Shown here: piece after piece, positions 1 through 64,000 of the stretch
How the letters are laid out: each line of letters starts with the position of its first letter
Numbering within the stretch: the stretch's first letter is position 1
From: an uncultured Rhodocyclaceae bacterium
Lineage (GTDB): Bacteria > Pseudomonadota > Gammaproteobacteria > Burkholderiales > Rhodocyclaceae
Assembly: GCA_907163225.1 (NCBI GenBank)
Contig: OU015322.1
Location: 2,581,001-2,645,000, forward strand
DNA: 64,000 nt
Reading direction: 5' to 3'
Notes under the pieces: model-generated
The model's input: only the letters and a program-made list of their open reading frames with translations
Told to the model about the DNA's origin: nothing
Databases searched by the model: none
Program-made: the position numbers and the translations under genes

Positions 1-33
1 GCATTAAGTAAACCTTTAACGGAGCATCACACC

Positions 34-1131
34 ATGTCTGCCCTGCGCTTTCATGAACTTACCGTCAAGCGTGTCAGCCCGGAAGCGGCTGGTTCGGTGG
101 CGATTACCTTTGCCATCCCGGCCGATGCCCGCGAAGCCTTCAGCTTCCAGCCCGGCCAGTTCCTCACCCTGCGCGCCAAGGTCAATGGCGAAGACGTCCG
201 GCGCAATTACTCGATCAGCAGCCCGCGCAGCCGGCTGGCCAAGGCCGGCGAAATGGAAATCGGCATCCGCCCGGTCGAAGGCGGGGTCTTTTCCAACTGG
301 GCGGCGCAATCGCTCAAGGCTGGCGACACGCTGAGCGTCATGCCGCCGGATGGCCGTTTCGTCGTCAAGAAGCAGCGCGCCATCCACCGTGTCGGCTTTG
401 CTGCCGGTTCGGGCATCACGCCGATTCTGTCGATTGCCGCCAGCACGCTGGAAGAGCAGCCGGAATCGAAATTCACGCTGGTCTATGGCAACCGCCGGAT
501 GTCCAGCGTGATGTTCAACGAAGCACTGCAGGATCTCAAGGATCGCTACCCGAACCGCCTGACGCTGATCCACATCCTCTCCCGTCAGGCGCAGGAAGTC
601 GATCTGCTGCAAGGCCGCATCGATGGCGACAGGGTCCGTGCCGTGATCAAGGCGCTGCTGCCGGTGGCGAGCATGGACGAGGTTTTCATCTGCGGCCCGG
701 AAGCGATGATCGAAGCCACCGAAAAGGCCTTGATCGACGCTGGCGTGCCGGACAGCCGTGTTTATTCTGAGCGCTTCACCAGCGGCCCGGCACAGGCGGC
801 CAAGATCCAGGCTGATACCGATGCCGCGCCGACGAAAGCAGCCACCGCCAAGGACATTGCCTTGACCATCGTCCTCGACGGCAAGGAACACGAGCTGCAG
901 ATCGGTGCCGATGAGCACGTGCTCGATGCGGCGCTCAACGCCGGCCTCGATCTGCCTTTCTCGTGCAAGGCTGGCGTCTGCTGCACTTGCCGCGCCAAGG
1001 TGCTCTGTGGCGAAGTGGTCATGGACAAGAACTTCACGCTGGAAGGCGACGAGATGGCGCAAGGCTTCGTGCTGAGTTGTCAGGCCCGCGCCACGACCAA
1101 GCAGCTGACTGTCAGTTTCGACGATCGCTAA
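34..1131 (+). CDS. paaE: Phenylacetyl-CoA epoxidase reductase subunit PaaE
   Basis: Electron-transfer subunit of the ring-1,2-phenylacetyl-CoA epoxidase; by family knowledge it passes electrons from NAD(P)H through FAD and a 2Fe-2S cluster to the PaaA oxygenase. The 365-aa product has an FNR-type flavin domain (RRNYS at residues 56-60), a nucleotide-binding loop (GSGITP, 125-130) and a C-terminal plant-type ferredoxin domain with ligands C311-X4-C316-X2-C319-X29-C349. This domain order separates it from the reversed order seen in many other reductases. The ATG follows GGAG at about 20-23. The paaABCD genes would be expected to the left, outside the window. The crotonase gene follows after 23 bp, suggesting one transcript. 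Confidence 0.93.
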   Translation: MSALRFHELTVKRVSPEAAGSVAITFAIPADAREAFSFQPGQFLTLRAKVNGEDVRRNYSISSPRSRLAKAGEMEIGIRPVEGGVFSNWAAQSLKAGDTLSVMPPDGRFVVKKQRAIHRVGFAAGSGITPILSIAASTLEEQPESKFTLVYGNRRMSSVMFNEALQDLKDRYPNRLTLIHILSRQAQEVDLLQGRIDGDRVRAVIKALLPVASMDEVFICGPEAMIEATEKALIDAGVPDSRVYSERFTSGPAQAAKIQADTDAAPTKAATAKDIALTIVLDGKEHELQIGADEHVLDAALNAGLDLPFSCKAGVCCTCRAKVLCGEVVMDKNFTLEGDEMAQGFVLSCQARATTKQLTVSFDDR

Positions 1132-1154
1132 TAACAAAATTCAGGAGAACCCGA

Positions 1155-1928
1155 ATGACCCAAGTAGTCCTCACCGAAATCATCGGCAAAGTCGGCCTGA
1201 TCCGCATCAACCGCCCGGAAGCGATGAACGCCCTGAACAACGACGTCGTCGACGGCATCGGCGCTGCCATTGACGCCTACGAAGCCGACGAAAACATTGG
1301 CTGCATCGTCATCACCGGCAATGAAAAAGCCTTCGCCGCCGGAGCCGACATCGGCTTCATGAAGGATTTCGACTACATGCACGCCTACAAGACGGACTTC
1401 ATCACCCGCAACTGGGAGCGCATCAAGACGACGCGCAAGCCGGTGATTGCTGCGGTAGCGGGTTTTGCCTTGGGCGGCGGCTGCGAAATGGCGATGATGT
1501 GCGACATGATCTACGCTGCCGACACCGCCAAATTCGGCCAGCCGGAAATCAAGCTCGGCACCCTGCCCGGGGCCGGTGGCACGCAAAGACTGCCGCGCGC
1601 CGTCGGCAAGGCCAAGGCCATGGACCTGTGCCTGACCGGACGGATGATGGACGCCAGCGAAGCCGAAAAAGCCGGCCTCGTCGCCCGCATCATCCCGGCC
1701 GATCAGCTGCTTGAAGAAACCCTGAAAGCGGCGCAGATCATTGCCGGCTTCTCGCTGCCCGTGGTCATGATGATCAAGGAATCGGTCAATCGCGCCTTCG
1801 AATCCTCGCTCAACGAAGGCCTGCTCTTCGAGCGCCGCGTCTTCCACGCCAGTTTCGCACTGGAAGACCAGAAGGAAGGCATGACTGCCTTCGCCGAAAA
1901 GCGCAAGCCGACGTTCAAGAACCGCTGA
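1155..1928 (+). CDS. paaF: Enoyl-CoA hydratase, PaaF-like (2,3-dehydroadipyl-CoA hydratase)
   Basis: Crotonase-fold hydratase of 257 aa, probably the 2,3-dehydroadipyl-CoA hydratase of phenylacetate catabolism. Both catalytic glutamates of a true hydratase are present: E111 in GGGCE and E131 in GQPE, followed by the typical PGAGGTQRL segment. The open frame extends upstream into paaE, but the ATG at 1155 is preceded by AGGAG at 1143-1147 and starts the family-typical N-terminus, so it is the chosen start. It lies 23 bp after paaE and 8 bp before the next crotonase, so the three are probably cotranscribed. The exact CoA substrate is inferred from context. Confidence 0.85.
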   Translation: MTQVVLTEIIGKVGLIRINRPEAMNALNNDVVDGIGAAIDAYEADENIGCIVITGNEKAFAAGADIGFMKDFDYMHAYKTDFITRNWERIKTTRKPVIAAVAGFALGGGCEMAMMCDMIYAADTAKFGQPEIKLGTLPGAGGTQRLPRAVGKAKAMDLCLTGRMMDASEAEKAGLVARIIPADQLLEETLKAAQIIAGFSLPVVMMIKESVNRAFESSLNEGLLFERRVFHASFALEDQKEGMTAFAEKRKPTFKNR

Positions 1929-1936
1929 GACCTGCC

Positions 1937-2716
1937 ATGTACGAAACCCTGGAAATCGAACGGGCTGGCAAGGTCGCCACCATCTGGATGAACCGCCCGG
2001 CCGTCTTCAATGCCTTCGACGAGCAACTGATCGCCGAACTGGCAGCAGCCTGCGAGGAACTTGATGCCGACGCCAGCGTTCGTGTCGTCGTGCTTGGTGG
2101 CCGCGGCAAGCATTTCTCCGCCGGCGCCGACCTTAACTGGATGAAGCGCGCCTCCCAATTCACCCACGAACAGAACGTCGAGGATGCCCGCAAGTTCGCC
2201 GGGATGCTGCGCACGCTGGCCGAGATGAGCAAGCCGACCATCGCCCGAATTCAGGGCGCGGCGCTCGGTGGTGGCACCGGTCTGGCTGCCGCTTGTGACA
2301 TGGCGGTGGCGAGCAGCGATGCCGTGTTTTCAACCTCGGAAGTGAAGTTCGGCATCATTCCGTCGGCGATCAGCCCCTACGTGCTGCGCGCCATCGGTCC
2401 GCGCCACGCCCTGCGCTATTTTCAAAGTGCCGAGCGGATCAAGGCAGAACGGGCTTTGGCGATTGGTCTGGTGGGCGACGTCGTCGAGCTTGACCAGCTC
2501 GATGCCTGCGTCGCGCAACTGGTCGATGCCCTGTTGCAAGGCGGCCCGCAAGCGCAAAAGGCGGCCAAGGAGCTGATTGCTGCGGTCAACGGGAAAAACA
2601 TCGATAAATCGATCAGTGAGGAAACCGCCCAGCGTATCGCCCGCCAGCGTGCAACCAACGAAGCGAAAGACGGCATTGCCGCCTTCCTCGACAAGCGTCC
2701 GCCGGCCTGGTTGTAA
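1937..2716 (+). CDS. Enoyl-CoA hydratase/isomerase family protein, LiuC/AtuE-like
   Basis: Crotonase superfamily protein of 259 aa. Its oxyanion segment reads GGGTG, so the first catalytic glutamate of classical hydratases is replaced by glycine (G115), while E135 in the second motif is retained. The segment SAISPYVLRAIG resembles methylglutaconyl-CoA or carboxygeranoyl-CoA hydratases more than PaaF or PaaG. The position directly behind paaF suggests a role in phenylacetate or another acyl-CoA pathway. It could carry out the isomerase (PaaG) step, but the sequence does not look like a canonical PaaG. The substrate is therefore unresolved. Confidence 0.75.
   Translation: MYETLEIERAGKVATIWMNRPAVFNAFDEQLIAELAAACEELDADASVRVVVLGGRGKHFSAGADLNWMKRASQFTHEQNVEDARKFAGMLRTLAEMSKPTIARIQGAALGGGTGLAAACDMAVASSDAVFSTSEVKFGIIPSAISPYVLRAIGPRHALRYFQSAERIKAERALAIGLVGDVVELDQLDACVAQLVDALLQGGPQAQKAAKELIAAVNGKNIDKSISEETAQRIARQRATNEAKDGIAAFLDKRPPAWL
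2580..2612 (+). repeat. Weak match to the dispersed GGTCRACCGG repeat
   Basis: GCGGTCAACGGGAAAAA followed by an AT-rich tail, near the end of the second crotonase gene, where it encodes AVNGKN. Similarity to the clear copies is partial and could reflect ordinary coding sequence. Confidence 0.25.
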
Positions 2717-2756
2717 GCCGGCGGTTCATTCTCGCGGCAACGGCAACGCTGTCGCG

Positions 2757-3554
2757 TTACGGCTGTTTTGGCTCGCCGTGGGCGCCGAGGCGCAGCGAAA
2801 GCTTCTCGGCGCTCTGCTTCAGGCTCTGCACCACTTTGCCCTCGGGCGAAATGTCGAGCATGCCCTGGACGCCGACGACCAGCACGGCCATGGTGATTTC
2901 GTTCTTGAAATTGAAGATCGGCGCCGCCGCCGCTTCGACCCCGGCCACCTTGTGCTGGCCATTGGTTGCCGCATAGCCCTGGGCACGAATCTCGGCGAGC
3001 AGCGCCTCGACCGCCGCCTTGCTCTTCAGCGCAGGTGGCAAGGTCGCATGTTTCAGCTCTTCCGCCAGAATCGGCGCAATGATGTTTTTTGGCATCCACG
3101 CCGCGAATACCCGGCCGGCAGCCGACATCAGCAAATCGAGCGACGTACCCGTCGTCACATTGACGGTAATCGGCCGGCGCGGCCGTTCCCAGCGGATCAC
3201 CACCGGGCCGCCGTCACCCCAGACCGCCAGCGCCGTGGTCTGGTTGATTTCGTCACGCAATTCGGAAATGGCGCTCAGGCCAAGTCGCACGCGATCCAGG
3301 CGGTCGAGCGCGACCAGCCCAAGGTTCAGCGCAAAAGTACCGAGGTCGTAACGCGAGGTCATCGGATCCTGATCGACCAGCCCGGCCCGGATCAGGCTGA
3401 CCAGATAACGATGCGCCTTGGAGGCCGGCATGTCGGCTGCGGCGGCAATGTCTTTCAGCATCATCGAGCGCTGGCCGTTGGCCATCGCGCGCAGAATGCC
3501 CATGCCGATCTCCAGCGACTGGACGCCGTGTTTTCCTTCCAGTTCCTCACTCAT
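2757..3554 (-). CDS. IclR-family transcriptional regulator
   Basis: Transcription factor with an N-terminal winged helix-turn-helix (about residues 10-60, including KDIAAAADMPASKAHRYLVS) and a C-terminal effector domain typical of IclR proteins that sense aromatic or acyl metabolites. The frame could begin at a TTG at 3581, but the ATG at 3554 has AGGA at a good distance (CAGGAAGCAAGC) and gives 265 aa, a normal family length. It is divergent from paaY across a 73-bp AT-rich spacer and faces the crotonase operon tail to tail. Control of the adjacent paa genes is inferred, since the usual Paa regulator PaaX is also present. Confidence 0.85.
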   Translation of the reverse strand: MSEELEGKHGVQSLEIGMGILRAMANGQRSMMLKDIAAAADMPASKAHRYLVSLIRAGLVDQDPMTSRYDLGTFALNLGLVALDRLDRVRLGLSAISELRDEINQTTALAVWGDGGPVVIRWERPRRPITVNVTTGTSLDLLMSAAGRVFAAWMPKNIIAPILAEELKHATLPPALKSKAAVEALLAEIRAQGYAATNGQHKVAGVEAAAAPIFNFKNEITMAVLVVGVQGMLDISPEGKVVQSLKQSAEKLSLRLGAHGEPKQP

Positions 3555-3627
3555 GCTTGCTTCCTGAATTCCATTATTCAAAACAAGTTTTATACTAAAT
3601 CAAAATACCAAAGGAAAACATTGTCTT

Positions 3628-4245
3628 ATGTCAAGCCTGCGCGTTTACTCTATTGACGGCATCGTCCCGGTGGTTGATCCCTCTGCCTATGTCCATCCGA
3701 GCGCCGTGCTGATCGGCGATGTCATTGTTGGCCCTGGTTGCTATGTCGGCCCCTGCGCCAGCCTGCGCGGCGATTTTGGCCGCCTGATCCTCGAGGCCGG
3801 GGCCAACCTACAGGACACCTGCGTCATGCACGGCTTTCCCGGCACCGATACGGTGGTCGAGGAAAACGGCCACATCGGCCATGGCGCCGTGCTGCACGGC
3901 TGTCGCATCAGGAAGAACGCCCTGGTCGGCATGAACGCCGTGATCATGGATAACGCGGTGATTGGCGAAGCAAGCATCGTCGCCGCCTCGGCCTTCGTCA
4001 AGGCGGCGCAGGAAGTGCCGCCCGGGGTGCTGGTCGCTGGCGTCCCCGCCAAGGTGATCCGTCCGCTGACCGAGCAGGAGGTGGCCTGGAAAACCGATGG
4101 TACGCGCACCTATCAGGAACTGACCCGACGCTGCCTGGCAACGATGGTCGAAACGACGCCGCTGACGGCGATGGAAGCCAATCGCAAGCGGATCGAAATG
4201 CCGGATGTGGTGCCGCTGACCGCGTTGAAGAAACGCGACGCTTGA
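3628..4245 (+). CDS. paaY: PaaY, gamma-carbonic-anhydrase-fold thioesterase
   Basis: Left-handed beta-helix protein of 205 aa built from hexapeptide repeats. Zinc-ligand histidines are visible at H68 (VMHGF), H85 and H90 (HGAVLH), in gamma-class spacing. In the phenylacetate pathway PaaY is a thioesterase that removes dead-end CoA products and helps relieve PaaX repression (family knowledge). A Shine-Dalgarno AAAGGAA precedes the ATG. Its stop codon directly abuts the stop of the convergent paaX gene with no intervening base. Length and motifs match PaaY better than generic CaiE-type proteins. Confidence 0.9.
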
Positions 4246-5235
4246 TCAAGGCAACAGCGGATCGTTCTGCGGAAAACGCTCGGCCAACCTGCTGTCCTCG
4301 GCTGGCGTGCTGCCATCAGCAAGGCAAAGCTGTTGCTCAAGGTGGCGGTTGGAGAGGGTTTCCAGCCGCTTGTACAACTCTTTGCAGAGCAGCCGCGCCT
4401 GCTGGCCAGGCCATCCGGCCGGGAGCAATACTTCCGGCAATTCCGGGTCGCGCAACAGCAGACGCCGGTAATCGTGAATCAGCAGGGTGCGCAGCAGAAA
4501 GGCATCTTGCTCGCTGACGTTGGCCAGGTGATCGCGGCGAATGTCGTCGAGAATCGGCTGGTAGGTGACGACAAAGTCGCGGTAGGCATCGGCCAGGGCG
4601 CCGAGATCCCAGGCGCGGCGAACCAGGTCGGCGTCGCTGGCCGACTGTGCCGAGCGTGAATCAGCCGCAAACAGGGGCATCAGCGCACCGAGTGCCGACG
4701 CCAGGCCTTCGGTGATCAGCGTGTCGAGTACGCTGGACAGATCGGCGCTGGGGTGCACGTAGCAGTCTGCCCCGAGGGCGCCAAAGCCTTGCCAGAACAG
4801 GGCGCGCCGCACCTGCTCGCGTACCTTGGGGTCGAGCTCGCCGACGACAAGGATCAGGCGCCAGCGGCGATCCCAGAGTGGGGCGTGCGAGGCATAGATG
4901 TGTTTCGCGGCTTCATCAAAACGCCGGCGACCGGACGGCGTCAGCACGTAGTCGGCGCGCCGGCCAATCGTTTCGGTGCGCAGCCATTCCTCCTTGACGA
5001 GTCGGAAAACGGAGGTGCGGATCAGCCGCTCGTTGAGTTCCAGTGGTTCGAGCAGCCGGATCAGGCTGCCCAGCCAGACACGCCCGCCACGGGGCAGGAT
5101 GGCGTCGCCAAAAACGGTGATGATCAGTGAGCCCGCCTGGACTCTGCGCTGTTGCCGGAATTCATTCAGGCGGGACTGGATGGCATTGCTCACGAGATTG
5201 GCTGGTGCTTTGGCGTTGAGGAAAAGTACGGGCAT
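4246..5235 (-). CDS. paaX: Phenylacetic acid degradation operon repressor PaaX
   Basis: PaaX-family repressor of 329 aa that binds phenylacetyl-CoA as inducer (family knowledge). It has an N-terminal winged helix (residues about 30-95, including RTSVFRLVKEEWL and a ligand-sensing RRADYVLTPSGRRRF stretch) and a long all-helical C-terminal region. The open frame extends further upstream to 5361, but the added residues look non-coding and the ATG at 5235 gives the usual length. No strong Shine-Dalgarno is visible, so the start is moderately certain. The gene is convergent with paaY and divergent from the TetR gene across 300 bp. Confidence 0.88.
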   Translation of the reverse strand: MPVLFLNAKAPANLVSNAIQSRLNEFRQQRRVQAGSLIITVFGDAILPRGGRVWLGSLIRLLEPLELNERLIRTSVFRLVKEEWLRTETIGRRADYVLTPSGRRRFDEAAKHIYASHAPLWDRRWRLILVVGELDPKVREQVRRALFWQGFGALGADCYVHPSADLSSVLDTLITEGLASALGALMPLFAADSRSAQSASDADLVRRAWDLGALADAYRDFVVTYQPILDDIRRDHLANVSEQDAFLLRTLLIHDYRRLLLRDPELPEVLLPAGWPGQQARLLCKELYKRLETLSNRHLEQQLCLADGSTPAEDSRLAERFPQNDPLLP

Positions 5236-5535
5236 CGCTGAGGATGACTTGTGGCGCCGATTATAGCTGAAGGCCAGTATCGTTTTTATTGGCTTGCCCG
5301 GAGGCTGGTTTATCAGTCTGTCTGCACTACGGCAGGATGTTGCGACGTTTTGATACAGCAAAAATTTTTGGCCTGACTTTGTATGCCATTTTCTGGCAGG
5401 CGATGCCCGCGTGTTGTTATTGATAAATTAGCAATTTAAAACTTATTTCAGGTTTTTATTATTATTGACGATAAATGTAAACGTGATTACATTTGTCGTC
5501 AAACCTCATAGACATCCGTAAAAAGCCAAACGCTT
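5236..5535. promoter_or_regulatory. Divergent paaX/TetR intergenic region
   Basis: A 300-bp AT-rich stretch with no credible ORF. It must hold the paaX promoter (minus strand) and the promoter of the TetR-led operon (plus strand). The only strong structure is the dyad at 5465-5502. No canonical TTGACA/TATAAT pair could be assigned with confidence. Confidence 0.5.
5465..5502. promoter_or_regulatory. 38-bp dyad, probable TetR operator
   Basis: Two 16-bp arms (TTGACGATAAATGTAA and TTACATTTGTCGTCAA) are inverted around the 6-bp spacer ACGTGA, with one mismatch between arms. The dyad ends 33 bp before the GTG of the TetR gene, an ideal place for an autoregulatory operator. The AT-rich arms could also overlap promoter elements. 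Confidence 0.7.
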
Positions 5536-6123
5536 GTGAGCAAGTCACTCAAACCCCTCGTTCTCGAAGCCGCCAAAGCGCTATTCCTGGCGCATGGCTA
5601 CGACGCCGTCGGGATTCGAGATATTGCCAGCGCTGTTGGGCGCCAGCCGATTCAGATTTATCGGCTGAATCTTTCCAAGCCGGACATCCTGGCCGAACTG
5701 ATCATCGAACTGAACGCGGAAGAAATCCGCCAACTGCCGGAACTGCTGGCCAGGGTCCGGGGGGCGAGCCTCGTCGAACGGGTCTGTGGCTATTTCCTTG
5801 AGCTCTACCGGCTGGATATTCAATTCATGCCCATCCGTTCGGTCGGCGCAGCCTATGGCTGGATGTGGAATGCCGACTATGAACAGCAGATCATCGGCCA
5901 GGTTCTGCTGTTGTTGCAGCCGGTCGCCGGGTGGATGGCCGAGGCCGGGCTGGAAGGCATCGAAGCCCGTGGCTATGGCATCTGGTGCGTCTATTACGTC
6001 GGCTTCCGGCGTGCCGCCATACACGGCGGCAGTGCCGAGGAATGCATCGCTGAAATCCGTCCCACGCTCGAGGTACTGCTGAGCGGGCATCGCTGCACAA
6101 CACTTGAAGGAGATATCCAATGA
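5536..6123 (+). CDS. TetR-family transcriptional regulator
   Basis: A 195-aa regulator with an N-terminal TetR helix-turn-helix (about residues 9-50: ALFLAHGYDAVGIRDIAS followed by VGRQPIQIYR) and a divergent helical ligand domain. The GTG start at 5536 is the first one giving an intact HTH. The stop overlaps the ATG of the lipoprotein gene by 4 bp (ATGA), so it is translationally coupled to the adhesin operon and probably controls it and itself through the upstream dyad. The ligand is unknown. Confidence 0.83.
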   Translation: MSKSLKPLVLEAAKALFLAHGYDAVGIRDIASAVGRQPIQIYRLNLSKPDILAELIIELNAEEIRQLPELLARVRGASLVERVCGYFLELYRLDIQFMPIRSVGAAYGWMWNADYEQQIIGQVLLLLQPVAGWMAEAGLEGIEARGYGIWCVYYVGFRRAAIHGGSAEECIAEIRPTLEVLLSGHRCTTLEGDIQ

Positions 6124-6500
6124 AAACCCGAAAATCGCTCGGCTGGCTTTTTGGCGCCGCGTTGTCACTGGCGCTGGTCACGGGATGTGTCACCACGCGC
6201 TACGAATATTCAGCGCCGCACACCGAACAGGGGCGTTACTGCGCCACGCAGTGTGCCGCCATCAAGGACGCTTGCCAGCGCGACGAGATCGACCGCACGC
6301 AGTATGACTACAACCTCTGCCAACAACGCAGCGAATATCAGTATCACGACTGCCTGCATCACGCGCGTAGTGACGAAGAGGCCAAGCGCTGTTTCCGTCA
6401 GGCCTGCTGGAACAATCCCAACACTTGGCGTTGTGACGAAAATTACCGCCAGTGCTTCACCGGCTGCGGCGGCACGGTTCATACCATCAAGGAACAATAA
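6120..6500 (+). CDS. Cysteine-rich outer-membrane lipoprotein, function unknown
   Basis: A 126-aa protein with a charged N-terminus, a hydrophobic segment and a lipobox (LVTGC) with the lipidation cysteine at residue 23. The mature part is small, polar and rich in Cys, Tyr and Gln, with about ten cysteines in regular CxxxC-like spacing that suggest several disulfides in the periplasm. A strong Shine-Dalgarno (AAGGAGATATCC) precedes the ATG, which overlaps the TetR stop. I do not recognise the family. The operon context suggests a role in envelope assembly or surface properties beside the trimeric adhesin. Confidence 0.78.
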   Translation: MKTRKSLGWLFGAALSLALVTGCVTTRYEYSAPHTEQGRYCATQCAAIKDACQRDEIDRTQYDYNLCQQRSEYQYHDCLHHARSDEEAKRCFRQACWNNPNTWRCDENYRQCFTGCGGTVHTIKEQ

Positions 6501-6512
6501 AGGAGACCCACC

Positions 6513-6851
6513 ATGAAGAAAATTGCCCTGTTTTTCCTGTTGACCGTAGCGTTCGCCGCCCAGGCCGCTGGCCTTGATTACTACAAGGAAGGCGCCATCT
6601 GTGACAAGAAATCCAGCTTCTGTGTCGACGAGCAAGGCGTCTCGGTCGCGCTGACCAAGATGTACCTCGGCGACAAGGCCGAGCAGAAACTGATGGCCGA
6701 GATCAACAAGGTCGGCGTGCAGGATTTTGACGCCACGACCTTCACCATGCGCGGTGGCCTGACCTGCGACGCCAAGGTCAAGACCTGCTGGACTAATCGC
6801 TACGACAAGAAGGTGGACGTCAAAGCGACCAAGACGCTATTCGGCAAATAA
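6513..6851 (+). CDS. YcgJ-like small exported protein
   Basis: A 112-aa protein with a clear signal peptide (residues 1-18, cleavage after AQA). The mature domain has paired cysteines (CDKKSSFC and CDAKVKTC), resembling the YcgJ/Fels-1 prophage-protein-like family of unknown function. AAAGGAG lies 8-10 bp before the ATG. It sits 12 bp after the lipoprotein gene and 45 bp before the adhesin gene. The family assignment rests on the pattern KxxxxCDxxxxxC plus a terminal basic KTLFGK and is moderately secure. Confidence 0.72.
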   Translation: MKKIALFFLLTVAFAAQAAGLDYYKEGAICDKKSSFCVDEQGVSVALTKMYLGDKAEQKLMAEINKVGVQDFDATTFTMRGGLTCDAKVKTCWTNRYDKKVDVKATKTLFGK

Positions 6852-6896
6852 ACACCTCGCCGGCCCTGTCGGCTGGTTAGTTTGGAGGGGTAGAAA

Positions 6897-8831
6897 ATGA
6901 AGACACATAAAAAACTTGGTCGCAAGTTCCCGTTCGCTGTCTCGGCCTTGCTGGTGGCGGTTTCCCATGTCCCGTATGCCAGGGCAGCCAATTGCGAGAA
7001 CATCACCAATACCATCCCTGACGGGTCATTGAACGTCGCCTGTGGTAGCGGCAATACAGCAGGGAAGGTTATTGGTGCCGGACCAGCCACGACCAGGGAC
7101 AACTCGGCCCTCGGTCTGGACAACTCGGCGACGCCGGGCAGCGCGACAGCTGTGGGTTATTCAAATATTGCGGGGGGCATCGGATCAACCGCAGTCGGCA
7201 CGCTAAATATGGCCTGGGGGGGCGACTCTGTCGCCGTGGGTAACTCGAATATCATCGGGGTCAACAGCAGCGTAAGCAACAGCGGAGGCGGATCCAGCGC
7301 CATTGGCTTCCTCAACGAGGTTCAGACAAGCGGGAACTCCCAATCTTTTAGCGCGGCGATCGGTGCGAAAAATAATGTTACCGGCGACCAGTCGCAGGCT
7401 TTCGGTTATTGGAACACCATTGGTTTCTATAACAACGCTTTTAATTCCAACCCGACGCAGTACGCGAACCGGTCGACGGCAGTCGGCTGGTTGAACTCGG
7501 TGTTCGGCGTCGATTCGATTGCAATGGGCAGCGGCTCGGCGGCGGGTACTTATGCCAAACCGGCCGACTTAGCGGTGGCCCTTGGCTATTTGGCCAAGGC
7601 ACTCGATTCGGGCGCTACAGCGATCGGTGCCGGGGCAACGGCCAGTGGCAATTCAAGCCTGGCACTAGGTACGGCGGCTCAGGCAATCGGTGAACAATCG
7701 AATGCCATGGGTTCTGCTGCCCTTGCCCAAGGGGTACGTTCAACCGCGATCGGGACATCGGCAAGCGCCTTCAGTGAATCGTCCATTGCGGTCGGTACGA
7801 ATGCACAAGTGACCGGGACGGCCAGCATGGCCATGGGTTCAGGCGCCGTATCGACTGGCAACAGTTCTGTATCGATCGGAGAAAATAGCCTGGATGGTGG
7901 GCAATCGAATGTGGTCTCGGTCGGCAATGCCATGACGCAACGGCGCATCATCAATGTGGCCGCCGGCGTCGCTGCCACCGACGCAGTGAATGTGAGCCAG
8001 TTGAATACGCTCGGCACCTCCACCGTCGCCGCGCTGGGAACGGGCAGCTACAACGCCTCGACCAACTCGATAGGTGGCGTCAACTATGTGGTTGGCGGCA
8101 GCAACTACACCAGTGTGGCCGGGGCGATCGGCGCGCTGCAAGGCTTTACGCCAAACACGGGTATGTTTTCTGCAACCGGGATTGGTGTTGCCAGCGCCGC
8201 TGCCGCCGATGCGACCGCCATGGGCGCCAACTCCCTGGCTCAGGGCCAGTTCTCGGTCGCCGCCGGTAACGGCGCCTTCGCCACCGGCGACAATTCCTCC
8301 GCACTTGGTTCCGGCACAAGCGCCAGTGGCACAGGTTCAACCGCAGTGGGGTACAACGCGACGGCCAGCGGGACAGGTGCGACTGCTGTTGGCCTGGGCG
8401 CCGTAGCCAGCGGTAACGATTCGGTTGCCTTGGGTTCGAACAGTTCAGACGGCGGGCAAGCCAACGTCGTTTCCGTCGGTAATGCCACGACGCAGCGCCG
8501 CGTTACCAACGTGGCCGCCGGGGTGGCGCCGACCGATGCCGTCAATCTGAGCCAGTTGACTGCCCTGCAAAACAACGCGAGCACCCAGATAAATGCAGTG
8601 GGCAACAAGGCCTATGCCGGTACGGCCAGCGTGGCGGCCGTTGCGGGCATTCCAGCCCTGGCCTATGGCAAGCGTTTCAACATCGGGATCGGTTACGGCA
8701 ACTATCTGAATCAAAGCGCGGCAGCCATCGGCGGGCATGTACGTTTGAGCGAAAACATGGTCGTCAAGGCGGCTTTTGGCTTCGCCAACGCAAGCACCAC
8801 CACGTCAGTTGGCCTCGGCCTTTCGTTTTAA
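6897..8831 (+). CDS. YadA-like trimeric autotransporter adhesin
   Basis: A 644-aa type Vc autotransporter. It has a signal peptide (1-30, ending YARA), then many short head repeats of the form AxGxxSxAxGxxAxA that form the left-handed trimeric beta-roll. Two neck/stalk modules share the pattern VVSVGNAxTQRRxxNVAAGVAxTDAVN (about residues 340-370 and 525-560). The last 70 residues are a YadA anchor (ALAYGKRFNIGIGYGNY to the terminal VGLGLSF) that would form the trimeric outer-membrane barrel. The Shine-Dalgarno TTGGAGGGG is strong. It is the largest gene of the operon and short for this family. The binding target cannot be read from sequence. Confidence 0.9.
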   Translation: MKTHKKLGRKFPFAVSALLVAVSHVPYARAANCENITNTIPDGSLNVACGSGNTAGKVIGAGPATTRDNSALGLDNSATPGSATAVGYSNIAGGIGSTAVGTLNMAWGGDSVAVGNSNIIGVNSSVSNSGGGSSAIGFLNEVQTSGNSQSFSAAIGAKNNVTGDQSQAFGYWNTIGFYNNAFNSNPTQYANRSTAVGWLNSVFGVDSIAMGSGSAAGTYAKPADLAVALGYLAKALDSGATAIGAGATASGNSSLALGTAAQAIGEQSNAMGSAALAQGVRSTAIGTSASAFSESSIAVGTNAQVTGTASMAMGSGAVSTGNSSVSIGENSLDGGQSNVVSVGNAMTQRRIINVAAGVAATDAVNVSQLNTLGTSTVAALGTGSYNASTNSIGGVNYVVGGSNYTSVAGAIGALQGFTPNTGMFSATGIGVASAAAADATAMGANSLAQGQFSVAAGNGAFATGDNSSALGSGTSASGTGSTAVGYNATASGTGATAVGLGAVASGNDSVALGSNSSDGGQANVVSVGNATTQRRVTNVAAGVAPTDAVNLSQLTALQNNASTQINAVGNKAYAGTASVAAVAGIPALAYGKRFNIGIGYGNYLNQSAAAIGGHVRLSENMVVKAAFGFANASTTTSVGLGLSF

Positions 8832-8842
8832 AGGATTTGCGC

Positions 8843-9151
8843 ATGCGTAAAGCAATCGTTTTATCGGCAGCATTGGCTGTGATGGGCGTCGCTCATGCCC
8901 AGGAGCCGGCGAAAAAGCCGCAAATGCAGTTCATGGGCGCCTACGATGCCGGCCAGCCCGGGGTCAGCATCTACAAAATGTTCGATCCGACCGAGGATGT
9001 CGTCTGCTACATCCTGATGCCGGAAGTCGTTGGCAGAAAGCCGGTCGATGGCGGGAAATGGATTTATGACGGCAATTCGGTGGGTTCGATCAGTTGCCTC
9101 AAGGTCAAGCTGCCGGTCGTTCCTTTGGTGCCGCCGGCTAACCAGCCGTGA
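8843..9151 (+). CDS. Small exported protein, function unknown
   Basis: A 102-aa protein with a signal peptide (cleavage after AHA at about residue 20) and a short mature domain containing two cysteines (VVCYILMP and SISCLKV) that may pair. A TTG at 8837 could also start the frame, but AAGGA at 8831-8835 is correctly spaced for the ATG at 8843. It begins 11 bp after the adhesin stop and overlaps the next start, so it belongs to the operon. No family was recognised. Confidence 0.72.
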   Translation: MRKAIVLSAALAVMGVAHAQEPAKKPQMQFMGAYDAGQPGVSIYKMFDPTEDVVCYILMPEVVGRKPVDGGKWIYDGNSVGSISCLKVKLPVVPLVPPANQP

Positions 9152-9756
9152 GTCGCACCATGAAAAATCGATTCGTGACGCTTCTGCTGCCCTTGGCTCT
9201 GTCGGCGAACTCAGCCACGGCCGGCGGCTTCGAGCAGACTTTCAAGCTGCAAGGCATCGCCTTTCGAGTGACCAGCGCCAATCAGGGCTCGGTCAACACC
9301 CTGCGCATCCTTCCCTCGGGTCGGCTCAAGCAGCGTTCGCCAATCGAGCAGGAGATCATGGGCACCGTGACGGGGGCAGAAGTCGCCGACCTCAATGCCG
9401 ACGGCTGGCCGGAAATTTACGTGTACGTCACCTCGGCCGGTAGCGGTTCATACGGGAGCGTCGTTGGCTACGCCGTGAATCGCGGCAAATCAGTCACGCC
9501 GATTTATTTTCCGGAACTGGCCGATGCGCCGGAAATCGCCAGGGGCTACTTGGGCCACGATGAGTTCGCCATCATCGAAAACACCCTGGCGCGGCGCTTT
9601 CCGCTTTTCAAGGAGGGCGACACCAACGCGGCCCCGAGTGGGGACAAGCGACAAGTCCATTACCGCCTGAAGCCGGGCGAGGCAGGTTGGGTACTCCAAC
9701 TTGAAAAGGCAAACTTGGGGACTGGGCATTCAGCGATAAAAGGGAGTGCGAATTGA
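9148..9756 (+). CDS. pliI: PliI-family periplasmic inhibitor of I-type lysozyme
   Basis: A 202-aa exported protein. After the signal peptide (ending ATA) the mature region carries the features of periplasmic inhibitors of invertebrate-type lysozyme: an N-terminal EQTFKLQGIAF strand, EVADLNADGWPEIYVYV, a glycine/serine loop SAGSGSYGS, GYLGHDEFAI, and a C-terminal YRLKPGEAGW. In the known family the SGS-type loop inserts into the lysozyme active site. The start may be the GTG at 9148, overlapping the previous stop, or the ATG at 9160; neither has a strong Shine-Dalgarno. It sits in the adhesin operon, implying protection of the envelope from animal lysozyme. Confidence 0.82.
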   Translation: MSRTMKNRFVTLLLPLALSANSATAGGFEQTFKLQGIAFRVTSANQGSVNTLRILPSGRLKQRSPIEQEIMGTVTGAEVADLNADGWPEIYVYVTSAGSGSYGSVVGYAVNRGKSVTPIYFPELADAPEIARGYLGHDEFAIIENTLARRFPLFKEGDTNAAPSGDKRQVHYRLKPGEAGWVLQLEKANLGTGHSAIKGSAN

Positions 9757-10082
9757 AAAGCAACGATGCTGACCCACCTTACGAAACGGGCGAAATCGGT
9801 ACCCCACGGGACTATACCGATGATCTTTATCGTGTCTATTTCGAAGTTTTCACCCCCTGTCCTGCCGCCAGGCGAATCATCGCTGACTTTGTCGGGCCGG
9901 AGCGAGCCGGGGAAATAGTCGTTCTGGCACATGGCTACGAGGCCGAGTTGCCGATTCAATGCGTACCTGATGTCATTCGATTGCTGGTTGCCGAAAATAT
10001 CGCTGTCTATCAAGCGGTACGCTATGCAAAAACGGATAGGACTCATCGCGCTGCGCAAGCCTTCAGGAACGCCTCTTCCTGA
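9753..10082 (+). CDS. Conserved-context hypothetical protein, last gene of adhesin operon
   Basis: A 109-aa soluble, acidic protein with no signal peptide. The start is a TTG at 9753 overlapping the PliI stop (TTGA) with an excellent Shine-Dalgarno AAAGGGAG at 9738-9745, so translation is likely real and coupled. No family was recognised. An overlapping frame (9931-10188) stays open beyond the stop with a basic tail, so a frameshift near the end cannot be excluded. Confidence 0.55.
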   Translation: MKSNDADPPYETGEIGTPRDYTDDLYRVYFEVFTPCPAARRIIADFVGPERAGEIVVLAHGYEAELPIQCVPDVIRLLVAENIAVYQAVRYAKTDRTHRAAQAFRNASS

Positions 10083-10310
10083 TACTTTTGCAAAGGCCGC
10101 TGAGCCGTCGCGTTCGTTCTCCGCGCTCCGGGAAAGGACGAGAAAATTGGCGGCGGAATGGCGGCGACGGCGAGAGTCTCAACTTTAGCTGCACAAAGAT
10201 CTGCCCTGCACCGGTGGCACATTCAAAAATTCTGAATACGCATCCTGTTGCGGGCACTGAAATTCCAGAATAGTGACTGACTGCCCACGGCCAGGCTGCA
10301 AAGACAAATG
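10083..10310. other. Intergenic region without assigned gene
   Basis: Between the adhesin operon and the terminator of the Pal-like gene. Short frames here lack ribosome binding sites and coding character. Nothing supported is seen. Confidence 0.5.
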
Positions 10311-10340
10311 AAAAGGCCTCGCAAGATTGCGAGGCCTTTT
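10311..10340 (-). terminator. Rho-independent terminator of the Pal-like gene
   Basis: Perfect 14-bp inverted repeat (AAAAGGCCTCGCAA and its complement) around two bases. It can act on both strands and sits 19 bp beyond the OmpA-family gene stop. Confidence 0.85.
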
Positions 10341-10359
10341 CTCCGATAGCGGGCGGGAC

Positions 10360-10929
10360 TTATTCTTCGCGTTCGTAGACCACGTCAGAGCGACGGTTTT
10401 CTGCCCAGGATGCTTCGTCATGCCCGGTTAGTTTCGGGTTGCTGGCGCCCAGTGACTTGATGCTGATCTGCTTTTGGGTAGCGCCATTGGCCAGCATGCT
10501 CATGCGGACATTTTCGGCGCGCAATTGACCTAGGCGGCGGTTGTGATCCGCGCTGCCGCGCTCGTCGGCGTTGCCTTCAATGCGGACGCGTGCCTTCGGA
10601 TGATCGGCCAGGTAGCGCCCGTGGGCACGTAGGGCGGGATCGTAATCAGCCTTGATGGCGGGGCTGTTCAGGTCAAAATAAACGCTGCGCTGAGTGCGCA
10701 GGCCAACCGGATCCATCTTGATTTTGCTCTCTTCACCGGGCGGGCTGGCAGTGGGCGTGGCTGGCGTTTCCTGACGCAGTTCTGCCGGTACTGGCTGGCC
10801 GATCAGGCCGGGATGAATCTTCAGCGGGCCACCTTGCGAAATGTGTTTGCTCGGTGGAATCTCGCCTTTGGTCGAGCAAGCAGCGAGTAGCGTGAAAAGC
10901 AGGGAGGTGGCGAGCAGGGGGACGCGCAT
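10360..10929 (-). CDS. OmpA-family peptidoglycan-binding lipoprotein (Pal-like)
   Basis: A 189-aa lipoprotein with signal peptide and lipobox LLAAC (Cys18), a Pro-rich linker, and a C-terminal OmpA-like domain from about residue 80 (SVYFDLNSPAIK, then GNADERGSADHNRRLGQLRAENV) that binds diaminopimelate of peptidoglycan. It resembles Pal, but it stands alone without tolB or ybgF neighbours and has a long proline/threonine linker, so a separate envelope-tethering role is as likely. It is divergent from the sulfate transport operon, and a strong terminator follows it. Confidence 0.85.
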   Translation of the reverse strand: MRVPLLATSLLFTLLAACSTKGEIPPSKHISQGGPLKIHPGLIGQPVPAELRQETPATPTASPPGEESKIKMDPVGLRTQRSVYFDLNSPAIKADYDPALRAHGRYLADHPKARVRIEGNADERGSADHNRRLGQLRAENVRMSMLANGATQKQISIKSLGASNPKLTGHDEASWAENRRSDVVYEREE

Positions 10930-11113
10930 GGGGCAAGTGGTCTGCGTGAGAATGATGGCTAATCATAGCCCCTCGCCGGATGGACGAACAGAGGCTGTGA
11001 TTGTGCTGGTGTTGTATATTCGTATTGAGGATATATAAATTCAAAATTGGTCTTTGGTGGTTATAAGGGCGTCGGCTAAATTGGTTCTGAACTACTCTGC
11101 AAGGAATGCTTCC

Positions 11114-12112
11114 ATGTCCCGCTTTCGTCTGTCTCTATCCGCGTTGATGCTCTCTCTGGTGGCCGGCGCCGCCTTGGCGGATGCGACTTTGCTCAACGCG
11201 TCCTACGATGTCGCCCGCGATGTCTACAAGGATTACAACCCGGCATTCCAGAAGTACTGGAAAGCGAAGTCGGGCGAGAGCATCGAGCTGAAACAGTCGC
11301 ACGGCGGTTCGACCAAGCAGGTGCGTGCCGTGGCCGATGGTCTGGAGGCCGATGTGGTGACCATGAACCAGGCGAACGACATCGAATTCCTGGCCGAAAA
11401 GGGCTTGGTGGCGAAGGATTGGGCCAAGAAATTCCCGAACAATGCCTCGCCCTACACGTCGGCGATGGTTTTCATCGTGCGCAAGGGCAATCCGAAGGCG
11501 ATCAAGGACTGGTCCGATGTGGCTGCGCCGGGCGTGCAGATGATCATTCCGCATCCGAAGAACACCGGGAATGGCCGCAACACTTATCTGTCGGCCTGGG
11601 CCTGGGCGCTCAAGCAGCCGGGCGGCAACGATGCCAAGGCACAGGAATTCCTCGGCAAGCTGCTCAAGAATGCGCCGCTGTTCGCCGCCGGCGGCCGCGA
11701 CGCGACGACGACTTTCATGCAGCGCAAGATGGGCGATGTGCTGATCACCTTCGAGTCCGAAGCCGAGATGATCGCCAAGGAATTCGGCAAGGGCGAGTTC
11801 GAGGTGGTGTACCCCAGCCTGACCATGCAGACCGAATTCCCGGTCGCGCTGGTCGAGAAGGTGGTCGACAAGAAAGGGACGCGCAAGCAGGCGACGGCCT
11901 ATCTGGAATATCTGTGGTCGAAGGAAGGGCAGGAGAACGCCGCCCAGAACTACCTGCGGCCGCGTGATGCCGAGCTGCTCAAGAAGTACGCTGCCAACTT
12001 TCCGCCGGTGAAGACTTTCACGGTCGATGATGTGTTCGGTAGTGCCAACAAGGCTTTTGCTGCCCATTTCAAGGATGGCGGCAGTTTCGATCAGATCTAC
12101 GCCAGCAAGTAA
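11114..12112 (+). CDS. sbp: Periplasmic sulfate-binding protein
   Basis: Substrate-binding component of the sulfate/thiosulfate ABC transporter, 332 aa. The signal peptide is residues 1-22 (cleavage after ALA). The mature protein begins ATLLNASYDVARDVYKDYN and contains family segments SHGGSTKQVRAV, IPHPKNTGNGRNTYL and ITFESEAEMI. AAGGA at 11101-11105 supports the ATG at 11114; the frame is open further upstream but lacks such a site. It is the first gene of sbp-cysT-cysW-cysA, separated from cysT by a hairpin and a dispersed repeat. The Sbp versus CysP distinction (sulfate or thiosulfate) is not resolved by sequence alone. Confidence 0.92.
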   Translation: MSRFRLSLSALMLSLVAGAALADATLLNASYDVARDVYKDYNPAFQKYWKAKSGESIELKQSHGGSTKQVRAVADGLEADVVTMNQANDIEFLAEKGLVAKDWAKKFPNNASPYTSAMVFIVRKGNPKAIKDWSDVAAPGVQMIIPHPKNTGNGRNTYLSAWAWALKQPGGNDAKAQEFLGKLLKNAPLFAAGGRDATTTFMQRKMGDVLITFESEAEMIAKEFGKGEFEVVYPSLTMQTEFPVALVEKVVDKKGTRKQATAYLEYLWSKEGQENAAQNYLRPRDAELLKKYAANFPPVKTFTVDDVFGSANKAFAAHFKDGGSFDQIYASK

Positions 12113-12133
12113 GCAACTCCGATCCCGTTGGCG

Positions 12134-12156
12134 AGGCCGGACGATGTCCGGCCTTT
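12134..12156 (+). terminator. Intra-operon hairpin after sbp
   Basis: AGGCCGGAC, loop GAT, GTCCGGCCT, then TT. It is a strong stem with a weak U-tract between sbp and cysT, consistent with partial termination or mRNA stabilisation that would give more binding protein than permease. Confidence 0.6.
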
Positions 12157-12161
12157 GCATT

Positions 12162-12199
12162 GCTACGGTGAACCGGAAAAAACGGCCAAAAACGAAAAA
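12162..12199 (+). repeat. Dispersed GGTCRACCGG repeat, copy 1
   Basis: Intergenic copy reading ACGGTGAACCGGAAAAAA then CGGCCAAAAACGAAAAA. It ends 2 bp before the cysT ATG and so replaces the usual Shine-Dalgarno region. The core is shared with the copies at 17472, 40207 and 55441. Confidence 0.8.
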
Positions 12200-12201
12200 C
12201 C

Positions 12202-13077
12202 ATGTCTGCAAAAACGCATCGCGTATTGCCTGGCTTCGGCCTGGCGCTGGGCTATACGCTGGTTTACCTCTCGATCCTGATCCTGCTGCCGCTCGGCGGC
12301 ATGATCCTGAAAGCGTCCGAACTCGGTTTCGGGCAGATCATCGACATCGCCCTCGGCGAGCGTTCGCTGGCCGCCTTTCGTGTCACCTTCGGCGCCTCCT
12401 TCCTGGCCGCAGCGATCAATGCTTTTTTCGGCCTGATCGTCGCGTGGATACTGGTGCGTTACCCGTTCCCCGGCAAGCGCTTCGTCGATGCGCTGGTCGA
12501 TCTGCCTTTCGCGCTGCCGACCGCTGTTGCCGGCATCACGCTGGCCACGCTGTATGCCGGCAATGGCTGGCTCGGCCAGTATCTTGAACCGCTCGGCATC
12601 AAGGTTGCCTATACGCCGCTCGGCATCGTTTTCGCGCTGACCTTCATCACGCTGCCCTTTGTTGTGCGCACCCTGCAGCCGGTGATCGAGGACATCGAAA
12701 CCGAAGTCGAGGAAGCGGCTGCCTCGCTCGGCGCCTCGCGCTGGCAGATCTTCGTCAAGGTTATTTTTCCCGCAATTTTCCCTGCACTGCTCACCGGCTT
12801 CGCTCTGGCCTTCGCCCGCGCCGTCGGCGAATACGGCTCGGTGATCTTCATCGCCGGCAACCTGCCGCTGATTTCCGAAATCACCCCGCTGCTCATCATC
12901 TCCAAGCTGGAACAGTACGACGTGCTGGGCGCCACGGCGCTGGCCGTGGTCATGCTCGGGCTGTCATTCATCCTGCTGCTCAGCGTCAATCTGCTGCAAT
13001 GGTGGGCGGCGAATCGTCATCGCAACAGCGAGCCGCTCGAAGTAGCGGCGGCCAAGGCCAGTGGGGTGACGGCATGA
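12202..13077 (+). CDS. cysT: Sulfate ABC transporter permease CysT (CysU)
   Basis: Inner-membrane permease of 291 aa with about six transmembrane helices and the MetI-like inner-membrane component motif [21 protein letters not shown] near residues 172-192, which contacts the CysA ATPase. The ATG at 12202 follows a dispersed repeat and lacks a clear Shine-Dalgarno. The stop overlaps the cysW start by 4 bp (ATGA), so the two permease subunits are translationally coupled. Pairing with CysW and CysA gives the usual sulfate transporter. Confidence 0.94.
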
Positions 13078-13937
13078 AGTCCACGCGCGCCACGCAGGAA
13101 CCGGCCTGGGTTCGCTACACGCTGCTCAGTATTGGCCTCGGCTTCCTGTTCGTTTTTCTCGGCCTGCCGCTGGTCGCCGTTTTCGTCGAGGCGCTGGCCC
13201 AGGGTGTGCCGGTCTACTTGGAAGCGCTGAAAGAGCCTGAAACCGCCTCGGCAATCTGGTTGACCGTCGGCATCGCGCTCGCCGTGCTGCCTTTCAACAT
13301 CGTCTTCGGCGTGGCGGCGGCGTGGGCCATCGCCAAGTTCGACTTCAAGGGCAAGAGCCTGCTGATCACGCTGATCGACCTGCCCTTTGCGGTTTCGCCC
13401 GTGGTCGCCGGCCTGATCTTCATCCTGCTCTTCGGCGCTCAGGGCACGTTCGGCCCCTGGCTGTCCGAGCACGACATCAAGATTGTTTTTGCCGTACCGG
13501 GCATGATCCTCGCCACCATGTTCATCACTTTCCCCTTCATCGCCCGCGAGCTGATCCCGCTCATGCAGTCACAGGGCAAGGACGAGGAGGAAGCCGCCGT
13601 GTCGCTCGGCGCCTCCGGCTTTCAGATGTTCTGGCGCGTCACGCTGCCCAACATCAAATGGGGCCTGCTTTACGGCGTGATCCTGTCGAACGCCCGGGCG
13701 ATGGGCGAATTCGGCGCCGTGTCGGTCGTTTCCGGTCACATCCGCGGCGAAACCAACACCCTGCCGCTGCATGTCGAAATCCTCTACAACGAATATAACG
13801 CCATCGGCGCTTTCGCCGCAGCCTCCATTCTCGCCCTGCTGGCGCTGGTCACGCTCGTTGCCAAGACCATCGTCGAATGGCGGATGAAAAAAGAAACCGA
13901 CATGCTGAATACAGTTTTGGCGCCGGAGAAAACCTGA
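13074..13937 (+). CDS. cysW: Sulfate ABC transporter permease CysW
   Basis: Second permease subunit, 287 aa, with about six membrane helices and the [21 protein letters not shown] coupling loop typical of CysW. The ATG at 13074 overlaps the cysT stop; the frame extends upstream inside cysT but that part is a shadow. The stop overlaps the cysA start by one base (TGATG). The segment [20 protein letters not shown] is a family hallmark. Confidence 0.94.
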
Positions 13938-15004
13938 TGAGTATCGAAATCCGCAACATCTCCAAGCGCTTCGGCAATTTCGTCGCGCTCGACAACATCA
14001 ACCTCGACATTCCGACCGGCGAACTCGTTGCGCTCCTCGGTCCGTCGGGCTGCGGCAAGACCACGCTGCTGCGCATCATCGCCGGCATGGAAACGGCCGA
14101 TCAGGGCGAGATCCTCTTTTCCGGCGCCGAAGCGACGCACCTGCACGCCCGCGATCGCAATGTCGGCTTCGTTTTCCAGCACTACGCGCTGTTCCGCCAC
14201 ATGACGGTGTTCGAGAACGTTGCCTTCGGCCTGCGCGTCAAGCCGCGCAAGGAGCGCCCGTCCGATGCCGACATCAAGCGCCGGGTCATGGAATTGCTCG
14301 GCCTCGTCCAGCTCGACTGGCTGGCCGACCGCTACCCGTCGCAACTGTCCGGCGGCCAACGTCAGCGCATCGCGCTGGCCCGGGCGCTGGCTGTCGAACC
14401 GAAAGTGCTGCTGCTCGACGAGCCGTTTGGTGCGCTTGATACCAAGGTGCGCAAGGAGCTGCGCCGCTGGCTGCGTCGCCTGCACGACGACATGCATATC
14501 TCCAGCGTCTTCGTGACGCACGACCAGGAAGAGGCCCTGGAAGTTGCCGACCGCGTCGTGGTGATGAACCACGGCAAGATCGAGCAGATCGGCTCTCCGG
14601 ACGAGGTTTATTCCAGCCCGGCTTCGCCCTTCGTGTATCAATTCCTCGGCAACGTGAACGTGTTCCACAGCCGGCAGCAAGGTGCCTACGCCGAAGTCGA
14701 GCGCGGCGAGGCGGCCGAGAAAGCGATGGCTTTTGTCCGCCCGCACGATATCGACATCACCCATCAGCCGGCCGAAGACGGTTTGCAGGCCAGCGTCCAG
14801 CACGTCCATCCGATTGGCCCGGTGGTGCGCGTCGAGCTGCTGCATGGCAGCGAAATCGTCGAAGTCGAACTGTCGCGCGAACGGCATGAGGCCCTTCAGC
14901 TGGCCGTTGGCCAGTCAGTGTGGTTCAAGCCCCGCCAGATGAAGGTCTTCGGCGCTGACGCCTTGCCACGGTCAACGCCGGAAAAGCAGGCATTTTTGTT
15001 CTGA
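13937..15004 (+). CDS. cysA: Sulfate/thiosulfate import ATP-binding protein CysA
   Basis: ABC ATPase of 355 aa that energises the CysT/CysW permease. Walker [10 protein letters not shown] at 35-43, signature LSGGQRQR at 137-144, Walker B VLLLDEP with D161-E162, and a C-terminal TOBE-like domain (from about 240, with FVRPHDIDI). The ATG at 13937 overlaps the cysW stop by one base. The C-terminal codons ([11 protein letters not shown]) contain a weak match to the dispersed repeat. It is the last gene of the operon. Confidence 0.95.
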
Positions 15005-15037
15005 TCTACATCGGGGAAGGGCGTCGTGGGCGGATGT

Positions 15038-15043
15038 TATAAT
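15038..15043 (+). promoter_or_regulatory. Candidate -10 element of hemA
   Basis: A perfect TATAAT lies 34 bp before the hemA GTG in the short cysA-hemA spacer. No matching TTGACA is visible at the expected distance, so promoter strength is uncertain. Confidence 0.45.
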
Positions 15044-15076
15044 CAGCCCCCGTTTCGACCGCCCAAGCCCAACCCG

Positions 15077-16327
15077 GTGATCTTTACCCTCGGCATCAAC
15101 CATCACTCTGCACCGCTCGCCATCCGCGAGCGCGTGGCGTTTGGCGCCGATAAACTGGGTCATGCGCTGGGCGACCTGACGCGTGATCGCCCGGTGCGCG
15201 AGGTGGCCATTCTGTCCACCTGCAACCGCACCGAAATCTATTGCGCCGCCGAATCGCCGGATGTGGTGATCGACTGGCTGGCCCATTACCACCAGGTCCG
15301 TCGGGAAGAGCTGGCCCCCTACCTCTACACCCACGACCAGCCGGAAGCTATCCGCCACGCCTTCCGCGTCGCCAGCGGCCTTGATTCGATGGTCATTGGC
15401 GAGCCGCAGATTCTTGGCCAGATGAAGGATGCCGTGCGCGCCGCCGAAGAAAACGGCACGCTGGGCACGCAACTGCACAAGCTCTTCCAGCGCTCGTTCT
15501 CGGTCGCCAAGGAAGTGCGCAGCACGACGGCCATCGGCGCCAACATCGTCTCGATGGCCGCCGCCGGCGTGCATCTGGCCGAACGCATTTTCGAGTCGAT
15601 TGCCGGCCAGCGCATCCTGTTCATCGGCGCCGGCGAAATGATCGAGCTGTGCGCCGCGCACTTCTGCGCCGGCAAGCCGAAACAGGTCACCATTGCCAAC
15701 CGCACGCTGGAACGCGGCCGGGCGCTGGCCGAACAGTACGGCGGCAAGGCCATTCGCCTCGATGAGCTGGGCGAGCATCTGGCTGCTCACGACATTGTTG
15801 TTTCCTGTACCGCCAGCCCCTTGCCCATCATCGGCCTGGGCATGGTCGAGCGCGCCATCAAGGCCCGTCGTCATCGGCCGATTTTCATGGTCGACCTGGC
15901 GGTCCCTCGTGACATCGAAGAAGAAGTCGGCAAACTGGACGATATTTTCCTGTACACCGTGGATGACCTGGCGCAGGTGGTCGAAAGCGGCCTGGAGTCG
16001 CGGCAGGCCGCCGTGGTCGATGCCGAGGCCATCATCGCCAACCGGGTGCAGGATTTCCTCGGCTGGCTGCAGTCGCGCGATACCGTGCCGGTCATCCGCT
16101 CGCTGCGCGATTCGGCCGAGCGCATGCGTCGCCACGAGATGGAACACGCCGTCAAACTGCTGGCCAAGGGCGAGGCGCCGGAAAAGGTGCTTGAACAACT
16201 GTCGCAGCGCCTGACCAACAAATTCCTGCATGCCCCGACCCAGGCGCTGAATCAGGCCGATGGTGCCGAACGCGCTGAGCTGCAAGCTGTTGCCTCGCGT
16301 CTCTTTCATCTTCATTCCGGCGAGTAG
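15077..16327 (+). CDS. hemA: Glutamyl-tRNA reductase
   Basis: First step of C5 tetrapyrrole synthesis: reduces glutamyl-tRNA to glutamate-1-semialdehyde with NADPH. The 416-aa product starts at GTG 15077 ([19 protein letters not shown]); the frame extends 51 bp upstream over the TATAAT and is not family-like. The catalytic cysteine is C49 in [10 protein letters not shown]. The NADPH domain (ILFIGAGEM) and C-terminal dimerisation helices are intact. prfA follows after 45 bp, as commonly found, while the other haem genes lie 22 kb away. Confidence 0.95.
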
Positions 16328-16372
16328 CGCCCGTTTTCGGGCTGCGCTCGCACGCGAATCTCCGGTATTCCC

Positions 16373-17455
16373 ATGAAGCCATCCATCCGCCAAAAACTCG
16401 ATCTGCTGGTCGACCGTCTCGATGAAATTGACCGCATGCTGTCGGCGCCGAGCACGGCCAACGACATGGACCAGTTCCGCAAGCTGTCGCGCGAGCGTTC
16501 CGAAATCGAGCCGGTGATCGTCCAGTTCAATGCCTTCCGCCAGGCCGAAAACGATCTGGCTGAAGCCGAGGCGATGCGCAATGATCCGGAAATGCGCGAG
16601 TTTGCCGAAGAGGAAATTGCCAGCGCCAAGGCGCGGCTGCCGGAACTCGAAGTCGAATTGCAGAAATTGCTGCTGCCGAAGGATCCCAACGACGAGCGCA
16701 GCGTGCTGCTCGAAATTCGTGCCGGGACCGGCGGCGACGAGTCGGCGCTGTTCGCCGGCGACCTCTTTCGAATGTATTCGCGCTACGCCGAGCGCCAGCG
16801 CTGGCAGGTCGAAGTCATGTCGGCCAGCGAATCGGAACTTGGCGGTTATCGCGAAATCATCTGCCGCATCGGCGGCTATGGCGCCTATTCGCGGCTCAAG
16901 TTCGAATCGGGCGGCCATCGCGTCCAGCGCGTGCCGGAAACCGAGACGCAGGGCCGCATCCACACCTCGGCGTGCACCGTGGCGATCATGCCGGAAGTGG
17001 ATGAGGTCGAGGATGTGAATCTCAACCCGGCCGATTTGCGTATCGATACTTTCCGGGCGTCCGGCGCCGGCGGCCAGCACATCAACAAGACCGACTCGGC
17101 CGTACGCATCACCCACCTGCCGACCGGCATCGTCGCCGAATGCCAGGACGGCCGTTCGCAGCACGCCAACAAGGCCTCGGCCATGAAGGTGCTGGCGGCG
17201 CGGATCAAAGACGTCCAGGTGCGCGCCCAGCAAGCCCATATTTCCAGCACACGCAAGAGCCTGATCGGCTCCGGTGACCGTTCGGAACGCATCCGCACCT
17301 ACAACTTCCCGCAGGGGCGCATCACCGACCACCGCATCAATCTGACGCTGTACAAGATCGCGGCGATCATGGACGGCGACATGGATGAACTGCTCGGTGC
17401 GCTGGCGGCTGAACACCAGGCCGATCTGCTGGCTGAGCTGGCCGAGGCAAGCTGA
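16373..17455 (+). CDS. prfA: Peptide chain release factor 1
   Basis: Recognises UAA and UAG stop codons and triggers peptidyl-tRNA hydrolysis. The 360-aa product has the GGQ catalytic motif at residues 233-235 ([16 protein letters not shown]) and a P-x-T codon-reading motif as PET within [18 protein letters not shown]. The length is normal. It follows hemA on the same strand. Its methyltransferase gene prmC, often the next gene in related genomes, lies about 7 kb downstream behind an inserted-looking block. Confidence 0.96.
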
Positions 17456-17471
17456 TTTCCAGCCGATGACT

Positions 17472-17506
17472 CCTACGGTGAACCGGAAAAAATGGCTGAA
17501 ATTGAA
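17472..17506 (+). repeat. Dispersed GGTCRACCGG repeat, copy 2
   Basis: Intergenic copy 17 bp after prfA: CTACGGTGAACCGGAAAAAA then TGGCTGAAATTGAA. The first 20 bases are identical to the copy before cysT. Confidence 0.8.
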
Positions 17507-17594
17507 CAGCCTTTGGTGAGCCGATAACGCTCCGCCGGGCTATGGCTTTGCGTTGAAGTGTTGCCGCCCGGTCTTGCTCGTTGGCTTGACGACC

Positions 17595-18413
17595 TTATCC
17601 CTCTTCGCCAGACAACTCCCGCTGTTTTAGCCGAAACACCGCTTGGGCGCGATTGATTGCACCCAGCTTGCGGAAAATGCGATACAGGTGGTTGCGCACC
17701 GTAATTGGGCTGATGCAGAGGATATGGCCGATTTCCGGGTTGGTCTTGCCGAGGCTTACCCAGCGCATGATTTCCTGCTCGCGATGGCTTAGATCTTCAA
17801 AGTTATTTGAGCACTCCGCCACCCGAATGGCCGCGGGTTCCTGGTTGTCAGTCGCTACTCCTGCATTTTGCTCGGTAGCCAAGCGCTGCATGGGCAAATG
17901 GGACACCCGCCGGAAAGCAACGTCCACGAATGGCAACAGTAGTTTCACCCAGTCGACCTCGAAGCGCTCCAGAACGGGTGCGTCCTTCAAAAACACATAC
18001 AGACAAGCCTGGTCGCCACGTTTGTCCTTGAAGCCATGGACGACCGCCCAGCGCATCCGTGCCAGATTATCTGCGGCCGTGTCCCCTGTTATTTCTGCTG
18101 AGTCGTAGCTGAAAGCTCTTTCCCGCACAGGAAATGAGATCGGTGCACAACACGACTCTTCCCATCTCTCAAACGCATCGACCAGAAATGGCAGAACCAG
18201 TTCGGTCGATACTTTGGTCGTTCTCAGATTGGGTAAGGACGACACCACGTCAAGACGGATTTGGCCCGAAACAAAATCACCCCAGGCGGCAATCAGCACG
18301 TCATGCGGCACAAGATCCTGAACGCCGCCATGCATCCATTGAAAGAGTTCCTGATGAGACTGGATGGCGAGCGAGTTGTGGATGATCTCCAGCAACCCGA
18401 CAGGTTGATGCAT
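17595..18413 (-). CDS. LuxR-family regulator, EpsA-like (PEP-CTERM associated)
   Basis: A 272-aa regulator with a C-terminal LuxR/GerE helix-turn-helix (LSHREQEIMRWVSLGKTN to ITVRNHLYRIFRKL) and an N-terminal domain beginning LLEIIHNSLAIQSHQELFQW, which resembles the EpsA regulator of exopolysaccharide/PEP-CTERM systems. The frame runs up to 18629, but the ATG at 18413 gives the family-like N-terminus; its Shine-Dalgarno is poor. It is divergent from the three PEP-CTERM genes and is the likely local regulator. Exosortase genes are not in the window. Confidence 0.78.
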   Translation of the reverse strand: MHQPVGLLEIIHNSLAIQSHQELFQWMHGGVQDLVPHDVLIAAWGDFVSGQIRLDVVSSLPNLRTTKVSTELVLPFLVDAFERWEESCCAPISFPVRERAFSYDSAEITGDTAADNLARMRWAVVHGFKDKRGDQACLYVFLKDAPVLERFEVDWVKLLLPFVDVAFRRVSHLPMQRLATEQNAGVATDNQEPAAIRVAECSNNFEDLSHREQEIMRWVSLGKTNPEIGHILCISPITVRNHLYRIFRKLGAINRAQAVFRLKQRELSGEEG

Positions 18414-18713
18414 GAGTCTTTTACCCCCGGTTGACTCCATGGCGCCAGCTTGAAGTGTTGGAATGAAATGTTGCCGGCGATCGAAAGAGACGCATTTTTG
18501 CGGCCTCGGCGAATATACGGATTGAGTCGGAACCAGGCAATCAAACGTCATGCGACATATCGTCGCACCCTTGTAAATAGGGTCGAATGAACCATTCCGG
18601 GTCTTGCCGGCACGGCGTAACTTCCGCATCTGAATGATCAGCAGGCAGCAACGAATTCGCTGCGAAAACGCGTTTACCTGCTGACCGCCGCTTATTCAAT
18701 GGGAGAAAAATAA
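18414..18713. promoter_or_regulatory. Divergent region between EpsA-like gene and PEP-CTERM genes
   Basis: A 300-bp spacer that must contain promoters for both directions. No clear sigma-70 or sigma-54 (GG-N10-GC) element was found by eye. GGGAGA precedes the PEP-CTERM ATG as a Shine-Dalgarno. Confidence 0.4.
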
Positions 18714-19505
18714 ATGATTCGCAAATCTGCCGTTCCGTCGTTGGCCCTTCCCGCGCTCAAGGCTGCTGGCCTACTGTCGCTGCTGGTTTCTGCGGCAGCC
18801 GCAAACGCATCGGTGACGACCTACAGTGTCACGCAGACTTTTAATCAGGTTGTTTACGACAAGTCGCATCCGGACTGGGATACCTGGTTCTACGGGACAT
18901 TTACCTACGATAGCGCCAGCCAGACTGTGTCCAACCTGTCTGGCAAGATCAATCAGGCCATGGACGGCGGACCCGGCGTCAGCGCCTGGGTCAATCTCAA
19001 CAATCAACTGTCCTCGGTCGCTGTCGATACCAATGGCGACATGGTCAATGACGGCCTGGTCGTTTCGGTGTTCAAGAATGCCGACACCAACGTTTTCAAT
19101 CCGAATCACCCGAGCTATACCTTGGGATCCTTCTTCGGCGGCACCTTCGGCTCAAATGGCAAGATGGGCGCCGTCTACACAGCAGGTACGCAAAACGCGT
19201 TTGCCTCGATTTTCGTCAACCTCGCCGATCCCACCGCTGCGCTGTCCCAAGCCCAGTCAAATTTTCTCGCTTACGGCGACTGCACACCGGCAGCGCTGAT
19301 GCCGCGCAACGGTTCGGGCACCAAGTGCATGACCGGTTGGAATTCCTACGATGCCACTGGCAAGCTGATCCCCGGCGGTACGATGATGGGTACCCTGCCC
19401 AATTCTCAAACCATCGCCGCGGTTCCTGAACCAGAGTCCTACGCCATGTTCCTGGCTGGTCTGGGTCTGATGGGCGTCATGGCTCGCCGTCGTCTTCCAG
19501 CCTGA
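18714..19505 (+). CDS. PEP-CTERM sorting-domain protein 1
   Basis: A 263-aa exported protein. Signal peptide to about residue 33 (AAANA). The mature region is beta-rich, Ser/Thr/Asn-rich and ends with a PEP-CTERM tail: VPEPESYAMFLAGLGLMG then ARRR, that is the PEP motif, one transmembrane helix and a basic end, the signal recognised by an exosortase. A cysteine pair (YGDC and KCMTG) is shared with the next two genes. It is the most divergent of three tandem paralogues. A role in extracellular matrix or floc formation is inferred from the family. Confidence 0.85.
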   Translation: MIRKSAVPSLALPALKAAGLLSLLVSAAAANASVTTYSVTQTFNQVVYDKSHPDWDTWFYGTFTYDSASQTVSNLSGKINQAMDGGPGVSAWVNLNNQLSSVAVDTNGDMVNDGLVVSVFKNADTNVFNPNHPSYTLGSFFGGTFGSNGKMGAVYTAGTQNAFASIFVNLADPTAALSQAQSNFLAYGDCTPAALMPRNGSGTKCMTGWNSYDATGKLIPGGTMMGTLPNSQTIAAVPEPESYAMFLAGLGLMGVMARRRLPA

Positions 19506-19529
19506 TTCCGCCGGATAAAGGGCGCCACC

Positions 19530-20231
19530 ATGAAAATGCTCCTCCTGGCCGGCAGCGCACTCGCGCTGCTTGGCGCTCCGGTCGCTCAGGCATCCGTCAG
19601 CACCTACAAGGTGATGACGACCTGGGCAGAACCGGAAACCGCGCCAAATGATTCGATCTTTATCGGCAGCTTCGATTTTGACGCAACAACCAAGGCTGTA
19701 ACCAACCTGAAGGGCATCCTCAGCGAGTCGATGACCGGAAATGGCGTTGGTTACCCAAGCGACAGCATGACCTGGCTGACGCTGAATTACCAACTTGTCT
19801 CCTGGCGCGACACCACGCTCGGTGGCACTTTTGCTGCCACGTTCAAGAACCCGACGACCACCACCTTCACGACATCATTCGGCGGTGATACCTGGTTGCC
19901 CGGTGGCGAGGTCGTCTATGACGGCTACCCGAATGCTGCAGCCAATCCCGGCAACGCCTACGCACTGATCTTCGTTCCGGACGATCCGCTGGCCCAGCTC
20001 ACGCAGGCGCAGATCGACAAGCTCGCCTACGCCGACTGCGCAACGGGCGGCATGATGGGTGCGACCTGCATGACCGGCACCAGTGTCGCCGGATATGGCG
20101 AGCTCGGGACGATGAGCGGCTATCCGCTGGCGCAGAGTATCGCTGCGGTACCTGAGCCCGAAACCTATGCCATGTTCCTCGCCGGATTGGGGCTGGTGGG
20201 TTTGCTGGCACGCCGGCGCATTCCGGGTTGA
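19530..20231 (+). CDS. PEP-CTERM sorting-domain protein 2
   Basis: A 233-aa exported protein with a signal peptide (cleavage after AQA, about residue 21), a domain beginning VSTYKVMTTWAEPE, and the C-terminal tail VPEPETYAMFLAGLGLVG plus ARRR. It is closely similar to the next gene (shared SIFIGxFDxD, AVTNLxGILSESM, NAYALIFVPD and GTMSGYPxAQSI), so the two are a recent tandem duplication. It also has the conserved YADC and MMGATCMTGTS elements. It lies 24 bp after the first paralogue. Confidence 0.85.
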   Translation: MKMLLLAGSALALLGAPVAQASVSTYKVMTTWAEPETAPNDSIFIGSFDFDATTKAVTNLKGILSESMTGNGVGYPSDSMTWLTLNYQLVSWRDTTLGGTFAATFKNPTTTTFTTSFGGDTWLPGGEVVYDGYPNAAANPGNAYALIFVPDDPLAQLTQAQIDKLAYADCATGGMMGATCMTGTSVAGYGELGTMSGYPLAQSIAAVPEPETYAMFLAGLGLVGLLARRRIPG

Positions 20232-20274
20232 TTTGATTGATCGTTTTATTCGTTACTTTTTAAGGGAAACAGCA

Positions 20275-21024
20275 ATGAAAAAGACTTTGCTTGCTACCGC
20301 CGCTTTGGCTTTGTTCGCCGCTGCGCCGTTGGCACAGGCAGCGACCAGCTCCTACAACATCATGACAACCTGGTACGAGCCTGACACGCAACCGCGTGAC
20401 TCGATTTTCATCGGCGCCTTTGACTACGACTCCGCCACCCATGCCGTAACGAATCTGCATGGCATTCTCAGCGAATCCATGTCTGGTGACCCGATTGCCT
20501 ACCCGGGTGACAACATGGCCTGGCTGACGCTCAACAATCAGCTCGTGTCATGGCATGACGATGGTTTGGGCGGAACTTTCGCGGCTACGTTCAGGAATTC
20601 CAGCACCAATACATTCACCACAATGCTGGGTGGTGATGGCTGGTCGCCGCAAGCTGGCGTCGATGCTGGCGGTATCTATTATGGTTACCCCAAGCCGGGC
20701 AACAACCCCGGCAATGCATACGCATTGATCTTCGTGCCGGACAGCCCGTTGACAGCACTGACCCAAGCCCAACTGGATAAAGTTGCTTACGCTGACTGCG
20801 CCCCATTGATCGGGTCTGGTGGGTTTGGCGGCGGCGGCATGATGGGTGCAGTCTGCATGACCGGTACCAGCATCGCTGGCTATGGTGCTGTTGGAACGAT
20901 GAGCGGCTATCCCGTCGCGCAGAGCATTACGGCGGCTGTGCCTGAGCCTGAGTCCTATGCCATGTTCCTGGCCGGTCTGGGGCTGCTGGGTGCAATCGCC
21001 CGGCGGCGCAAGACAACCACCTAA
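20275..21024 (+). CDS. PEP-CTERM sorting-domain protein 3
   Basis: A 249-aa exported protein, near-copy of the preceding gene with a short insertion (GGIYYGYPKPGNNPG) and a glycine-rich stretch (GSGGFGGGGMMG) before CMTGTS. Signal peptide to residue 22 (AQA), sorting tail VPEPESYAMFLAGLGLLG and ARRRK. AAGGGAAA precedes the ATG at 20275; the frame upstream belongs to the end of the previous gene in another frame. A terminator follows, closing the three-gene unit. Confidence 0.86.
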   Translation: MKKTLLATAALALFAAAPLAQAATSSYNIMTTWYEPDTQPRDSIFIGAFDYDSATHAVTNLHGILSESMSGDPIAYPGDNMAWLTLNNQLVSWHDDGLGGTFAATFRNSSTNTFTTMLGGDGWSPQAGVDAGGIYYGYPKPGNNPGNAYALIFVPDSPLTALTQAQLDKVAYADCAPLIGSGGFGGGGMMGAVCMTGTSIAGYGAVGTMSGYPVAQSITAAVPEPESYAMFLAGLGLLGAIARRRKTTT

Positions 21025-21056
21025 TTCCGACTGTCTCAGATTTCCTCTCGTTGGCA

Positions 21057-21089
21057 GGCGGTGGTGGCGCAAGCCCCGCCGCCTTTTTT
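21057..21089 (+). terminator. Rho-independent terminator after PEP-CTERM cluster
   Basis: GC-rich inverted repeat (GGCGG to CCGCC) followed by a run of six T, between the third PEP-CTERM gene and the TonB receptor gene. Confidence 0.75.
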
Positions 21090-21105
21090 CTTTTGTCCAG
21101 GAACC

Positions 21106-23406
21106 ATGAACAATCTCTTCCCGCGACTGTTGGCGACGTTGTTGGTCGCCCTTCCCGTGTGTGCGGCCAGCCAAACGTCCGTATCGTCAGTTGATAGCGA
21201 AACACCACAAACCCTCAACCCAGTTGTCGTTACCGGCGTTCGAACTGCTGACGAACCTGGCGGTGCAGCCCGGCTCGATAAGCAGGTGCTACCAGCCGAG
21301 CGGGCAAACACCAGTGATACTGCTCGCCTCCTGGAGAATATTCCCGGTGTGAGTTCCTACGGGGCTGGCAGCATTTCGAGCCTGCCAGTCGTGCATGGCA
21401 TTGCCGACGACCGTTTGCGCACAACGGTGGACGGCATGGATTTGATGACGGCCTGTCCGAATCACATGAATCCTGCCTTGTCATTCATTGACCCGTCGAA
21501 AGTGGCGAGCGTAGAAGTTTTTGCTGGTATCACACCGGTTAGCGTGGGCGGCGACAGCATCGGCGGCACCATTCAGGTCAAGTCGGCCCCCCCAAAATTC
21601 GCCAAACCGGATGAGGATTTTTTAGCTGAGGGGGAACTGGGATTCTTTACCCGCAGCAATGGCAATGCCCGTGGGAGAAACGCCCGGGCGATGCTGGCCG
21701 GAGAGTGGTTCAACCTGTCCTATTCCGCGTCGGAATCGGATTCCGATAACTATGTTGCCGCTGGGAAATTCAAGACTGATACGCCCAGCGCCTGGAAGAG
21801 GCTAAGCAGCGGACGAAAGGTTGAGGAAAACGAGGTTGGCGCTACCGAGTATAGAGGCTCGATCAATCAGGAGTTTGGTGTTGCCTTGCGCATCCTGCGC
21901 CGCCACACCCTGGCATTTAGCGCCAGCGAGCAGAGGCTCAACTACGAAGGTTTCCCCAACCAGCGCATGGACATGATTTCCAGCGTGCCGAATCCCGACC
22001 CCACAGGAATGCCCTACATTCTCGACAAGGACAAGCCTTCCAACGTTAACCGCCTGTCCAACATTCACTACAGCGGCCAATTCGAATGGGGTGCGCTGGA
22101 GGCTCGCTATTTTCACCAGGATCTCAAACATCACATGGACATGCTTCCGGAGCGATACCTTGTCTTGATGATGCCCATGGACACTGTAGCGACGACCGAC
22201 GGAGGACTGCTCAAAGCCAGCATTGACCTCTCCGATACCGATATTCTGCGGGTCGGCTACGATTTCCAGAAATACCGTCTCGACGATTGGTGGCCGCCAG
22301 TGGATAACGGTGGCATGGGGCCGAACAACTTCTGGAATATTCGTGACGGGAAGCGTGACCGCATGGGACTTTTTGCGGAATGGGAAGCGCGCTGGCCATC
22401 GGCATGGATGACCCTGCTCGGTATTCGGGGCGGCGTGGTCGAATCGAACGCCGGCCGAGCGGAGGGATACAACAACAGCTACCGTTTCGATGCGAACGCC
22501 TTTAACGCGCGCGACCATTTTCGCAAGGACAATCATCTCGACCTGACGGCTCTGGCGCGCTATACGCCGGATGCAATGCAGACCTATGAGGCAGGGGTGG
22601 CGCGCAAAACGCGCTCGCCTAACCTTTACGAGCGATACCCGTGGTCTTTCAACTCGATGGCTACCCTGATGAATAACTTTGTCGGTGACGGTAACGGTTA
22701 CATCGGCAACCCAGATCTCAAGCCGGAAATTGCCCACACGATCAGTGCTACTGCCGACTGGCACGACGAGAATCAGGATCGCTGGAATATCAAGGCAACG
22801 GCTTACGTGACCTATGTCGACGATTTCATCGATGCCGAACGCTGCACGCAGCGCATGAATACGGCATGTACGCGTTCCAATGCAACGACCACCAACGAAT
22901 ATGTCAAGCTGCGCTATGTTAACCAATCGGCACGCCTCTATGGCTTCGACCTTTCAGGTGGGCGACTGCTTGGCCAAATAGATGGATTCGGCAGCTTTAC
23001 GGCGACTGGGGTGGCAAGCTACGTGCGCGGCGAAAACCGGACGACCGGGGGCAATCTTTTTCACATCATGCCGCTCAATGTGAAGCTCGGGATTACCCAC
23101 AAATTAGCCGGCCTTACAACCACTCTTGAAATGCAAAGCGTGGCCGACAAGGACAAGGTTTCGCAGGTTCGCAACGAGGTGGCTACGCACGGTTACACCC
23201 TCTACCACCTGCGTAGCAGCTACCAGTTGAAGCACGCCCGTATAGACCTTGCCATAGAAAACTTATTCGACCAGTTCTACTACTTGCCTCTTGGCGGGGC
23301 GTATGTCGGCCAGGGGAATTCCATGACCATCAATGGTGTCCCGTGGGGGATGAACGTACCCGGTCGAGGGCGATCTCTCAACATGGCGTTGAATCTGACC
23401 TTCTGA
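21106..23406 (+). CDS. TonB-dependent outer-membrane receptor, copper-receptor-like
   Basis: A 766-aa outer-membrane transporter. Signal peptide to about residue 21, TonB box region LNPVVVTGVR, plug domain with ARLLENIPGVSSYGAGSIS and a barrel ending in NMALNLTF with the terminal Phe. The plug contains C117-P-N-H120-M121-N-P, and the barrel is rich in Met and His (MDMLPERYLVLMMPMD), resembling TonB-dependent copper receptors (OprC/NosA class). The ATG at 21106 follows CAGGAACC. Copper as substrate is an inference. It lies directly behind the PEP-CTERM genes but has its own start after a terminator. Confidence 0.8.
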   Translation: MNNLFPRLLATLLVALPVCAASQTSVSSVDSETPQTLNPVVVTGVRTADEPGGAARLDKQVLPAERANTSDTARLLENIPGVSSYGAGSISSLPVVHGIADDRLRTTVDGMDLMTACPNHMNPALSFIDPSKVASVEVFAGITPVSVGGDSIGGTIQVKSAPPKFAKPDEDFLAEGELGFFTRSNGNARGRNARAMLAGEWFNLSYSASESDSDNYVAAGKFKTDTPSAWKRLSSGRKVEENEVGATEYRGSINQEFGVALRILRRHTLAFSASEQRLNYEGFPNQRMDMISSVPNPDPTGMPYILDKDKPSNVNRLSNIHYSGQFEWGALEARYFHQDLKHHMDMLPERYLVLMMPMDTVATTDGGLLKASIDLSDTDILRVGYDFQKYRLDDWWPPVDNGGMGPNNFWNIRDGKRDRMGLFAEWEARWPSAWMTLLGIRGGVVESNAGRAEGYNNSYRFDANAFNARDHFRKDNHLDLTALARYTPDAMQTYEAGVARKTRSPNLYERYPWSFNSMATLMNNFVGDGNGYIGNPDLKPEIAHTISATADWHDENQDRWNIKATAYVTYVDDFIDAERCTQRMNTACTRSNATTTNEYVKLRYVNQSARLYGFDLSGGRLLGQIDGFGSFTATGVASYVRGENRTTGGNLFHIMPLNVKLGITHKLAGLTTTLEMQSVADKDKVSQVRNEVATHGYTLYHLRSSYQLKHARIDLAIENLFDQFYYLPLGGAYVGQGNSMTINGVPWGMNVPGRGRSLNMALNLTF

Positions 23407-23703
23407 AACTTGCCTTGTGGCGGCGCAAGCAGAATGTCATGGAGCATGCCCGGGCTATTGCGCTCAATCGCTTGGGCGGCATTTATCATCGGCCCAAGTT
23501 TTTCGGCTGTGCTGGATCGTAGACGCTTGGCAAGTTGTTTTAAAAACCTCCTTGCCTTGGCAAAATAAACGAACAATAATGTTTATTCGGTTTTGGGCGC
23601 CAAATTTGATTTGTTTGTCAGGCAATTTTCCGGCGGCGGTGTGTTCCAAGGCGTCTTGAGCAATTTTCCGTTTTTGAAAAACGGCGGCAGATAAAACCCT
23701 TGA
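23407..23703. other. Non-coding spacer before the response regulator
   Basis: About 300 bp, lower in GC than its surroundings, without a credible gene. A small hairpin CCGTTTTTGAAAAACGG lies at 23668-23684, 20 bp before the next ATG. Promoter elements were not assignable. Confidence 0.4.
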
Positions 23704-24438
23704 ATGAATTTACAAAATATTCCTGAAGATCAGCTAGCCGTAGAGTACCAACTAAGCATCAGGGTTCTGCTCGTTGATCAGGAAGAAGCAACCCAACAAT
23801 TAGTGGCTGCACACCTTGAGCAATCAGGCTTCATGGTCGATTTCGCCAGCAGCGCCGAGCAGGCTGAGGTGGCGATTCGTTCTGCCTTGCCTGATTTGCT
23901 GATTATTGACTGGACGCTGCCCGGACAGTCCGGGATTGCGCTGGTCGAGAATATTCGCAGCACGCTGCGCTCGCGCGAAATCCCCATCATCATGCTCAGC
24001 GCGCGCGGCGCCGACGCCGACCAGATTCAAGGGCTGGATGCCGGCGCTGATGACTATGTCAGCAAACCATTTTCTCCCGGTGTTCTGCTGGCCCGGGTTC
24101 GTGCCGTTTTACGGCGGCGATCTCCGCATTTGTCGGGGCAGGCCGTCAAGGTCGGCACGCTGACGTTGAATCCGGTGACCCACCGGGCGATGGCGGGCGG
24201 CAAGCCAATTAATCTGGGGCCAACCGAATTTCGTCTTCTCACCTTCCTCATGACTCACCCGGAGCGCCTCTACGCGCGTCACCAACTGCTTGATGAAGTT
24301 TGGGGTGACCATATCTACGTCAGCGAGCGGACGGTGGATGTCCATGTCCGCCGCTTGCGCGTCGCCCTGCAAGCCTCTGGCAATCACGATCGGCTGGAGA
24401 CGGTACGCGGCGGAGGTTACCGGTTTCGCGGTGAATGA
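23704..24438 (+). CDS. OmpR/PhoB-family response regulator (orphan)
   Basis: A 244-aa two-domain response regulator: receiver domain (about 18-130) with DQEE acidic pocket, phospho-acceptor in LLIIDWTLPG, and conserved Lys in YVSKPFSPG; C-terminal winged helix (GPTEFRLLTFLMTHPERLYARHQLLDEVWG then RTVDVHVRRLR). It resembles PhoB in layout. No histidine kinase gene is adjacent, so its partner is elsewhere. It lies between the TonB receptor and prmC, at the right edge of the block that separates prfA from prmC. Confidence 0.88.
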   Translation: MNLQNIPEDQLAVEYQLSIRVLLVDQEEATQQLVAAHLEQSGFMVDFASSAEQAEVAIRSALPDLLIIDWTLPGQSGIALVENIRSTLRSREIPIIMLSARGADADQIQGLDAGADDYVSKPFSPGVLLARVRAVLRRRSPHLSGQAVKVGTLTLNPVTHRAMAGGKPINLGPTEFRLLTFLMTHPERLYARHQLLDEVWGDHIYVSERTVDVHVRRLRVALQASGNHDRLETVRGGGYRFRGE

Positions 24439-24485
24439 GGCCGATTGAGCGATGGCGGCGGTATCTTGGCCGCTTGCCTTCCCGG

Positions 24486-24491
24486 TATAAT
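24486..24491 (+). promoter_or_regulatory. Candidate -10 element of prmC
   Basis: TATAAT 48 bp before the prmC GTG. No good -35 is seen at standard spacing. If real, prmC-grxD has its own promoter, which it would need now that it is separated from prfA. Confidence 0.4.
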
Positions 24492-24538
24492 TTAAACGGT
24501 CGCTGCGGCGGCCTTTTTCATTTGACGGAAGATGATCG

Positions 24539-25375
24539 GTGCGCTCTCTTGGCGAAAACTGGCGTAATGCGCAGGCTGTCCTGACGGGGGCGGGCATCGA
24601 CTCGGCTCGTCTGGATGCGCGGCTGCTGCTGGAGTATCTCGCCGGGTGTCGTTACACCGACCTCTTGATGGCACCGGAAAAAATCCTCGAGTCCCCGGCT
24701 CAGCAGGTGTTCGATGCCCTGTTGGCGCGACGGGCAAAAGGTGAGCCCCTGGCCTATTTGCTGGGTGAAGCCGAGTTCCGCGGGCGTGTTTTTCAGGTTT
24801 CACCTGCGGTATTGATTCCGCGCCCGGAGACCGAAGTGCTGATCGAGTTGGCGCTGGAGAAGTTGCAGGGCCTGAGTGCCCCGAAGGTTGTCGATCTTGG
24901 CACGGGATCCGGCATCGTCGCCGTTTCTCTCGCGCTGGAATGCCCGAGGGCTTCGCTAGTGGCTGTCGACCTGTCGCAAGACGCAATCGCCATCGCCCGC
25001 AACAACGCCGGTCGACTGGGCGCCAAGGTGGATTTCCGCGAAGGCGACTGGTTTTCTCCGGTCGCCGGTGAACGCTTCGATACCATCGTTTCCAATCCGC
25101 CCTATGTGGCTGACGGTGACCCGCATCTGGCGCTCAATGGCTTGCCTTTCGAGCCGCAAATGGCACTGACGGATGGCGCCGATGGTTTGGCCTGCATCCG
25201 GCGCATTGTTGCCGATGCCTCGGTTCATCTGAACCCCGGCGGCTGGCTGCTTTTCGAGCATGGCTACGACCAGGGCGAGGCAAGCAGGAACTTATTGACT
25301 GCCGCAGGGTTCAAAGCGGCAGTTACTTTTCAGGACCTGGCCGGCATAGACCGCGTTTCAGGCGCCTTTATTTAA
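24539..25375 (+). CDS. prmC: Release-factor glutamine methyltransferase PrmC
   Basis: Methylates the glutamine of the GGQ motif in release factors RF1 and RF2. The 278-aa product has an N-terminal helical domain and a Rossmann methyltransferase domain with motif [17 protein letters not shown] and the catalytic N186-P-P-Y189. The GTG start follows GGAAG by 7 bp. Its substrate gene prfA lies upstream beyond the 7-kb block, and grxD follows after 13 bp. Confidence 0.94.
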
Positions 25376-25388
25376 ATCAGGAGAAATC

Positions 25389-25709
25389 ATGTCCGACGTA
25401 CAGCAGAGAATCCACGCCACCGTAACCGGTAACCCGGTTGTCCTTTACATGAAAGGCGACGCTCGCTTCCCGCAGTGCGGCTTTTCAGCCACGGTGGTGC
25501 AGATCTTGAAGGTCTGCGGAGTCGAAGACTTTGTCACGGTCAACGTGCTGGCCGACGAAGAAATCCGCAACGGCGTCAAGGAATACGCCAACTGGCCGAC
25601 CATTCCCCAGCTTTACATCAAGGGCGAATTCATCGGCGGTTGCGACATCGTCAAAGAGATGTACCAGACCGGCGAACTGCAGCAGTTGCTGGAAGGCGTC
25701 ACGGCCTGA
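25389..25709 (+). CDS. grxD: Monothiol glutaredoxin, Grx4 type
   Basis: A 106-aa monothiol glutaredoxin with active site C30-G-F-S33 and the glutathione-contact segments [19 protein letters not shown]. Such proteins carry or deliver 2Fe-2S clusters. The usual KGTP before the CGFS motif is replaced by KGDARFPQ, a small variation. A good Shine-Dalgarno (AGGAG) precedes the ATG. It is the second gene of the prmC unit and is followed by a terminator. Confidence 0.94.
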
Positions 25710-25732
25710 GCCATTTGCTCAGCCGGTATTGG

Positions 25733-25756
25733 AACCCGCCTTTCGGCGGGTTTTTT
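25733..25756 (+). terminator. Rho-independent terminator after grxD
   Basis: AACCCGCC, loop TTTC, GGCGGGTT, then four more T. It also lies at the 3' end of the convergent LuxR gene. Confidence 0.9.
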
Positions 25757-25761
25757 GCGCG

Positions 25762-26928
25762 CTATTTTTTGATTGCCAGGACGCTGGCCATTCTTTCGAC
25801 ATCGATTTGCCGGTGTGTTCCCGTCTTCAGGAAAATGCTTTTGAGCTGGCTTTTCAGGGTTTCCGCGCTGACGCCATGGAAAGCGGCAATGCTGGCGATG
25901 CTCCAGCCGGCACAGAGTTCACTTGTCAGGCGAATTTCGGCGGGAGTCAGTCCGTAAATTTCGCCCAGCATTTGAGCGTCACCCTGGCCGGGAAGCATGG
26001 TGTCGAACAAAAAGCCAATCGCCACGGCCTGGCAGGCGCGGGTTTCGAAGCCGTGATCGCTTGGTAGCGGGGAGATGCTGAGAACGCTCGGTGGGCGCCC
26101 GGATTTTCCGGGAAAAGGCATGCTGTGCGGTACCGGGAAGAATGCCGTGGCGGATGTTGAAACCGCGCTTTCGATGAATTTATCCAGGCGTTTTGTTGCC
26201 TCTTGGTTAGCGGCGGCCAAGCGATGTCCGCCGCCGTCGTCGGTCAGCCATAGCCCCTCGTTCCCCTTGAGCAATTCTGCGGCCGCGCTGTTGGTGTGCA
26301 CGACACAGCCGTCCCGGCCGAATAGAACGATGCCGCACGCAAGTTTGTCGAGCGCGGCAAGGCTCGCCGCCAGCTTGTTTTCCGCATCCCGCAAGCGGAA
26401 CATCAAGCCCAGAGAGCGCGACAAATGCGGGGTCAACAGGCGCAAGCGATTTTTTTCCCTGCGACCAAACGGCTTGGCATCGATACCGCGATAAATGGAA
26501 ATGACCGTGGGCAGGTTCCCGGGGTCGCTTTGGCCAAAGACAACTGAAGTGCATAACCGGGATATGTTCGCCGGCGCCAGAAACTCCCGGTAGTAAGGGC
26601 TGGCGAGTAGATCCTCACGGGGAACAAGTGCTTCGTCCGTCACCACCGTGCCGGGAGTGAATAATTGGCGAGATTCGCCAGCTTGAGTCCATAGGTCGAG
26701 CCGATGGTAGGTCTCGGCATAACGAGCCATGGTTTCGGCCGAGAGCTTGTTCGGAATGGCGAACCCCCCGGCCTCTGGCCCGTGGAGTGGGGTGAGCAGC
26801 AGGGCGGCCGACCCCGCCAGTGCCTGCCGGATACCGTCCAGGGCGTCCGGCCATAAGGCAGGCGTGAGCGCGGCATCATGGATCAGCCCGATCAGCTTGC
26901 TCAGTTGTCTTGTCGTGATGGATGTCAT
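25762..26928 (-). CDS. LuxR-family transcriptional regulator with PAS-like region
   Basis: A 388-aa regulator. The C-terminal 65 residues form a LuxR helix-turn-helix (YGLTPAEIRLTSELCAGWSI then VSAETLKSQLKSIFLKTGTHRQ). The middle region (about 185-300) looks like a PAS fold (CGIVLFGRDGCVVHTNSAAAELL). The N-terminal part is helical without recognised motifs. It is divergent from a PEP-CTERM gene, and a 16-bp palindrome lies 31 bp upstream of its start, which makes local autoregulation and control of the neighbour plausible. The effector is unknown. Confidence 0.83.
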   Translation of the reverse strand: MTSITTRQLSKLIGLIHDAALTPALWPDALDGIRQALAGSAALLLTPLHGPEAGGFAIPNKLSAETMARYAETYHRLDLWTQAGESRQLFTPGTVVTDEALVPREDLLASPYYREFLAPANISRLCTSVVFGQSDPGNLPTVISIYRGIDAKPFGRREKNRLRLLTPHLSRSLGLMFRLRDAENKLAASLAALDKLACGIVLFGRDGCVVHTNSAAAELLKGNEGLWLTDDGGGHRLAAANQEATKRLDKFIESAVSTSATAFFPVPHSMPFPGKSGRPPSVLSISPLPSDHGFETRACQAVAIGFLFDTMLPGQGDAQMLGEIYGLTPAEIRLTSELCAGWSIASIAAFHGVSAETLKSQLKSIFLKTGTHRQIDVERMASVLAIKK

Positions 26929-26959
26929 TCACGACCCCTTGGGGTTGGTTGGGCGACCA

Positions 26960-26975
26960 TCACCCAAATGGGTGA
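26960..26975. promoter_or_regulatory. Palindrome between LuxR gene and PEP-CTERM gene
   Basis: TCACCCA, AA, TGGGTGA: a perfect 7+7 dyad in the divergent promoter region, 31 bp upstream of the LuxR-family start. Candidate operator. Confidence 0.5.
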
Positions 26976-27149
26976 GTCGCAAAATTTGACACGGGTGCAG
27001 CCATTTGTTGCTGTGCTCTGTGACCCGAATATCGGTGCGTCTTGCTAGGCCAATAATTCAGTACTTCGGCATGAATTATGCGACTTGGTTCATTCGCCGG
27101 GGGCGGTTTGATGCTGACCGGCTATTCCAGACAAAAAGAGGAGACAAAA

Positions 27150-28454
27150 ATGGATCAACATCGAATCGGCGCCAAATGGGTTGCCAGTACCTTGCTGGCA
27201 TTTGCGAGCCTTTCTGCCGAGGCATTGCCGGTGGCAATCAACGGCACGTTTCACAGTCTAGAGAACGTAAGTCCCAACTCGGTCAATATTTCGTCGGGTG
27301 TGCGACAGCATTTTGGTGCAGTTAGCGTGCTTCCTGACGGCAGTGGCGGAACGACCGGAACAGCAAGCCAGGCCTGTGGCGCAAACCTGCTTTGCCAGAA
27401 CGCGGCGCAAGGCCCGGTATGGACTGTTCCTCTGGCGTTTCAGCCATTTTCGACGGCCCCCAATTTCTTTAGTGCCGCCCGAGGTGCCGGGGCAGCCCCG
27501 AATGGCTCTTGGACGCTGAGTTTTACTAATGGCGGCGAGACGACCACTGCGCAGACGCCAAGCATTGCTGGTGCAACGGTGCTGGCTCATCCTGAGAGCG
27601 TCTCGATTTCAGGGAGTGGGCTTAATCCGAGTTTTAACTGGTTGCTACCGGCGGGGGCGGCAAACGTTGATGCCATCAGGATTCAGATTTTCGATCACAA
27701 TCGAGTGGTGGGGGCCGGGCAGGCAGGTGTTGGCGGTGCTGGCGTCTCAGACATCGTCTACGCAACTGCCCTGGCCGGAAGCGCGACAAGTTTTACCGTT
27801 GATCCGGGTGTGGCTGGTTTGAAGCAAAACAGTCTTTATTCGCTGGAAATCAACCTGCTTGACCTGCGCGATCCAAATGGCGGGGCAGGTAATGCCAACA
27901 TCCTCAGCCGAAGCCGCTCGTTTTTTGACTTTACTTTGCTACCAGACAGTTCTCCAGCCAATGTCTTTCTTCCCATGGTCAATTTGGCGGGGCCCGCCCC
28001 AATTTTCGAATTCCAGCCCATTTCCGTTGAGGCCGGGCAGCAAATCTTTATCGACCCCTTGGTGGCGATTGGCTACGACTATCAGACGGGTGCGGGCAAT
28101 CCGAATTTCCGGACGGTGTTATTGCCGACGGGCATTGGCGATGGGTCGTACGAGCTTTATATCTGGGAGAACGGCGATTGGCTGAAGGTGGCCGATGTTC
28201 AGGGCGGACAAAAATATGACTTTGGCCAAATTGGCGTCGATCGTTTTCGGGTGCTCGGAATCGAGACGGGGGCCGGTCTCGCACCGGATGATCCGACAGC
28301 CTTCATTACCGGCCTGGAGTTTGTTGGCACAGGTGTTTTCAGCGGCACGATGACGGCGGTGACTGTCGATGTGCCGGAGCCGGGTAGTTTGGTTTTGCTG
28401 GGTCTGGCTTTGGGTTTGCTCGGGATGCGTCGTCAGGCGAAGCTTGAGCATTGA
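27150..28454 (+). CDS. PEP-CTERM sorting-domain protein 4
   Basis: A 434-aa exported protein unrelated in its main domain to the three-gene cluster. Signal peptide to about residue 25 (SLSAEA), a beta-rich adhesin-like body with NGSWTLSFTNGG and many Asn/Gly/Ser residues, and a C-terminal tail VPEPGSLVLLGLALGLLG with a short basic end. GAGGAG 8-10 bp before the ATG at 27150 fixes the start; an upstream in-frame ATG (27078) gives no signal peptide. It is probably regulated by the divergent LuxR protein, and a terminator shared with osmC follows. Confidence 0.82.
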   Translation: MDQHRIGAKWVASTLLAFASLSAEALPVAINGTFHSLENVSPNSVNISSGVRQHFGAVSVLPDGSGGTTGTASQACGANLLCQNAAQGPVWTVPLAFQPFSTAPNFFSAARGAGAAPNGSWTLSFTNGGETTTAQTPSIAGATVLAHPESVSISGSGLNPSFNWLLPAGAANVDAIRIQIFDHNRVVGAGQAGVGGAGVSDIVYATALAGSATSFTVDPGVAGLKQNSLYSLEINLLDLRDPNGGAGNANILSRSRSFFDFTLLPDSSPANVFLPMVNLAGPAPIFEFQPISVEAGQQIFIDPLVAIGYDYQTGAGNPNFRTVLLPTGIGDGSYELYIWENGDWLKVADVQGGQKYDFGQIGVDRFRVLGIETGAGLAPDDPTAFITGLEFVGTGVFSGTMTAVTVDVPEPGSLVLLGLALGLLGMRRQAKLEH

Positions 28455-28500
28455 TCCGGCATGCCGGGTGATTTATGCCTGGCTTGAGGCGATCAGACAA

Positions 28501-28530
28501 AAGAAAGCCGGGGTCGAACCCGGCTTTCTT
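28501..28530. terminator. Bidirectional terminator between convergent genes
   Basis: AAGAAAGCCGGG, loop GTCGAA, CCCGGCTTTCTT: a perfect 12-bp stem between the PEP-CTERM gene (plus) and the OsmC gene (minus), with A- and T-rich flanks. Confidence 0.88.
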
Positions 28531-28546
28531 GTTGCGAACGGCAGAC

Positions 28547-28924
28547 TCAGACTTCAGTCGCCTGAAAATCGATATTGGGGCCGTCGACGACGATGTCCTT
28601 GACGGCGCAATGGGCGATGCTTTCGAGGATTGCGCTCTTCTGGTCAGCCGTGAATTCGGCGGGGAAGCGTACTTCGGTCTTGAACTTGGCCAGCGTGAGC
28701 GGGCCGCCGGTGCCGGCGAAGGGTTTGCAACTGATTTCGATGCCGCCGGCCTTGATGCCCAGACTTTTGCAGGCTTTTTTTGCATAAACGGCTGCGCAGG
28801 CGGCGAGCGAGGCGTAAAAGGCTTCAAGCGGGTTCATCAATGAACCGTCCAGCGCGTAACTGGCTTCATGCTTGCCAGCGCTGACTTTGATGAGCGGGGT
28901 GTTGTCGACAATGGTTGAGTACAT
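28547..28924 (-). CDS. OsmC-family peroxiredoxin-like protein
   Basis: A 125-aa OsmC/Ohr-fold protein. Two cysteines at the family positions, C43 (AACAAVYAKK) and C106 (AHCAVKD), would form the thiol peroxidase pair that reduces organic hydroperoxides. It lies alone between two terminators and is a stand-alone gene. The exact subgroup (OsmC, Ohr or a YhfA-like member) cannot be settled, although it is shorter than classical OsmC. Confidence 0.82.
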   Translation of the reverse strand: MYSTIVDNTPLIKVSAGKHEASYALDGSLMNPLEAFYASLAACAAVYAKKACKSLGIKAGGIEISCKPFAGTGGPLTLAKFKTEVRFPAEFTADQKSAILESIAHCAVKDIVVDGPNIDFQATEV

Positions 28925-29012
28925 GCTGATCTACCTTTGGTTAGTTATTGGCCACGCCGATAAATTAATATCATCGTTTGCTTATATGTTAAACCTCTAA
29001 AGCATTTGGCGC

Positions 29013-29046
29013 AAAAAAAGCCGTCGGCTATTGCCGGCGGCTTTCT
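29013..29046 (-). terminator. Terminator of argH
   Basis: AAAGCCGTCGGC, loop TATT, GCCGGCGGCTTT with one G-T-type mismatch, and a poly-A run on the plus strand that gives a U-tract for the minus-strand argH transcript. Confidence 0.85.
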
Positions 29047-29062
29047 TGGTTTTGCCGCGAAC

Positions 29063-30451
29063 TCAGCTCAGACGCTTGCGAGCGCGGGCGATGGCGGCCT
29101 TGACCTGATCCGGCGCAGTGCCGCCGATGTGATTGCGGCTAGCCAGCGAGCCTTCCACGGTCAACACGGAAAACACGTCATTTTCGACTTGTGGGCAGAA
29201 GGCGCGGATTTCATCCAGCGTCAGTTGCGGCAGGTCGACACCCTTCTGTTCGGCTGCCTTGACGGCATGGCCGACGGCTTCGTGCGCGTCGCGGAAGGGC
29301 AGGCCCTTCTTGACCAGGTAGTCGGCGAGGTCGGTGGCGGTGGCGAAACCCTGGGTCAGCGCAGCCTTCATCGCTTCCGGCTTGACGGTGATGCCACCGG
29401 CCATGTCGGCGAAGATGCGCAGCGTGTCGGTGACGGTGTCGACAGCGTCGAACAGGGGTTCCTTGTCTTCCTGATTGTCCTTGTTGTAGGCCAGCGGCTG
29501 CGACTTCATCAGGGTCAGCAGGCTGATCAGCTGGCCGTAGACGCGGCCGGTCTTGCCGCGCGCCAGTTCCGGCACGTCCGGGTTTTTCTTCTGCGGCATG
29601 ATCGACGAGCCGGTGCAGAAGCGGTCGGCGATCTGGATGAATCCGATGCGCGGGCTCATCCACATGACCAGTTCTTCCGACAGGCGGCTGATGTGCATCA
29701 TGAGCAGGGCGCAGGCGGCGGTGAATTCGATGGCGAAGTCGCGGTCGGAAACAGCATCCAGCGAATTTTCGCAGACGCCTTCGAAGCCGAGTTGTTCGGC
29801 GACGAATTCGCGGTCAATCGGGTAGGTCGTGCCGGCCAGCGCGGCGGCGCCGAGCGGCAGGCGGTTGGTGCGCTTGCGGGCATCTGCGAAGCGCTCGGCG
29901 TCGCGGCCGAACATTTCAAAATAGGCCAGCATGTGGTGGCCGAAGGTCACCGGCTGGGCGACTTGCATGTGCGTGAAGCCGGGCATCGGCGTGGCGGCTT
30001 CCTTCTCGGCAAGATCGACGAGGGCCGAACGGAAAGCCTTGATCAGGCCCAGAATGTCGTCGATCGAATCGCGCAGGTAAAGGCGGATGTCGGTGGCGAC
30101 CTGGTCGTTGCGCGAGCGGCCGGTGTGCAGGCGCTTGCCGGCGTCGCCGACGAGCGCGGTCAGGCGCTTTTCGATGTTCAGATGCACGTCTTCCAGATCG
30201 AGCGACCATTCGAACTTGCCCGATTCGATTTCTTCGGTCACGACGGCCATGCCGCGTTCGATGTCGGCCAGGTCGGCGGCGGCGATGATGCCCTGTTTGG
30301 CCAGCATTTTGGCATGGGCCAGCGAGCCGCGGATGTCCTGGCGCCACATGCGCTGGTCAAAGTCGACCGAGGCGGTATAGCGTTTGACGAGATCGGAAAC
30401 CGGCTCGGAGAAGCGTCCGGCCCAAGTGTATTGATTGGCGTTGGAAGTCAT
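29063..30451 (-). CDS. argH: Argininosuccinate lyase
   Basis: Last step of arginine synthesis: cleaves argininosuccinate to arginine and fumarate. The 462-aa product has the superfamily signature [12 protein letters not shown] (about residues 281-292), the [12 protein letters not shown] and [10 protein letters not shown] segments, and normal length. It is divergent from algZ across 45 bp. The argH-algZ-algR neighbourhood matches that of other beta- and gammaproteobacteria. Confidence 0.96.
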
Positions 30452-30496
30452 GTCTTTGGTCTAGAATCGGGAAATCAGGCGCAAATTGCACAGAGA

Positions 30497-31519
30497 ATGA
30501 CAAGTATACGGCACTTTCCCGCGACTCACCCCTTGCCCGACTGGCGCAATTTCGGGGTCATGCTGCGCGTGCTGATCGGCATCAACGTCCTGGCCATGCT
30601 CGCTGCCTTGGTACGTGCGCCCAGACTAGCTGACTGGGCCAGCCAATATGTCGAACTGGCGGCGATGGTCGAGCCCTTGCTGCTGATCAATCTCGGCCTG
30701 CTGTGCTTGTTGCGGGATATTCTGTGGCGCTTGCCCATGCGGCTCGGACAGACGTTTGTCGTTGCGCTGACCAGCGGCGTGGCGTCGGCGCTTTTTTTCT
30801 ATGTCAGTACGCTGGGATTGCTAGATTTCGATGGCGCAATGCGCGCGGTGCTGCTGACGGCGGCAGCCACGGCCTTGCTGCTCGGCTATTTTGAGTTGCG
30901 CTCGCGTGCCTTTTCGCCAGCCCAGACCGAGGCGCGGCTGGCCGCCCTGAACGCCCGCATCCGCCCGCATTTTCTCTTTAATTCGCTGAATGCCGTGCTG
31001 TCGCTGATTCGCGCCCGGCCGCAGCAAGCTGAGGCGGCGCTCGAAGCACTCTCTGATCTCTTCCGTGCGGCGATGCGCGATCCGGGCGAACTGGTCAGCC
31101 TGGCCGATGAAATTGAACTCGGCCGGCAATACCTCGAACTGGAAAATCTTCGCCTCGGCGAGCGTCTTGCGGTCGACTGGAAAATTGGGACAATTTCGAT
31201 GAATCTGCCGATTCCACCGCTGATGCTGCAGCCCTTGCTGGAAAATGCCGTTTATCACGGCATCGAACCCTCGCCAACGGGCGGGACGGTGAGCATTGAA
31301 ATCGAACAAAGCGGCGACGAACTGCGCATCGCCATCACCAACCCGACCGTCGGTCAGGCCCAGCATGCCGTTGGCAACCAGATTGCCGTGGCCAACATCC
31401 GCGAACGGCTGGCGCTGTATTACGATCTCGAAGCCCGCCTCGAAACACGAGTCGGCAAAGAAAATTACGAGGTTCGCATCGTCCTGCCATGCCAACGCCG
31501 CCATCCGCCGCCCCGCTGA
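30497..31519 (+). CDS. algZ: Sensor histidine kinase, LytS/AlgZ-like
   Basis: A 340-aa membrane kinase of the LytS family. About four transmembrane helices (residues 20-130), then a His_kinase domain with H158 in NARIRPHFLFNSLNAVLSL and an ATP-binding N-box PLLENAVYHGIEPS near 249. The frame is open far upstream, but that part is antisense to argH; the ATG at 30497 is the chosen start. Residues AVDWKIGTIS are encoded by a dispersed repeat copy. Its 3' end overlaps the response-regulator gene by 31 bp. Confidence 0.88.
   Translation: MTSIRHFPATHPLPDWRNFGVMLRVLIGINVLAMLAALVRAPRLADWASQYVELAAMVEPLLLINLGLLCLLRDILWRLPMRLGQTFVVALTSGVASALFFYVSTLGLLDFDGAMRAVLLTAAATALLLGYFELRSRAFSPAQTEARLAALNARIRPHFLFNSLNAVLSLIRARPQQAEAALEALSDLFRAAMRDPGELVSLADEIELGRQYLELENLRLGERLAVDWKIGTISMNLPIPPLMLQPLLENAVYHGIEPSPTGGTVSIEIEQSGDELRIAITNPTVGQAQHAVGNQIAVANIRERLALYYDLEARLETRVGKENYEVRIVLPCQRRHPPPR
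31165..31199 (+). repeat. Dispersed GGTCRACCGG repeat, copy in algZ
   Basis: TTGCGGTCGACTGGAAAA then TTGGGACAATTTCGA, read in frame within the kinase domain. It matches the consensus core and spacing with a few substitutions. Confidence 0.55.
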
Positions 31520-32274
31520 AAATCCTCATCGTCGATGACGAGCCGCTGGCGCGCGACCGCCTGCGCACGCTGCTGTCCGATATTGCCGGGCAATTCCCCA
31601 GCGACGTCGTCGGTGAAGCGGCCAATGGTCTGGCCGCGCTCGAAATCCTGCGCGAACAGCCGGTGGACGTCGTGCTGGCCGACATCCGCATGCCAGGCAT
31701 GGACGGCATCGAGCTTGCCTCCCATCTGGGGCGTCTGGAAAAGCCGCCAGCCGTCATTTTCACCACAGCTTACGACAACTACGCCGTGCAGGCCTTCGAC
31801 CTCAATGCCGTCGACTACCTGCTCAAGCCAGTGCGCACCCAGCGCCTGCTTGCCGCCCTGCAGAAAGTTCCGGCGCAACACCCGGACGCCGCCCTGCTCG
31901 CCGGCATCGGCCAGGAAATGCGCGGCAGCGGACGAACCCACCTTTCCTGCCACGAGCGCGGTCGTCTGCTACTGGTGCCGATCGGCGAAGTGCTCTATTT
32001 CAAGGCAGACGTCAAATACGTCACCGCCCGCACCGTCGAGCGCGAATATCTGCTCGACGAAGCGCTGACCCACCTCGAAATCGAATTCGCCGAGCGCTTC
32101 ATGCGCCTGCACCGCGCCGTGCTGGTTGCCAAAACGGCGCTGGCCGGCTTCGAAAAAGCCGCTGGCGATGATGCCGAAGCCTATGGCTGGGCGCTGCTGC
32201 GCGGCGTACCCGAAAAACTCCCGGTCAGCCGCCGCCAGTGGGTGCCGGCCAAGGCTTTGGTCAAAAATTCCTGA
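31489..32274 (+). CDS. algR: LytTR-family response regulator, AlgR-like
   Basis: A 261-aa response regulator with an N-terminal receiver (VDDEPLARDRLR; phospho-acceptor D65 in LADIRMPG; Lys in YLLKPVRT) and a C-terminal LytTR DNA-binding domain (about 150-255, with FKADVKYVTARTVEREYLLDE and FMRLHRAVLV). It overlaps the kinase gene by 31 bp and forms a two-component pair with it. In pseudomonads the orthologous pair precedes hemC-hemD; here hemC begins 5.6 kb further on. Confidence 0.9.
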   Translation: MPTPPSAAPLKILIVDDEPLARDRLRTLLSDIAGQFPSDVVGEAANGLAALEILREQPVDVVLADIRMPGMDGIELASHLGRLEKPPAVIFTTAYDNYAVQAFDLNAVDYLLKPVRTQRLLAALQKVPAQHPDAALLAGIGQEMRGSGRTHLSCHERGRLLLVPIGEVLYFKADVKYVTARTVEREYLLDEALTHLEIEFAERFMRLHRAVLVAKTALAGFEKAAGDDAEAYGWALLRGVPEKLPVSRRQWVPAKALVKNS

Positions 32275-32296
32275 AACTTCCCACCGAGAAACTTCG

Positions 32297-32812
32297 ATGA
32301 GCCAAATCTGCCCCCATTGCAACTATGCCCGCAAGGCCGACGATAGCGCCCCGGACTGGCAATGCCCGTCCTGCGAAAAGGCCTACGCCAAAGCCGGCGG
32401 CTCGCTGCCGCCGGAAAGCCTGCGCCAGTACGCGGCGACGCCCGAGCGGAGTGGCGGCATGGGTAAATGGCTGCTCGTGCTCCTCGCCTTCGGCGCCGCC
32501 TTCTGGTTCGGGCGCCCGCTGCTGCAGCAACGCGGCATCCCGGCCGCGATGGCCGAGGCTTCCACCGAACAGCCCGAAGTCGTCCTCTACGCCACCAGTT
32601 GGTGCGGCTACTGCAAAATGACGCGCGAGTTTTTCGCAGCCAACGGCATTCGCTACACCGAGCACGACATCGAACAAAGCTCGGCGGCGCTCCAGCAACA
32701 CAAAAAGCTGGGCGGCAACGGCGTGCCGCTGATCGTGGTTGGTGATCAGGTGGTCAATGGCTGGAACGAGCAGTCGCTACGGCAATTGCTGGGGCCTTGG
32801 ATCAAGGGGTGA
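32297..32812 (+). CDS. Zinc-ribbon / transmembrane / glutaredoxin fusion protein
   Basis: A 171-aa protein with three parts: an N-terminal zinc ribbon (C5-P-H-C8 and C23-P-S-C26), one transmembrane helix (about 57-72), and a C-terminal glutaredoxin domain with active site C103-G-Y-C106 and the cis-Pro segment GVPLIVVGDQVVNGW. The thioredoxin-fold domain and the ribbon would face opposite sides of the inner membrane. The frame is open upstream, but the ATG at 32297 lies just after algR. It may reduce periplasmic or cytoplasmic disulfides; its partner is unknown. Confidence 0.82.
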   Translation: MSQICPHCNYARKADDSAPDWQCPSCEKAYAKAGGSLPPESLRQYAATPERSGGMGKWLLVLLAFGAAFWFGRPLLQQRGIPAAMAEASTEQPEVVLYATSWCGYCKMTREFFAANGIRYTEHDIEQSSAALQQHKKLGGNGVPLIVVGDQVVNGWNEQSLRQLLGPWIKG

Positions 32813-32937
32813 GTGACGGGTTGTTACCCTTTGATGACCTAGCCATATTTGGAAAGCGGTCGTTCAGAAACGTTCGAGGTAAGGCGGGTCTTGCACGCGT
32901 AGCTGTTAGTGCTCGCCTTGACCGAGGGGTTTAGCCG

Positions 32938-33663
32938 TCACTTTGAGCGCTCACGGTGACCAGGAATACAGTAGTTGGCCGCTTCCATACATTTGAAGAC
33001 TGTTGGTGCAATAACCTCATGATCAACGGTCCAGACAAAGCGGAACTCATCCTCTACAGAAAACGGATACTCTTCTTTGATGAAGTAGGTCTGGTCCCCC
33101 AGCAAAGCGTCTAGACGTTCGCCCATCTGGCGATTCATAGCTTCGAACGCAGCTTCGACAGATCCAGCGATACCACTCTGTGCTGCCAGAACTAGTTGCG
33201 TTGGATCAGGCAGGATCGGCTGAATTGTTCGTTGTTCAATCGATCTCTTGATGGCATAGCGGCATGGTGCCATTTGAAGTTGCGTGAAACCAAGAATTGC
33301 GTGCGACATGGCCTCAGCAAATCCTTGCGGGTCAAAAATCTCTATCCAGGCATCTGCTTGGAAGCGCGACAAAATCTCGTCGCTCAATGTAGAGCTAGTG
33401 CAGAGCATGTAGCTTTGCCTGCCAACGCCTTGGATGCCGGCGATGGCATGGTTTGCATGAGGAAAGTAGAAATTCGCCTTTCCTTCCCGGGAGTCTCGTC
33501 GTGATTGATCTTCATGCTTCCTGCACTCGTCGTATGTGGTTAGGCGCAAGGTTCCGTTGGAGAAAAAGTCATCGACGTACCTGGACTCCATGTATCTGTA
33601 CTTCGAGCGACCGGATACGGGTCGTGTTTTGCTGGGATGAATGGCTGGCGTCGAAGTTGACAT
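32938..33663 (-). CDS. Hypothetical protein, possibly DUF2971-like
   Basis: A 241-aa soluble protein that I do not recognise with confidence. The opening KYRYMESRYVDDFFSNGTLRLTTYDECRKHEDQSRRD and the near-terminal YPFSVEDEFRFVW resemble the layout of DUF2971-type proteins, sometimes found in accessory or defence islands. Its codon use is less GC-biased than its neighbours, and it is oriented against the flanking algR/Grx genes, both hints of horizontal acquisition. There is no obvious Shine-Dalgarno. Confidence 0.6.
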   Translation of the reverse strand: MSTSTPAIHPSKTRPVSGRSKYRYMESRYVDDFFSNGTLRLTTYDECRKHEDQSRRDSREGKANFYFPHANHAIAGIQGVGRQSYMLCTSSTLSDEILSRFQADAWIEIFDPQGFAEAMSHAILGFTQLQMAPCRYAIKRSIEQRTIQPILPDPTQLVLAAQSGIAGSVEAAFEAMNRQMGERLDALLGDQTYFIKEEYPFSVEDEFRFVWTVDHEVIAPTVFKCMEAANYCIPGHRERSK

Positions 33664-33914
33664 GAGGGCGGCTTGTGTCTTGTGAAGGCTAGTGTTTGAA
33701 TTCAGCGGCCGCCGTGGCGGTCAGTTGGAATAAATGGTTAGGTAGCTGCTGAGCGCAATTTCGGCTGGCTGACAACCGCAGCGTACCAGACGCTGCCGAC
33801 GTTAACTGACGACAGCGAGGCGCTATTTCAGGTTCCGGGTAGCGCAGGAAATTCGGCGTTTTTTCTGGTTGACCGCGCACCCCGGGAGTTTCCCTGATGC
33901 GCGGTCAGCGTGCA
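33664..33914. other. Spacer with one dispersed repeat copy
   Basis: About 250 bp between the hypothetical gene and pepN. It includes a GC-rich imperfect inverted repeat near 33705-33725 and a GTTAGGT heptamer at 33739. There is no coding evidence. Confidence 0.35.
33849..33878 (-). repeat. Dispersed GGTCRACCGG repeat, intergenic copy
   Basis: On the minus strand: GCGCGGTCAACCAGAAAAAA then CGCCGAATTT. It sits 36 bp beyond the pepN stop. Confidence 0.7.
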
Positions 33915-36509
33915 TCAGCCGAGCGCGCGGCTGACTACCTCGAACACATCTGGCGACAAACCGGCGTGGTCGCGGATGCTTTCCAGTGCGGCTTTGGCGT
34001 GGCGTTGGCGTTCGCCGTCGAATTTCTTCCAGCGGTCGAAGCTGCGGGCGAGGCGTGAGGCGATTTGCGGGTTTAGCGCGTCGACGGTGCGGACTTGTTC
34101 GGCCAGGTAGGCGTAGCCTTCGGGGCTGTGGAAGTTCGGGAGGTTGCCGCCCAGCGTGCGGAAGACGGCGTAAACCTTGTTCGGCTTGGCGAGGTCGAAG
34201 GCCGGGTGCGCCGTCAGTGCCTTGATGGTAGCCAGCGTGTTCGGGCGGCGGCTGGCTGATTGCACGGCGAACCATTTGTCGACCACCAGCGATTCGTTCT
34301 GCCAGCGCTCGTAGAACTCGGCCAGTGCCGTTTCGCGTTCGGCGCAGTTTTCGGCTTCGACGTTGGCGAGTGCGCCCAAGGCAGCGAACTGGTCGGTCAT
34401 GTTGTCGGCTGTCTTGAATTGCTGGAGGGCCAATTGGCGAGTGGCCGGGGTGTCGAGTTCGAGCAGGTAGCCGAGGCACAGGTTGCGCAGGGCGCGGCGG
34501 CCGGCTTCTTCGCTGCTCGGCGTGTAGGGCTGGGTCGGGGCGAGGGCGGCGTAGATGCCGGTGAGTTCGCCTTCGAGTTGTTCGGCGATGTGTTTGCGCA
34601 GGCCGTTGCGGGCGGCGCGCAGGGCGACTGGGTCGACAACGGCCAGCGCTTCGGCCAGCGTCGATTCGCCGGGCAGGCTGAGGGCTTCGGCGACGAAGGC
34701 TGCACCGCGCTGGGCGTGGTTTTTCAGTAGATGGCGGGCGGCGTCGATGAAGCTGGCCGGCCAGGCCGGGGCCTTGCCGGCGGCAATGGCGGCCGTGGCG
34801 TCGAGGATCAGCGTCGAGGCCAGGCGTTGGCCGGCTTCCCAGGCGTTGAAGGAGTCTGGCTCGTTGGCCAGCAGCAGGGTCAGTTCTTCGGGGCGGTAGG
34901 CAAAATCGAGGATAACCGGGGCCGAGAAGTCGCGGAGTAGCGAAGGGATCGGCTCGGCGGCGATGTTTTCGAAAACGAATTCCTGCTTGTTCTCGGTCAG
35001 CAGCAGGGTTTTCTCGGTGCCGGCGATCAACTGGCCGGCGGTATCGAACAGCGCGACGCGGATGGGGATCAGGTAGGGCTGGGTGTCGCTGGCCAGTGCG
35101 TTGCGCTGCGTGCAGTGCAGCGTGTAGGTTTGCGTTTTTGGCTCAAATTTCCCGTTGACCGCAACATGCGGCGTGCCGGGCTGCTGGTACCAGCGCATGA
35201 ATTGCGTGAAGTCGAAACCGGAGGCGGCGGCCATTGAAGCGACGAAATCTTCACAGGTCACGGCCTGGCCATCGTGGCGGCGGAAATATTCGTCCATGCC
35301 GAGGCGGAAACCGTCGCGGCCGATCAGCGTCTGGATCATGCGGACGACTTCGGCGCCCTTTTCATAGACGGTGGACGTGTAGAAATTGCTGATTTCCATG
35401 TACGACGACGGCCGCACCGGGTGCGCCATCGGGCCGCCATCTTCGGGGAATTGGGATGCCCGTAGGCCGCGCACGTCGCTGATGCGGGCGACGGAAGGAT
35501 CGTGTTCGTCGAAGCCGAATTCCTGGTCGCGGAAGACGGTCAGGCCTTCCTTCAGCGAGAGCTGGAACCAGTCGCGGCAGGTGACGCGGTTGCCGGTCCA
35601 GTTGTGGAAATATTCGTGGGCGACAACGCGGTCGATGTTCTCGAAATCGACGTCGGTGGCCACGTCGCCACGGGCCAGCACGTATTTCGTGCTGAAAATG
35701 TTGAGGCCCTTGTTCTCCATGGCGCCGGCGTTGAAATCGTTAACGGCGACGATCATGTACTGATCGAGGTCGCATTCGAGGCCGAATCGTTCCTCGTCCC
35801 AGCGCATCGATTTTTTCAGCGCGGCCATGGCGTGCGGCGCCTGGTCAAGCTTGCCCGGCTCGACATAAACCTCCAGCTTGACCTCACGGCCGGAGCTGGT
35901 CGTGAAGCGCTCGAACAGGCCGTCCAGCTTGGCGGCGACGACGGCGAACAGGTAACACGGCTTGCGGAAGGGATCGACCCAGCGCGCCCAGTGGCGGCCA
36001 TCGGCCTCATCGCCGGCGGCGTCGAGGTTGCCGTTGCCGAGCAGCACCGGCAGCGCGGCCTTGTCGGCGTGCAGGGTGACGGTGTAGGTCGCCATCACGT
36101 CCGGCCGGTCGAGGAACCAGGTGATGCGGCGGAAACCCTGCGCTTCGCACTGGGTGAAATAGCCGTCGTCGGACTTGAACAGGCCGAGCAGCTTGGTGTT
36201 GTGATCGGGGTCGATGCGGACGACGGTTTCCAGCGTGAAAGCGTCGGGCAGATCAGCGATGGTCAGCGTGCTGGCGGTTTCCGAAAATGGGGCTTTTTTG
36301 CCGTTGACCGCAACACTCAGGGTTTTCAGCTCGTCGCCATCGAGCACCAGCGGCTGGGTCGGTACGGCGGGGTTGCGACGCATGGCCAGCGTGGCGCTGA
36401 CGTTGGTGCCGCCGGCTTCGATGTTGAAGTCGAGATCGACGGTGTCGATCAGGTAGGCGGGGGCGGTGTAGTCTTTGAGATAGACGGTCTGGGGCGTATC
36501 AGTTTTCAT
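33915..36509 (-). CDS. pepN: Aminopeptidase N
   Basis: M1-family zinc aminopeptidase of 864 aa that removes N-terminal residues from peptides in the cytoplasm. The zinc motif is H298-E299-x-x-H302 (VVAHEYFHNWTGN) with the third ligand in the following LKEGLT segment, and GAMENKG forms the substrate-binding loop. The frame could extend to 36590, but the ATG at 36509 gives the PepN-typical start (TVYLKDYTAP). Length matches the Escherichia coli type. Two segments (AVNGKFEPKTQ and AVNGKKAPFSE) coincide with dispersed repeat-like sequences. Confidence 0.95.
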   Translation of the reverse strand: MKTDTPQTVYLKDYTAPAYLIDTVDLDFNIEAGGTNVSATLAMRRNPAVPTQPLVLDGDELKTLSVAVNGKKAPFSETASTLTIADLPDAFTLETVVRIDPDHNTKLLGLFKSDDGYFTQCEAQGFRRITWFLDRPDVMATYTVTLHADKAALPVLLGNGNLDAAGDEADGRHWARWVDPFRKPCYLFAVVAAKLDGLFERFTTSSGREVKLEVYVEPGKLDQAPHAMAALKKSMRWDEERFGLECDLDQYMIVAVNDFNAGAMENKGLNIFSTKYVLARGDVATDVDFENIDRVVAHEYFHNWTGNRVTCRDWFQLSLKEGLTVFRDQEFGFDEHDPSVARISDVRGLRASQFPEDGGPMAHPVRPSSYMEISNFYTSTVYEKGAEVVRMIQTLIGRDGFRLGMDEYFRRHDGQAVTCEDFVASMAAASGFDFTQFMRWYQQPGTPHVAVNGKFEPKTQTYTLHCTQRNALASDTQPYLIPIRVALFDTAGQLIAGTEKTLLLTENKQEFVFENIAAEPIPSLLRDFSAPVILDFAYRPEELTLLLANEPDSFNAWEAGQRLASTLILDATAAIAAGKAPAWPASFIDAARHLLKNHAQRGAAFVAEALSLPGESTLAEALAVVDPVALRAARNGLRKHIAEQLEGELTGIYAALAPTQPYTPSSEEAGRRALRNLCLGYLLELDTPATRQLALQQFKTADNMTDQFAALGALANVEAENCAERETALAEFYERWQNESLVVDKWFAVQSASRRPNTLATIKALTAHPAFDLAKPNKVYAVFRTLGGNLPNFHSPEGYAYLAEQVRTVDALNPQIASRLARSFDRWKKFDGERQRHAKAALESIRDHAGLSPDVFEVVSRALG
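35131..35165 (-). repeat. Dispersed repeat-like sequence in pepN (1)
   Basis: Minus strand: GTTGCGGTCAACGGGAAATT then TGAGCCAAAAACGCA, in frame within pepN. It shares the core and the CCAAAA tail with the clear copies. Confidence 0.5.
36281..36314 (-). repeat. Dispersed repeat-like sequence in pepN (2)
   Basis: Minus strand: GTTGCGGTCAACGGCAAAAA then AGCCCCATTTTCGG, in frame near the pepN N-terminus. Confidence 0.5.
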
Positions 36510-36615
36510 TTTTTGACGGGCAGCTGGGGAAGCCGTCGATGATACGTCAAACTGGATCAGCAGGTTTCCCCGCGCCGGTCGGTCAGGCACGGGGAGACCT
36601 GCTGATCAAACCTTG

Positions 36616-37095
36616 TCAGTCGTGACCATGGCCATGGCCGCGACCGCGACCACGGCCCCGTTCTTCCTCACGATAGTCGCGGCGGTCGTAGCCGCGGTCA
36701 TCGTCACGGTAGCCGTCCCGATAGCCCTCGCGATAGCTATCCCGGCCATAGTCCCGGCGGTGGCTGTGGCGCTCCTGGTAGCGCGGAGCGTATTCCTGTT
36801 GATACCAGTCGTCCTGCACGAAATAGACACGTTCGCCACAAGCGCGGTAGCGATGGCAGTGCTTGCCCCAGTGCCGGGCATGGCCGGGTGGAACGCGCAG
36901 ATAAAGCGGCGGGCGGCTGACCGGGGCGCGATGGATCATCATGGGTTGCGGAAAGAGCAGCGGCGGGGGCGGGAAGCCGCCGATGTCGAGCCGGCCGTAG
37001 AAGCCCGGCTGGCCGATATTGATGGAGACCTGGGCGGCCGCCGGGGTGCTCAATGCTGCTGCGGCAATCGTTACCGCGATGAGAAGACGTTTCAT
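36616..37095 (-). CDS. Secreted Arg/His-rich protein, function unknown
   Basis: A 159-aa exported protein: signal peptide 1-22 (cleavage after AAA), an N-terminal segment VSINIGQPGFYGRLDIGGFPPP seen in small secreted betaproteobacterial proteins, a middle part with two cysteines (CHRYRACG), and a highly charged tail of YRDGYRDDDR-type repeats ending RGRGHGHGHD, which may bind metal or polyanions. The frame extends far upstream across the next gene, but AAGGAA before the ATG at 37095 sets the start. There is no recognised function. Confidence 0.75.
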   Translation of the reverse strand: MKRLLIAVTIAAAALSTPAAAQVSINIGQPGFYGRLDIGGFPPPPLLFPQPMMIHRAPVSRPPLYLRVPPGHARHWGKHCHRYRACGERVYFVQDDWYQQEYAPRYQERHSHRRDYGRDSYREGYRDGYRDDDRGYDRRDYREEERGRGRGRGHGHGHD

Positions 37096-37205
37096 GTCAG
37101 CAATTTCCTTGATCAGTAGTGCCCGAATAACGTGCCGTGTCGGCGCTGCGATGACATTCTGGCGTGAAACAAATTGTAAGTCTGAGGGGCAGTGTAGCGG
37201 ATGCG

Positions 37206-37829
37206 TTAGCGACGTCGCCAAACCTGCCAGCGTTCGCGGCCGGCAAATACCGGGATCGAATCGCTGACTGCGGCGTCGTCGATGGGCTCGAAATTGGCAG
37301 CCAGCAAGGCATCGAGCTCTGCCGGCTGGATACCGAATGGCGGGCCTTTGGGCTGCTCGCAGAGGAAGAAATAGCCGGCGAGAAGGCCGCCGGGCGGCAG
37401 CAGCTCGGCGACGCGTCGGCCCCAGTCGGCCCACAGCTTGCGCGGCAGGGCGCAGAGGAAGGCGCGTTCGTAAATCAGGGCGATGGGCCGGGCTGGCGCG
37501 AAGGTAAAAAAGTCGGCGCAAACGAGGTCGACCGGGGCCTTGCCCAGAACCGCGCGGGCTGCTTCGATGGCCTGCGGCGAGAAGTCGAGCGCCGTCACCG
37601 GCCAGCCCAGTTCGGCCAGGTGAGCGGCTTCCCAGGCGCTGCCGCAGCCGGGAATCAAGGTGTTTAGCGGCGCGGGCTGGCGGGCGATGAAATCGGCAAA
37701 GGCGGCCGGCACCTTGCCGGCGTCCCACGGCGTAAGCCCTTCGCCGAAGCGCTTGCACCAGAAGTCGGGATGTTCCGGCCGCTGGTCATCCGGCTTGATC
37801 TGGGTTGGGGAGGCGGTTTGGTCGCTCAT
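37206..37829 (-). CDS. TPMT-family SAM-dependent methyltransferase
   Basis: A 207-aa class I methyltransferase. [18 protein letters not shown] at the N-terminus and [18 protein letters not shown] (motif I) resemble the thiopurine S-methyltransferase superfamily, whose bacterial members methylate thiols, halides or metalloids. The frame is open to 37940, but the ATG at 37829 begins the family-like sequence. It is divergent from hemC across 42 bp. The substrate is not deducible. Confidence 0.83.
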
Positions 37830-37871
37830 GCTAAGATTGCTGCCTTCGAAACCCTTGCTGCGTGCCGCGCC

Positions 37872-38807
37872 ATGTCCGCTCCTTCCAAGATTGTTATTGC
37901 CTCCCGTGAATCCCGCCTCGCCATGTGGCAGGCCGTGCATGTTCAGGGTCGTCTGGCCAGTTTAAATCCCGGTTCGGAGGTTGTCATTCTCGGCATGACC
38001 ACCAAGGGCGACCAGATACTCGACCGGCCGCTCGCCGAAATTGGCGGCAAGGGCCTGTTCATCAAGGAACTAGAAGTTGCGATGGAGGAGGGCCGCGCCC
38101 ACCTCGCCGTGCATTCGATGAAGGATGTGCCGATGGTGATGCCGGAAGGCTTCGTGCTGGCTGCCATTTCGGCCCGCGAAAATCCGCGCGATGCTTTCAT
38201 TTCGAACAAGTACAACGGGCTGGATGACCTGCCGGCCGGCGCCATCGTCGGCACTTCCAGCCTGCGCCGCGAATCCATCCTGCGCGCCAAATATCCGCAG
38301 CTCGTCATCAAAAGCTTGCGCGGCAATCTCGACACCCGCCTGAAGAAACTCGACGCCGGCGAGTACGACGCGATCATCCTCGCGGCCGCCGGTCTGATCC
38401 GCCTCGGCATGGAAAATCGCATCAAATCCGTGTTGACCGCAGAACAGTCGTTGCCGGCCCCCGGCCAGGGCGCGCTTGGGATCGAACTGATCGATGGCGC
38501 CGCCGACATGGTCGATGTCGTCGCCCCGCTCAATGATCCGGAAACGGCTCACTGCGTCAAAGCCGAACGCGCCTTCTCGCGCGCTCTTGGCGGCAGCTGC
38601 CAGGTGCCGCTCGGTGGCTACGCGATCATCGACAACGGCCAGCTCTGGCTGCGCGGTTTTGTCGCGACGGCCGATGGCAAGGAAGTCGTCAGCGCCGAAC
38701 TGCGCGGCAATCCAGCCGACGACGAAGCACTCGGCCGCCAGCTCGCCGAGACGCTGCGCGCCCAGGGCGCCGACGCCATCCTCGCCAAGCTGGCCTGCCA
38801 CGCCTAG
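37872..38807 (+). CDS. hemC: Porphobilinogen deaminase (hydroxymethylbilane synthase)
   Basis: Polymerises four porphobilinogens into hydroxymethylbilane. 311 aa, with the dipyrromethane-cofactor cysteine C243 in [13 protein letters not shown] and the active-site segments [15 protein letters not shown] and [16 protein letters not shown]. The ATG at 37872 matches the family N-terminus; the upstream part of the frame is antisense to the methyltransferase gene. It leads the hemC-hemD-hemX-hemY unit, with the hemD start 5 bp after its stop. Confidence 0.96.
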
Positions 38808-38811
38808 GGCC

Positions 38812-39594
38812 ATGGCTTCTGGCGGCCCGCTCGCCGGCCGAACCATCGTCGTCACTCGGCCGCAGGCGCAGGCAGCGCCGCTGGCCGAGGCGATCATCGC
38901 CGCTGGCGGCACGCCGCTGATTTTCCCGCTACTCGAAATATCGCCGGCCACCGACCCGCAGCCGCTGGCCGAAGCCGCAGGCCGGCTGGCTGAATATTCG
39001 CTGGCGGTCTTCATCAGCCCGAACGCTGTCGAGCATGCGCTGCCAGCCCTGCTGGCTCAGCGAGCCTGGCCCGAATCCCTGATCCCCGCCGCTGTCGGCC
39101 AGGGCACCGTCAAACTGCTGGCCGAGCGCGGCATCCACGGCTGCATCGCGCCGACCGAGCGCTTTGATTCCGAAGCACTGCTCGAATTGCCGGAACTCGC
39201 GGCCGATCGCGTCAACGCCCGGCGCGTCGCCATCTTTCGCGGCGACAGCGGTCGCGAACTGCTGGCCGATACCCTGCGCGAACGCGGCGCAACGGTTGAT
39301 TGCATCACCTGCTACCGGCGTTCCGGGCCCTCTCACGGGCTGGCGCCACTGATCTCGGCCTGGCGGGCCGGGCGGCTTGACGCACTGACCGTGTCGAGCA
39401 GCGAAGGTCTACGCTATCTGGTCGATCAGCTCGATCCGGAGGGCCGCACCTTCCTGCAGAAAACGCCGCTCTTCGTCCCGCATGCCCGTATCGCCGAAAA
39501 TGCGCGGGTGGCAGGCTTAAGCAAGATTCTCCTCACCGCAGCGGCAGATGCTGGCATTCTTGCCGGCTTAGTTGCTTATAATTGGACGGCATGA
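38812..39594 (+). CDS. hemD: Uroporphyrinogen-III synthase
   Basis: Cyclises hydroxymethylbilane with inversion of ring D. 260 aa, a poorly conserved family, recognisable by RTIVVTRPQAQAAPLAEAI, LAVFISPNAVEHAL and LDALTVSSSEGLRYL. The frame extends upstream within hemC in another frame; the ATG at 38812 is 5 bp after hemC. Its stop overlaps the hemX ATG by 4 bp. Function is supported as much by position as by sequence. Confidence 0.92.
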   Translation: MASGGPLAGRTIVVTRPQAQAAPLAEAIIAAGGTPLIFPLLEISPATDPQPLAEAAGRLAEYSLAVFISPNAVEHALPALLAQRAWPESLIPAAVGQGTVKLLAERGIHGCIAPTERFDSEALLELPELAADRVNARRVAIFRGDSGRELLADTLRERGATVDCITCYRRSGPSHGLAPLISAWRAGRLDALTVSSSEGLRYLVDQLDPEGRTFLQKTPLFVPHARIAENARVAGLSKILLTAAADAGILAGLVAYNWTA

Positions 39595-40631
39595 TGCCCG
39601 AAAACGATAACCCCTCCCCCGCGAACATGACCTACATCCCGGCGCCGCGCGCCAAACGGCAAGGGCCGTGGCTGATCGTGGCGATTGCCGCACTGGCGCT
39701 GGCCGGCTGGCAGTGGTTCGAGACTCGCCAGAAGCTGCTGGATACGCAGCAGGAAGTCAGCCGCAAGCTGGCTGATTTCGATACCGGCAGCAAGGAAGAC
39801 CGCGGCGCCCAGAAGCAGACGCGTGAGCAGATCGACGCCCTGCAAACACGGCTCGGTGCGCTCGACGGCAAGCTGGCTGAATTCCAGGCCCAGTCGGCCA
39901 CGCTGCAGTCTCTGGTGCAGGACATCGCACGCAGCCGCGAAGAATTCGCCTTGCTCGAAGTGGAGCAGGCCGTGACGCTGGCCGGCCAGCAACTGCAACT
40001 GGCCGGCAATGTGCCGGTCGCCGTGCTCGCCTTGCAGTCCGCCGATGCCCAACTCGCCCGGCTGGATCAACCGCAATACCTGCCATTGCGCAAGGCCGTC
40101 GCCAAGGATCTGGCTTGCCTCACCGCCTTGCCCTTTGTCGATACGCCGGGCCTCAGCCTGCGTCTGGAGCAGATCATTCTCGGCATCGACAAGCTGCCGC
40201 TGGCATCCTACGGTCGACCGGAAAAAACGGCTGAAAATGAAAAAGCGCCAGCGGCGTTGTCGTGGTGGCAACAGACCAGCAGCGCCATCTGGCAGGAGCT
40301 GAAGGGGCTGGTTCGCATCCAGCGTCTTGACCGTGAAGATTCCGCCCTGCTCGCCCCCGGCCAGGGCTATTTTCTCCGTGAAAATCTCAAGCTGCGCCTG
40401 CTCAATGCCCGCCTCTCGCTCTTCTCGCGCGATCAATCGACCTTCCGCAATGAATTGAAGGTGTCGCAGGATTTGCTGGCCCGCCACTTCGAGGCCAACG
40501 ACAAGGCGGTGCAGGCTGCCCAAGCAACGCTGAGCCAGATGACGGCGACTGAGATCAACGTCGAGTTGCCGACGCTGGGTGACAGTCAGGCCGCGTTGCG
40601 CAGCTTGCGCCAAGGCAAGGAAAAGCGGTGA
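39591..40631 (+). CDS. hemX: HemX, membrane-anchored uroporphyrinogen-III C-methyltransferase-like protein
   Basis: A 346-aa inner-membrane protein with one N-terminal transmembrane helix (about 25-42) and a long coiled-coil-prone periplasmic domain. Despite the historical name, the HemX family lacks the methyltransferase fold. The ATG at 39591 overlaps the hemD stop, and the stop overlaps the hemY GTG (GTGA). Residues about 206-218 (SYGRPEKTAENEK) are encoded by a complete dispersed-repeat copy and look like a linker. Confidence 0.88.
   Translation: MMPENDNPSPANMTYIPAPRAKRQGPWLIVAIAALALAGWQWFETRQKLLDTQQEVSRKLADFDTGSKEDRGAQKQTREQIDALQTRLGALDGKLAEFQAQSATLQSLVQDIARSREEFALLEVEQAVTLAGQQLQLAGNVPVAVLALQSADAQLARLDQPQYLPLRKAVAKDLACLTALPFVDTPGLSLRLEQIILGIDKLPLASYGRPEKTAENEKAPAALSWWQQTSSAIWQELKGLVRIQRLDREDSALLAPGQGYFLRENLKLRLLNARLSLFSRDQSTFRNELKVSQDLLARHFEANDKAVQAAQATLSQMTATEINVELPTLGDSQAALRSLRQGKEKR
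40207..40244 (+). repeat. Dispersed GGTCRACCGG repeat, copy in hemX
   Basis: CTACGGTCGACCGGAAAAAA then CGGCTGAAAATGAAAAA, in frame in hemX. It has the perfect palindromic core CGGTCGACCG and is nearly identical to the intergenic copies before cysT and after prfA. Confidence 0.8.
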
Positions 40632-41809
40632 GGAGCCTGTTCTGGATTCTCGCCCTGTGCGGACTGGCCGTCGCCGTCGCGCTTGGCGCTCGCCTCAACA
40701 ACGGCTACGTGCTGCTCGTCTTCCCGCCCTGGCGGGCCGAGGTTTCGCTCAATCTCTTCATCGTCGCGCTGCTCGGGCTTGTTTTTGCACTCTATGCGGC
40801 CATGCGGGCGTTGTCGGTGACCTTTGGCCTGCCCAAGCGGGTGCGTCAGTACCGCAGCCAACGGCAGCGTGACAATGCCGGGCAGGTTTTTCAGGACGCG
40901 GTTCGTCTGCTCTTTGAAGGCCGTTTCGGCCAGGCCTTGAAAAAGGCCACCGAAGCCCATGGCGCCGGTACGGCCCCCGGTCTGTCTGCCTTGATCGCAG
41001 CGCGTGCCGCCCAGCGCATGCGCGAGCCGGAGAAGCAGCAATACTGGCTGGAACACGCCAAGACCGACGACCCGCGAACCGAAGCGGCAACGCTGATGCT
41101 GGATGCCGAAATGGCCAACGAGGCGCGTCGTTTTGACGAGGCGCTGGCCGCCCTCGAAAAACTGCAGGGCAAGCAGGGCCGGCATATTGCCGCGCTACGT
41201 CTTGAATTGCGCGCCCGGCAGGGCTTGGGCGACTGGGACGGCGTGCTCAAACTGGCCCGGCAGCTCGTCAAACGTGACGCGTTACCGCTTGAAGTCGTCA
41301 GCGAAGTCCGCACCCAGGCGCATCTCGGCAACATTGCCAAGCGGGTCGCAGACGAAGGCAAGCTGACCAGCTATTTACGCGCCGTGCCGGAGGACGAACG
41401 CGGTCGTCGCGTTGTGCTGGCTGCAGCCAAAGCGTTGTTTGCTCAGGGTGGCGAGGCCGAGGCGCAGAAGTTGATTGAGGCGGTGCTGGACGCCAAGAAC
41501 GGTGAATGGCAGCCTGATCTGGTTGCCATTTATGGCCGCTTGAGCGGCGGCGACCAGACGGCGCGTATCGCCAAGGCTGAGGCCTGGCTGCGCGGGCATC
41601 CGGATGACGCCCGCCTGCTCAAGGCACTGGGCCGCATGTGCCAGCGCCAGCGGTTGTGGGGCAAGGCGCAGAGCTATCTGGAGGCGTCGTTGGCGGTTGA
41701 GCCAACGCAGCAGGCGCATCTCGAACTGGCGCGCCTGTTCGATCATCTGGCGCGCCCGGAAGACGCCAACAAACACTACCGGGCCAGCGCCCTGCTCGAC
41801 GTCCGCTAA
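40628..41809 (+). CDS. hemY: HemY, TPR-containing membrane protein of the haem operon
   Basis: A 393-aa protein with two N-terminal transmembrane helices (about 3-22 and 40-62) followed by tetratricopeptide-like helical repeats. The GTG at 40628 overlaps the hemX stop by 4 bp. The proteobacterial HemY family is of uncertain function and is distinct from the Gram-positive protoporphyrinogen oxidase of the same name. It is the last gene of the hemCDXY unit, convergent with hemF. Confidence 0.9.
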   Translation: MRSLFWILALCGLAVAVALGARLNNGYVLLVFPPWRAEVSLNLFIVALLGLVFALYAAMRALSVTFGLPKRVRQYRSQRQRDNAGQVFQDAVRLLFEGRFGQALKKATEAHGAGTAPGLSALIAARAAQRMREPEKQQYWLEHAKTDDPRTEAATLMLDAEMANEARRFDEALAALEKLQGKQGRHIAALRLELRARQGLGDWDGVLKLARQLVKRDALPLEVVSEVRTQAHLGNIAKRVADEGKLTSYLRAVPEDERGRRVVLAAAKALFAQGGEAEAQKLIEAVLDAKNGEWQPDLVAIYGRLSGGDQTARIAKAEAWLRGHPDDARLLKALGRMCQRQRLWGKAQSYLEASLAVEPTQQAHLELARLFDHLARPEDANKHYRASALLDVR

Positions 41810-41837
41810 GCGCCGCTGCCGCCTCGGCTTGTCGCGA

Positions 41838-42734
41838 TCAGGCCCAGTCTTGCGGCTTGAGAAAGACGTCGTAGAGCTCGGCTTCCGGCGTGCCGGCTTC
41901 CGGTTGCCAGTCGTAGCGCCATTTGACGATAGGCGGCATCGACATCAGGATTGATTCGGTGCGGCCGCCTGATTGCAGGCCGAACAGCGTGCCGCGGTCC
42001 CAGACCAGATTGAATTCGACGTAACGACCCCGGCGGTAGGCCTGGAAATCGCGCTCGCGCTCGCCGTAGGGTACATCGCGGCGCTTGGCTAATAACGGCA
42101 GGTAGGCTTTGGTGAACGCGTTGCCGACGGATTGCGTCAAGGCAAAGCAGCGTTCGAAGCCACCTTCGTTCAGGTCATCGAAGAAGACGCCGCCGACGCC
42201 GCGGGGCTCGTTGCGGTGCTTGAGGAAAAAGTACTCGTCGCACCAGTGTTTGTATTTCGGATAAACCTCGGCGCCAAAGGGCGTCAGGGCGTCCTTGCAG
42301 GTCTGGTGAAAATGGGCGGCATCTTCGCGTTGACCGTAGTAAGGCGTCAGATCCATGCCCCCGCCAAACCAGAACACGTCTTCTTCGCCCGGCTGGCTGG
42401 CGACAAAGCAGCGCACGTTCATGTGTGCTGTCGGGCAGTAGGGGTTGCGCGGATGGAGCACGAGCGAAACGCCCATCGCTTCCCAGGCGCGGCCGGCGAG
42501 GTGGGGGCGGACGGCAGTGGCCGAAGCGGGCAGGGATTTGCCGGTGACGTGCGAGAAATTGACGCCGCCCCGCTCGAAGAAATTGCCTTCCTCAATCAGC
42601 CGCGAAATGCCACCACCGCCTTCCGGACGATCCCAGCTGTCGGTGCGGAAAGGCTGGCCGTCGAAGGCTTCAAGTTCGGCCACGATGCGGCCTTGCAGTC
42701 CAGTAAAAAAATCCTTGAGGCGGGTGCTGTCCAT
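41838..42734 (-). CDS. hemF: Oxygen-dependent coproporphyrinogen-III oxidase
   Basis: Aerobic decarboxylation of coproporphyrinogen III to protoporphyrinogen IX. 298 aa of normal length with [17 protein letters not shown] and [22 protein letters not shown], the highly conserved family blocks. It is the last gene of the long minus-strand series, 79 bp after purD and behind the purD terminator, and faces hemY. An oxygen-dependent enzyme indicates at least facultatively aerobic growth. Confidence 0.96.
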
Positions 42735-42751
42735 CGTTGTCTCCGTCGGGG

Positions 42752-42792
42752 TAAAAAAACGGGCGGCTCATTGTGGCAAATGAGCCGCCCGT
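42752..42792 (-). terminator. Terminator of purD
   Basis: Perfect 14-bp stem (ACGGGCGGCTCATT and complement) with a 6-base loop. On the minus strand it ends in a run of seven T. Confidence 0.92.
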
Positions 42793-42813
42793 TGTTATTG
42801 ATGTTTGTTCTGC

Positions 42814-44091
42814 TTAGCGGTTGATGGCGCGGAATCCAATGTCCTTGCGGAACTGCATGCCGTCAAACTGGATCTGTACGGCGGCCTCGTAGGCGGCCTT
42901 CTGGGCCAGCTTGACGTTCTCGCCCAAAGCTGTGACGCACAGGACACGGCCACCGTTGGTGACGACCTTGCTGTCCTGATTGGCGGTGCCGGCATGGAAA
43001 ACGTGCGCCGCTTCACCAAAGCTGTTGCCCGCCGGCAGGCCGTGAATGACATCGCCTTTTTTCGGCGTCTCAGGGTAGTTGGCGGCGGCAAGCACAACGC
43101 CCAGCGCAACGCGGCGATCCCACTCTGCTTCAACCTGATCGAGCGTGCCGGCGATGGCGTGCTCAAACAGATCGACCAGATCGGATTTCAGGCGCATCAG
43201 GATCGGCTGGGTTTCCGGGTCGCCCATGCGGCAGTTGAATTCCAGCGTCTTGACCGAACCGTCCTTGCCGATCATCAGGCCGGCGTAGAGGAAACCGGTG
43301 AAGGGGATGCCATCGGCCGCCATGCCGCGCACGGTCGGCAGGATGATCTCGCGCATCGCCTTGGCGTGCACTTCCGGCGTGACGCAAGGGGCCGGGGAAT
43401 AGGCGCCCATGCCGCCGGTGTTCGGGCCCTGGTCGCCGTCGAAGATCCGTTTGTGATCCTGGCTGGAGGCCAGGGCCAGCACGTTCTTGCCGTCGACCAT
43501 GACGATGAAGCTGGCTTCCTCGCCGTCGAGGAATTCCTCGATGACGACGCGAGCGCCGGCATCACCCAGCTTGTTGCCGGAGAGCATCTCGTCGATTGCG
43601 GCGTGAGCTTCTTCCAGCGTCATCGCGACAACGACGCCCTTGCCGGCAGCCAGGCCGTCGGCCTTGATGACGATGGGCGCGCCCTTTTTATCGATGTAGG
43701 CGTGTGCTGCGGTCGACTCGGAAAAAGTCTCAAAACCGGCCGTCGGTATGTTGTGGCGCGCCATGAAACGCTTGGCGAAATCCTTGGAGGATTCGAGCTG
43801 GGCGGCTTCCTTGGTCGGGCCAAAAATTTTCAGGCCACGGGCCCGGAAAATATTGACCACACCGGCCGCCAGGGGCGCTTCCGGGCCGACGACAGTGAGA
43901 TGAACCTTGTTCTGTTCGGCAAAATCAGCCAGCGCTTCCGGGTCGGTGATGTTGACGTTCTCCAGCTCCAGCTCGCGCGCCGTGCCAGCATTGCCCGGGG
44001 CTACGAACACCTTCTGCATGCCTGGTGTCTTGGCCAGACGCCAGGCCATGGCGTGCTCGCGGCCGCCGGAACCGATTACCAGTAGTTTCAT
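42814..44091 (-). CDS. purD: Phosphoribosylamine-glycine ligase (GARS)
   Basis: ATP-grasp enzyme joining glycine to phosphoribosylamine in purine synthesis. 425 aa with the N-terminal LVIGSGGREHAMAWRL, VGPEAPLAAG, and ATP-grasp segments VIKADGLAAGKGVVVA and EFNCRMGDPETQ. Normal length. It follows purH on the same strand across a 90-bp spacer with a large inverted repeat, and a strong terminator follows it. Confidence 0.97.
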   Translation of the reverse strand: MKLLVIGSGGREHAMAWRLAKTPGMQKVFVAPGNAGTARELELENVNITDPEALADFAEQNKVHLTVVGPEAPLAAGVVNIFRARGLKIFGPTKEAAQLESSKDFAKRFMARHNIPTAGFETFSESTAAHAYIDKKGAPIVIKADGLAAGKGVVVAMTLEEAHAAIDEMLSGNKLGDAGARVVIEEFLDGEEASFIVMVDGKNVLALASSQDHKRIFDGDQGPNTGGMGAYSPAPCVTPEVHAKAMREIILPTVRGMAADGIPFTGFLYAGLMIGKDGSVKTLEFNCRMGDPETQPILMRLKSDLVDLFEHAIAGTLDQVEAEWDRRVALGVVLAAANYPETPKKGDVIHGLPAGNSFGEAAHVFHAGTANQDSKVVTNGGRVLCVTALGENVKLAQKAAYEAAVQIQFDGMQFRKDIGFRAINR

Positions 44092-44107
44092 GAATTTAGA
44101 ACCTTTC

Positions 44108-44176
44108 GACGCTGAGACGCTGAGACGCAGAGGAAACGACAGAGAGATTGTCTCTGCGCCTCGGCGTCTCAGCGTC
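44108..44176. repeat. Inverted repeat with GAGACGC units between purH and purD
   Basis: The arms GACGCTGAGACGC (44108-44120) and GCGTCTCAGCGTC (44164-44176) are exact complements around 43 bp that contain further GAGACGC/TCTCTGCG units. The RNA could fold into a long stem between the two genes. Similar heptad-like repeats occur in many bacterial genomes. Confidence 0.75.
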
Positions 44177-44181
44177 TGGAA

Positions 44182-45774
44182 TTAATGCCTGAAATGACGC
44201 GCCCCGGTGAATACCATCGCCAAGCCATGTTCGTCGGCCGCCGCAATGACCTCCTCGTCGCGCATCGAACCGCCCGGCTGAATCACCGCCTTGGCACCGG
44301 CGGCAGCCAGCACGTCTACGCCGTCGCGGAACGGGAAGAAGGCATCCGAGGCGACGACCGAACCGTTGAGGTCGAGACCGGCGTGCTGGGCCTTGATGCT
44401 GGCGATCTTGGTCGAATCGACGCGGCTCATCTGGCCGGCGCCGACGCCGAGGGTCATGCCGTTGCCGCAGAAGACGATGGCGTTGGACTTGACGAACTTG
44501 GCGACGCGCTCGGCGAAGAGCAGGTCTTCGATCTGCTGCGCGGTGGGCTGCACCTTGGTGACGATCTTCAGGCCGGACGCTTGCGCCGTGAAGTCGTCCG
44601 GCGTCTGAACCAGCAGACCGCCGCCGACGCGCTTGAATTCCAGCGTGTTCAGTACGCGGGAAATCGGCACAACGAGGACGCGCAGGTTCTGCTTCGAGGC
44701 CAGCGCGGCCTTGGCTTCAGCCGTGAAGGACGGAGCGATCAGCACTTCGACGAAGTGCTTGCGCTCGTTCATGGCATTGACCACGTCGATGCCGACTTCA
44801 CCGTTGAAGGCGATGATGCCGCCGAAGGCCGAGGTCGAGTCGGTCTTGAAGGACTTTTCATAAGCGCCAAGCAGGGTGCCATCGATGGCCACGCCGCACG
44901 GGTTGGCGTGCTTGACGATGACGCAGGCCGGGGCGTCGAAGGACTTGACGCATTCCCAGGCGGCGTCGGAGTCGGCGATGTTGTTGTAGGACAGTTCCTT
45001 GCCCTGCAACTGGCTGTAGGCGGCGATGCTGCCGGCGACGGGATTGGTTTCGCGGTAGAAGGCGGCGTTCTGGTGCGAGTTTTCGCCGTAACGCAGGATT
45101 TCGGTACGGTCGAAGGCTAGTTGCAGTTTGGCCGGGAAGATGGCCGGGACCGGCGCGGCTTCGGCCGGCTTGGCTTCGGCGCCTTCATCAAGACCGGTCA
45201 GCCAGTTGGCGATCATGCTGTCGTAGCGGGCGGTGTGCGTGAAAGCCTTCTTGGCCAAGCCGAAACGGGTCGCCAGTTGCAGTGCGCCGCCATTGGCCTT
45301 CATTTCGGCGAGCAGCGGAGCGTAGTCTTCCGGATCGGTGACGATGGCCACGCCGTTGTAGTTCTTGGCCGAAGAACGGACCATGGCCGGGCCGCCGATG
45401 TCGATGTTCTCGATGGCGTCTTCCAGCGTCACGCCAGCCTTGGCAATGGTCGCGGCGAACGGGTAGAGATTGACGCAGACCAGGTCGATCATCGGAATGC
45501 CGTGCGCTTCGATGGTCGCCAGATGTTCCGGCAGATCGCGACGGGCCAGGATGCCGCCGTGCACTTTCGGGTGCAGGGTCTTGACGCGGCCATCGAGCAT
45601 TTCCGGGAAGCCGGTGTAGTCGCCGATTTCGGTTACGGTCAACCCGGAATCTCGCAACATTTTGGCAGTGCCGCCGGTGGACAGCAGCTTGACGCCTTGG
45701 GCGGCGAGGCCCTGCGCGAATTCGAGGACGCCGGTTTTGTCGGAAACGGAAATCAGTGCTTGCTTGATGGTCAT
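44182..45774 (-). CDS. purH: Bifunctional AICAR transformylase / IMP cyclohydrolase
   Basis: Last two steps of IMP synthesis. 530 aa: N-terminal MGS-like cyclohydrolase domain ([29 protein letters not shown]) and C-terminal formyltransferase domain ([21 protein letters not shown], and [11 protein letters not shown]). Complete and of normal length. It lies 5 bp after fis, so dusB-fis-purH-purD is probably one transcript. Confidence 0.97.
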
Positions 45775-45779
45775 GTTGA

Positions 45780-46013
45780 TTACAGTAGTTGGTGTTCGGT
45801 GAGTTTTTTGCGCAACGTGTTGCGGTTGATGCCGAGCATCTCCGCCGCCAGCGTCTGGTTGCTGCCGGATTTGGCGAGCACTACTTCGAGCATCGGTTTC
45901 TCGACGCTCTTCAGAACCATGTCATAGATCGCGGCCGGTTTTTCCCCATCCAGGTCGCGGAAATACTGCTCTAGTGCATTAACGACGCACTGTGCTAAAT
46001 CATGTTGGCTCAT
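45780..46013 (-). CDS. fis: DNA-binding protein Fis
   Basis: Nucleoid-associated regulator. The 77-aa product is shorter than enterobacterial Fis, lacking most of the N-terminal beta-hairpin arm, but it keeps the C-terminal helix-turn-helix ([19 protein letters not shown]-type, residues about 55-74) and dimer helices. The start overlaps the dusB stop by 4 bp. The dusB-fis order is conserved across proteobacteria. Confidence 0.95.
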
Positions 46014-47026
46014 GCTGCCAACGCCTCCTCTTTGTCATATTTTAGGTGTTCGTTTTCTTCCGCCTGGCGGATGAAAAACGCGTTCACTGCCTGCATCTGT
46101 TGTTCGATACTGGGCAGGACGTTCATTTCTTTGCGGAAGGCCGCCGAGCCAACCAATCCCTTGGTGTACCAGGAGATGTGCTTGCGGGCGATCTTGAACC
46201 CCGGCTCCGGGCCGTAGAAAGCGTAAAGATCTTCGAGATGGGCCAGCAGGATGCTGTGGATCTCGGTGACCCTGGCCGGCGGCAGATGCTCGCCGGTTTT
46301 CAGATAGTGTTCGATCTCGCGGAACAGCCAGGGACGGCCCTGGGCGGCGCGGCCGATCATGATGCCGTCGGCGCCGGTGACGTCCAGCACGTGTTTGGCC
46401 TTTTCCGGCGTCGTGATGTCGCCGTTGGCGATGACCGGAATGCGGATCAGCGTCTTGACCAGCGCGATGGTGTCGTACTCGGCTTCGCCAGTGTATTGCT
46501 GGCAGCGCGTCCGGCCGTGAATGGCGACGGCACGGATGCCGGCTGATTCGGCAATGCGGGCGATGGTCGGCGCGTTCTTGTTGGCGATGTTCCAGCCGGT
46601 GCGGAACTTGAGGGTGACCGGGGTGTTCGGGACTGCCCCAACGACCGCATCAAGAATGCGGCCAACGTGCTCTTCGTCCTGCATCAGGGCCGAGCCGGCC
46701 ATGACGTTGCAGACCTTCTTGGCCGGGCAGCCCATGTTGATGTCGATGATCTGGGCGCCGTTGTCGACATTGTGTTTGGCGGCTTCGGCCATCATTTTCG
46801 GGTCGGCGCCGGCGATCTGCACGGAGATCGGCGAGACTTCTCCTTCGTGATTGGCCCGGCGCAGCGTCTTCTTGCTGCCATAGAGCAGCGAGTTCGAAGT
46901 GACCATCTCGGAAACAGCTAGCCCGGCGCCCAGTTTCTTGCACAACTGACGGAAAGGGCGATCCGTCACGCCGGCCATGGGGGCGACGAACAGATTGTTG
47001 CGGAGCTGGAAACCGGCAAATTCCAT
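46010..47026 (-). CDS. dusB: tRNA-dihydrouridine synthase B
   Basis: FMN-dependent reduction of uridines in tRNA. 338 aa: TIM-barrel with APMAGVTDRPFRQLCKKLG, the catalytic cysteine segment DINMGCPAKKVCNV and the FMN-binding GADGIMIGRAAQGRPW. It overlaps fis by 4 bp. It follows menA after a 70-bp spacer that contains a hairpin at 47049-47069. Confidence 0.96.
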   Translation of the reverse strand: MEFAGFQLRNNLFVAPMAGVTDRPFRQLCKKLGAGLAVSEMVTSNSLLYGSKKTLRRANHEGEVSPISVQIAGADPKMMAEAAKHNVDNGAQIIDINMGCPAKKVCNVMAGSALMQDEEHVGRILDAVVGAVPNTPVTLKFRTGWNIANKNAPTIARIAESAGIRAVAIHGRTRCQQYTGEAEYDTIALVKTLIRIPVIANGDITTPEKAKHVLDVTGADGIMIGRAAQGRPWLFREIEHYLKTGEHLPPARVTEIHSILLAHLEDLYAFYGPEPGFKIARKHISWYTKGLVGSAAFRKEMNVLPSIEQQMQAVNAFFIRQAEENEHLKYDKEEALAA

Positions 47027-47048
47027 GGGCGTAGGAAGGCTTGGAGCG

Positions 47049-47069
47049 AATCTCGGGAAGCCCGAGATT
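47049..47069. terminator. Hairpin between menA and dusB
   Basis: AATCTCGGG, loop AAG, CCCGAGATT. A T-run follows only on the plus strand, so termination of the minus-strand menA transcript is doubtful; it may instead be a weak attenuator. Confidence 0.4.
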
Positions 47070-47096
47070 TTACCTGAGTCGGCGCCTAAAAAATAG

Positions 47097-47969
47097 TCAA
47101 ATTGTGAAGCTCAGGGTTAACAGCAGGGCGAAAGCGAGCTGCAGGCCGGCGGTTGCGGCGAGGATGTTGTTGAACACCGGGCCCGGGGCTTCGCCGTGGA
47201 AACGCCGGATAAGTCGCAGGGCCAGCGGGAGGGACAGCAAGGGCAAGGCAGCAGGCCAGCCGAGCGTGGCGAACAGCGGTAGCAGCGCGTAGGGGGCGAG
47301 CATTTCGGCGCTGTAGACACGTCGGGTGGCGGGGCGGCCGAGGCGAACGGCCAGCGTGTTCTTGCCGCTTTTCGCATCGCCGTCGAGGTCGCGGTAGTTG
47401 TTGACGGTGATGACCGCAGCAGCGTGGATGCCGACCAGCGCGGCGGCGAGTAAGGCCATGGGCGCCAGCGTCAAGGTTTGCAGGTAATAGCTGCCGCCAA
47501 CGGCGACCAGGCCGAAAAAAATGAAGACAAAGACCTCGCCGAGCGGGCCGTAGGCAATCGGTCTCGGCCCGCCGGTATAGGCCCAGCCAGCGGCCAGCGA
47601 GGCGAGGCCGATGGCGACGATGGGCCAGCCGCCGTGGGCGACCAGATAGATGCCGCAGAGAAAGGCCAGGGCGAAACTCAGCCATGCGCCGGCTTTGACC
47701 TTGCCCGGCGTTAGCCAGCCTTCGGCTGTGGCACGTTTGGGGCCGAGGCGGCCCGGCGTGTCGGTGCCGCGCAGGAAGTCGCCGACGTCGTTGAACAGGT
47801 TGGTGCCGATCTGGATGAAAGCGGCGCCTAACACTGCTGCCAGAAACGGCAGCCAGAGCAGAGCGCTGCTGTCATGCCAGGCGACGGCCGTCCCGACGAG
47901 CACCGGTGACAGCGATACGGACAGCGTCTTCGGGCGACAGGCGAGGAGCCAGGCAGTGCTTGTCTTCAT
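47097..47969 (-). CDS. menA: 1,4-dihydroxy-2-naphthoate prenyltransferase (MenA-like, UbiA family)
   Basis: Membrane prenyltransferase of 290 aa with eight to nine helices and the two Asp-rich motifs of the UbiA superfamily: NLFNDVGDFLRGTD (about 58-71) and NNYRDLDGDAKSGKNTLAVRLG. These match MenA (menaquinone) rather than UbiA. The PGRLGPKRATAEGWLTPG loop is also MenA-like. Other men genes are not in the window. It lies beside ubiH in the minus-strand series. Confidence 0.88.
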   Translation of the reverse strand: MKTSTAWLLACRPKTLSVSLSPVLVGTAVAWHDSSALLWLPFLAAVLGAAFIQIGTNLFNDVGDFLRGTDTPGRLGPKRATAEGWLTPGKVKAGAWLSFALAFLCGIYLVAHGGWPIVAIGLASLAAGWAYTGGPRPIAYGPLGEVFVFIFFGLVAVGGSYYLQTLTLAPMALLAAALVGIHAAAVITVNNYRDLDGDAKSGKNTLAVRLGRPATRRVYSAEMLAPYALLPLFATLGWPAALPLLSLPLALRLIRRFHGEAPGPVFNNILAATAGLQLAFALLLTLSFTI

Positions 47970-48036
47970 GCGTCAGAGGATGGATGGGCGGAGCGGCACT
48001 GTAACCGATGCCCGGGCTTGCCGCCTTTGGTCTGGA

Positions 48037-49182
48037 TCAAGGCCAGGCGCGAGCGCCCCAGATCATGCGCTTGGCGACGAAGTGGCGGGCCGGCGGGCAG
48101 ATGTCCAGCGCGAACAGGCCGAGGCCGCGGGCTAGTTTGAGTGGGCCGAAATCGTTGGAGAAGGTGCGGACGATCTGGTCGGTGAAGAAGGCGCTGCCGC
48201 GGCGGTCGAGGCGGCGGCTGGCGGCGTACCTTTCGAGGCTTCCGCGGTCAACACCATTTTTGAGCAAATTTTCGGACAGCTGCCAGGCGTCACGGATGCC
48301 GAGATTGAAGCCCTGGCCGGAAACCGGGTGCAGGGTTTGCGCAGTGTTGCCGATCCAGACTTCGTTGCCTTTGACCAGTGTGTCGCGCAGGCGAAGAAAT
48401 AGCGGGAAACGGCTTCGCTTGCCCGGTTTTGCGAAGCGCATGCGTTGGCCGAACTGGGTTTGCAGGGCGGCGATGAAGGCATCGTCGTCCATCGCCATCA
48501 CGGCATCGGCCTTGGCAGGCGGCAGGGTGAAAACGATGGAGTATTGGTCGCCGAGCGGGAGCAGGGCGAGCGGGCCGTCGGGGGTGAAGCGTTCCCAGGC
48601 GCGTTTGTTGTGGCCAGGCGTCGGGGTGACTTCGCAGATGACCGCGTGCTGTTCGTAGTCGCTGACCTTGACTGCCGGGTCGTCGCCCGGCGTGCCTTCG
48701 GCGTGGACGAGCAGTTTGGTCTGGATGGTGCGCAATTGGCCGGCATGGCGCAGCGCTACCGTGACGCCGCCGTCGTCCGGCGTGATGTCGAGGATTTCAG
48801 CTTCGGCGAGCACGGCGTCGGCGGCCAGATTGGCAGCCAGCGCACCGGCCAGGTCGCGGTAGCGAACGACGTAGCCGAGGGCGGGAAGAGCGTATTCCTG
48901 GTGGTCGATCAACGTCCGGCCGAAGCCGTCCTTTTGCGAGATGTGGATGGTTTCGATCGGCGTCGCGGCGCGCGTCGGCCAGCTGTTGATCTGTTCCAGC
49001 AACTGGCGAGCGCCGTGTGACAGGGCGAGGGCACGCGGGTCTGTTTGCTGGGCTTGCAGCGGTCGACGGTCAATCAGCAATGATTTCCGGCCACCGGCGG
49101 CGAGCGCCAGGTGCAGCGTCATGCCGACCGGGCCGGCGCCGATGATCAGGATGTCGACGTGTTCGATGACATGCTCAGTCAT
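48037..49182 (-). CDS. ubiH: UbiH/VisC-family FAD-dependent ubiquinone-biosynthesis hydroxylase
   Basis: A 381-aa flavoprotein monooxygenase. N-terminal dinucleotide fold ILIIGAGPVGMTLHLALA and C-terminal FAD-contact block WIGNTAQTLHPVSGQGFNLGIRDAW. It catalyses a ring hydroxylation in ubiquinone synthesis; the position (C4, C5 or C6) cannot be told by eye. It overlaps pepP by 8 bp, the classic pepP-ubiH pairing. Confidence 0.92.
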   Translation of the reverse strand: MTEHVIEHVDILIIGAGPVGMTLHLALAAGGRKSLLIDRRPLQAQQTDPRALALSHGARQLLEQINSWPTRAATPIETIHISQKDGFGRTLIDHQEYALPALGYVVRYRDLAGALAANLAADAVLAEAEILDITPDDGGVTVALRHAGQLRTIQTKLLVHAEGTPGDDPAVKVSDYEQHAVICEVTPTPGHNKRAWERFTPDGPLALLPLGDQYSIVFTLPPAKADAVMAMDDDAFIAALQTQFGQRMRFAKPGKRSRFPLFLRLRDTLVKGNEVWIGNTAQTLHPVSGQGFNLGIRDAWQLSENLLKNGVDRGSLERYAASRRLDRRGSAFFTDQIVRTFSNDFGPLKLARGLGLFALDICPPARHFVAKRMIWGARAWP

Positions 49183-50473
49183 GGCGCATGACCTCCTCGA
49201 TTTCGGCCACCGTCTTCGGTGCCGTCGTGAAGACGTCGCAACCGGTTTCGGTGACCCGGACGTCGTCCTCGATGCGGATGCCGATGCCGGCCAGCGCCGG
49301 CGGAATGTCGGCGCAGGGACGGATGTAAAGGCCGGGTTCGACGGTCAGCGTCATGCCAGGCTGCAGCTTCGTCCATTCATCGCCGACCTTGTATTCGCCA
49401 GCGTCGTGCACGTCGAGGCCTAGCCAGTGGCCGGTGCGGTGCATGTAGAAGCGACGAAAGTCGCCCTTGTCGATCAGGTTATCGAGGTCGCCGGTCAGTA
49501 GCTTGAGGTCGACAAGGCCCTGGGTCAGGACGCGCACGGCGGCATCGTGGCCTTCCATGAAATGGCGGCCGGGCGCGGTGGCGGCAAAGGCGGCGTCCTG
49601 GGCGGCGAGGACGATCTGGTAAACGTCCTTCTGCGCCGCATTGAAGCGGCCATTGACCGGGAAAGTGCGGGTGATGTCGGCGGCGTAGCCTTCGACTTCG
49701 CAGCCAGCGTCGATTAGGACCAAGGTGTTGTCGTTGAGCACCTTATCGTTCGAGACGTAGTGCAGTACGCAGGCGTTGGCGCCGCCGGCGACGATGGGCG
49801 TGTAGGCGTGGGCGTCGGCGCCGCGCTTGCGGAATTCGTAGGTCAGTTCGGCTTCGAGTTCATATTCGGCCATGCCGGGGCGGCAGGCGCGCATGGCGCG
49901 GGCGTGGCCAGCGCTGGCAATGTCGGCCGAGCGCTGCTGGATGCCGGCTTCGGCACTGTCCTTGACCAGACGCATGTTGTCCAGCTCGGCGCGCAGGTCG
50001 TGGATGGCGCGCGGTGCCCGCTTGCCAGCCCGGGTCTGGGCACGGACTTCGTTCAGCGCCTTGGCGATCCGGGTGTCCCATTCGGCGTCGTGGCCGATGG
50101 CGTGCCACAGCGTGTCACGGTCGACGAGGAATTCGGCCAGTTTTTTGTCGAGCTGCTCGATGGGATAAGCCGCATCGAAACCGAAGGCGGTTTTTGCAGC
50201 TTTCGGGCCGTAGCGATAGCCGTCCCAGATCTCTCGCTCTTCATGCTTTTCACGGCAGAACAGGATGGATTTCGGCTTCTTGCCGCCAATCAGCACTACG
50301 ACGGCTTCCGGTTCCGGAAAACCGGTCAGGTACCAGAAATAGCTGTCGAAACGATAAAGGTGATGCGCATCGCGGTTGCGGATGACCTCCGGCGCCGTCG
50401 GCACGATGGCGACGCCGTCGCCGATGGTCTTCAGCAGGCGCTTGCGGCGGGCGAGAAAGTGGGCGTGGGTCAT
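49175..50473 (-). CDS. pepP: Xaa-Pro aminopeptidase PepP
   Basis: Proline-specific aminopeptidase of 432 aa (M24 pita-bread fold with two Mn ions). Metal-ligand segments are visible: LIDAGCEVEGYAADITRTFP, HRTGHWLGLDVHDAGEY, LTVEPGLYI and IRIEDDVRV. The start codon directly abuts the stop of dinD with no spacer, an arrangement probably created by insertion of dinD and the R-M gene upstream. Residues about 112-124 coincide with a weak dispersed-repeat match. Confidence 0.95.
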   Translation of the reverse strand: MTHAHFLARRKRLLKTIGDGVAIVPTAPEVIRNRDAHHLYRFDSYFWYLTGFPEPEAVVVLIGGKKPKSILFCREKHEEREIWDGYRYGPKAAKTAFGFDAAYPIEQLDKKLAEFLVDRDTLWHAIGHDAEWDTRIAKALNEVRAQTRAGKRAPRAIHDLRAELDNMRLVKDSAEAGIQQRSADIASAGHARAMRACRPGMAEYELEAELTYEFRKRGADAHAYTPIVAGGANACVLHYVSNDKVLNDNTLVLIDAGCEVEGYAADITRTFPVNGRFNAAQKDVYQIVLAAQDAAFAATAPGRHFMEGHDAAVRVLTQGLVDLKLLTGDLDNLIDKGDFRRFYMHRTGHWLGLDVHDAGEYKVGDEWTKLQPGMTLTVEPGLYIRPCADIPPALAGIGIRIEDDVRVTETGCDVFTTAPKTVAEIEEVMRHD

Positions 50474-51322
50474 TCAATCATCCTTTTTGAGCAGCTTGCC
50501 TTGTGCCGACTCAATCTGCTTGATGCTGCGTTCCGGTGTCGGCAAGTCTTCCGGCATCGTGCCGCCGAGGTCCTCGATGGTTTCGCGGACTTTCTGGCCG
50601 ACTGCAAAGTGCGTTTGGTTGGCCTGCTGTTTGCCTTTGACACCGTCGCGGCGCAATTTCTCCTCGGTTTGCGTGGCGCGGAACAGGTTGGCGGCCAGTT
50701 CGGTGCTGCCCATGTGGTCGAGGATTTTCTGGCTTTTCTTCAAGCCTTTTTTTGCTTTGATGCCCGTGGCGTCCAGTCCACCGTAGAGGCCACGGTAGCC
50801 GTGGTTCTGGAAAATGGCGAAATCCTGGCCACTCTCCACGCCGGCATCGGCTGCGGCGGCAGCAAGGTACTTGTTGTGCTGGGCCAACTCGTTGCGGATG
50901 GCCAGGCGTTTTTCATCTTCGCTCAGCTGGCCGAATGCCGTGTCGTTGGCCAACTCCTGCCGGCGGGTCTGGATGGCAAAGTAGGTCTGGCCGTTGGCGA
51001 TGACCGGCTTGGACGGGTCGCCGTTCTGGACGATCAGGTAGCAGGCGTAGCGGGAAAGGCTGATGTCGTCGATTGGCCGCTTGGCGCCGGAGCCGATGTC
51101 GACCATTTTGATGGCTTCGACAAAATGGTCGACATCGGGCTGGCCGGATTGCGTGCAGGCGAGCCTGGCTTTTTCGATGACCTGGACGAAGTTACGCCAG
51201 CTTTGGTAGTCCAATAATGGCGCCAAATCGCGCGCCGACCAGAATTCGCGCCCATCGGCATCCTGTTGGCGGATGCTTTCAAAACCGAGGTGTGCGGAGG
51301 AGGTGGCGGGGTGTTTGGGCAT
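50474..51322 (-). CDS. dinD: DNA-damage-inducible protein D (DinD)
   Basis: A 282-aa DinD-family protein with an N-terminal BRO/ANT-like segment (EFWSARDLAPLLDYQSWRNF) and a Lys-rich C-terminus. Family knowledge: Escherichia coli DinD is LexA-regulated and inhibits RecA-mediated strand exchange. Here it begins 9 bp after the restriction-modification ORF and ends exactly at the pepP start, so it is cotranscribed with the R-M enzyme. DinD genes beside R-M systems are frequent, suggesting a role in tolerating DNA breaks. No SOS box was seen, as expected for an internal operon gene. Confidence 0.88.
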   Translation of the reverse strand: MPKHPATSSAHLGFESIRQQDADGREFWSARDLAPLLDYQSWRNFVQVIEKARLACTQSGQPDVDHFVEAIKMVDIGSGAKRPIDDISLSRYACYLIVQNGDPSKPVIANGQTYFAIQTRRQELANDTAFGQLSEDEKRLAIRNELAQHNKYLAAAAADAGVESGQDFAIFQNHGYRGLYGGLDATGIKAKKGLKKSQKILDHMGSTELAANLFRATQTEEKLRRDGVKGKQQANQTHFAVGQKVRETIEDLGGTMPEDLPTPERSIKQIESAQGKLLKKDD

Positions 51323-51920
51323 GATGGACTCCTACAAATAGTGTTCCAGAATCACCTGCTTGCGGGCCGGGGCGGCGGCGATGATGGATTCGGCGGCGGC
51401 GATGGCGAGCTGTTCGGCTGCGACTTCGGCGACGATGCGCTGTTGCTCGGCGAGAGGTGGAACAGGCACCTTGATGTTGCGCATGATCGTGGCGTTGATG
51501 TTGGCCTGGTTGATCGATTTGGACGCCTTACCCTTGGCCTCCTGTTGGAAAGCGGCGGAATTCATCATCAGGGTCAGGAACAGCGGCAATACCTTGGCGG
51601 TATCCGGCACGACGCGCACAAGGTAGGAGGCAAAGCAATAATCGCCGTCGAGGTCGAACAGGCCGGTCTTGCCGACATGCTCGATGCTGTTGGTGCGGTT
51701 GAACAGTACGTCACCCTTGTTCAGCCGGTATTTGGCGAACTCGGCGGCGGAAATGTCGGCGCACTTCATGCTGCCGTTGTCGGCCATGCGCCCGGCGATG
51801 ATTTCGTTCATGCGGAAAATCTTGTAGCCGACGCCGGCCTCGTTCATCTTTTCCGACAGGCCGTATTGCACGGCCAGCGCCAGGCTGTCGATGGGCTGCA
51901 GGGCCGTGGCCGATTCGTAA

Positions 51921-51950
51921 ATTTGGCTAATTTCCCGGTTGACCGTAGCA
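51921..51950 (-). repeat. Dispersed GGTCRACCGG repeat, copy between the two recognition domains
   Basis: Minus strand: GCTACGGTCAACCGGGAAAT then TAGCCAAATT, read in frame as ATVNREISQI in the helical spacer between the two target-recognition domains. Confidence 0.6.
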
Positions 51951-52562
51951 ATTGCTGTGGCGATGGTGGTTTGGGCGGCGGCGACTTCGTTATCGACGGC
52001 TTGGCATTCGGTGACGATTTTGTGCTGGATGGGGAGGGGCGGGAGGGAGATCTCCTTTTCCCGCAAGTCGCTGCTGGATATGGATTCAAAGGTGGCGCCT
52101 TGCTTGCCTTGAAAGCGCGGCTTTTTCTGGCTGATAAATTCGTACAGATAACCGTTGTTTAGGCGCTCGTTTCCGCGAATGGCAGCTAGGCCACGACCAA
52201 TGCAAATTTCAGGGTATGGGTTGATATTTACGTCGCCAACCGGGGCGCGAACACTCATTAACACGTCGCCGAGTATTGCCTTTTTAGTGGTGTTGGTTGT
52301 CCAAGTGCTTGGCGGGTTCAATGCCAAGGGGCCGAAATCCTTTTTGCCTTGATAGAACGGCAAACCTTCGCCTTTGTCGTTGTAATAAGCAGATTCCGGT
52401 GATTGGCCCGCGATAACTTCTGAAACTGTACCTAGCTTGACTGAAGGCCAGCGGCTTTCAATCGGCGCTAAAGCTTTTGGAGAAAGTCCAATCTGCTTCT
52501 CAAAAGTCACCCGTGAGAAATCCAGCATGTCCTCCAGCCGCGCCGTGCTGGCGTAGGGCTTT

Positions 52563-52596
52563 AGATTTTCGGGCCAATTTTCCGGTTGACCGTGGA
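52563..52596 (-). repeat. Dispersed GGTCRACCGG repeat, copy at the M-S junction
   Basis: Minus strand: CCACGGTCAACCGGAAAATT then GGCCCGAAAATCT, read in frame as HGQPENWPENL at the boundary between methyltransferase and specificity parts. Confidence 0.7.
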
Positions 52597-54944
52597 AGTT
52601 CGCGGCGATCAGCGCATTGAGCTTTTCCGGGTTGTCACGATCATTTTCGTCGTAGAGCACGGTCTGGTGCCGGCCTTGGGCGTCCTTGACGAGCTTGATG
52701 CCTTCGTCGCCCTTGGCGCTGGACCAGTCGTAGCCGAGGAATTGCTTTTGCGCCTTGGTGTCGCTCGGGCTTTTGATGATGAGCACGGGGTTGGGCTGGT
52801 CGCTGGCCAGCACGAAGTGCAGCAGTTTGTCGCGTTCGATGGCGTGCACGAAGGCGAGGTAGCGGCGGTCGATTTCGGCGTCTTGCTCCGCCTGCGGCTG
52901 GCTGTTGAATTTCTTTTGTTTGTAGAGGTTTTTGATCTCGGTGCTGTCGTTGAAGGCGGAGGTGTAGGCGTCGAAGTAGTCGGCGGTGCACCACGGGCCG
53001 TTGGCGTCGCCTTGCAGCAGGGTTTTGTAGTCGGCGGCGGGGGCGCCGATGTGGGCGGCGTAGCGGTCGATGAGGGGCTCGTCTTGATACACCGGCTGGT
53101 TGGGGTCTGGGGAAACACCAGCGGCAAACCACTCGGCGACGCGCTCGCGGTAGTGCTCGGTGGTGTCCGGCGCGGTGGCTTTGCGGCGCAGGAAGAGGGT
53201 GACGGTGTTGGTGCCGGTTTTGCCGAAGGTGCCGCTGCCGAATTCGGCGATGGCAACAATGTCGAAATACTGGATGAGGATTTCGCGGGTCTTGATGTAG
53301 GTACCGTTGCCGTTGCTGAGGATGGAGGCGGGCAGGATGATGGCGGCGATGCCGCCGGTTTTGAGCAGTTGCTTGGCGCGCTCGATGAAAAAGCATTCGA
53401 TGCTGTTGTTGGTGTCGAGCGCGCTGGTGGTGTCGGTGAGCGCGTAGGCGGCGCGTTCGGCTTCGGGCAGGGTTTCGAGAAAGCCTTTGACGCTGTAGGG
53501 CGGGTTGGCGACGAGGATGTCGAAGCTGTTGTCGGCGATTTGTGGGTGGCTGGGGTGGGCCTTGACCAGCGCGTCGCCGTAGCAGATGGCGATGTCGCGC
53601 TGGCCGTGCATGAAGGCGGCGACCTTGGCGACTTTGGAGAGCCGGTATTCCTTTTCGATGCCAACGATGGCCTGGTGGTAGGTGGCGATGTCGGCCTGCG
53701 GGTGGGCGGCGGCGACGAGCGGCTTGATCTGGCGGGCGAGTTCGGTGAGGAAGTGGCCGGCGCCACAGGCGTAGTCGATGACTTTTGGCGGCGTGGCGTG
53801 CTCGGCGACGAGGCTTTGCAGCGGCAGGCTCATCATGATGAAGCGGCAGATGGGGAGCGGCGTGAAGTATTGGCCTTCGCTCTGCTTGACGCCCTGGTCG
53901 AGAAAGCCCTCGAAGAGGTCGCCGAGAAACTGGCTGTTGCCGGCTTCGTTGGTCAGGCGGATGTCCTGCCACATCTGGATGACTTTGAGGAGGACTTCGG
54001 CGTTTTGGTAGAACAGCTTTTCGTTGTGAACGTCGATGAATGAAAAGTCGTTATTGGTGAAGAATTTTTGTTGCAGGAAGAGCTGCCAGACGGCGCGCTG
54101 GGTGGCGTCCGGGTTCTGCTTGATGAAGCGCATGGCGTTTTGCACGGCGCTGCGGTCGATGTAGGTGATCGGTTCGCCGAGAAACTTGCCCATGCCTTCC
54201 TTGTAGAGTTGCTGGAGGCGGTCGAAGAGGTCGAAATGGCTGTCGTAGGCGACGCCTTTCCAGTAGAACTTGAGATCTTGCGGGTTGAGTGTTTCGTCGA
54301 CGAGCTTGCAGAGCAGCAGGTTGACCAGTTTGTCGAAGGCGTTTTCACGGCCGGAGACGTTGTGCTGGCGCAGGATGGTGGCGAAGGCGTGGTATTGCTT
54401 TTGCTGATCGCTGGCGCTGATGGTGTCGAGGTCGTCCAGCGAGTATTGATCCTTGCCGATCTGGTAGGTCTGGATGCTGGGCTCGAAAATGCCTTTGGTG
54501 GTGTAGTCGAGCTTGTAGGTGTCGCGCCAGATGGCAAAACGCTCTTTGACGTCGGTGGCGGTCTTGAAGCCTTTGAGGCCGGTGTCGTCGAGGTATTTGT
54601 CGTTGTCGCGGTGGGCGACGATGTGGCTGGTGTAGGTCAGCGCGCCATCGACGAGGTCGGACGTGTAGAGGCAGAGAAACTGGGTTTCGCTGATCTGCTG
54701 GGCGTAGCTGAAAAGCTGGTCGCCGTCGTTGAGGGTTTTTTTCCAGGCACGGGTGAATTCGCTGCCGGCGGTTTTGCATTCGATGATGAGCAGCGGCTTG
54801 CCGGCGTTGTCCTTGACGAGGATGTCGGCGCGGCCGCCGCTCATGCCGTGGCCGAGTTTGAAATGTGGTTCCAACTCGATGTTGGCTGGTTTGTAACCCT
54901 TTTCCAGCAGCCGATTGACGCACTCCAAAACAACAAAATTTTCG

Positions 54945-56840
<1,896 letters not shown>

Positions 56841-56931
56841 AAGCGGGCTGGGTTCTGTTCGTTGTAAAATGGCGCGATTTTAACACTCGGGTTCCGGCCG
56901 TTCCGGTGTCGCCCCTCAACTGATCGCATCG
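56841..56931. promoter_or_regulatory. Divergent amgK/lptD promoter region
   Basis: A 91-bp spacer that must drive both the amgK-murU series and the lptD-surA-pdxA-ksgA operon. AT-rich segments (TTGTAAAAT and TTTTAACAC) could be -10 regions, but no element is convincing. Confidence 0.4.
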
Positions 56932-59478
56932 ATGACCGGTTTTACCCGCCGCCCGCTCGCTGTTTTCGTCTGCTGCCTGTTTGCCGGGGTGCAGGCGAGC
57001 CATGCCGTCGATGTGCCGCGCCTTTCCTTGCCGCCGGGGACTTTGGGTGTTGCCACTAAGCCAGCGCCAGATGTGGCAATGCTGCTGGCCGACGCCGATG
57101 TGCCGCTGCGCCTGCGTACTGAGCGCAAGTTCAACGTGATGGGCAAGAAAAAGGCTGCGTCGGTCTCGGTGGTTGGTATTGAAACGCCGGCCGTGCTGAA
57201 AAAAGACACGGTTTACCCGCTTTTCGTGACGGCCGATCAGATCGAAGGCCAGGCTGACGATTTGACCGTGGCCGAGGGTAATGTCGAGCTGCGCAAGGTG
57301 GGGTCGCTGATTTTGGCTGATCGCGTGACCTATCGCATTCTGGACGACGAAGTCGAGGCTTTTGGCTCGGTGCGTGTGCTGCAGGATGGCGCCGAAATTG
57401 ATACGCCGCATCTGAAAATGAAGCTCGACGAGCAGCTTGGCTCGGCCGAGGATGTGAAGTACCACATCCTCAAGGAGACGGCGAGCCGCTTCTACAGCCC
57501 GACGCAGATTGTGGTGACGGCGGCGAGCAGCAACGCCATTACCTCCGGCGCGCCGATGATGCTCAATGTGGCGAACAGCTACGGTCTGCCGACCCAGTCG
57601 CCACCGCAGCGCCCGGTTGAAGCCAATGGCCGGGCCGAGCGTGTCGATTTTGAAGGCGAGAATCAATTCACGTTTTTTTCGAACACCTTTTCGACCTGCA
57701 AGCCGGATCGGGATGACTGGTATCTGCAGGCTTCGGAGACGCATCTCGACTACGATCGCAACGAAGGAACGGCCAGCCACGCCTCCCTGTGGTTTGGCGG
57801 AATGCCTCTGTTCTACTCGCCGATCGTATCTTTTCCGCTGAACGGCCAGCGCCGCTCCGGCGTGCTGCACCCGCATTTTTCGACCTCGACGCGGAGCGGT
57901 CTCGATTTCACGCTGCCGTACTACTGGAACATCGCGCCGAACTATGACCTGACGCTCTACCCGCGCTACATGAGCAAGCGCGGCTTCCAGCTCGGGGCCG
58001 AGGCGCGCTACGCCGATTTCAACTATCAGGGCATGTCGCGCGTTGAGTATCTGCCGAACGACGAAGTGCGGAATCGTCAGCGCTACGGCTATCGGATCGA
58101 GCACCAGCATGTGCTCGGGCGGGGCTTTTCGGCCGCCGTTAACTGGAACGGCGTTTCGGATGACTTCTACTGGCAGGACTTGTCATCACGCCTGTTGCAG
58201 ACATCCCAGGCGCAGTTGCCGAAACAGGTGTCGCTCAACTACACGCCATCGCCCTGGCTGCAGTCCAGCCTTCAGGTCTTGCGCTATCAGACGCTGCAAC
58301 TTGACCCGGCCGTTCCCGTCAGCCGCCCCTATTTTCTGGAGCCGCAGCTGAACGTTCTCGCCTATCGGCCGGACGTGTTGAATATGGATTTCAGCATGAT
58401 CGGCCAATACTCGCGTTTTACTCATGTGGACGCGGGAATGGATCAGGGCGACCGCGTTGTCATCTACCCGCAGCTTTCCATGCCCTTCGTCCATCCGGCC
58501 TTCCAGTTCACGCCCAAGGTCGGCCTGCACGTGAGTCAGTACTCGCTCGACCGACGCGATCCGCTGACCTTGGGTCAGTCCAACAGCATCAGCCGCGTCC
58601 TGCCGACATTTTCGCTGGATTCGACCGTGATCTTCGAGCGCGAAGGTGACTGGTTCGGCAACGGCTATATTCAGACGCTGGAGCCGCGCCTCTATTACGT
58701 GAATATTCCGTACAAGGATCAGAGCCAGATTCCGCGTTTTGATACGGGCTTGTCCGACTTCAATTTCGCCCAGATATTTTCCGAGAACCGTTACAGCGGT
58801 TTCGACCGGATCAACGATGCCAATCAGCTGACCGCGGCCGTGACAACGCGCCTGCTGGATGGCGAAACCGGTGCCGAGCGGTTCAAGGCGATGATCGGCC
58901 AGCGCTATTACTTCAAGCCGCAGCAGGTTTCGATCCCCGGTGAAACGACCCGCCAGAACGATTTTTCCAACCTGATCGCTGCGGTCAACGGCCTGGTTGC
59001 GCCAAAAACCTATATGGATCTGGCGTGGGAATACAACTACAGGGATAACCTCAGTGAGCGCTTTGCCGCCGGTGTCCGTTTCCAGCCGGAGCTCGGCAAG
59101 GTGCTGTCGGCCAGCTATCGTTACACGCGCAACCCGCTGACGACCCTGGCAACGGTCGATCAGATCGACATCGCCGGCCAGTGGCCGCTGTCTTCGAAAT
59201 GGTATGCGGTTGGCCGCTATAACTTTTCGTTGCGCGACCAGCAAACCCTTGAATCGATTGCCGGCGTGGAGTACAACGCGGGATGCTGGGCCGTGCGCCT
59301 GGTTGGCCAGCGGCTGGCAGCGATTACCGGCAAGCCGAACGACACCCTGTTTTTCCAGCTTGAGTTCAACGATTTCGGTAGTATCGGTACCAATCCGATT
59401 GGCCTGCTCCGGCGCAGTATTCCCGGTTACGGAAAAATCAACGAACTGCCCAATAGCAGCCTGCTCACGACCCAATGA
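56932..59478 (+). CDS. lptD: LPS-assembly protein LptD
   Basis: Outer-membrane barrel that inserts lipopolysaccharide into the outer leaflet with LptE. 848 aa: signal peptide to about residue 25 (SHA), a periplasmic OstA/LptA-like beta-jellyroll (about 85-220, with [20 protein letters not shown]), and a C-terminal barrel with aromatic-rich strands. Cysteines in FSTCKPDRD and NAGCWAV could form the inter-domain disulfide. The stop overlaps the surA ATG by 4 bp. Confidence 0.95.
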
Positions 59479-60788
59479 CCACCATGACCCCACTTATTCG
59501 TCACCTGATTGTCCTGATCTGCTGCCTTGGCGGCCTGGTGCATCCTGTCTCCGCCGCGCCAGATCCGGCCATCGAGGCCGACCGCATCGTGGCTGTCGTC
59601 GGTGACGAGGTTGTCACGTACTACGACCTGCGCACCCGCCTGACCGCTGCGCTCAAACAGTTGCAAAAGCAGGGAACGCCGCTGCCGCCGCAAGATGAAC
59701 TCGAGCGTCAGATGCTGGAGCGCCTGATCATGGAGCGGGCGCAACTGCAATATGCCCGTGACTCCGGCATGAAAATCGACGACGCCCAGCTCGACCAGGC
59801 GATCGGCCGAATTGCTGCCGGCAACAAGATGACGCCACAGCAGTTTCGTTCGGTACTGGAAAAGGATGGCGTGCAGTACGCGCAATTCCGCGAGGAAATC
59901 CGCAGCGAGATGGTTACCGTCCGCCTGCGCGAGCGTGAAGTGGACAGCAAGCTGATCATTTCCGACGGAGAAATCGACAACTACCTGGCTGAGCAAACGG
60001 CAAAAGGTGGCGGCGAAGAATATCAACTGGCGCACATTCTTCTGCGCGCGCCGGAGTCGGCCAGCCCGGAACAGTTGCAAAAACTGCGTTTGCGCGGTGA
60101 GCAGGCTCTGAAACGGGCGCGGGCCGGCGATAATTTCGCCGAATTGACCGCGGCCTTCTCCGATGCGCCGGACGCCCTGAAGGGCGGCGATCTTGGCTGG
60201 CGTCCGCTGGATCGTCTGCCGGGACTCTACGCCGAAGTCAGCGCTCGTCTGGAACCCGGGCAAATCAGCGAACTGCTGCGCTCATCGGCAGGTTTCCACA
60301 TCATCAAGCTGCTCAACAAGCGCGGCGGTTCTGCGCCGGCTTCCGTGCAACAAAGTCGTGCCCGCCACATCCTGATCCGCATCAACGAAATTGTTTCCGA
60401 AGCGGAAGCCCGGCGCAAGCTGGAAAGCGTGCGCGAACGCATCACCAACGGCATGGATTTCGCGGAACAGGCCCGCCTCTACTCGCAGGATGGTTCTGCT
60501 GCCAAGGGCGGCGATCTCGGCTGGCTGGCGCCGGGTGATACCGTGCCGGAATTCGAGCGCGCCATGGATGGACTCAAGATCAGCGAAGTCAGCCCGGTTG
60601 TCCAGTCGCCCTTTGGCATGCATCTGATTCAGGTGCAGGAACGTCGTGAACAAGACGTCTCGGTCGAGCGCAAACGCGGCGTTGCCCGTCAGGCGCTGCG
60701 CGAACGCAAGCTGGACGAAGCCTACCAGGACTGGCTGCGCCAGTTGCGCGACCGAACCTACGTCGAGAACCGACTCGAAGAAAAATGA
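59475..60788 (+). CDS. surA: Periplasmic chaperone and peptidyl-prolyl isomerase SurA
   Basis: Periplasmic chaperone for outer-membrane proteins. 437 aa: signal peptide (cleavage near SAA, residue 28), N-terminal chaperone domain ([15 protein letters not shown]), and two parvulin domains (about 175-275 with [10 protein letters not shown]; about 290-390 with [10 protein letters not shown] and [18 protein letters not shown]). The start overlaps lptD and the stop overlaps pdxA, each by 4 bp. It would serve LptD, the TonB receptor and the trimeric adhesin encoded in this window. Confidence 0.96.
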
Positions 60789-61777
60789 TGTTGCCGGTCA
60801 TTGCCGTGACCAGCGGCGAGCCGGCCGGTATCGGGCCGGAGTTGTGCCTGCGTCTGGCCGGCTATGAAGGCGGCGCCCAGCCGGTCATTCTCGGTGACCG
60901 CCATCTGCTTGAAGCACGGGCGGCACAGCTTGGGCAGGCGGTGAATTTTCGCGATTTTTGCCCGAAAAACCCGGTCGACCGCAGCAGGCTTGATGTCCTG
61001 AATATTCCACTCGCGGTACCCGCGCAGGCCGGCGTGCTTGATGCCGCCAACGGCCATTACGTGCTGGCCCTGCTCGACCGCGCGCTGGCCGGCTGCCAGA
61101 CCGGCGAGTTTGCCGCGATGGCCACCGCCCCGGTGCACAAGGGTGTCATCAACGAAGCCGGCGTGCATTTCACCGGCCACACCGAATACCTCGCCGAAAA
61201 GACCGAGACGCCGCTCGTCGTCATGATGCTGGCCGGCGACACCGAGCGCGGCCCGCTTCGCGTCGCGCTGGTCACCACGCACCTGCCGCTGAAAGACGTA
61301 TCCGCCGCGATCACCGCCGATGTACTGGAAAAGACCCTGCGTATCCTGCACGCCGACCTGCGCGGAAAATACGGCCTGGCTGCCCCGCGCATCCTCGTTG
61401 CCGGCCTCAACCCACACGCCGGCGAAGGCGGTTACCTCGGCATGGAAGAAATCGAAGTCATCACGCCCGTGCTCGAAAAACTGCGTGCCGAAGGCATGGC
61501 ACTGTCCGGTCCCTATCCGGCCGACACCATGTTCACGCCGCCCATTCTCGCGCAGGGTGATGCCGTACTCGCCATGTACCACGACCAGGGACTGACTGCG
61601 CTCAAGTACGCCACCTTCGGCAAGGGCATCAACGTCACGCTCGGCCTGCCCATCATCCGCACCTCGGTCGATCACGGTACAGCGCTCGAGCTGGCCGGCA
61701 CCGGTCGGGCCGACCCGGGCAGCCTGTTTGAAGCGGTGGCGGAAGCGGCCCGCATGGCCACAAGGAAAATGCAATGA
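60785..61777 (+). CDS. pdxA: 4-hydroxythreonine-4-phosphate dehydrogenase PdxA
   Basis: Pyridoxal-phosphate biosynthesis; oxidises 4-phosphohydroxy-L-threonine. 330 aa with family blocks [52 protein letters not shown] and [12 protein letters not shown], which contain the zinc-ligand histidines. It is coupled to surA and ksgA by ATGA overlaps. Part of the variable segment ([15 protein letters not shown]) coincides with a dispersed-repeat copy. Confidence 0.96.
60943..60984 (-). repeat. Dispersed GGTCRACCGG repeat, copy in pdxA
   Basis: Minus strand: CTGCGGTCGACCGGGTTTTT then CGGGCAAAAATCGCG. The core is perfect, but the A-tract is replaced by T; it is otherwise aligned with the consensus. Confidence 0.6.
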
Positions 61778-62544
61778 AAGGCCACGTCGCCAGAAAACGC
61801 TTCGGCCAGAACTTTCTGGTCGACCACGGCATCATCGCCGCCATCGTGTCGGCCATCGACCCGAAGCGCACCGATACCGTCGTTGAAATCGGCCCCGGCC
61901 TCGGGGCGATCACCGAGCCGCTCATGCAGCGCGTCGATCACCTGCACGTCGTCGAAATCGACCGCGACCTGATCGCCCGTCTGAAAAAGCAGCACACGCC
62001 GGAACGCATGACCATCCACGAAGGCGATGCGCTGGCCTTCGATTTTGCCAGCATCGGCAAGAACCTCCGGCTGGTCGGCAATCTGCCCTACAACATCTCG
62101 ACGCCGCTGCTCTTCCATCTGGCCGGCTACGTCGATGTCGTGCACGACATGCACTTCATGCTGCAGAAGGAAGTCGTCGAGCGCATGGTCGCCGAGCCGG
62201 GCAATGCCGATTTCGGCCGCATGTCGGTCATGCTGCAATACCGTTTCTACCTCGAATGGCTGATCGACGTCCCGCCGGAAAGCTTCGACCCTCCGCCCAA
62301 GGTTCAGTCGGCGGTCGTTCGGCTGATTCCGAAACCGGTTTCGGAACTCACCGCCAAAAGCCAGGAAAAACTCTCGCAAGTCGCCCTGACCGCCTTCTCC
62401 CAGCGCCGCAAGATGCTACGCAACACGATGAAGAGCCTGCTCAACGATGCCGCTTTCGAGGAACTCGGCATCGCGCCAACCCTGCGCCCCGAGGATGTTT
62501 CAGTCGAGGATTACGTTCGGATTGCCAATTTCCTCGCTTGTTGA
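61774..62544 (+). CDS. rsmA: 16S rRNA dimethyladenosine transferase RsmA (KsgA)
   Basis: Dimethylates two adjacent adenines near the 3' end of 16S rRNA. 256 aa with [16 protein letters not shown] motif [16 protein letters not shown] and catalytic NLPYNIS. Last gene of the lptD-surA-pdxA-ksgA operon; its ATG overlaps the pdxA stop. Confidence 0.97.
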
Positions 62545-62583
62545 GAGACTATGGCAATTCGATTGTCCGACGTGGGGTTGAGA

Positions 62584-63066
62584 ATGATTAAAATCTTTGC
62601 AACAGCACTGGCCTTGATTTGCGCTTCACCGCTATTTGCCCAGTCCGATGTGGCAGCGGATAACTCTATCCCCTCTTCTTTCCTGCGCTTGAACGACTTG
62701 GAGGCTCGCGGTGCGGTTCAGCTTTCGGCTTCCGAGCTCAGGGCCTTGCTCCCGGGGGCTAAGGTGAAAAACCTTACTCGGCAAGGAAGCACCCGCTATT
62801 GGACCAACGATTCAAGCGGCGATTTTGTCGCGTCGACGGATGGAAAAGGTGGCCACGGGAGGGCTGTTGCTGGTGTGGGTCGTTCCAATACTGGCGTGGG
62901 TACCTGGCATCTTGCTGACAATGGAACTTACTGTGTTCAGATTGAATGGAAGGGCTCATCTGAGCAGTGGTGCCGCTATATTTTCCGGATGGAAAATAAA
63001 TATTATGGCGTGAAGTCGCTAAAGGATGGCGCAGCGGTAGCCTACGAATACGACTTCACGAAGTAG
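62584..63066 (+). CDS. DUF995-like exported protein
   Basis: A 160-aa protein with a signal peptide (cleavage after LFA, about residue 19). The mature domain contains GVGTWHLADNGTYCVQIEW and QWCRYIFRM, similar to the DUF995 family of unknown function; the two cysteines may pair. The frame begins at 62551, but the ATG at 62584 starts the signal peptide. It lies 39 bp after ksgA with lower GC than the operon, and may be a later addition with its own promoter. Confidence 0.72.
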   Translation: MIKIFATALALICASPLFAQSDVAADNSIPSSFLRLNDLEARGAVQLSASELRALLPGAKVKNLTRQGSTRYWTNDSSGDFVASTDGKGGHGRAVAGVGRSNTGVGTWHLADNGTYCVQIEWKGSSEQWCRYIFRMENKYYGVKSLKDGAAVAYEYDFTK

Positions 63067-63112
63067 TCCTTCCGGGCTTTTTCCGAATATTGAAGAGAGT
63101 GGCAAGCAGACG

Positions 63113-63144
63113 AAAAAGGCGGATCAGGTTGCCCTCTCCGCCTT
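63113..63144 (-). terminator. Terminator of the DUF2892 gene
   Basis: AAGGCGGA and TCCGCCTT arms around a 13-base loop; on the minus strand the stem ends in TTTTT. It also lies just beyond the DUF995-like gene. Confidence 0.7.
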
Positions 63145-63178
63145 CTGCAAAAAGCTCGGAAAGCTTTGTGCTGTCTTG

Positions 63179-63370
63179 TTACTGCTGCGCCGGGCAGGTC
63201 TTGATGCCGAGCAGCGTGTAGGCCGGGCACCAGCCCATCAAGCCGGTGGCCAGGGGCACAATGCCGATGTAGCCCCAGACCGGCAACATGCCGGCTGCGG
63301 TAGCGCCGATCAGGCCGGCGCCGGCAACGATGCGAAGGATTTTGTCGATACCGCCAACATTTGCAGCCAT
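63179..63370 (-). CDS. DUF2892 (YgaP-like) small inner-membrane protein
   Basis: A 63-aa protein with two hydrophobic helices and the family pattern NVGGIDKILRIVAG near the start and PAYTLLGIKTC near the end. The family is common next to rhodaneses and sulfur- or redox-related regulators; its function is unknown. It lies 72 bp downstream of the Crp/Fnr gene on the same strand, with a Crp-like box between them. Confidence 0.85.
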   Translation of the reverse strand: MAANVGGIDKILRIVAGAGLIGATAAGMLPVWGYIGIVPLATGLMGWCPAYTLLGIKTCPAQQ

Positions 63371-63431
63371 GGTGTTTTCTCCGTCAGGTTATGTGTACAA
63401 CGCCAATGTAACGGTCTGGCCGGTGGGCGTA

Positions 63432-63447
63432 TGTAACCTCGGTCACA
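63432..63447 (-). promoter_or_regulatory. Crp/Fnr-type operator upstream of the DUF2892 gene
   Basis: Minus strand TGTGACCGAGGTTACA: two inverted half-sites with one mismatch, close to the Crp consensus TGTGA-N6-TCACA. It is centred about 70 bp upstream of the DUF2892 ATG and overlaps the last codons of the regulator gene. Confidence 0.55.
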
Positions 63448-64000
63448 CAGCTGCGAGTTTCTGCAAACCCTCGCGGTCGATGATGCTGAGTTGTTCGCGC
63501 CCGAGCGCGACCAGTCCCTGATCGGCAAAGCCCTTGAGCAGGCGGCTGACGATTTCGCGGACGCTCCCCAGTTCGTCGGCCAGTTGCTGGTGGGTGACAT
63601 TGAGCACGGCTTCATTGCGGGCCAGAATCAGCTTGGCCAGACGCTGGTCGAGCCGCGCGAAGGCGACTTCTTCGACCAGTTGCATGAGTTCGCCGATGCG
63701 GTCGGCGAAAAGGTGAAAAACGAAGTCGCGGAACGGGGCGTGTTCGACCATGAGCCCAGCAAAGGCGGGCACCGGCAGGGCGAGCAGGGTCAGCGGGGTT
63801 TCGGCGATGCCGCGCGCGTTGTACTCGGTGTGGCCGAGCAGGCAGCTCGATGAAATGATGCACGAGCCGCCCGGTGTGACCCGGTAGAGCATCAGCTCCC
63901 GGCCGCTGGCCGCCAGCTTGATGACCTTGATGCTGCCTTCGAGCAGAAGCGGAAAGCCTTGGCAGGGCTGGTGTTCGGCAAAAACCTGGGTGCCGGCTGG
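63443..64000 (-). CDS. Crp/Fnr-family transcriptional regulator (5' end beyond window)
   Basis: Partial gene of at least 185 codons; the N-terminus lies outside the window. The visible part has the end of the cyclic-nucleotide-binding-like domain (LLLEGSIKVIKLAASGREL and GGSCIISSSCLLGH) and a C-terminal Crp winged helix (VTHQQLADELGSVREIVSRLLKGFADQGLV). Two cysteines in SCIISSSC might be redox sensitive, but no complete Fnr cysteine set can be judged. It probably regulates the adjacent DUF2892 gene. Confidence 0.88.
   Translation of the reverse strand, partial: PAGTQVFAEHQPCQGFPLLLEGSIKVIKLAASGRELMLYRVTPGGSCIISSSCLLGHTEYNARGIAETPLTLLALPVPAFAGLMVEHAPFRDFVFHLFADRIGELMQLVEEVAFARLDQRLAKLILARNEAVLNVTHQQLADELGSVREIVSRLLKGFADQGLVALGREQLSIIDREGLQKLAAV

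Follow-up and report, generated by a model that had tools for sequence, protein, structure and literature searches.

A short repeat, found in hundreds of copies in the genome of an uncultured Rhodocyclaceae bacterium, is most likely a DNA uptake signal, that is, a receptor-binding word that would mark the cell's own DNA for natural transformation. From sequence comparisons, we put the probability of this explanation at roughly 0.8. It is also probable, if a little less so, that the repeat represents a third, independently evolved uptake-signal system in Azonexus/Dechloromonas (Rhodocyclales), with at least two dialects sharing CGGTC, which converged on the core-plus-two-phased-AT-tracts layout of the Pasteurellaceae USS.

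The receptor binding, uptake preference and drive that we infer would work as follows. The CGGTC core would be bound by a DNA receptor on the cell surface, for which a minor type IV pilin is the most likely candidate. The AT tracts, which both lie on one face of the helix, would help the DNA to bend or kink as the retracting pilus draws it in. Fragments that bear the word would be taken up and recombined more often, so that a point mutation improving a site would spread through biased uptake at any place where the protein permits it.

In the motif copies of the source genome a near-invariant core, CGGTC[A/G]AC, precedes two short tracts of A/T, spaced so that each lies roughly one turn of the helix further downstream. 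The fixed positions of the core reach column frequencies of 97-100% in coding and other copies alike. Tract positions 12-15 and 23-26 are A or T at 94-100% within genes and at 91-100% elsewhere, and the choice between A and T is variable within genes. Outside the motif and some 8 bases upstream of it, column frequencies are close to background.

A sequence-only reading of the window, the whole stretch of 64,000 nucleotides that was analysed, had described a dispersed repeat of at least a dozen copies. The repeat is real and has more copies than that. A position-specific score matrix with a threshold of >14 bits finds 20 copies in the window; the matrix was partly trained on the same sequence it scanned, so pattern counts are more reliable than scores between about 14 and 20 bits. 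G035 is the nearest relative of the source genome.

2583..2614, + strand: copy in an enoyl-CoA hydratase family gene; 36.4 bits
6515..6546, - strand: copy over the start of a small gene, with MKKIALFFLLTV encoded on the other strand; 39.0 bits
12166..12197, + strand: copy outside called genes, with an apparent degraded remnant in G035; 54.9 bits, 8 gap columns
17476..17507, + strand: intergenic copy directly 3' of a release factor gene; 49.4 bits
29158..29189, + strand: copy antisense in argH; 27.8 bits, gap-free against G035
31170..31201, + strand: in-frame copy (LAVDWKIG) in a histidine-kinase gene missed by the gene caller; 34.4 bits, gap-free against G035 and there counted as non-coding
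33844..33875, - strand: copy just downstream of pepN; 26.3 bits
35130..35161, - strand: in-frame copy in pepN, second site (AVNGKFEPK); 42.3 bits
36279..36310, - strand: in-frame copy in pepN, first site (AVNGKKAPFSE); 36.7 bits, gap-free in 30 orthologues
40211..40242, + strand: in-frame copy in hemX (family search); 49.2 bits, 4 gap columns against G035
42305..42336, - strand: weak copy in the oxygen-dependent coproporphyrinogen oxidase gene; 17.4 bits, gap-free
43710..43741, + strand: copy antisense in a phosphoribosylglycinamide synthetase (purD-type) gene; 24.3 bits, gap-free
45636..45667, + strand: weak copy antisense in an AICARFT/IMPCHase (purH-type) gene; 14.9 bits, gap-free
48245..48276, + strand: copy antisense in a UbiH/UbiF-family gene; 21.7 bits, gap-free
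51914..51945, - strand: in-frame copy in a fused R-M-S gene; 41.4 bits
52561..52592, - strand: second in-frame copy in the fused R-M-S gene; 46.5 bits
55002..55033, - strand: copy upstream of the R-M-S gene; 33.5 bits
55444..55475, + strand: perfect 32-mer copy (0 mismatches) antisense in murU, one of the three coding gap exceptions; 59.6 bits, 8 gap columns against G035
58982..59013, + strand: weak copy in an lptD-like gene (match below family cut-offs); 15.2 bits, gap-free
60950..60981, - strand: copy antisense in pdxA, first AT tract all T; 25.3 bits, 1 gap column

The matrix recovers all 12 copies that had been listed as clear or partial, together with the weak candidates at 2580, 48243 and 58979; the weak candidates at 14968 and 50112 are not recovered. 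Five copies, with cores at 6515, 29158, 42305, 43710 and 45636, are absent from the earlier list. Family searches confirm hemX, murU, pepN and pdxA as gene contexts. For the gene that had been called R-M-S, the M and S domains score over the cut-off and the R-type N-terminal domain falls just below it. The copy that had been assigned to algZ lies, by gene search, in a histidine-kinase gene. An Rfam scan of the window at gathering scores matched no known RNA family.

Counted genome-wide against controls, the repeat stands out. The strict core-plus-tracts pattern has 455 copies and its reversed control 0. The strand split is 225/230, hence there is no orientation bias, and copies do lie on both strands, in and between genes, as had been described. 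The 32-mer with at most 3 mismatches occurs 65 times genome-wide (reversed pattern 0) and twice in the 64-kb window alone, where 100 shuffles gave 0. In 664 kb of the source genome the score matrix has 184 matches, five of them identical copies within a tandemly repeated gene, and the reversed matrix has 0. When 10-mers of the genome sample with a count of at least 15 are ranked against an expectation from base composition only, masked-N runs excluded, the top seven are pieces of the motif, over-represented 44 to 79 fold.

That the repeat is a by-product of composition and codon usage has next to no chance of being correct. One reading phase is indeed common to 54 of the 96 coding copies, reflecting which peptides tolerate the word. 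Yet the reversed-pattern, reversed-matrix and 10-mer controls refute a composition artefact, and relatives of similar composition lack the motif.

The copies are enriched between genes: 96 of the 184 matches lie wholly inside called genes against 141 expected by length, where the gene calls are home-made and miss some genes. Oppositely oriented pairs within 150 bp occur three times in 664 kb. Spacing is no more regular than random (CV 0.93, null 0.98, P 0.37; 72 matches in 264 kb). For CGGTCAACCGG there are 64 perfect against 112 singly mismatched occurrences, a ratio of 0.57 (expected 0.03), which is below 1. Among the 71 copies scoring >40 bits, pairs that agree in at least 29 of the 32 positions come to 0.029 versus 0.014 (sd 0.004) for shuffled columns, and two column pairs exceed the 95% limit for mutual information; thus the motif positions are not fully independent. 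We count the irregular spacing, the shortage of perfect relative to singly mismatched cores, the non-independent positions and the patchiness within the genus against an uptake signal.

The sequence-only reading had likened the repeat to Rickettsia palindromic elements. These elements and REP/RAYT repeats are dispersed, have a palindromic core, are in some cases in frame in genes, and they insert. The present motif is likewise a dispersed repeat with a palindromic core and some copies in frame. However, within genes it comes mostly from substitution, and barring the gap exceptions there is no clean insertion relative to orthologues. In comparison with G035, 15 of the 18 alignable coding copies are gap-free; identity of coding copies is 67% in the motif and 83% in the flanks. 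Gaps occur in three of the five alignable non-coding copies, and after moving one copy to the coding class the tally with gaps is 3/19 coding and 3/4 other.

The two in-frame sites in pepN can be followed further. At the first site there are no gaps across 30 genomes, only lineage-specific substitutions, and the copy is common to the nine motif-rich species among these 30. At the second site the 30 orthologues show a single indel, 12 nt inserted in G030 within the last part of the 32-bp footprint. Most alignable coding copies thus arose by substitution. Flank similarity between copies is rare, with 37 matching pairs for the 184 copies at E 1e-3. The pairs looked into, drawn from 20 of these 37, comprise a 27-bp unit, the tandemly repeated gene, a pair in inverted orientation, and short matches that look like chance. 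The 27-bp unit, which adjoins some copies, does look inserted.

It is therefore very unlikely that the repeat stems from a small mobile element (RPE, REP/RAYT or MITE type) whose insertions include in-frame ones in genes. Such an element would account for hundreds of near-identical dispersed copies, for the gaps just described, for strong copies being slightly more alike than independent columns allow, and for the unit inserted beside some of them. The mobile-element explanation largely fails because most coding copies can be aligned free of indels to motif-free orthologues, and for most coding copies orthologue alignment rejects it. In addition, copying would not leave the tract bases in genes free between A and T, and the return to background-like columns so close to the motif also speaks against it.

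Among the genomes sampled, the motif is restricted to one genus. In a sample of the order the 32-mer matches 4 of 399 genomes, source genome included, all from the same genus. In a sample of the class the strict pattern matches 25 of 369 genomes, source genome included; no other has more than 2 copies, and all 368 others are near background. Within the genus, strict copies exceed 200 in 12 of 76 genomes, with a reversed control of 0-1 per strand. Most genomes of the genus lack the motif or have few copies, among them the sister genome G035, which is nearly devoid of it.

A de novo motif search recovered a second dialect, which was then counted. It consists of ATGCTACGGTC plus the same two tracts and has 310-396 copies in three further genomes, each with 5-10 strict copies of the first dialect. 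The inner core CGGTC is common to both dialects. In a pepN tree of 30 genomes the three dialect 2 genomes form one 100/100 clade, and the nine rows rich in dialect 1 need three changes. The same kind of search in G035, G433, G437, G458, G446, G018 and G024 (60-200 kb each) gave no convincing core upstream of tract pairs, which the search needed, so that a dialect without AT tracts would escape it. Pooled over six of these genomes, CGGTC with tracts has 7 sites in 460 kb versus 2.0 for permuted cores, hence weak traces of the motif exist there. G435 and G436 hold a possible variant of the motif with GGTAAAAA.

The same data bear on two explanations that operate inside the cell. The word could be bound by a global regulator or by a protein with a role in organising or segregating the chromosome, and have spread through chromosomal selection with no DNA uptake. 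A palindromic core with phased AT tracts is typical of protein-binding, bendable DNA, and the enrichment outside genes relative to length would fit as well. We nevertheless consider this unlikely. For chromosome upkeep, near absence from G035 and rarity in most of the genus would be odd; there is no strand bias, and two dialects use the same tracts. A word of about 32 bp with a near-fixed core and about half of its copies in genes is also unlike the sites of regulators.

A word at a recombination or replication hotspot, Chi-like or a selfish driver of gene conversion, could likewise spread inside the cell without uptake, being built by substitution in genes, genome-wide and balanced between strands, as a conversion driver could be. 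Known Chi-type words, however, are short, strand-biased and conserved across related genera, whereas this motif is long, balanced and patchy. We regard this explanation as more doubtful still than a mobile element.

An uptake signal remains the preferred explanation. The sequence-only reading had also thought of uptake-type sequences, and this idea is supported by the architecture, the dialects, the absence from two inserted stretches and the strand balance.

According to a 2025 paper (PMC12616744), USS and DUS are known only from the Pasteurellaceae and Neisseriaceae. Among the open-access PMC papers listed in our searches, a collection that most subscription papers lie outside, no title or partial abstract reports an uptake sequence in Rhodocyclales or Dechloromonas. 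For the Pasteurellaceae USS, two papers describe a core of some 9 bp and, downstream of it, two AT-rich segments spaced by about one turn of the helix, with a total length of up to about 32 bp, on both strands and in and between genes (PMC1626085, PMC12616744). The architecture, the origin by substitution and the subclade types, Hin and Apl, are described in the first of these (PMC1626085). The present motif shares all of this: the core and two AT segments one helical turn apart (in other species too), both strands, places in and between genes, substitution origin and dialects. The differences are that the core is AAGTGCGGT or ACAAGCGGT in the Pasteurellaceae and CGGTCRAC or ATGCTACGGTC here, that the host is G+C-rich and of the beta lineage, that the motif is patchy within one genus and lower in density, and that its spacing is not more regular than random, unlike that reported for USS. 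Because of the different core and host, we do not file it as Pasteurellaceae USS. CGGTC also occurs in the Apl-type 10-mer ACAAGCGGTC, which may be chance.

Hundreds of copies built like the self-DNA tags of two other bacterial families suggest a third, separate case of self-labelling. Azonexus and Dechloromonas are known from soil, water and sludge samples, not as pathogens. If the uptake signal is real, convergence on the USS layout would mean that AT tracts reflect a general physical step in DNA uptake driven by pili, and one could test whether uptake mechanically requires the two tracts. If sister species have repeatedly let the signal decay, self-recognition would be seen to come and go within a single genus. 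With sequenced species in which the signal is present, missing or altered, one could then test how specificity starts, changes dialect and disappears. The word could also aid marker delivery to these environmentally important bacteria.

Of the competence genes, comEC and a ComP-family minor pilin speak for an uptake signal. In the source genome ComEC is encoded in an open 858-aa frame. ComEA (TIGR00426) is not found over the cut-off there; the sole match, below the cut-off, lies in an 834-aa frame that is probably Tex. Across the genus, 4 of the 15 rich genomes lack ComEA over the cut-off, as do 5 of the 61 others (Fisher p 0.07), which is the wrong direction for an uptake signal. The integrity of comEC shows no link to motif richness: the gene is broken or incomplete in 4 of the 15 rich genomes and in 16 of the 61 others (p=1).

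Minor pilins are present in the source genome, and one matches Pfam ComP_DUS (E=1.5e-13), the family of the Neisseria DUS receptor. Compared with solved structures it matches other pilins, mostly via the N-terminal region. For this ComP-like pilin the nearest counterpart is that of motif-poor G006 (60%), and identity to those of other rich genomes is only 34-45% where the match spans most of the length; FimT of the source genome is also closest to motif-poor genomes. With these two proteins as queries across the 76 genomes, similarity does not track the motif, and since only these two were used, no receptor is named with confidence. The lack of ComEA over the cut-off, of a comEC link and of a receptor tied to the motif counts against an uptake signal.

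For the Neisseriaceae DUS, one lineage may contain several dialects, and acquired islands are depleted in the word (PMC7371117, PMC3630211). The DUS is uninterrupted, at most about 13 nt long and lacking AT tracts (PMC12616744). Our motif resembles it in its dialects, in its depletion from inserted stretches and in the presence of a ComP-family minor pilin. It differs in having two AT tracts and in that similarity to the source genome's ComP-like pilin does not follow the motif. If the uptake signal holds, motif-free islands could be read as recent acquisitions. Among 10 split comEC genes that we noticed, two were examined for the stretches inserted in them, and the split gene and a lower G+C suggest that these stretches are recent and foreign. 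They are 43.3 kb and 33.7 kb long and hold 0 copies each, against 9.65 and 7.61 expected.

The dispersed motif lies far above its controls in the source genome, a single contig of 3,463,890 bases of which the window covers bases 2581001-2645000. Genome-wide, the consensus 32-mer matches 65 times with up to three mismatches (29 and 36 on the two strands) and the reversed pattern never. A score matrix trained on 30 of these 65 matches and then iterated finds 184 matches in 664 kb of the genome (strands 97/87), five of them identical copies within one tandemly repeated gene; reversed, it finds none. The strict pattern (CGGTCRAC, 2 unconstrained positions, G, 5 A/T, 7 unconstrained positions, 4 A/T) occurs 455 times genome-wide (control 0). 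The repeat described in the sequence-only reading is confirmed. In the window, the 20 matrix matches include all 12 copies which that reading called clear or partial and three of its five weak ones; the other two were not recovered.

Almost invariant is the core, CGGTC[A/G]AC (columns 0-7), and perfect cores are rarer than single-mismatch cores. In columns 12-15 and 23-26, A or T makes up 94-100% within genes and 91-100% outside them. Measured between centres, the first tract lies about 10 bp from the core and the second tract about 11 bp from the first. The tract columns are mainly A outside genes and a mixture of A and T within genes; therefore the AT character is what is kept. Strong copies are pairwise slightly more alike than independent columns permit (0.029 vs 0.014). 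Immediately 5' of the motif, T.CTA or T.CTG is preferred less strongly, and the columns past it resemble background, apart from some 12 of the 184 copies that have a 27-bp unit next to them.

This unit consists of CGACCATAGAAACAACGGCTGGCCC plus two bases, once or twice, in exact register. A sequence like CGACCATAGAAACAACGGCTGGCCC (at most 9 mismatches in 25) stands exactly 27 bp upstream of 12 of the 184 copies and is doubled in tandem at two of them; among 12 shifted control registers, one gave two matches and the others 0. The unit accompanies both dialects, the CGGTC[A/G]AC form of the source genome (dialect 1) and a second extended core with the same tracts (dialect 2). At these copies the motif seems to be split between CTRCG and GTC by an insertion of 27 or 54 bp.

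Positions of the 27-bp unit
C1:2144438, source genome
C1:2152906, source genome
C1:2562246, source genome
C1:2670162, source genome
C1:2688760, source genome
C1:275013, source genome
C1:1647302, source genome
C1:1808632, source genome
L332:2709, relative G452 (dialect 2)
L346:3148, relative G449

Most published hallmarks of uptake sequences, among those testable, are found here, and because of this we regard the motif as a putative uptake signal. On sequence grounds it is most likely a third such system: in the available excerpt of one source, discrimination of DNA by such sequences is known from Neisseriaceae and Pasteurellaceae alone, and the USS is described as a core with two AT-rich regions, up to 32 nt (PMC12616744). 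Several results detailed in this text count against the uptake reading: the lack of a ComEA match over the cut-off, the absence of a link between comEC integrity and motif richness, the irregular spacing, the excess of single-mismatch over perfect cores, the pairwise likeness of strong copies, and the copies that align with gaps.

Alternatively, the motif could be an inserted mobile element, as the sequence-only reading considered. The gap-free alignment of most coding copies with their orthologues argues against insertion. The reference was 200 kb of G035, the closest relative by PepN (89%), to which 23 of the 72 matches of a 264-kb stretch are alignable across the motif. Gap-free are 15 of 18 copies in called genes and two of the five others; gaps occur at three of the 18 and three of the five. 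Once a histidine-kinase copy is reclassed as coding, 16 of 19 coding copies and one of four others are gap-free. Identity of the coding copies to G035 is 67% inside the motif and 83% in the flanks, and at least one G035 site resembles a degraded motif remnant. In an excerpt of PMC1626085, the same approach, gap-free alignment, showed that Pasteurellaceae USS are not inserted.

The two sites in pepN were compared across the best 30 of 75 matching genomes, including nine of the 12 dialect-1-rich ones (>200 strict copies). The first site has no gaps in any of the 30 rows and matches the motif in all nine rich genomes. Its residues are VDG in 17 of 30 rows; the nine rich rows read VNR (six), VNL, VNG and VDG. 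At the second site the sole indel in 30 rows is a 12-nt insertion in G030. At both sites the dialect-2 clade reads GCTACGGTC and most others GTCACGGTC or GTTGCGGTC.

The putative uptake signal is confined to few genomes. The 32-mer matches 17 of 60 relatives and 4 of 399 genomes of the order (source genome included in both), all of the same genus; seven family members of other genera in the order sample have 0 copies. The strict pattern exceeds 200 copies in 12 of 76 genus genomes (the remainder have 0 to 112). Across the class it matches 25 of 369 genomes, source genome included, with at most two copies in each other genome.

When the 7-mers preceding paired AT tracts were searched without a preset core, the source genome and G439 again yielded the core described above, and G029 and G452 yielded another, extended one with consensus AATGCTACGGTC. 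Genus-wide, this dialect-2 pattern is found 396 times in G452, 354 in G464 and 310 in G029, where strict dialect-1 copies number 10, 7 and 5. Six genomes have 16 to 60 dialect-2 matches (G442, G455, G443, G439, G454, G445); among the copies listed, these are mostly dialect-1 copies that chance to begin ATGCTA. In a midpoint-rooted pepN tree, the three dialect-2 genomes form one clade (support 100/100), and the nine dialect-1-rich genomes require three changes; G035, sister of the source genome, has two strict copies. In G435 and G436, many of the copies listed have T at the opening of the first tract (CGGTCGACCGGTAAAAA) and may represent a third variant.

The putative receptor would be a minor pilin. 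The pilin at 1087435-1087872 is the sole match to ComP_DUS among 16 scanned of 19 pilins found, and its similarity across species does not track the motif. ComEA has no match over the cut-off in the source genome, which is complete, or in three other rich genomes (4 of 15 rich genomes vs 5 of 61 others).

The integrity of comEC shows no association with motif richness (broken or partial in 4 of 15 rich genomes and 16 of 61 others). Two motif-rich genomes have comEC split, by 43 kb in G454 and 34 kb in G002. These stretches contain 0 copies each vs 9.65 and 7.61 predicted from their surroundings (Poisson P 6e-5 and 5e-4), have a lower G+C (0.56 and 0.52 vs 0.61), and are presumably foreign elements. 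A Neisseriaceae island has about sevenfold fewer native DUS, according to an excerpt of PMC7371117. In-order pieces of comEC about 2 to 64 kb apart were seen in ten genomes (G454, G433, G458, G002, G018, G397, G005, G467, G468, G029), with break points recurring near profile positions 146, 163 and 590; mobile elements seem to have landed in comEC repeatedly. In G035, comEC (C1:1958422-1959913) lies in two different frames, possibly through sequencing error.

Gene calls, which assign 77% of the sample to coding sequence and overlook some genes, the histidine-kinase gene around window 31170 among them, place 96 of the 184 copies wholly within genes (141 expected by length), 14 straddling and 74 between genes. 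Above 45 bits, 41 of 53 copies are not wholly within a called gene. A 37-kb stretch that by eye encodes EF-Tu, EF-G, RNA polymerase subunits and ribosomal proteins has a single match, as it should if the word is poorly tolerated in constrained genes. Spacing over 264 kb has no regularity and is indistinguishable from random.

Type I R-M-S genes are often horizontally acquired. The fused type I R-M-S-like gene at window 51332-54928 (minus strand) carries two in-frame copies, a sign that it may have resided here for long or been spread by transformation. Elsewhere in the source genome, the 20 kb at C1:440001-460000 (L207) are without a copy and may be a recent island; their proteins include, by eye, a plasmid-type DNA-binding protein and a metal-transport-like protein. 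At C1:3122832-3131472 (L222), five identical matches lie 2160 bp apart in a gene whose long tandem repeats are near-perfect.
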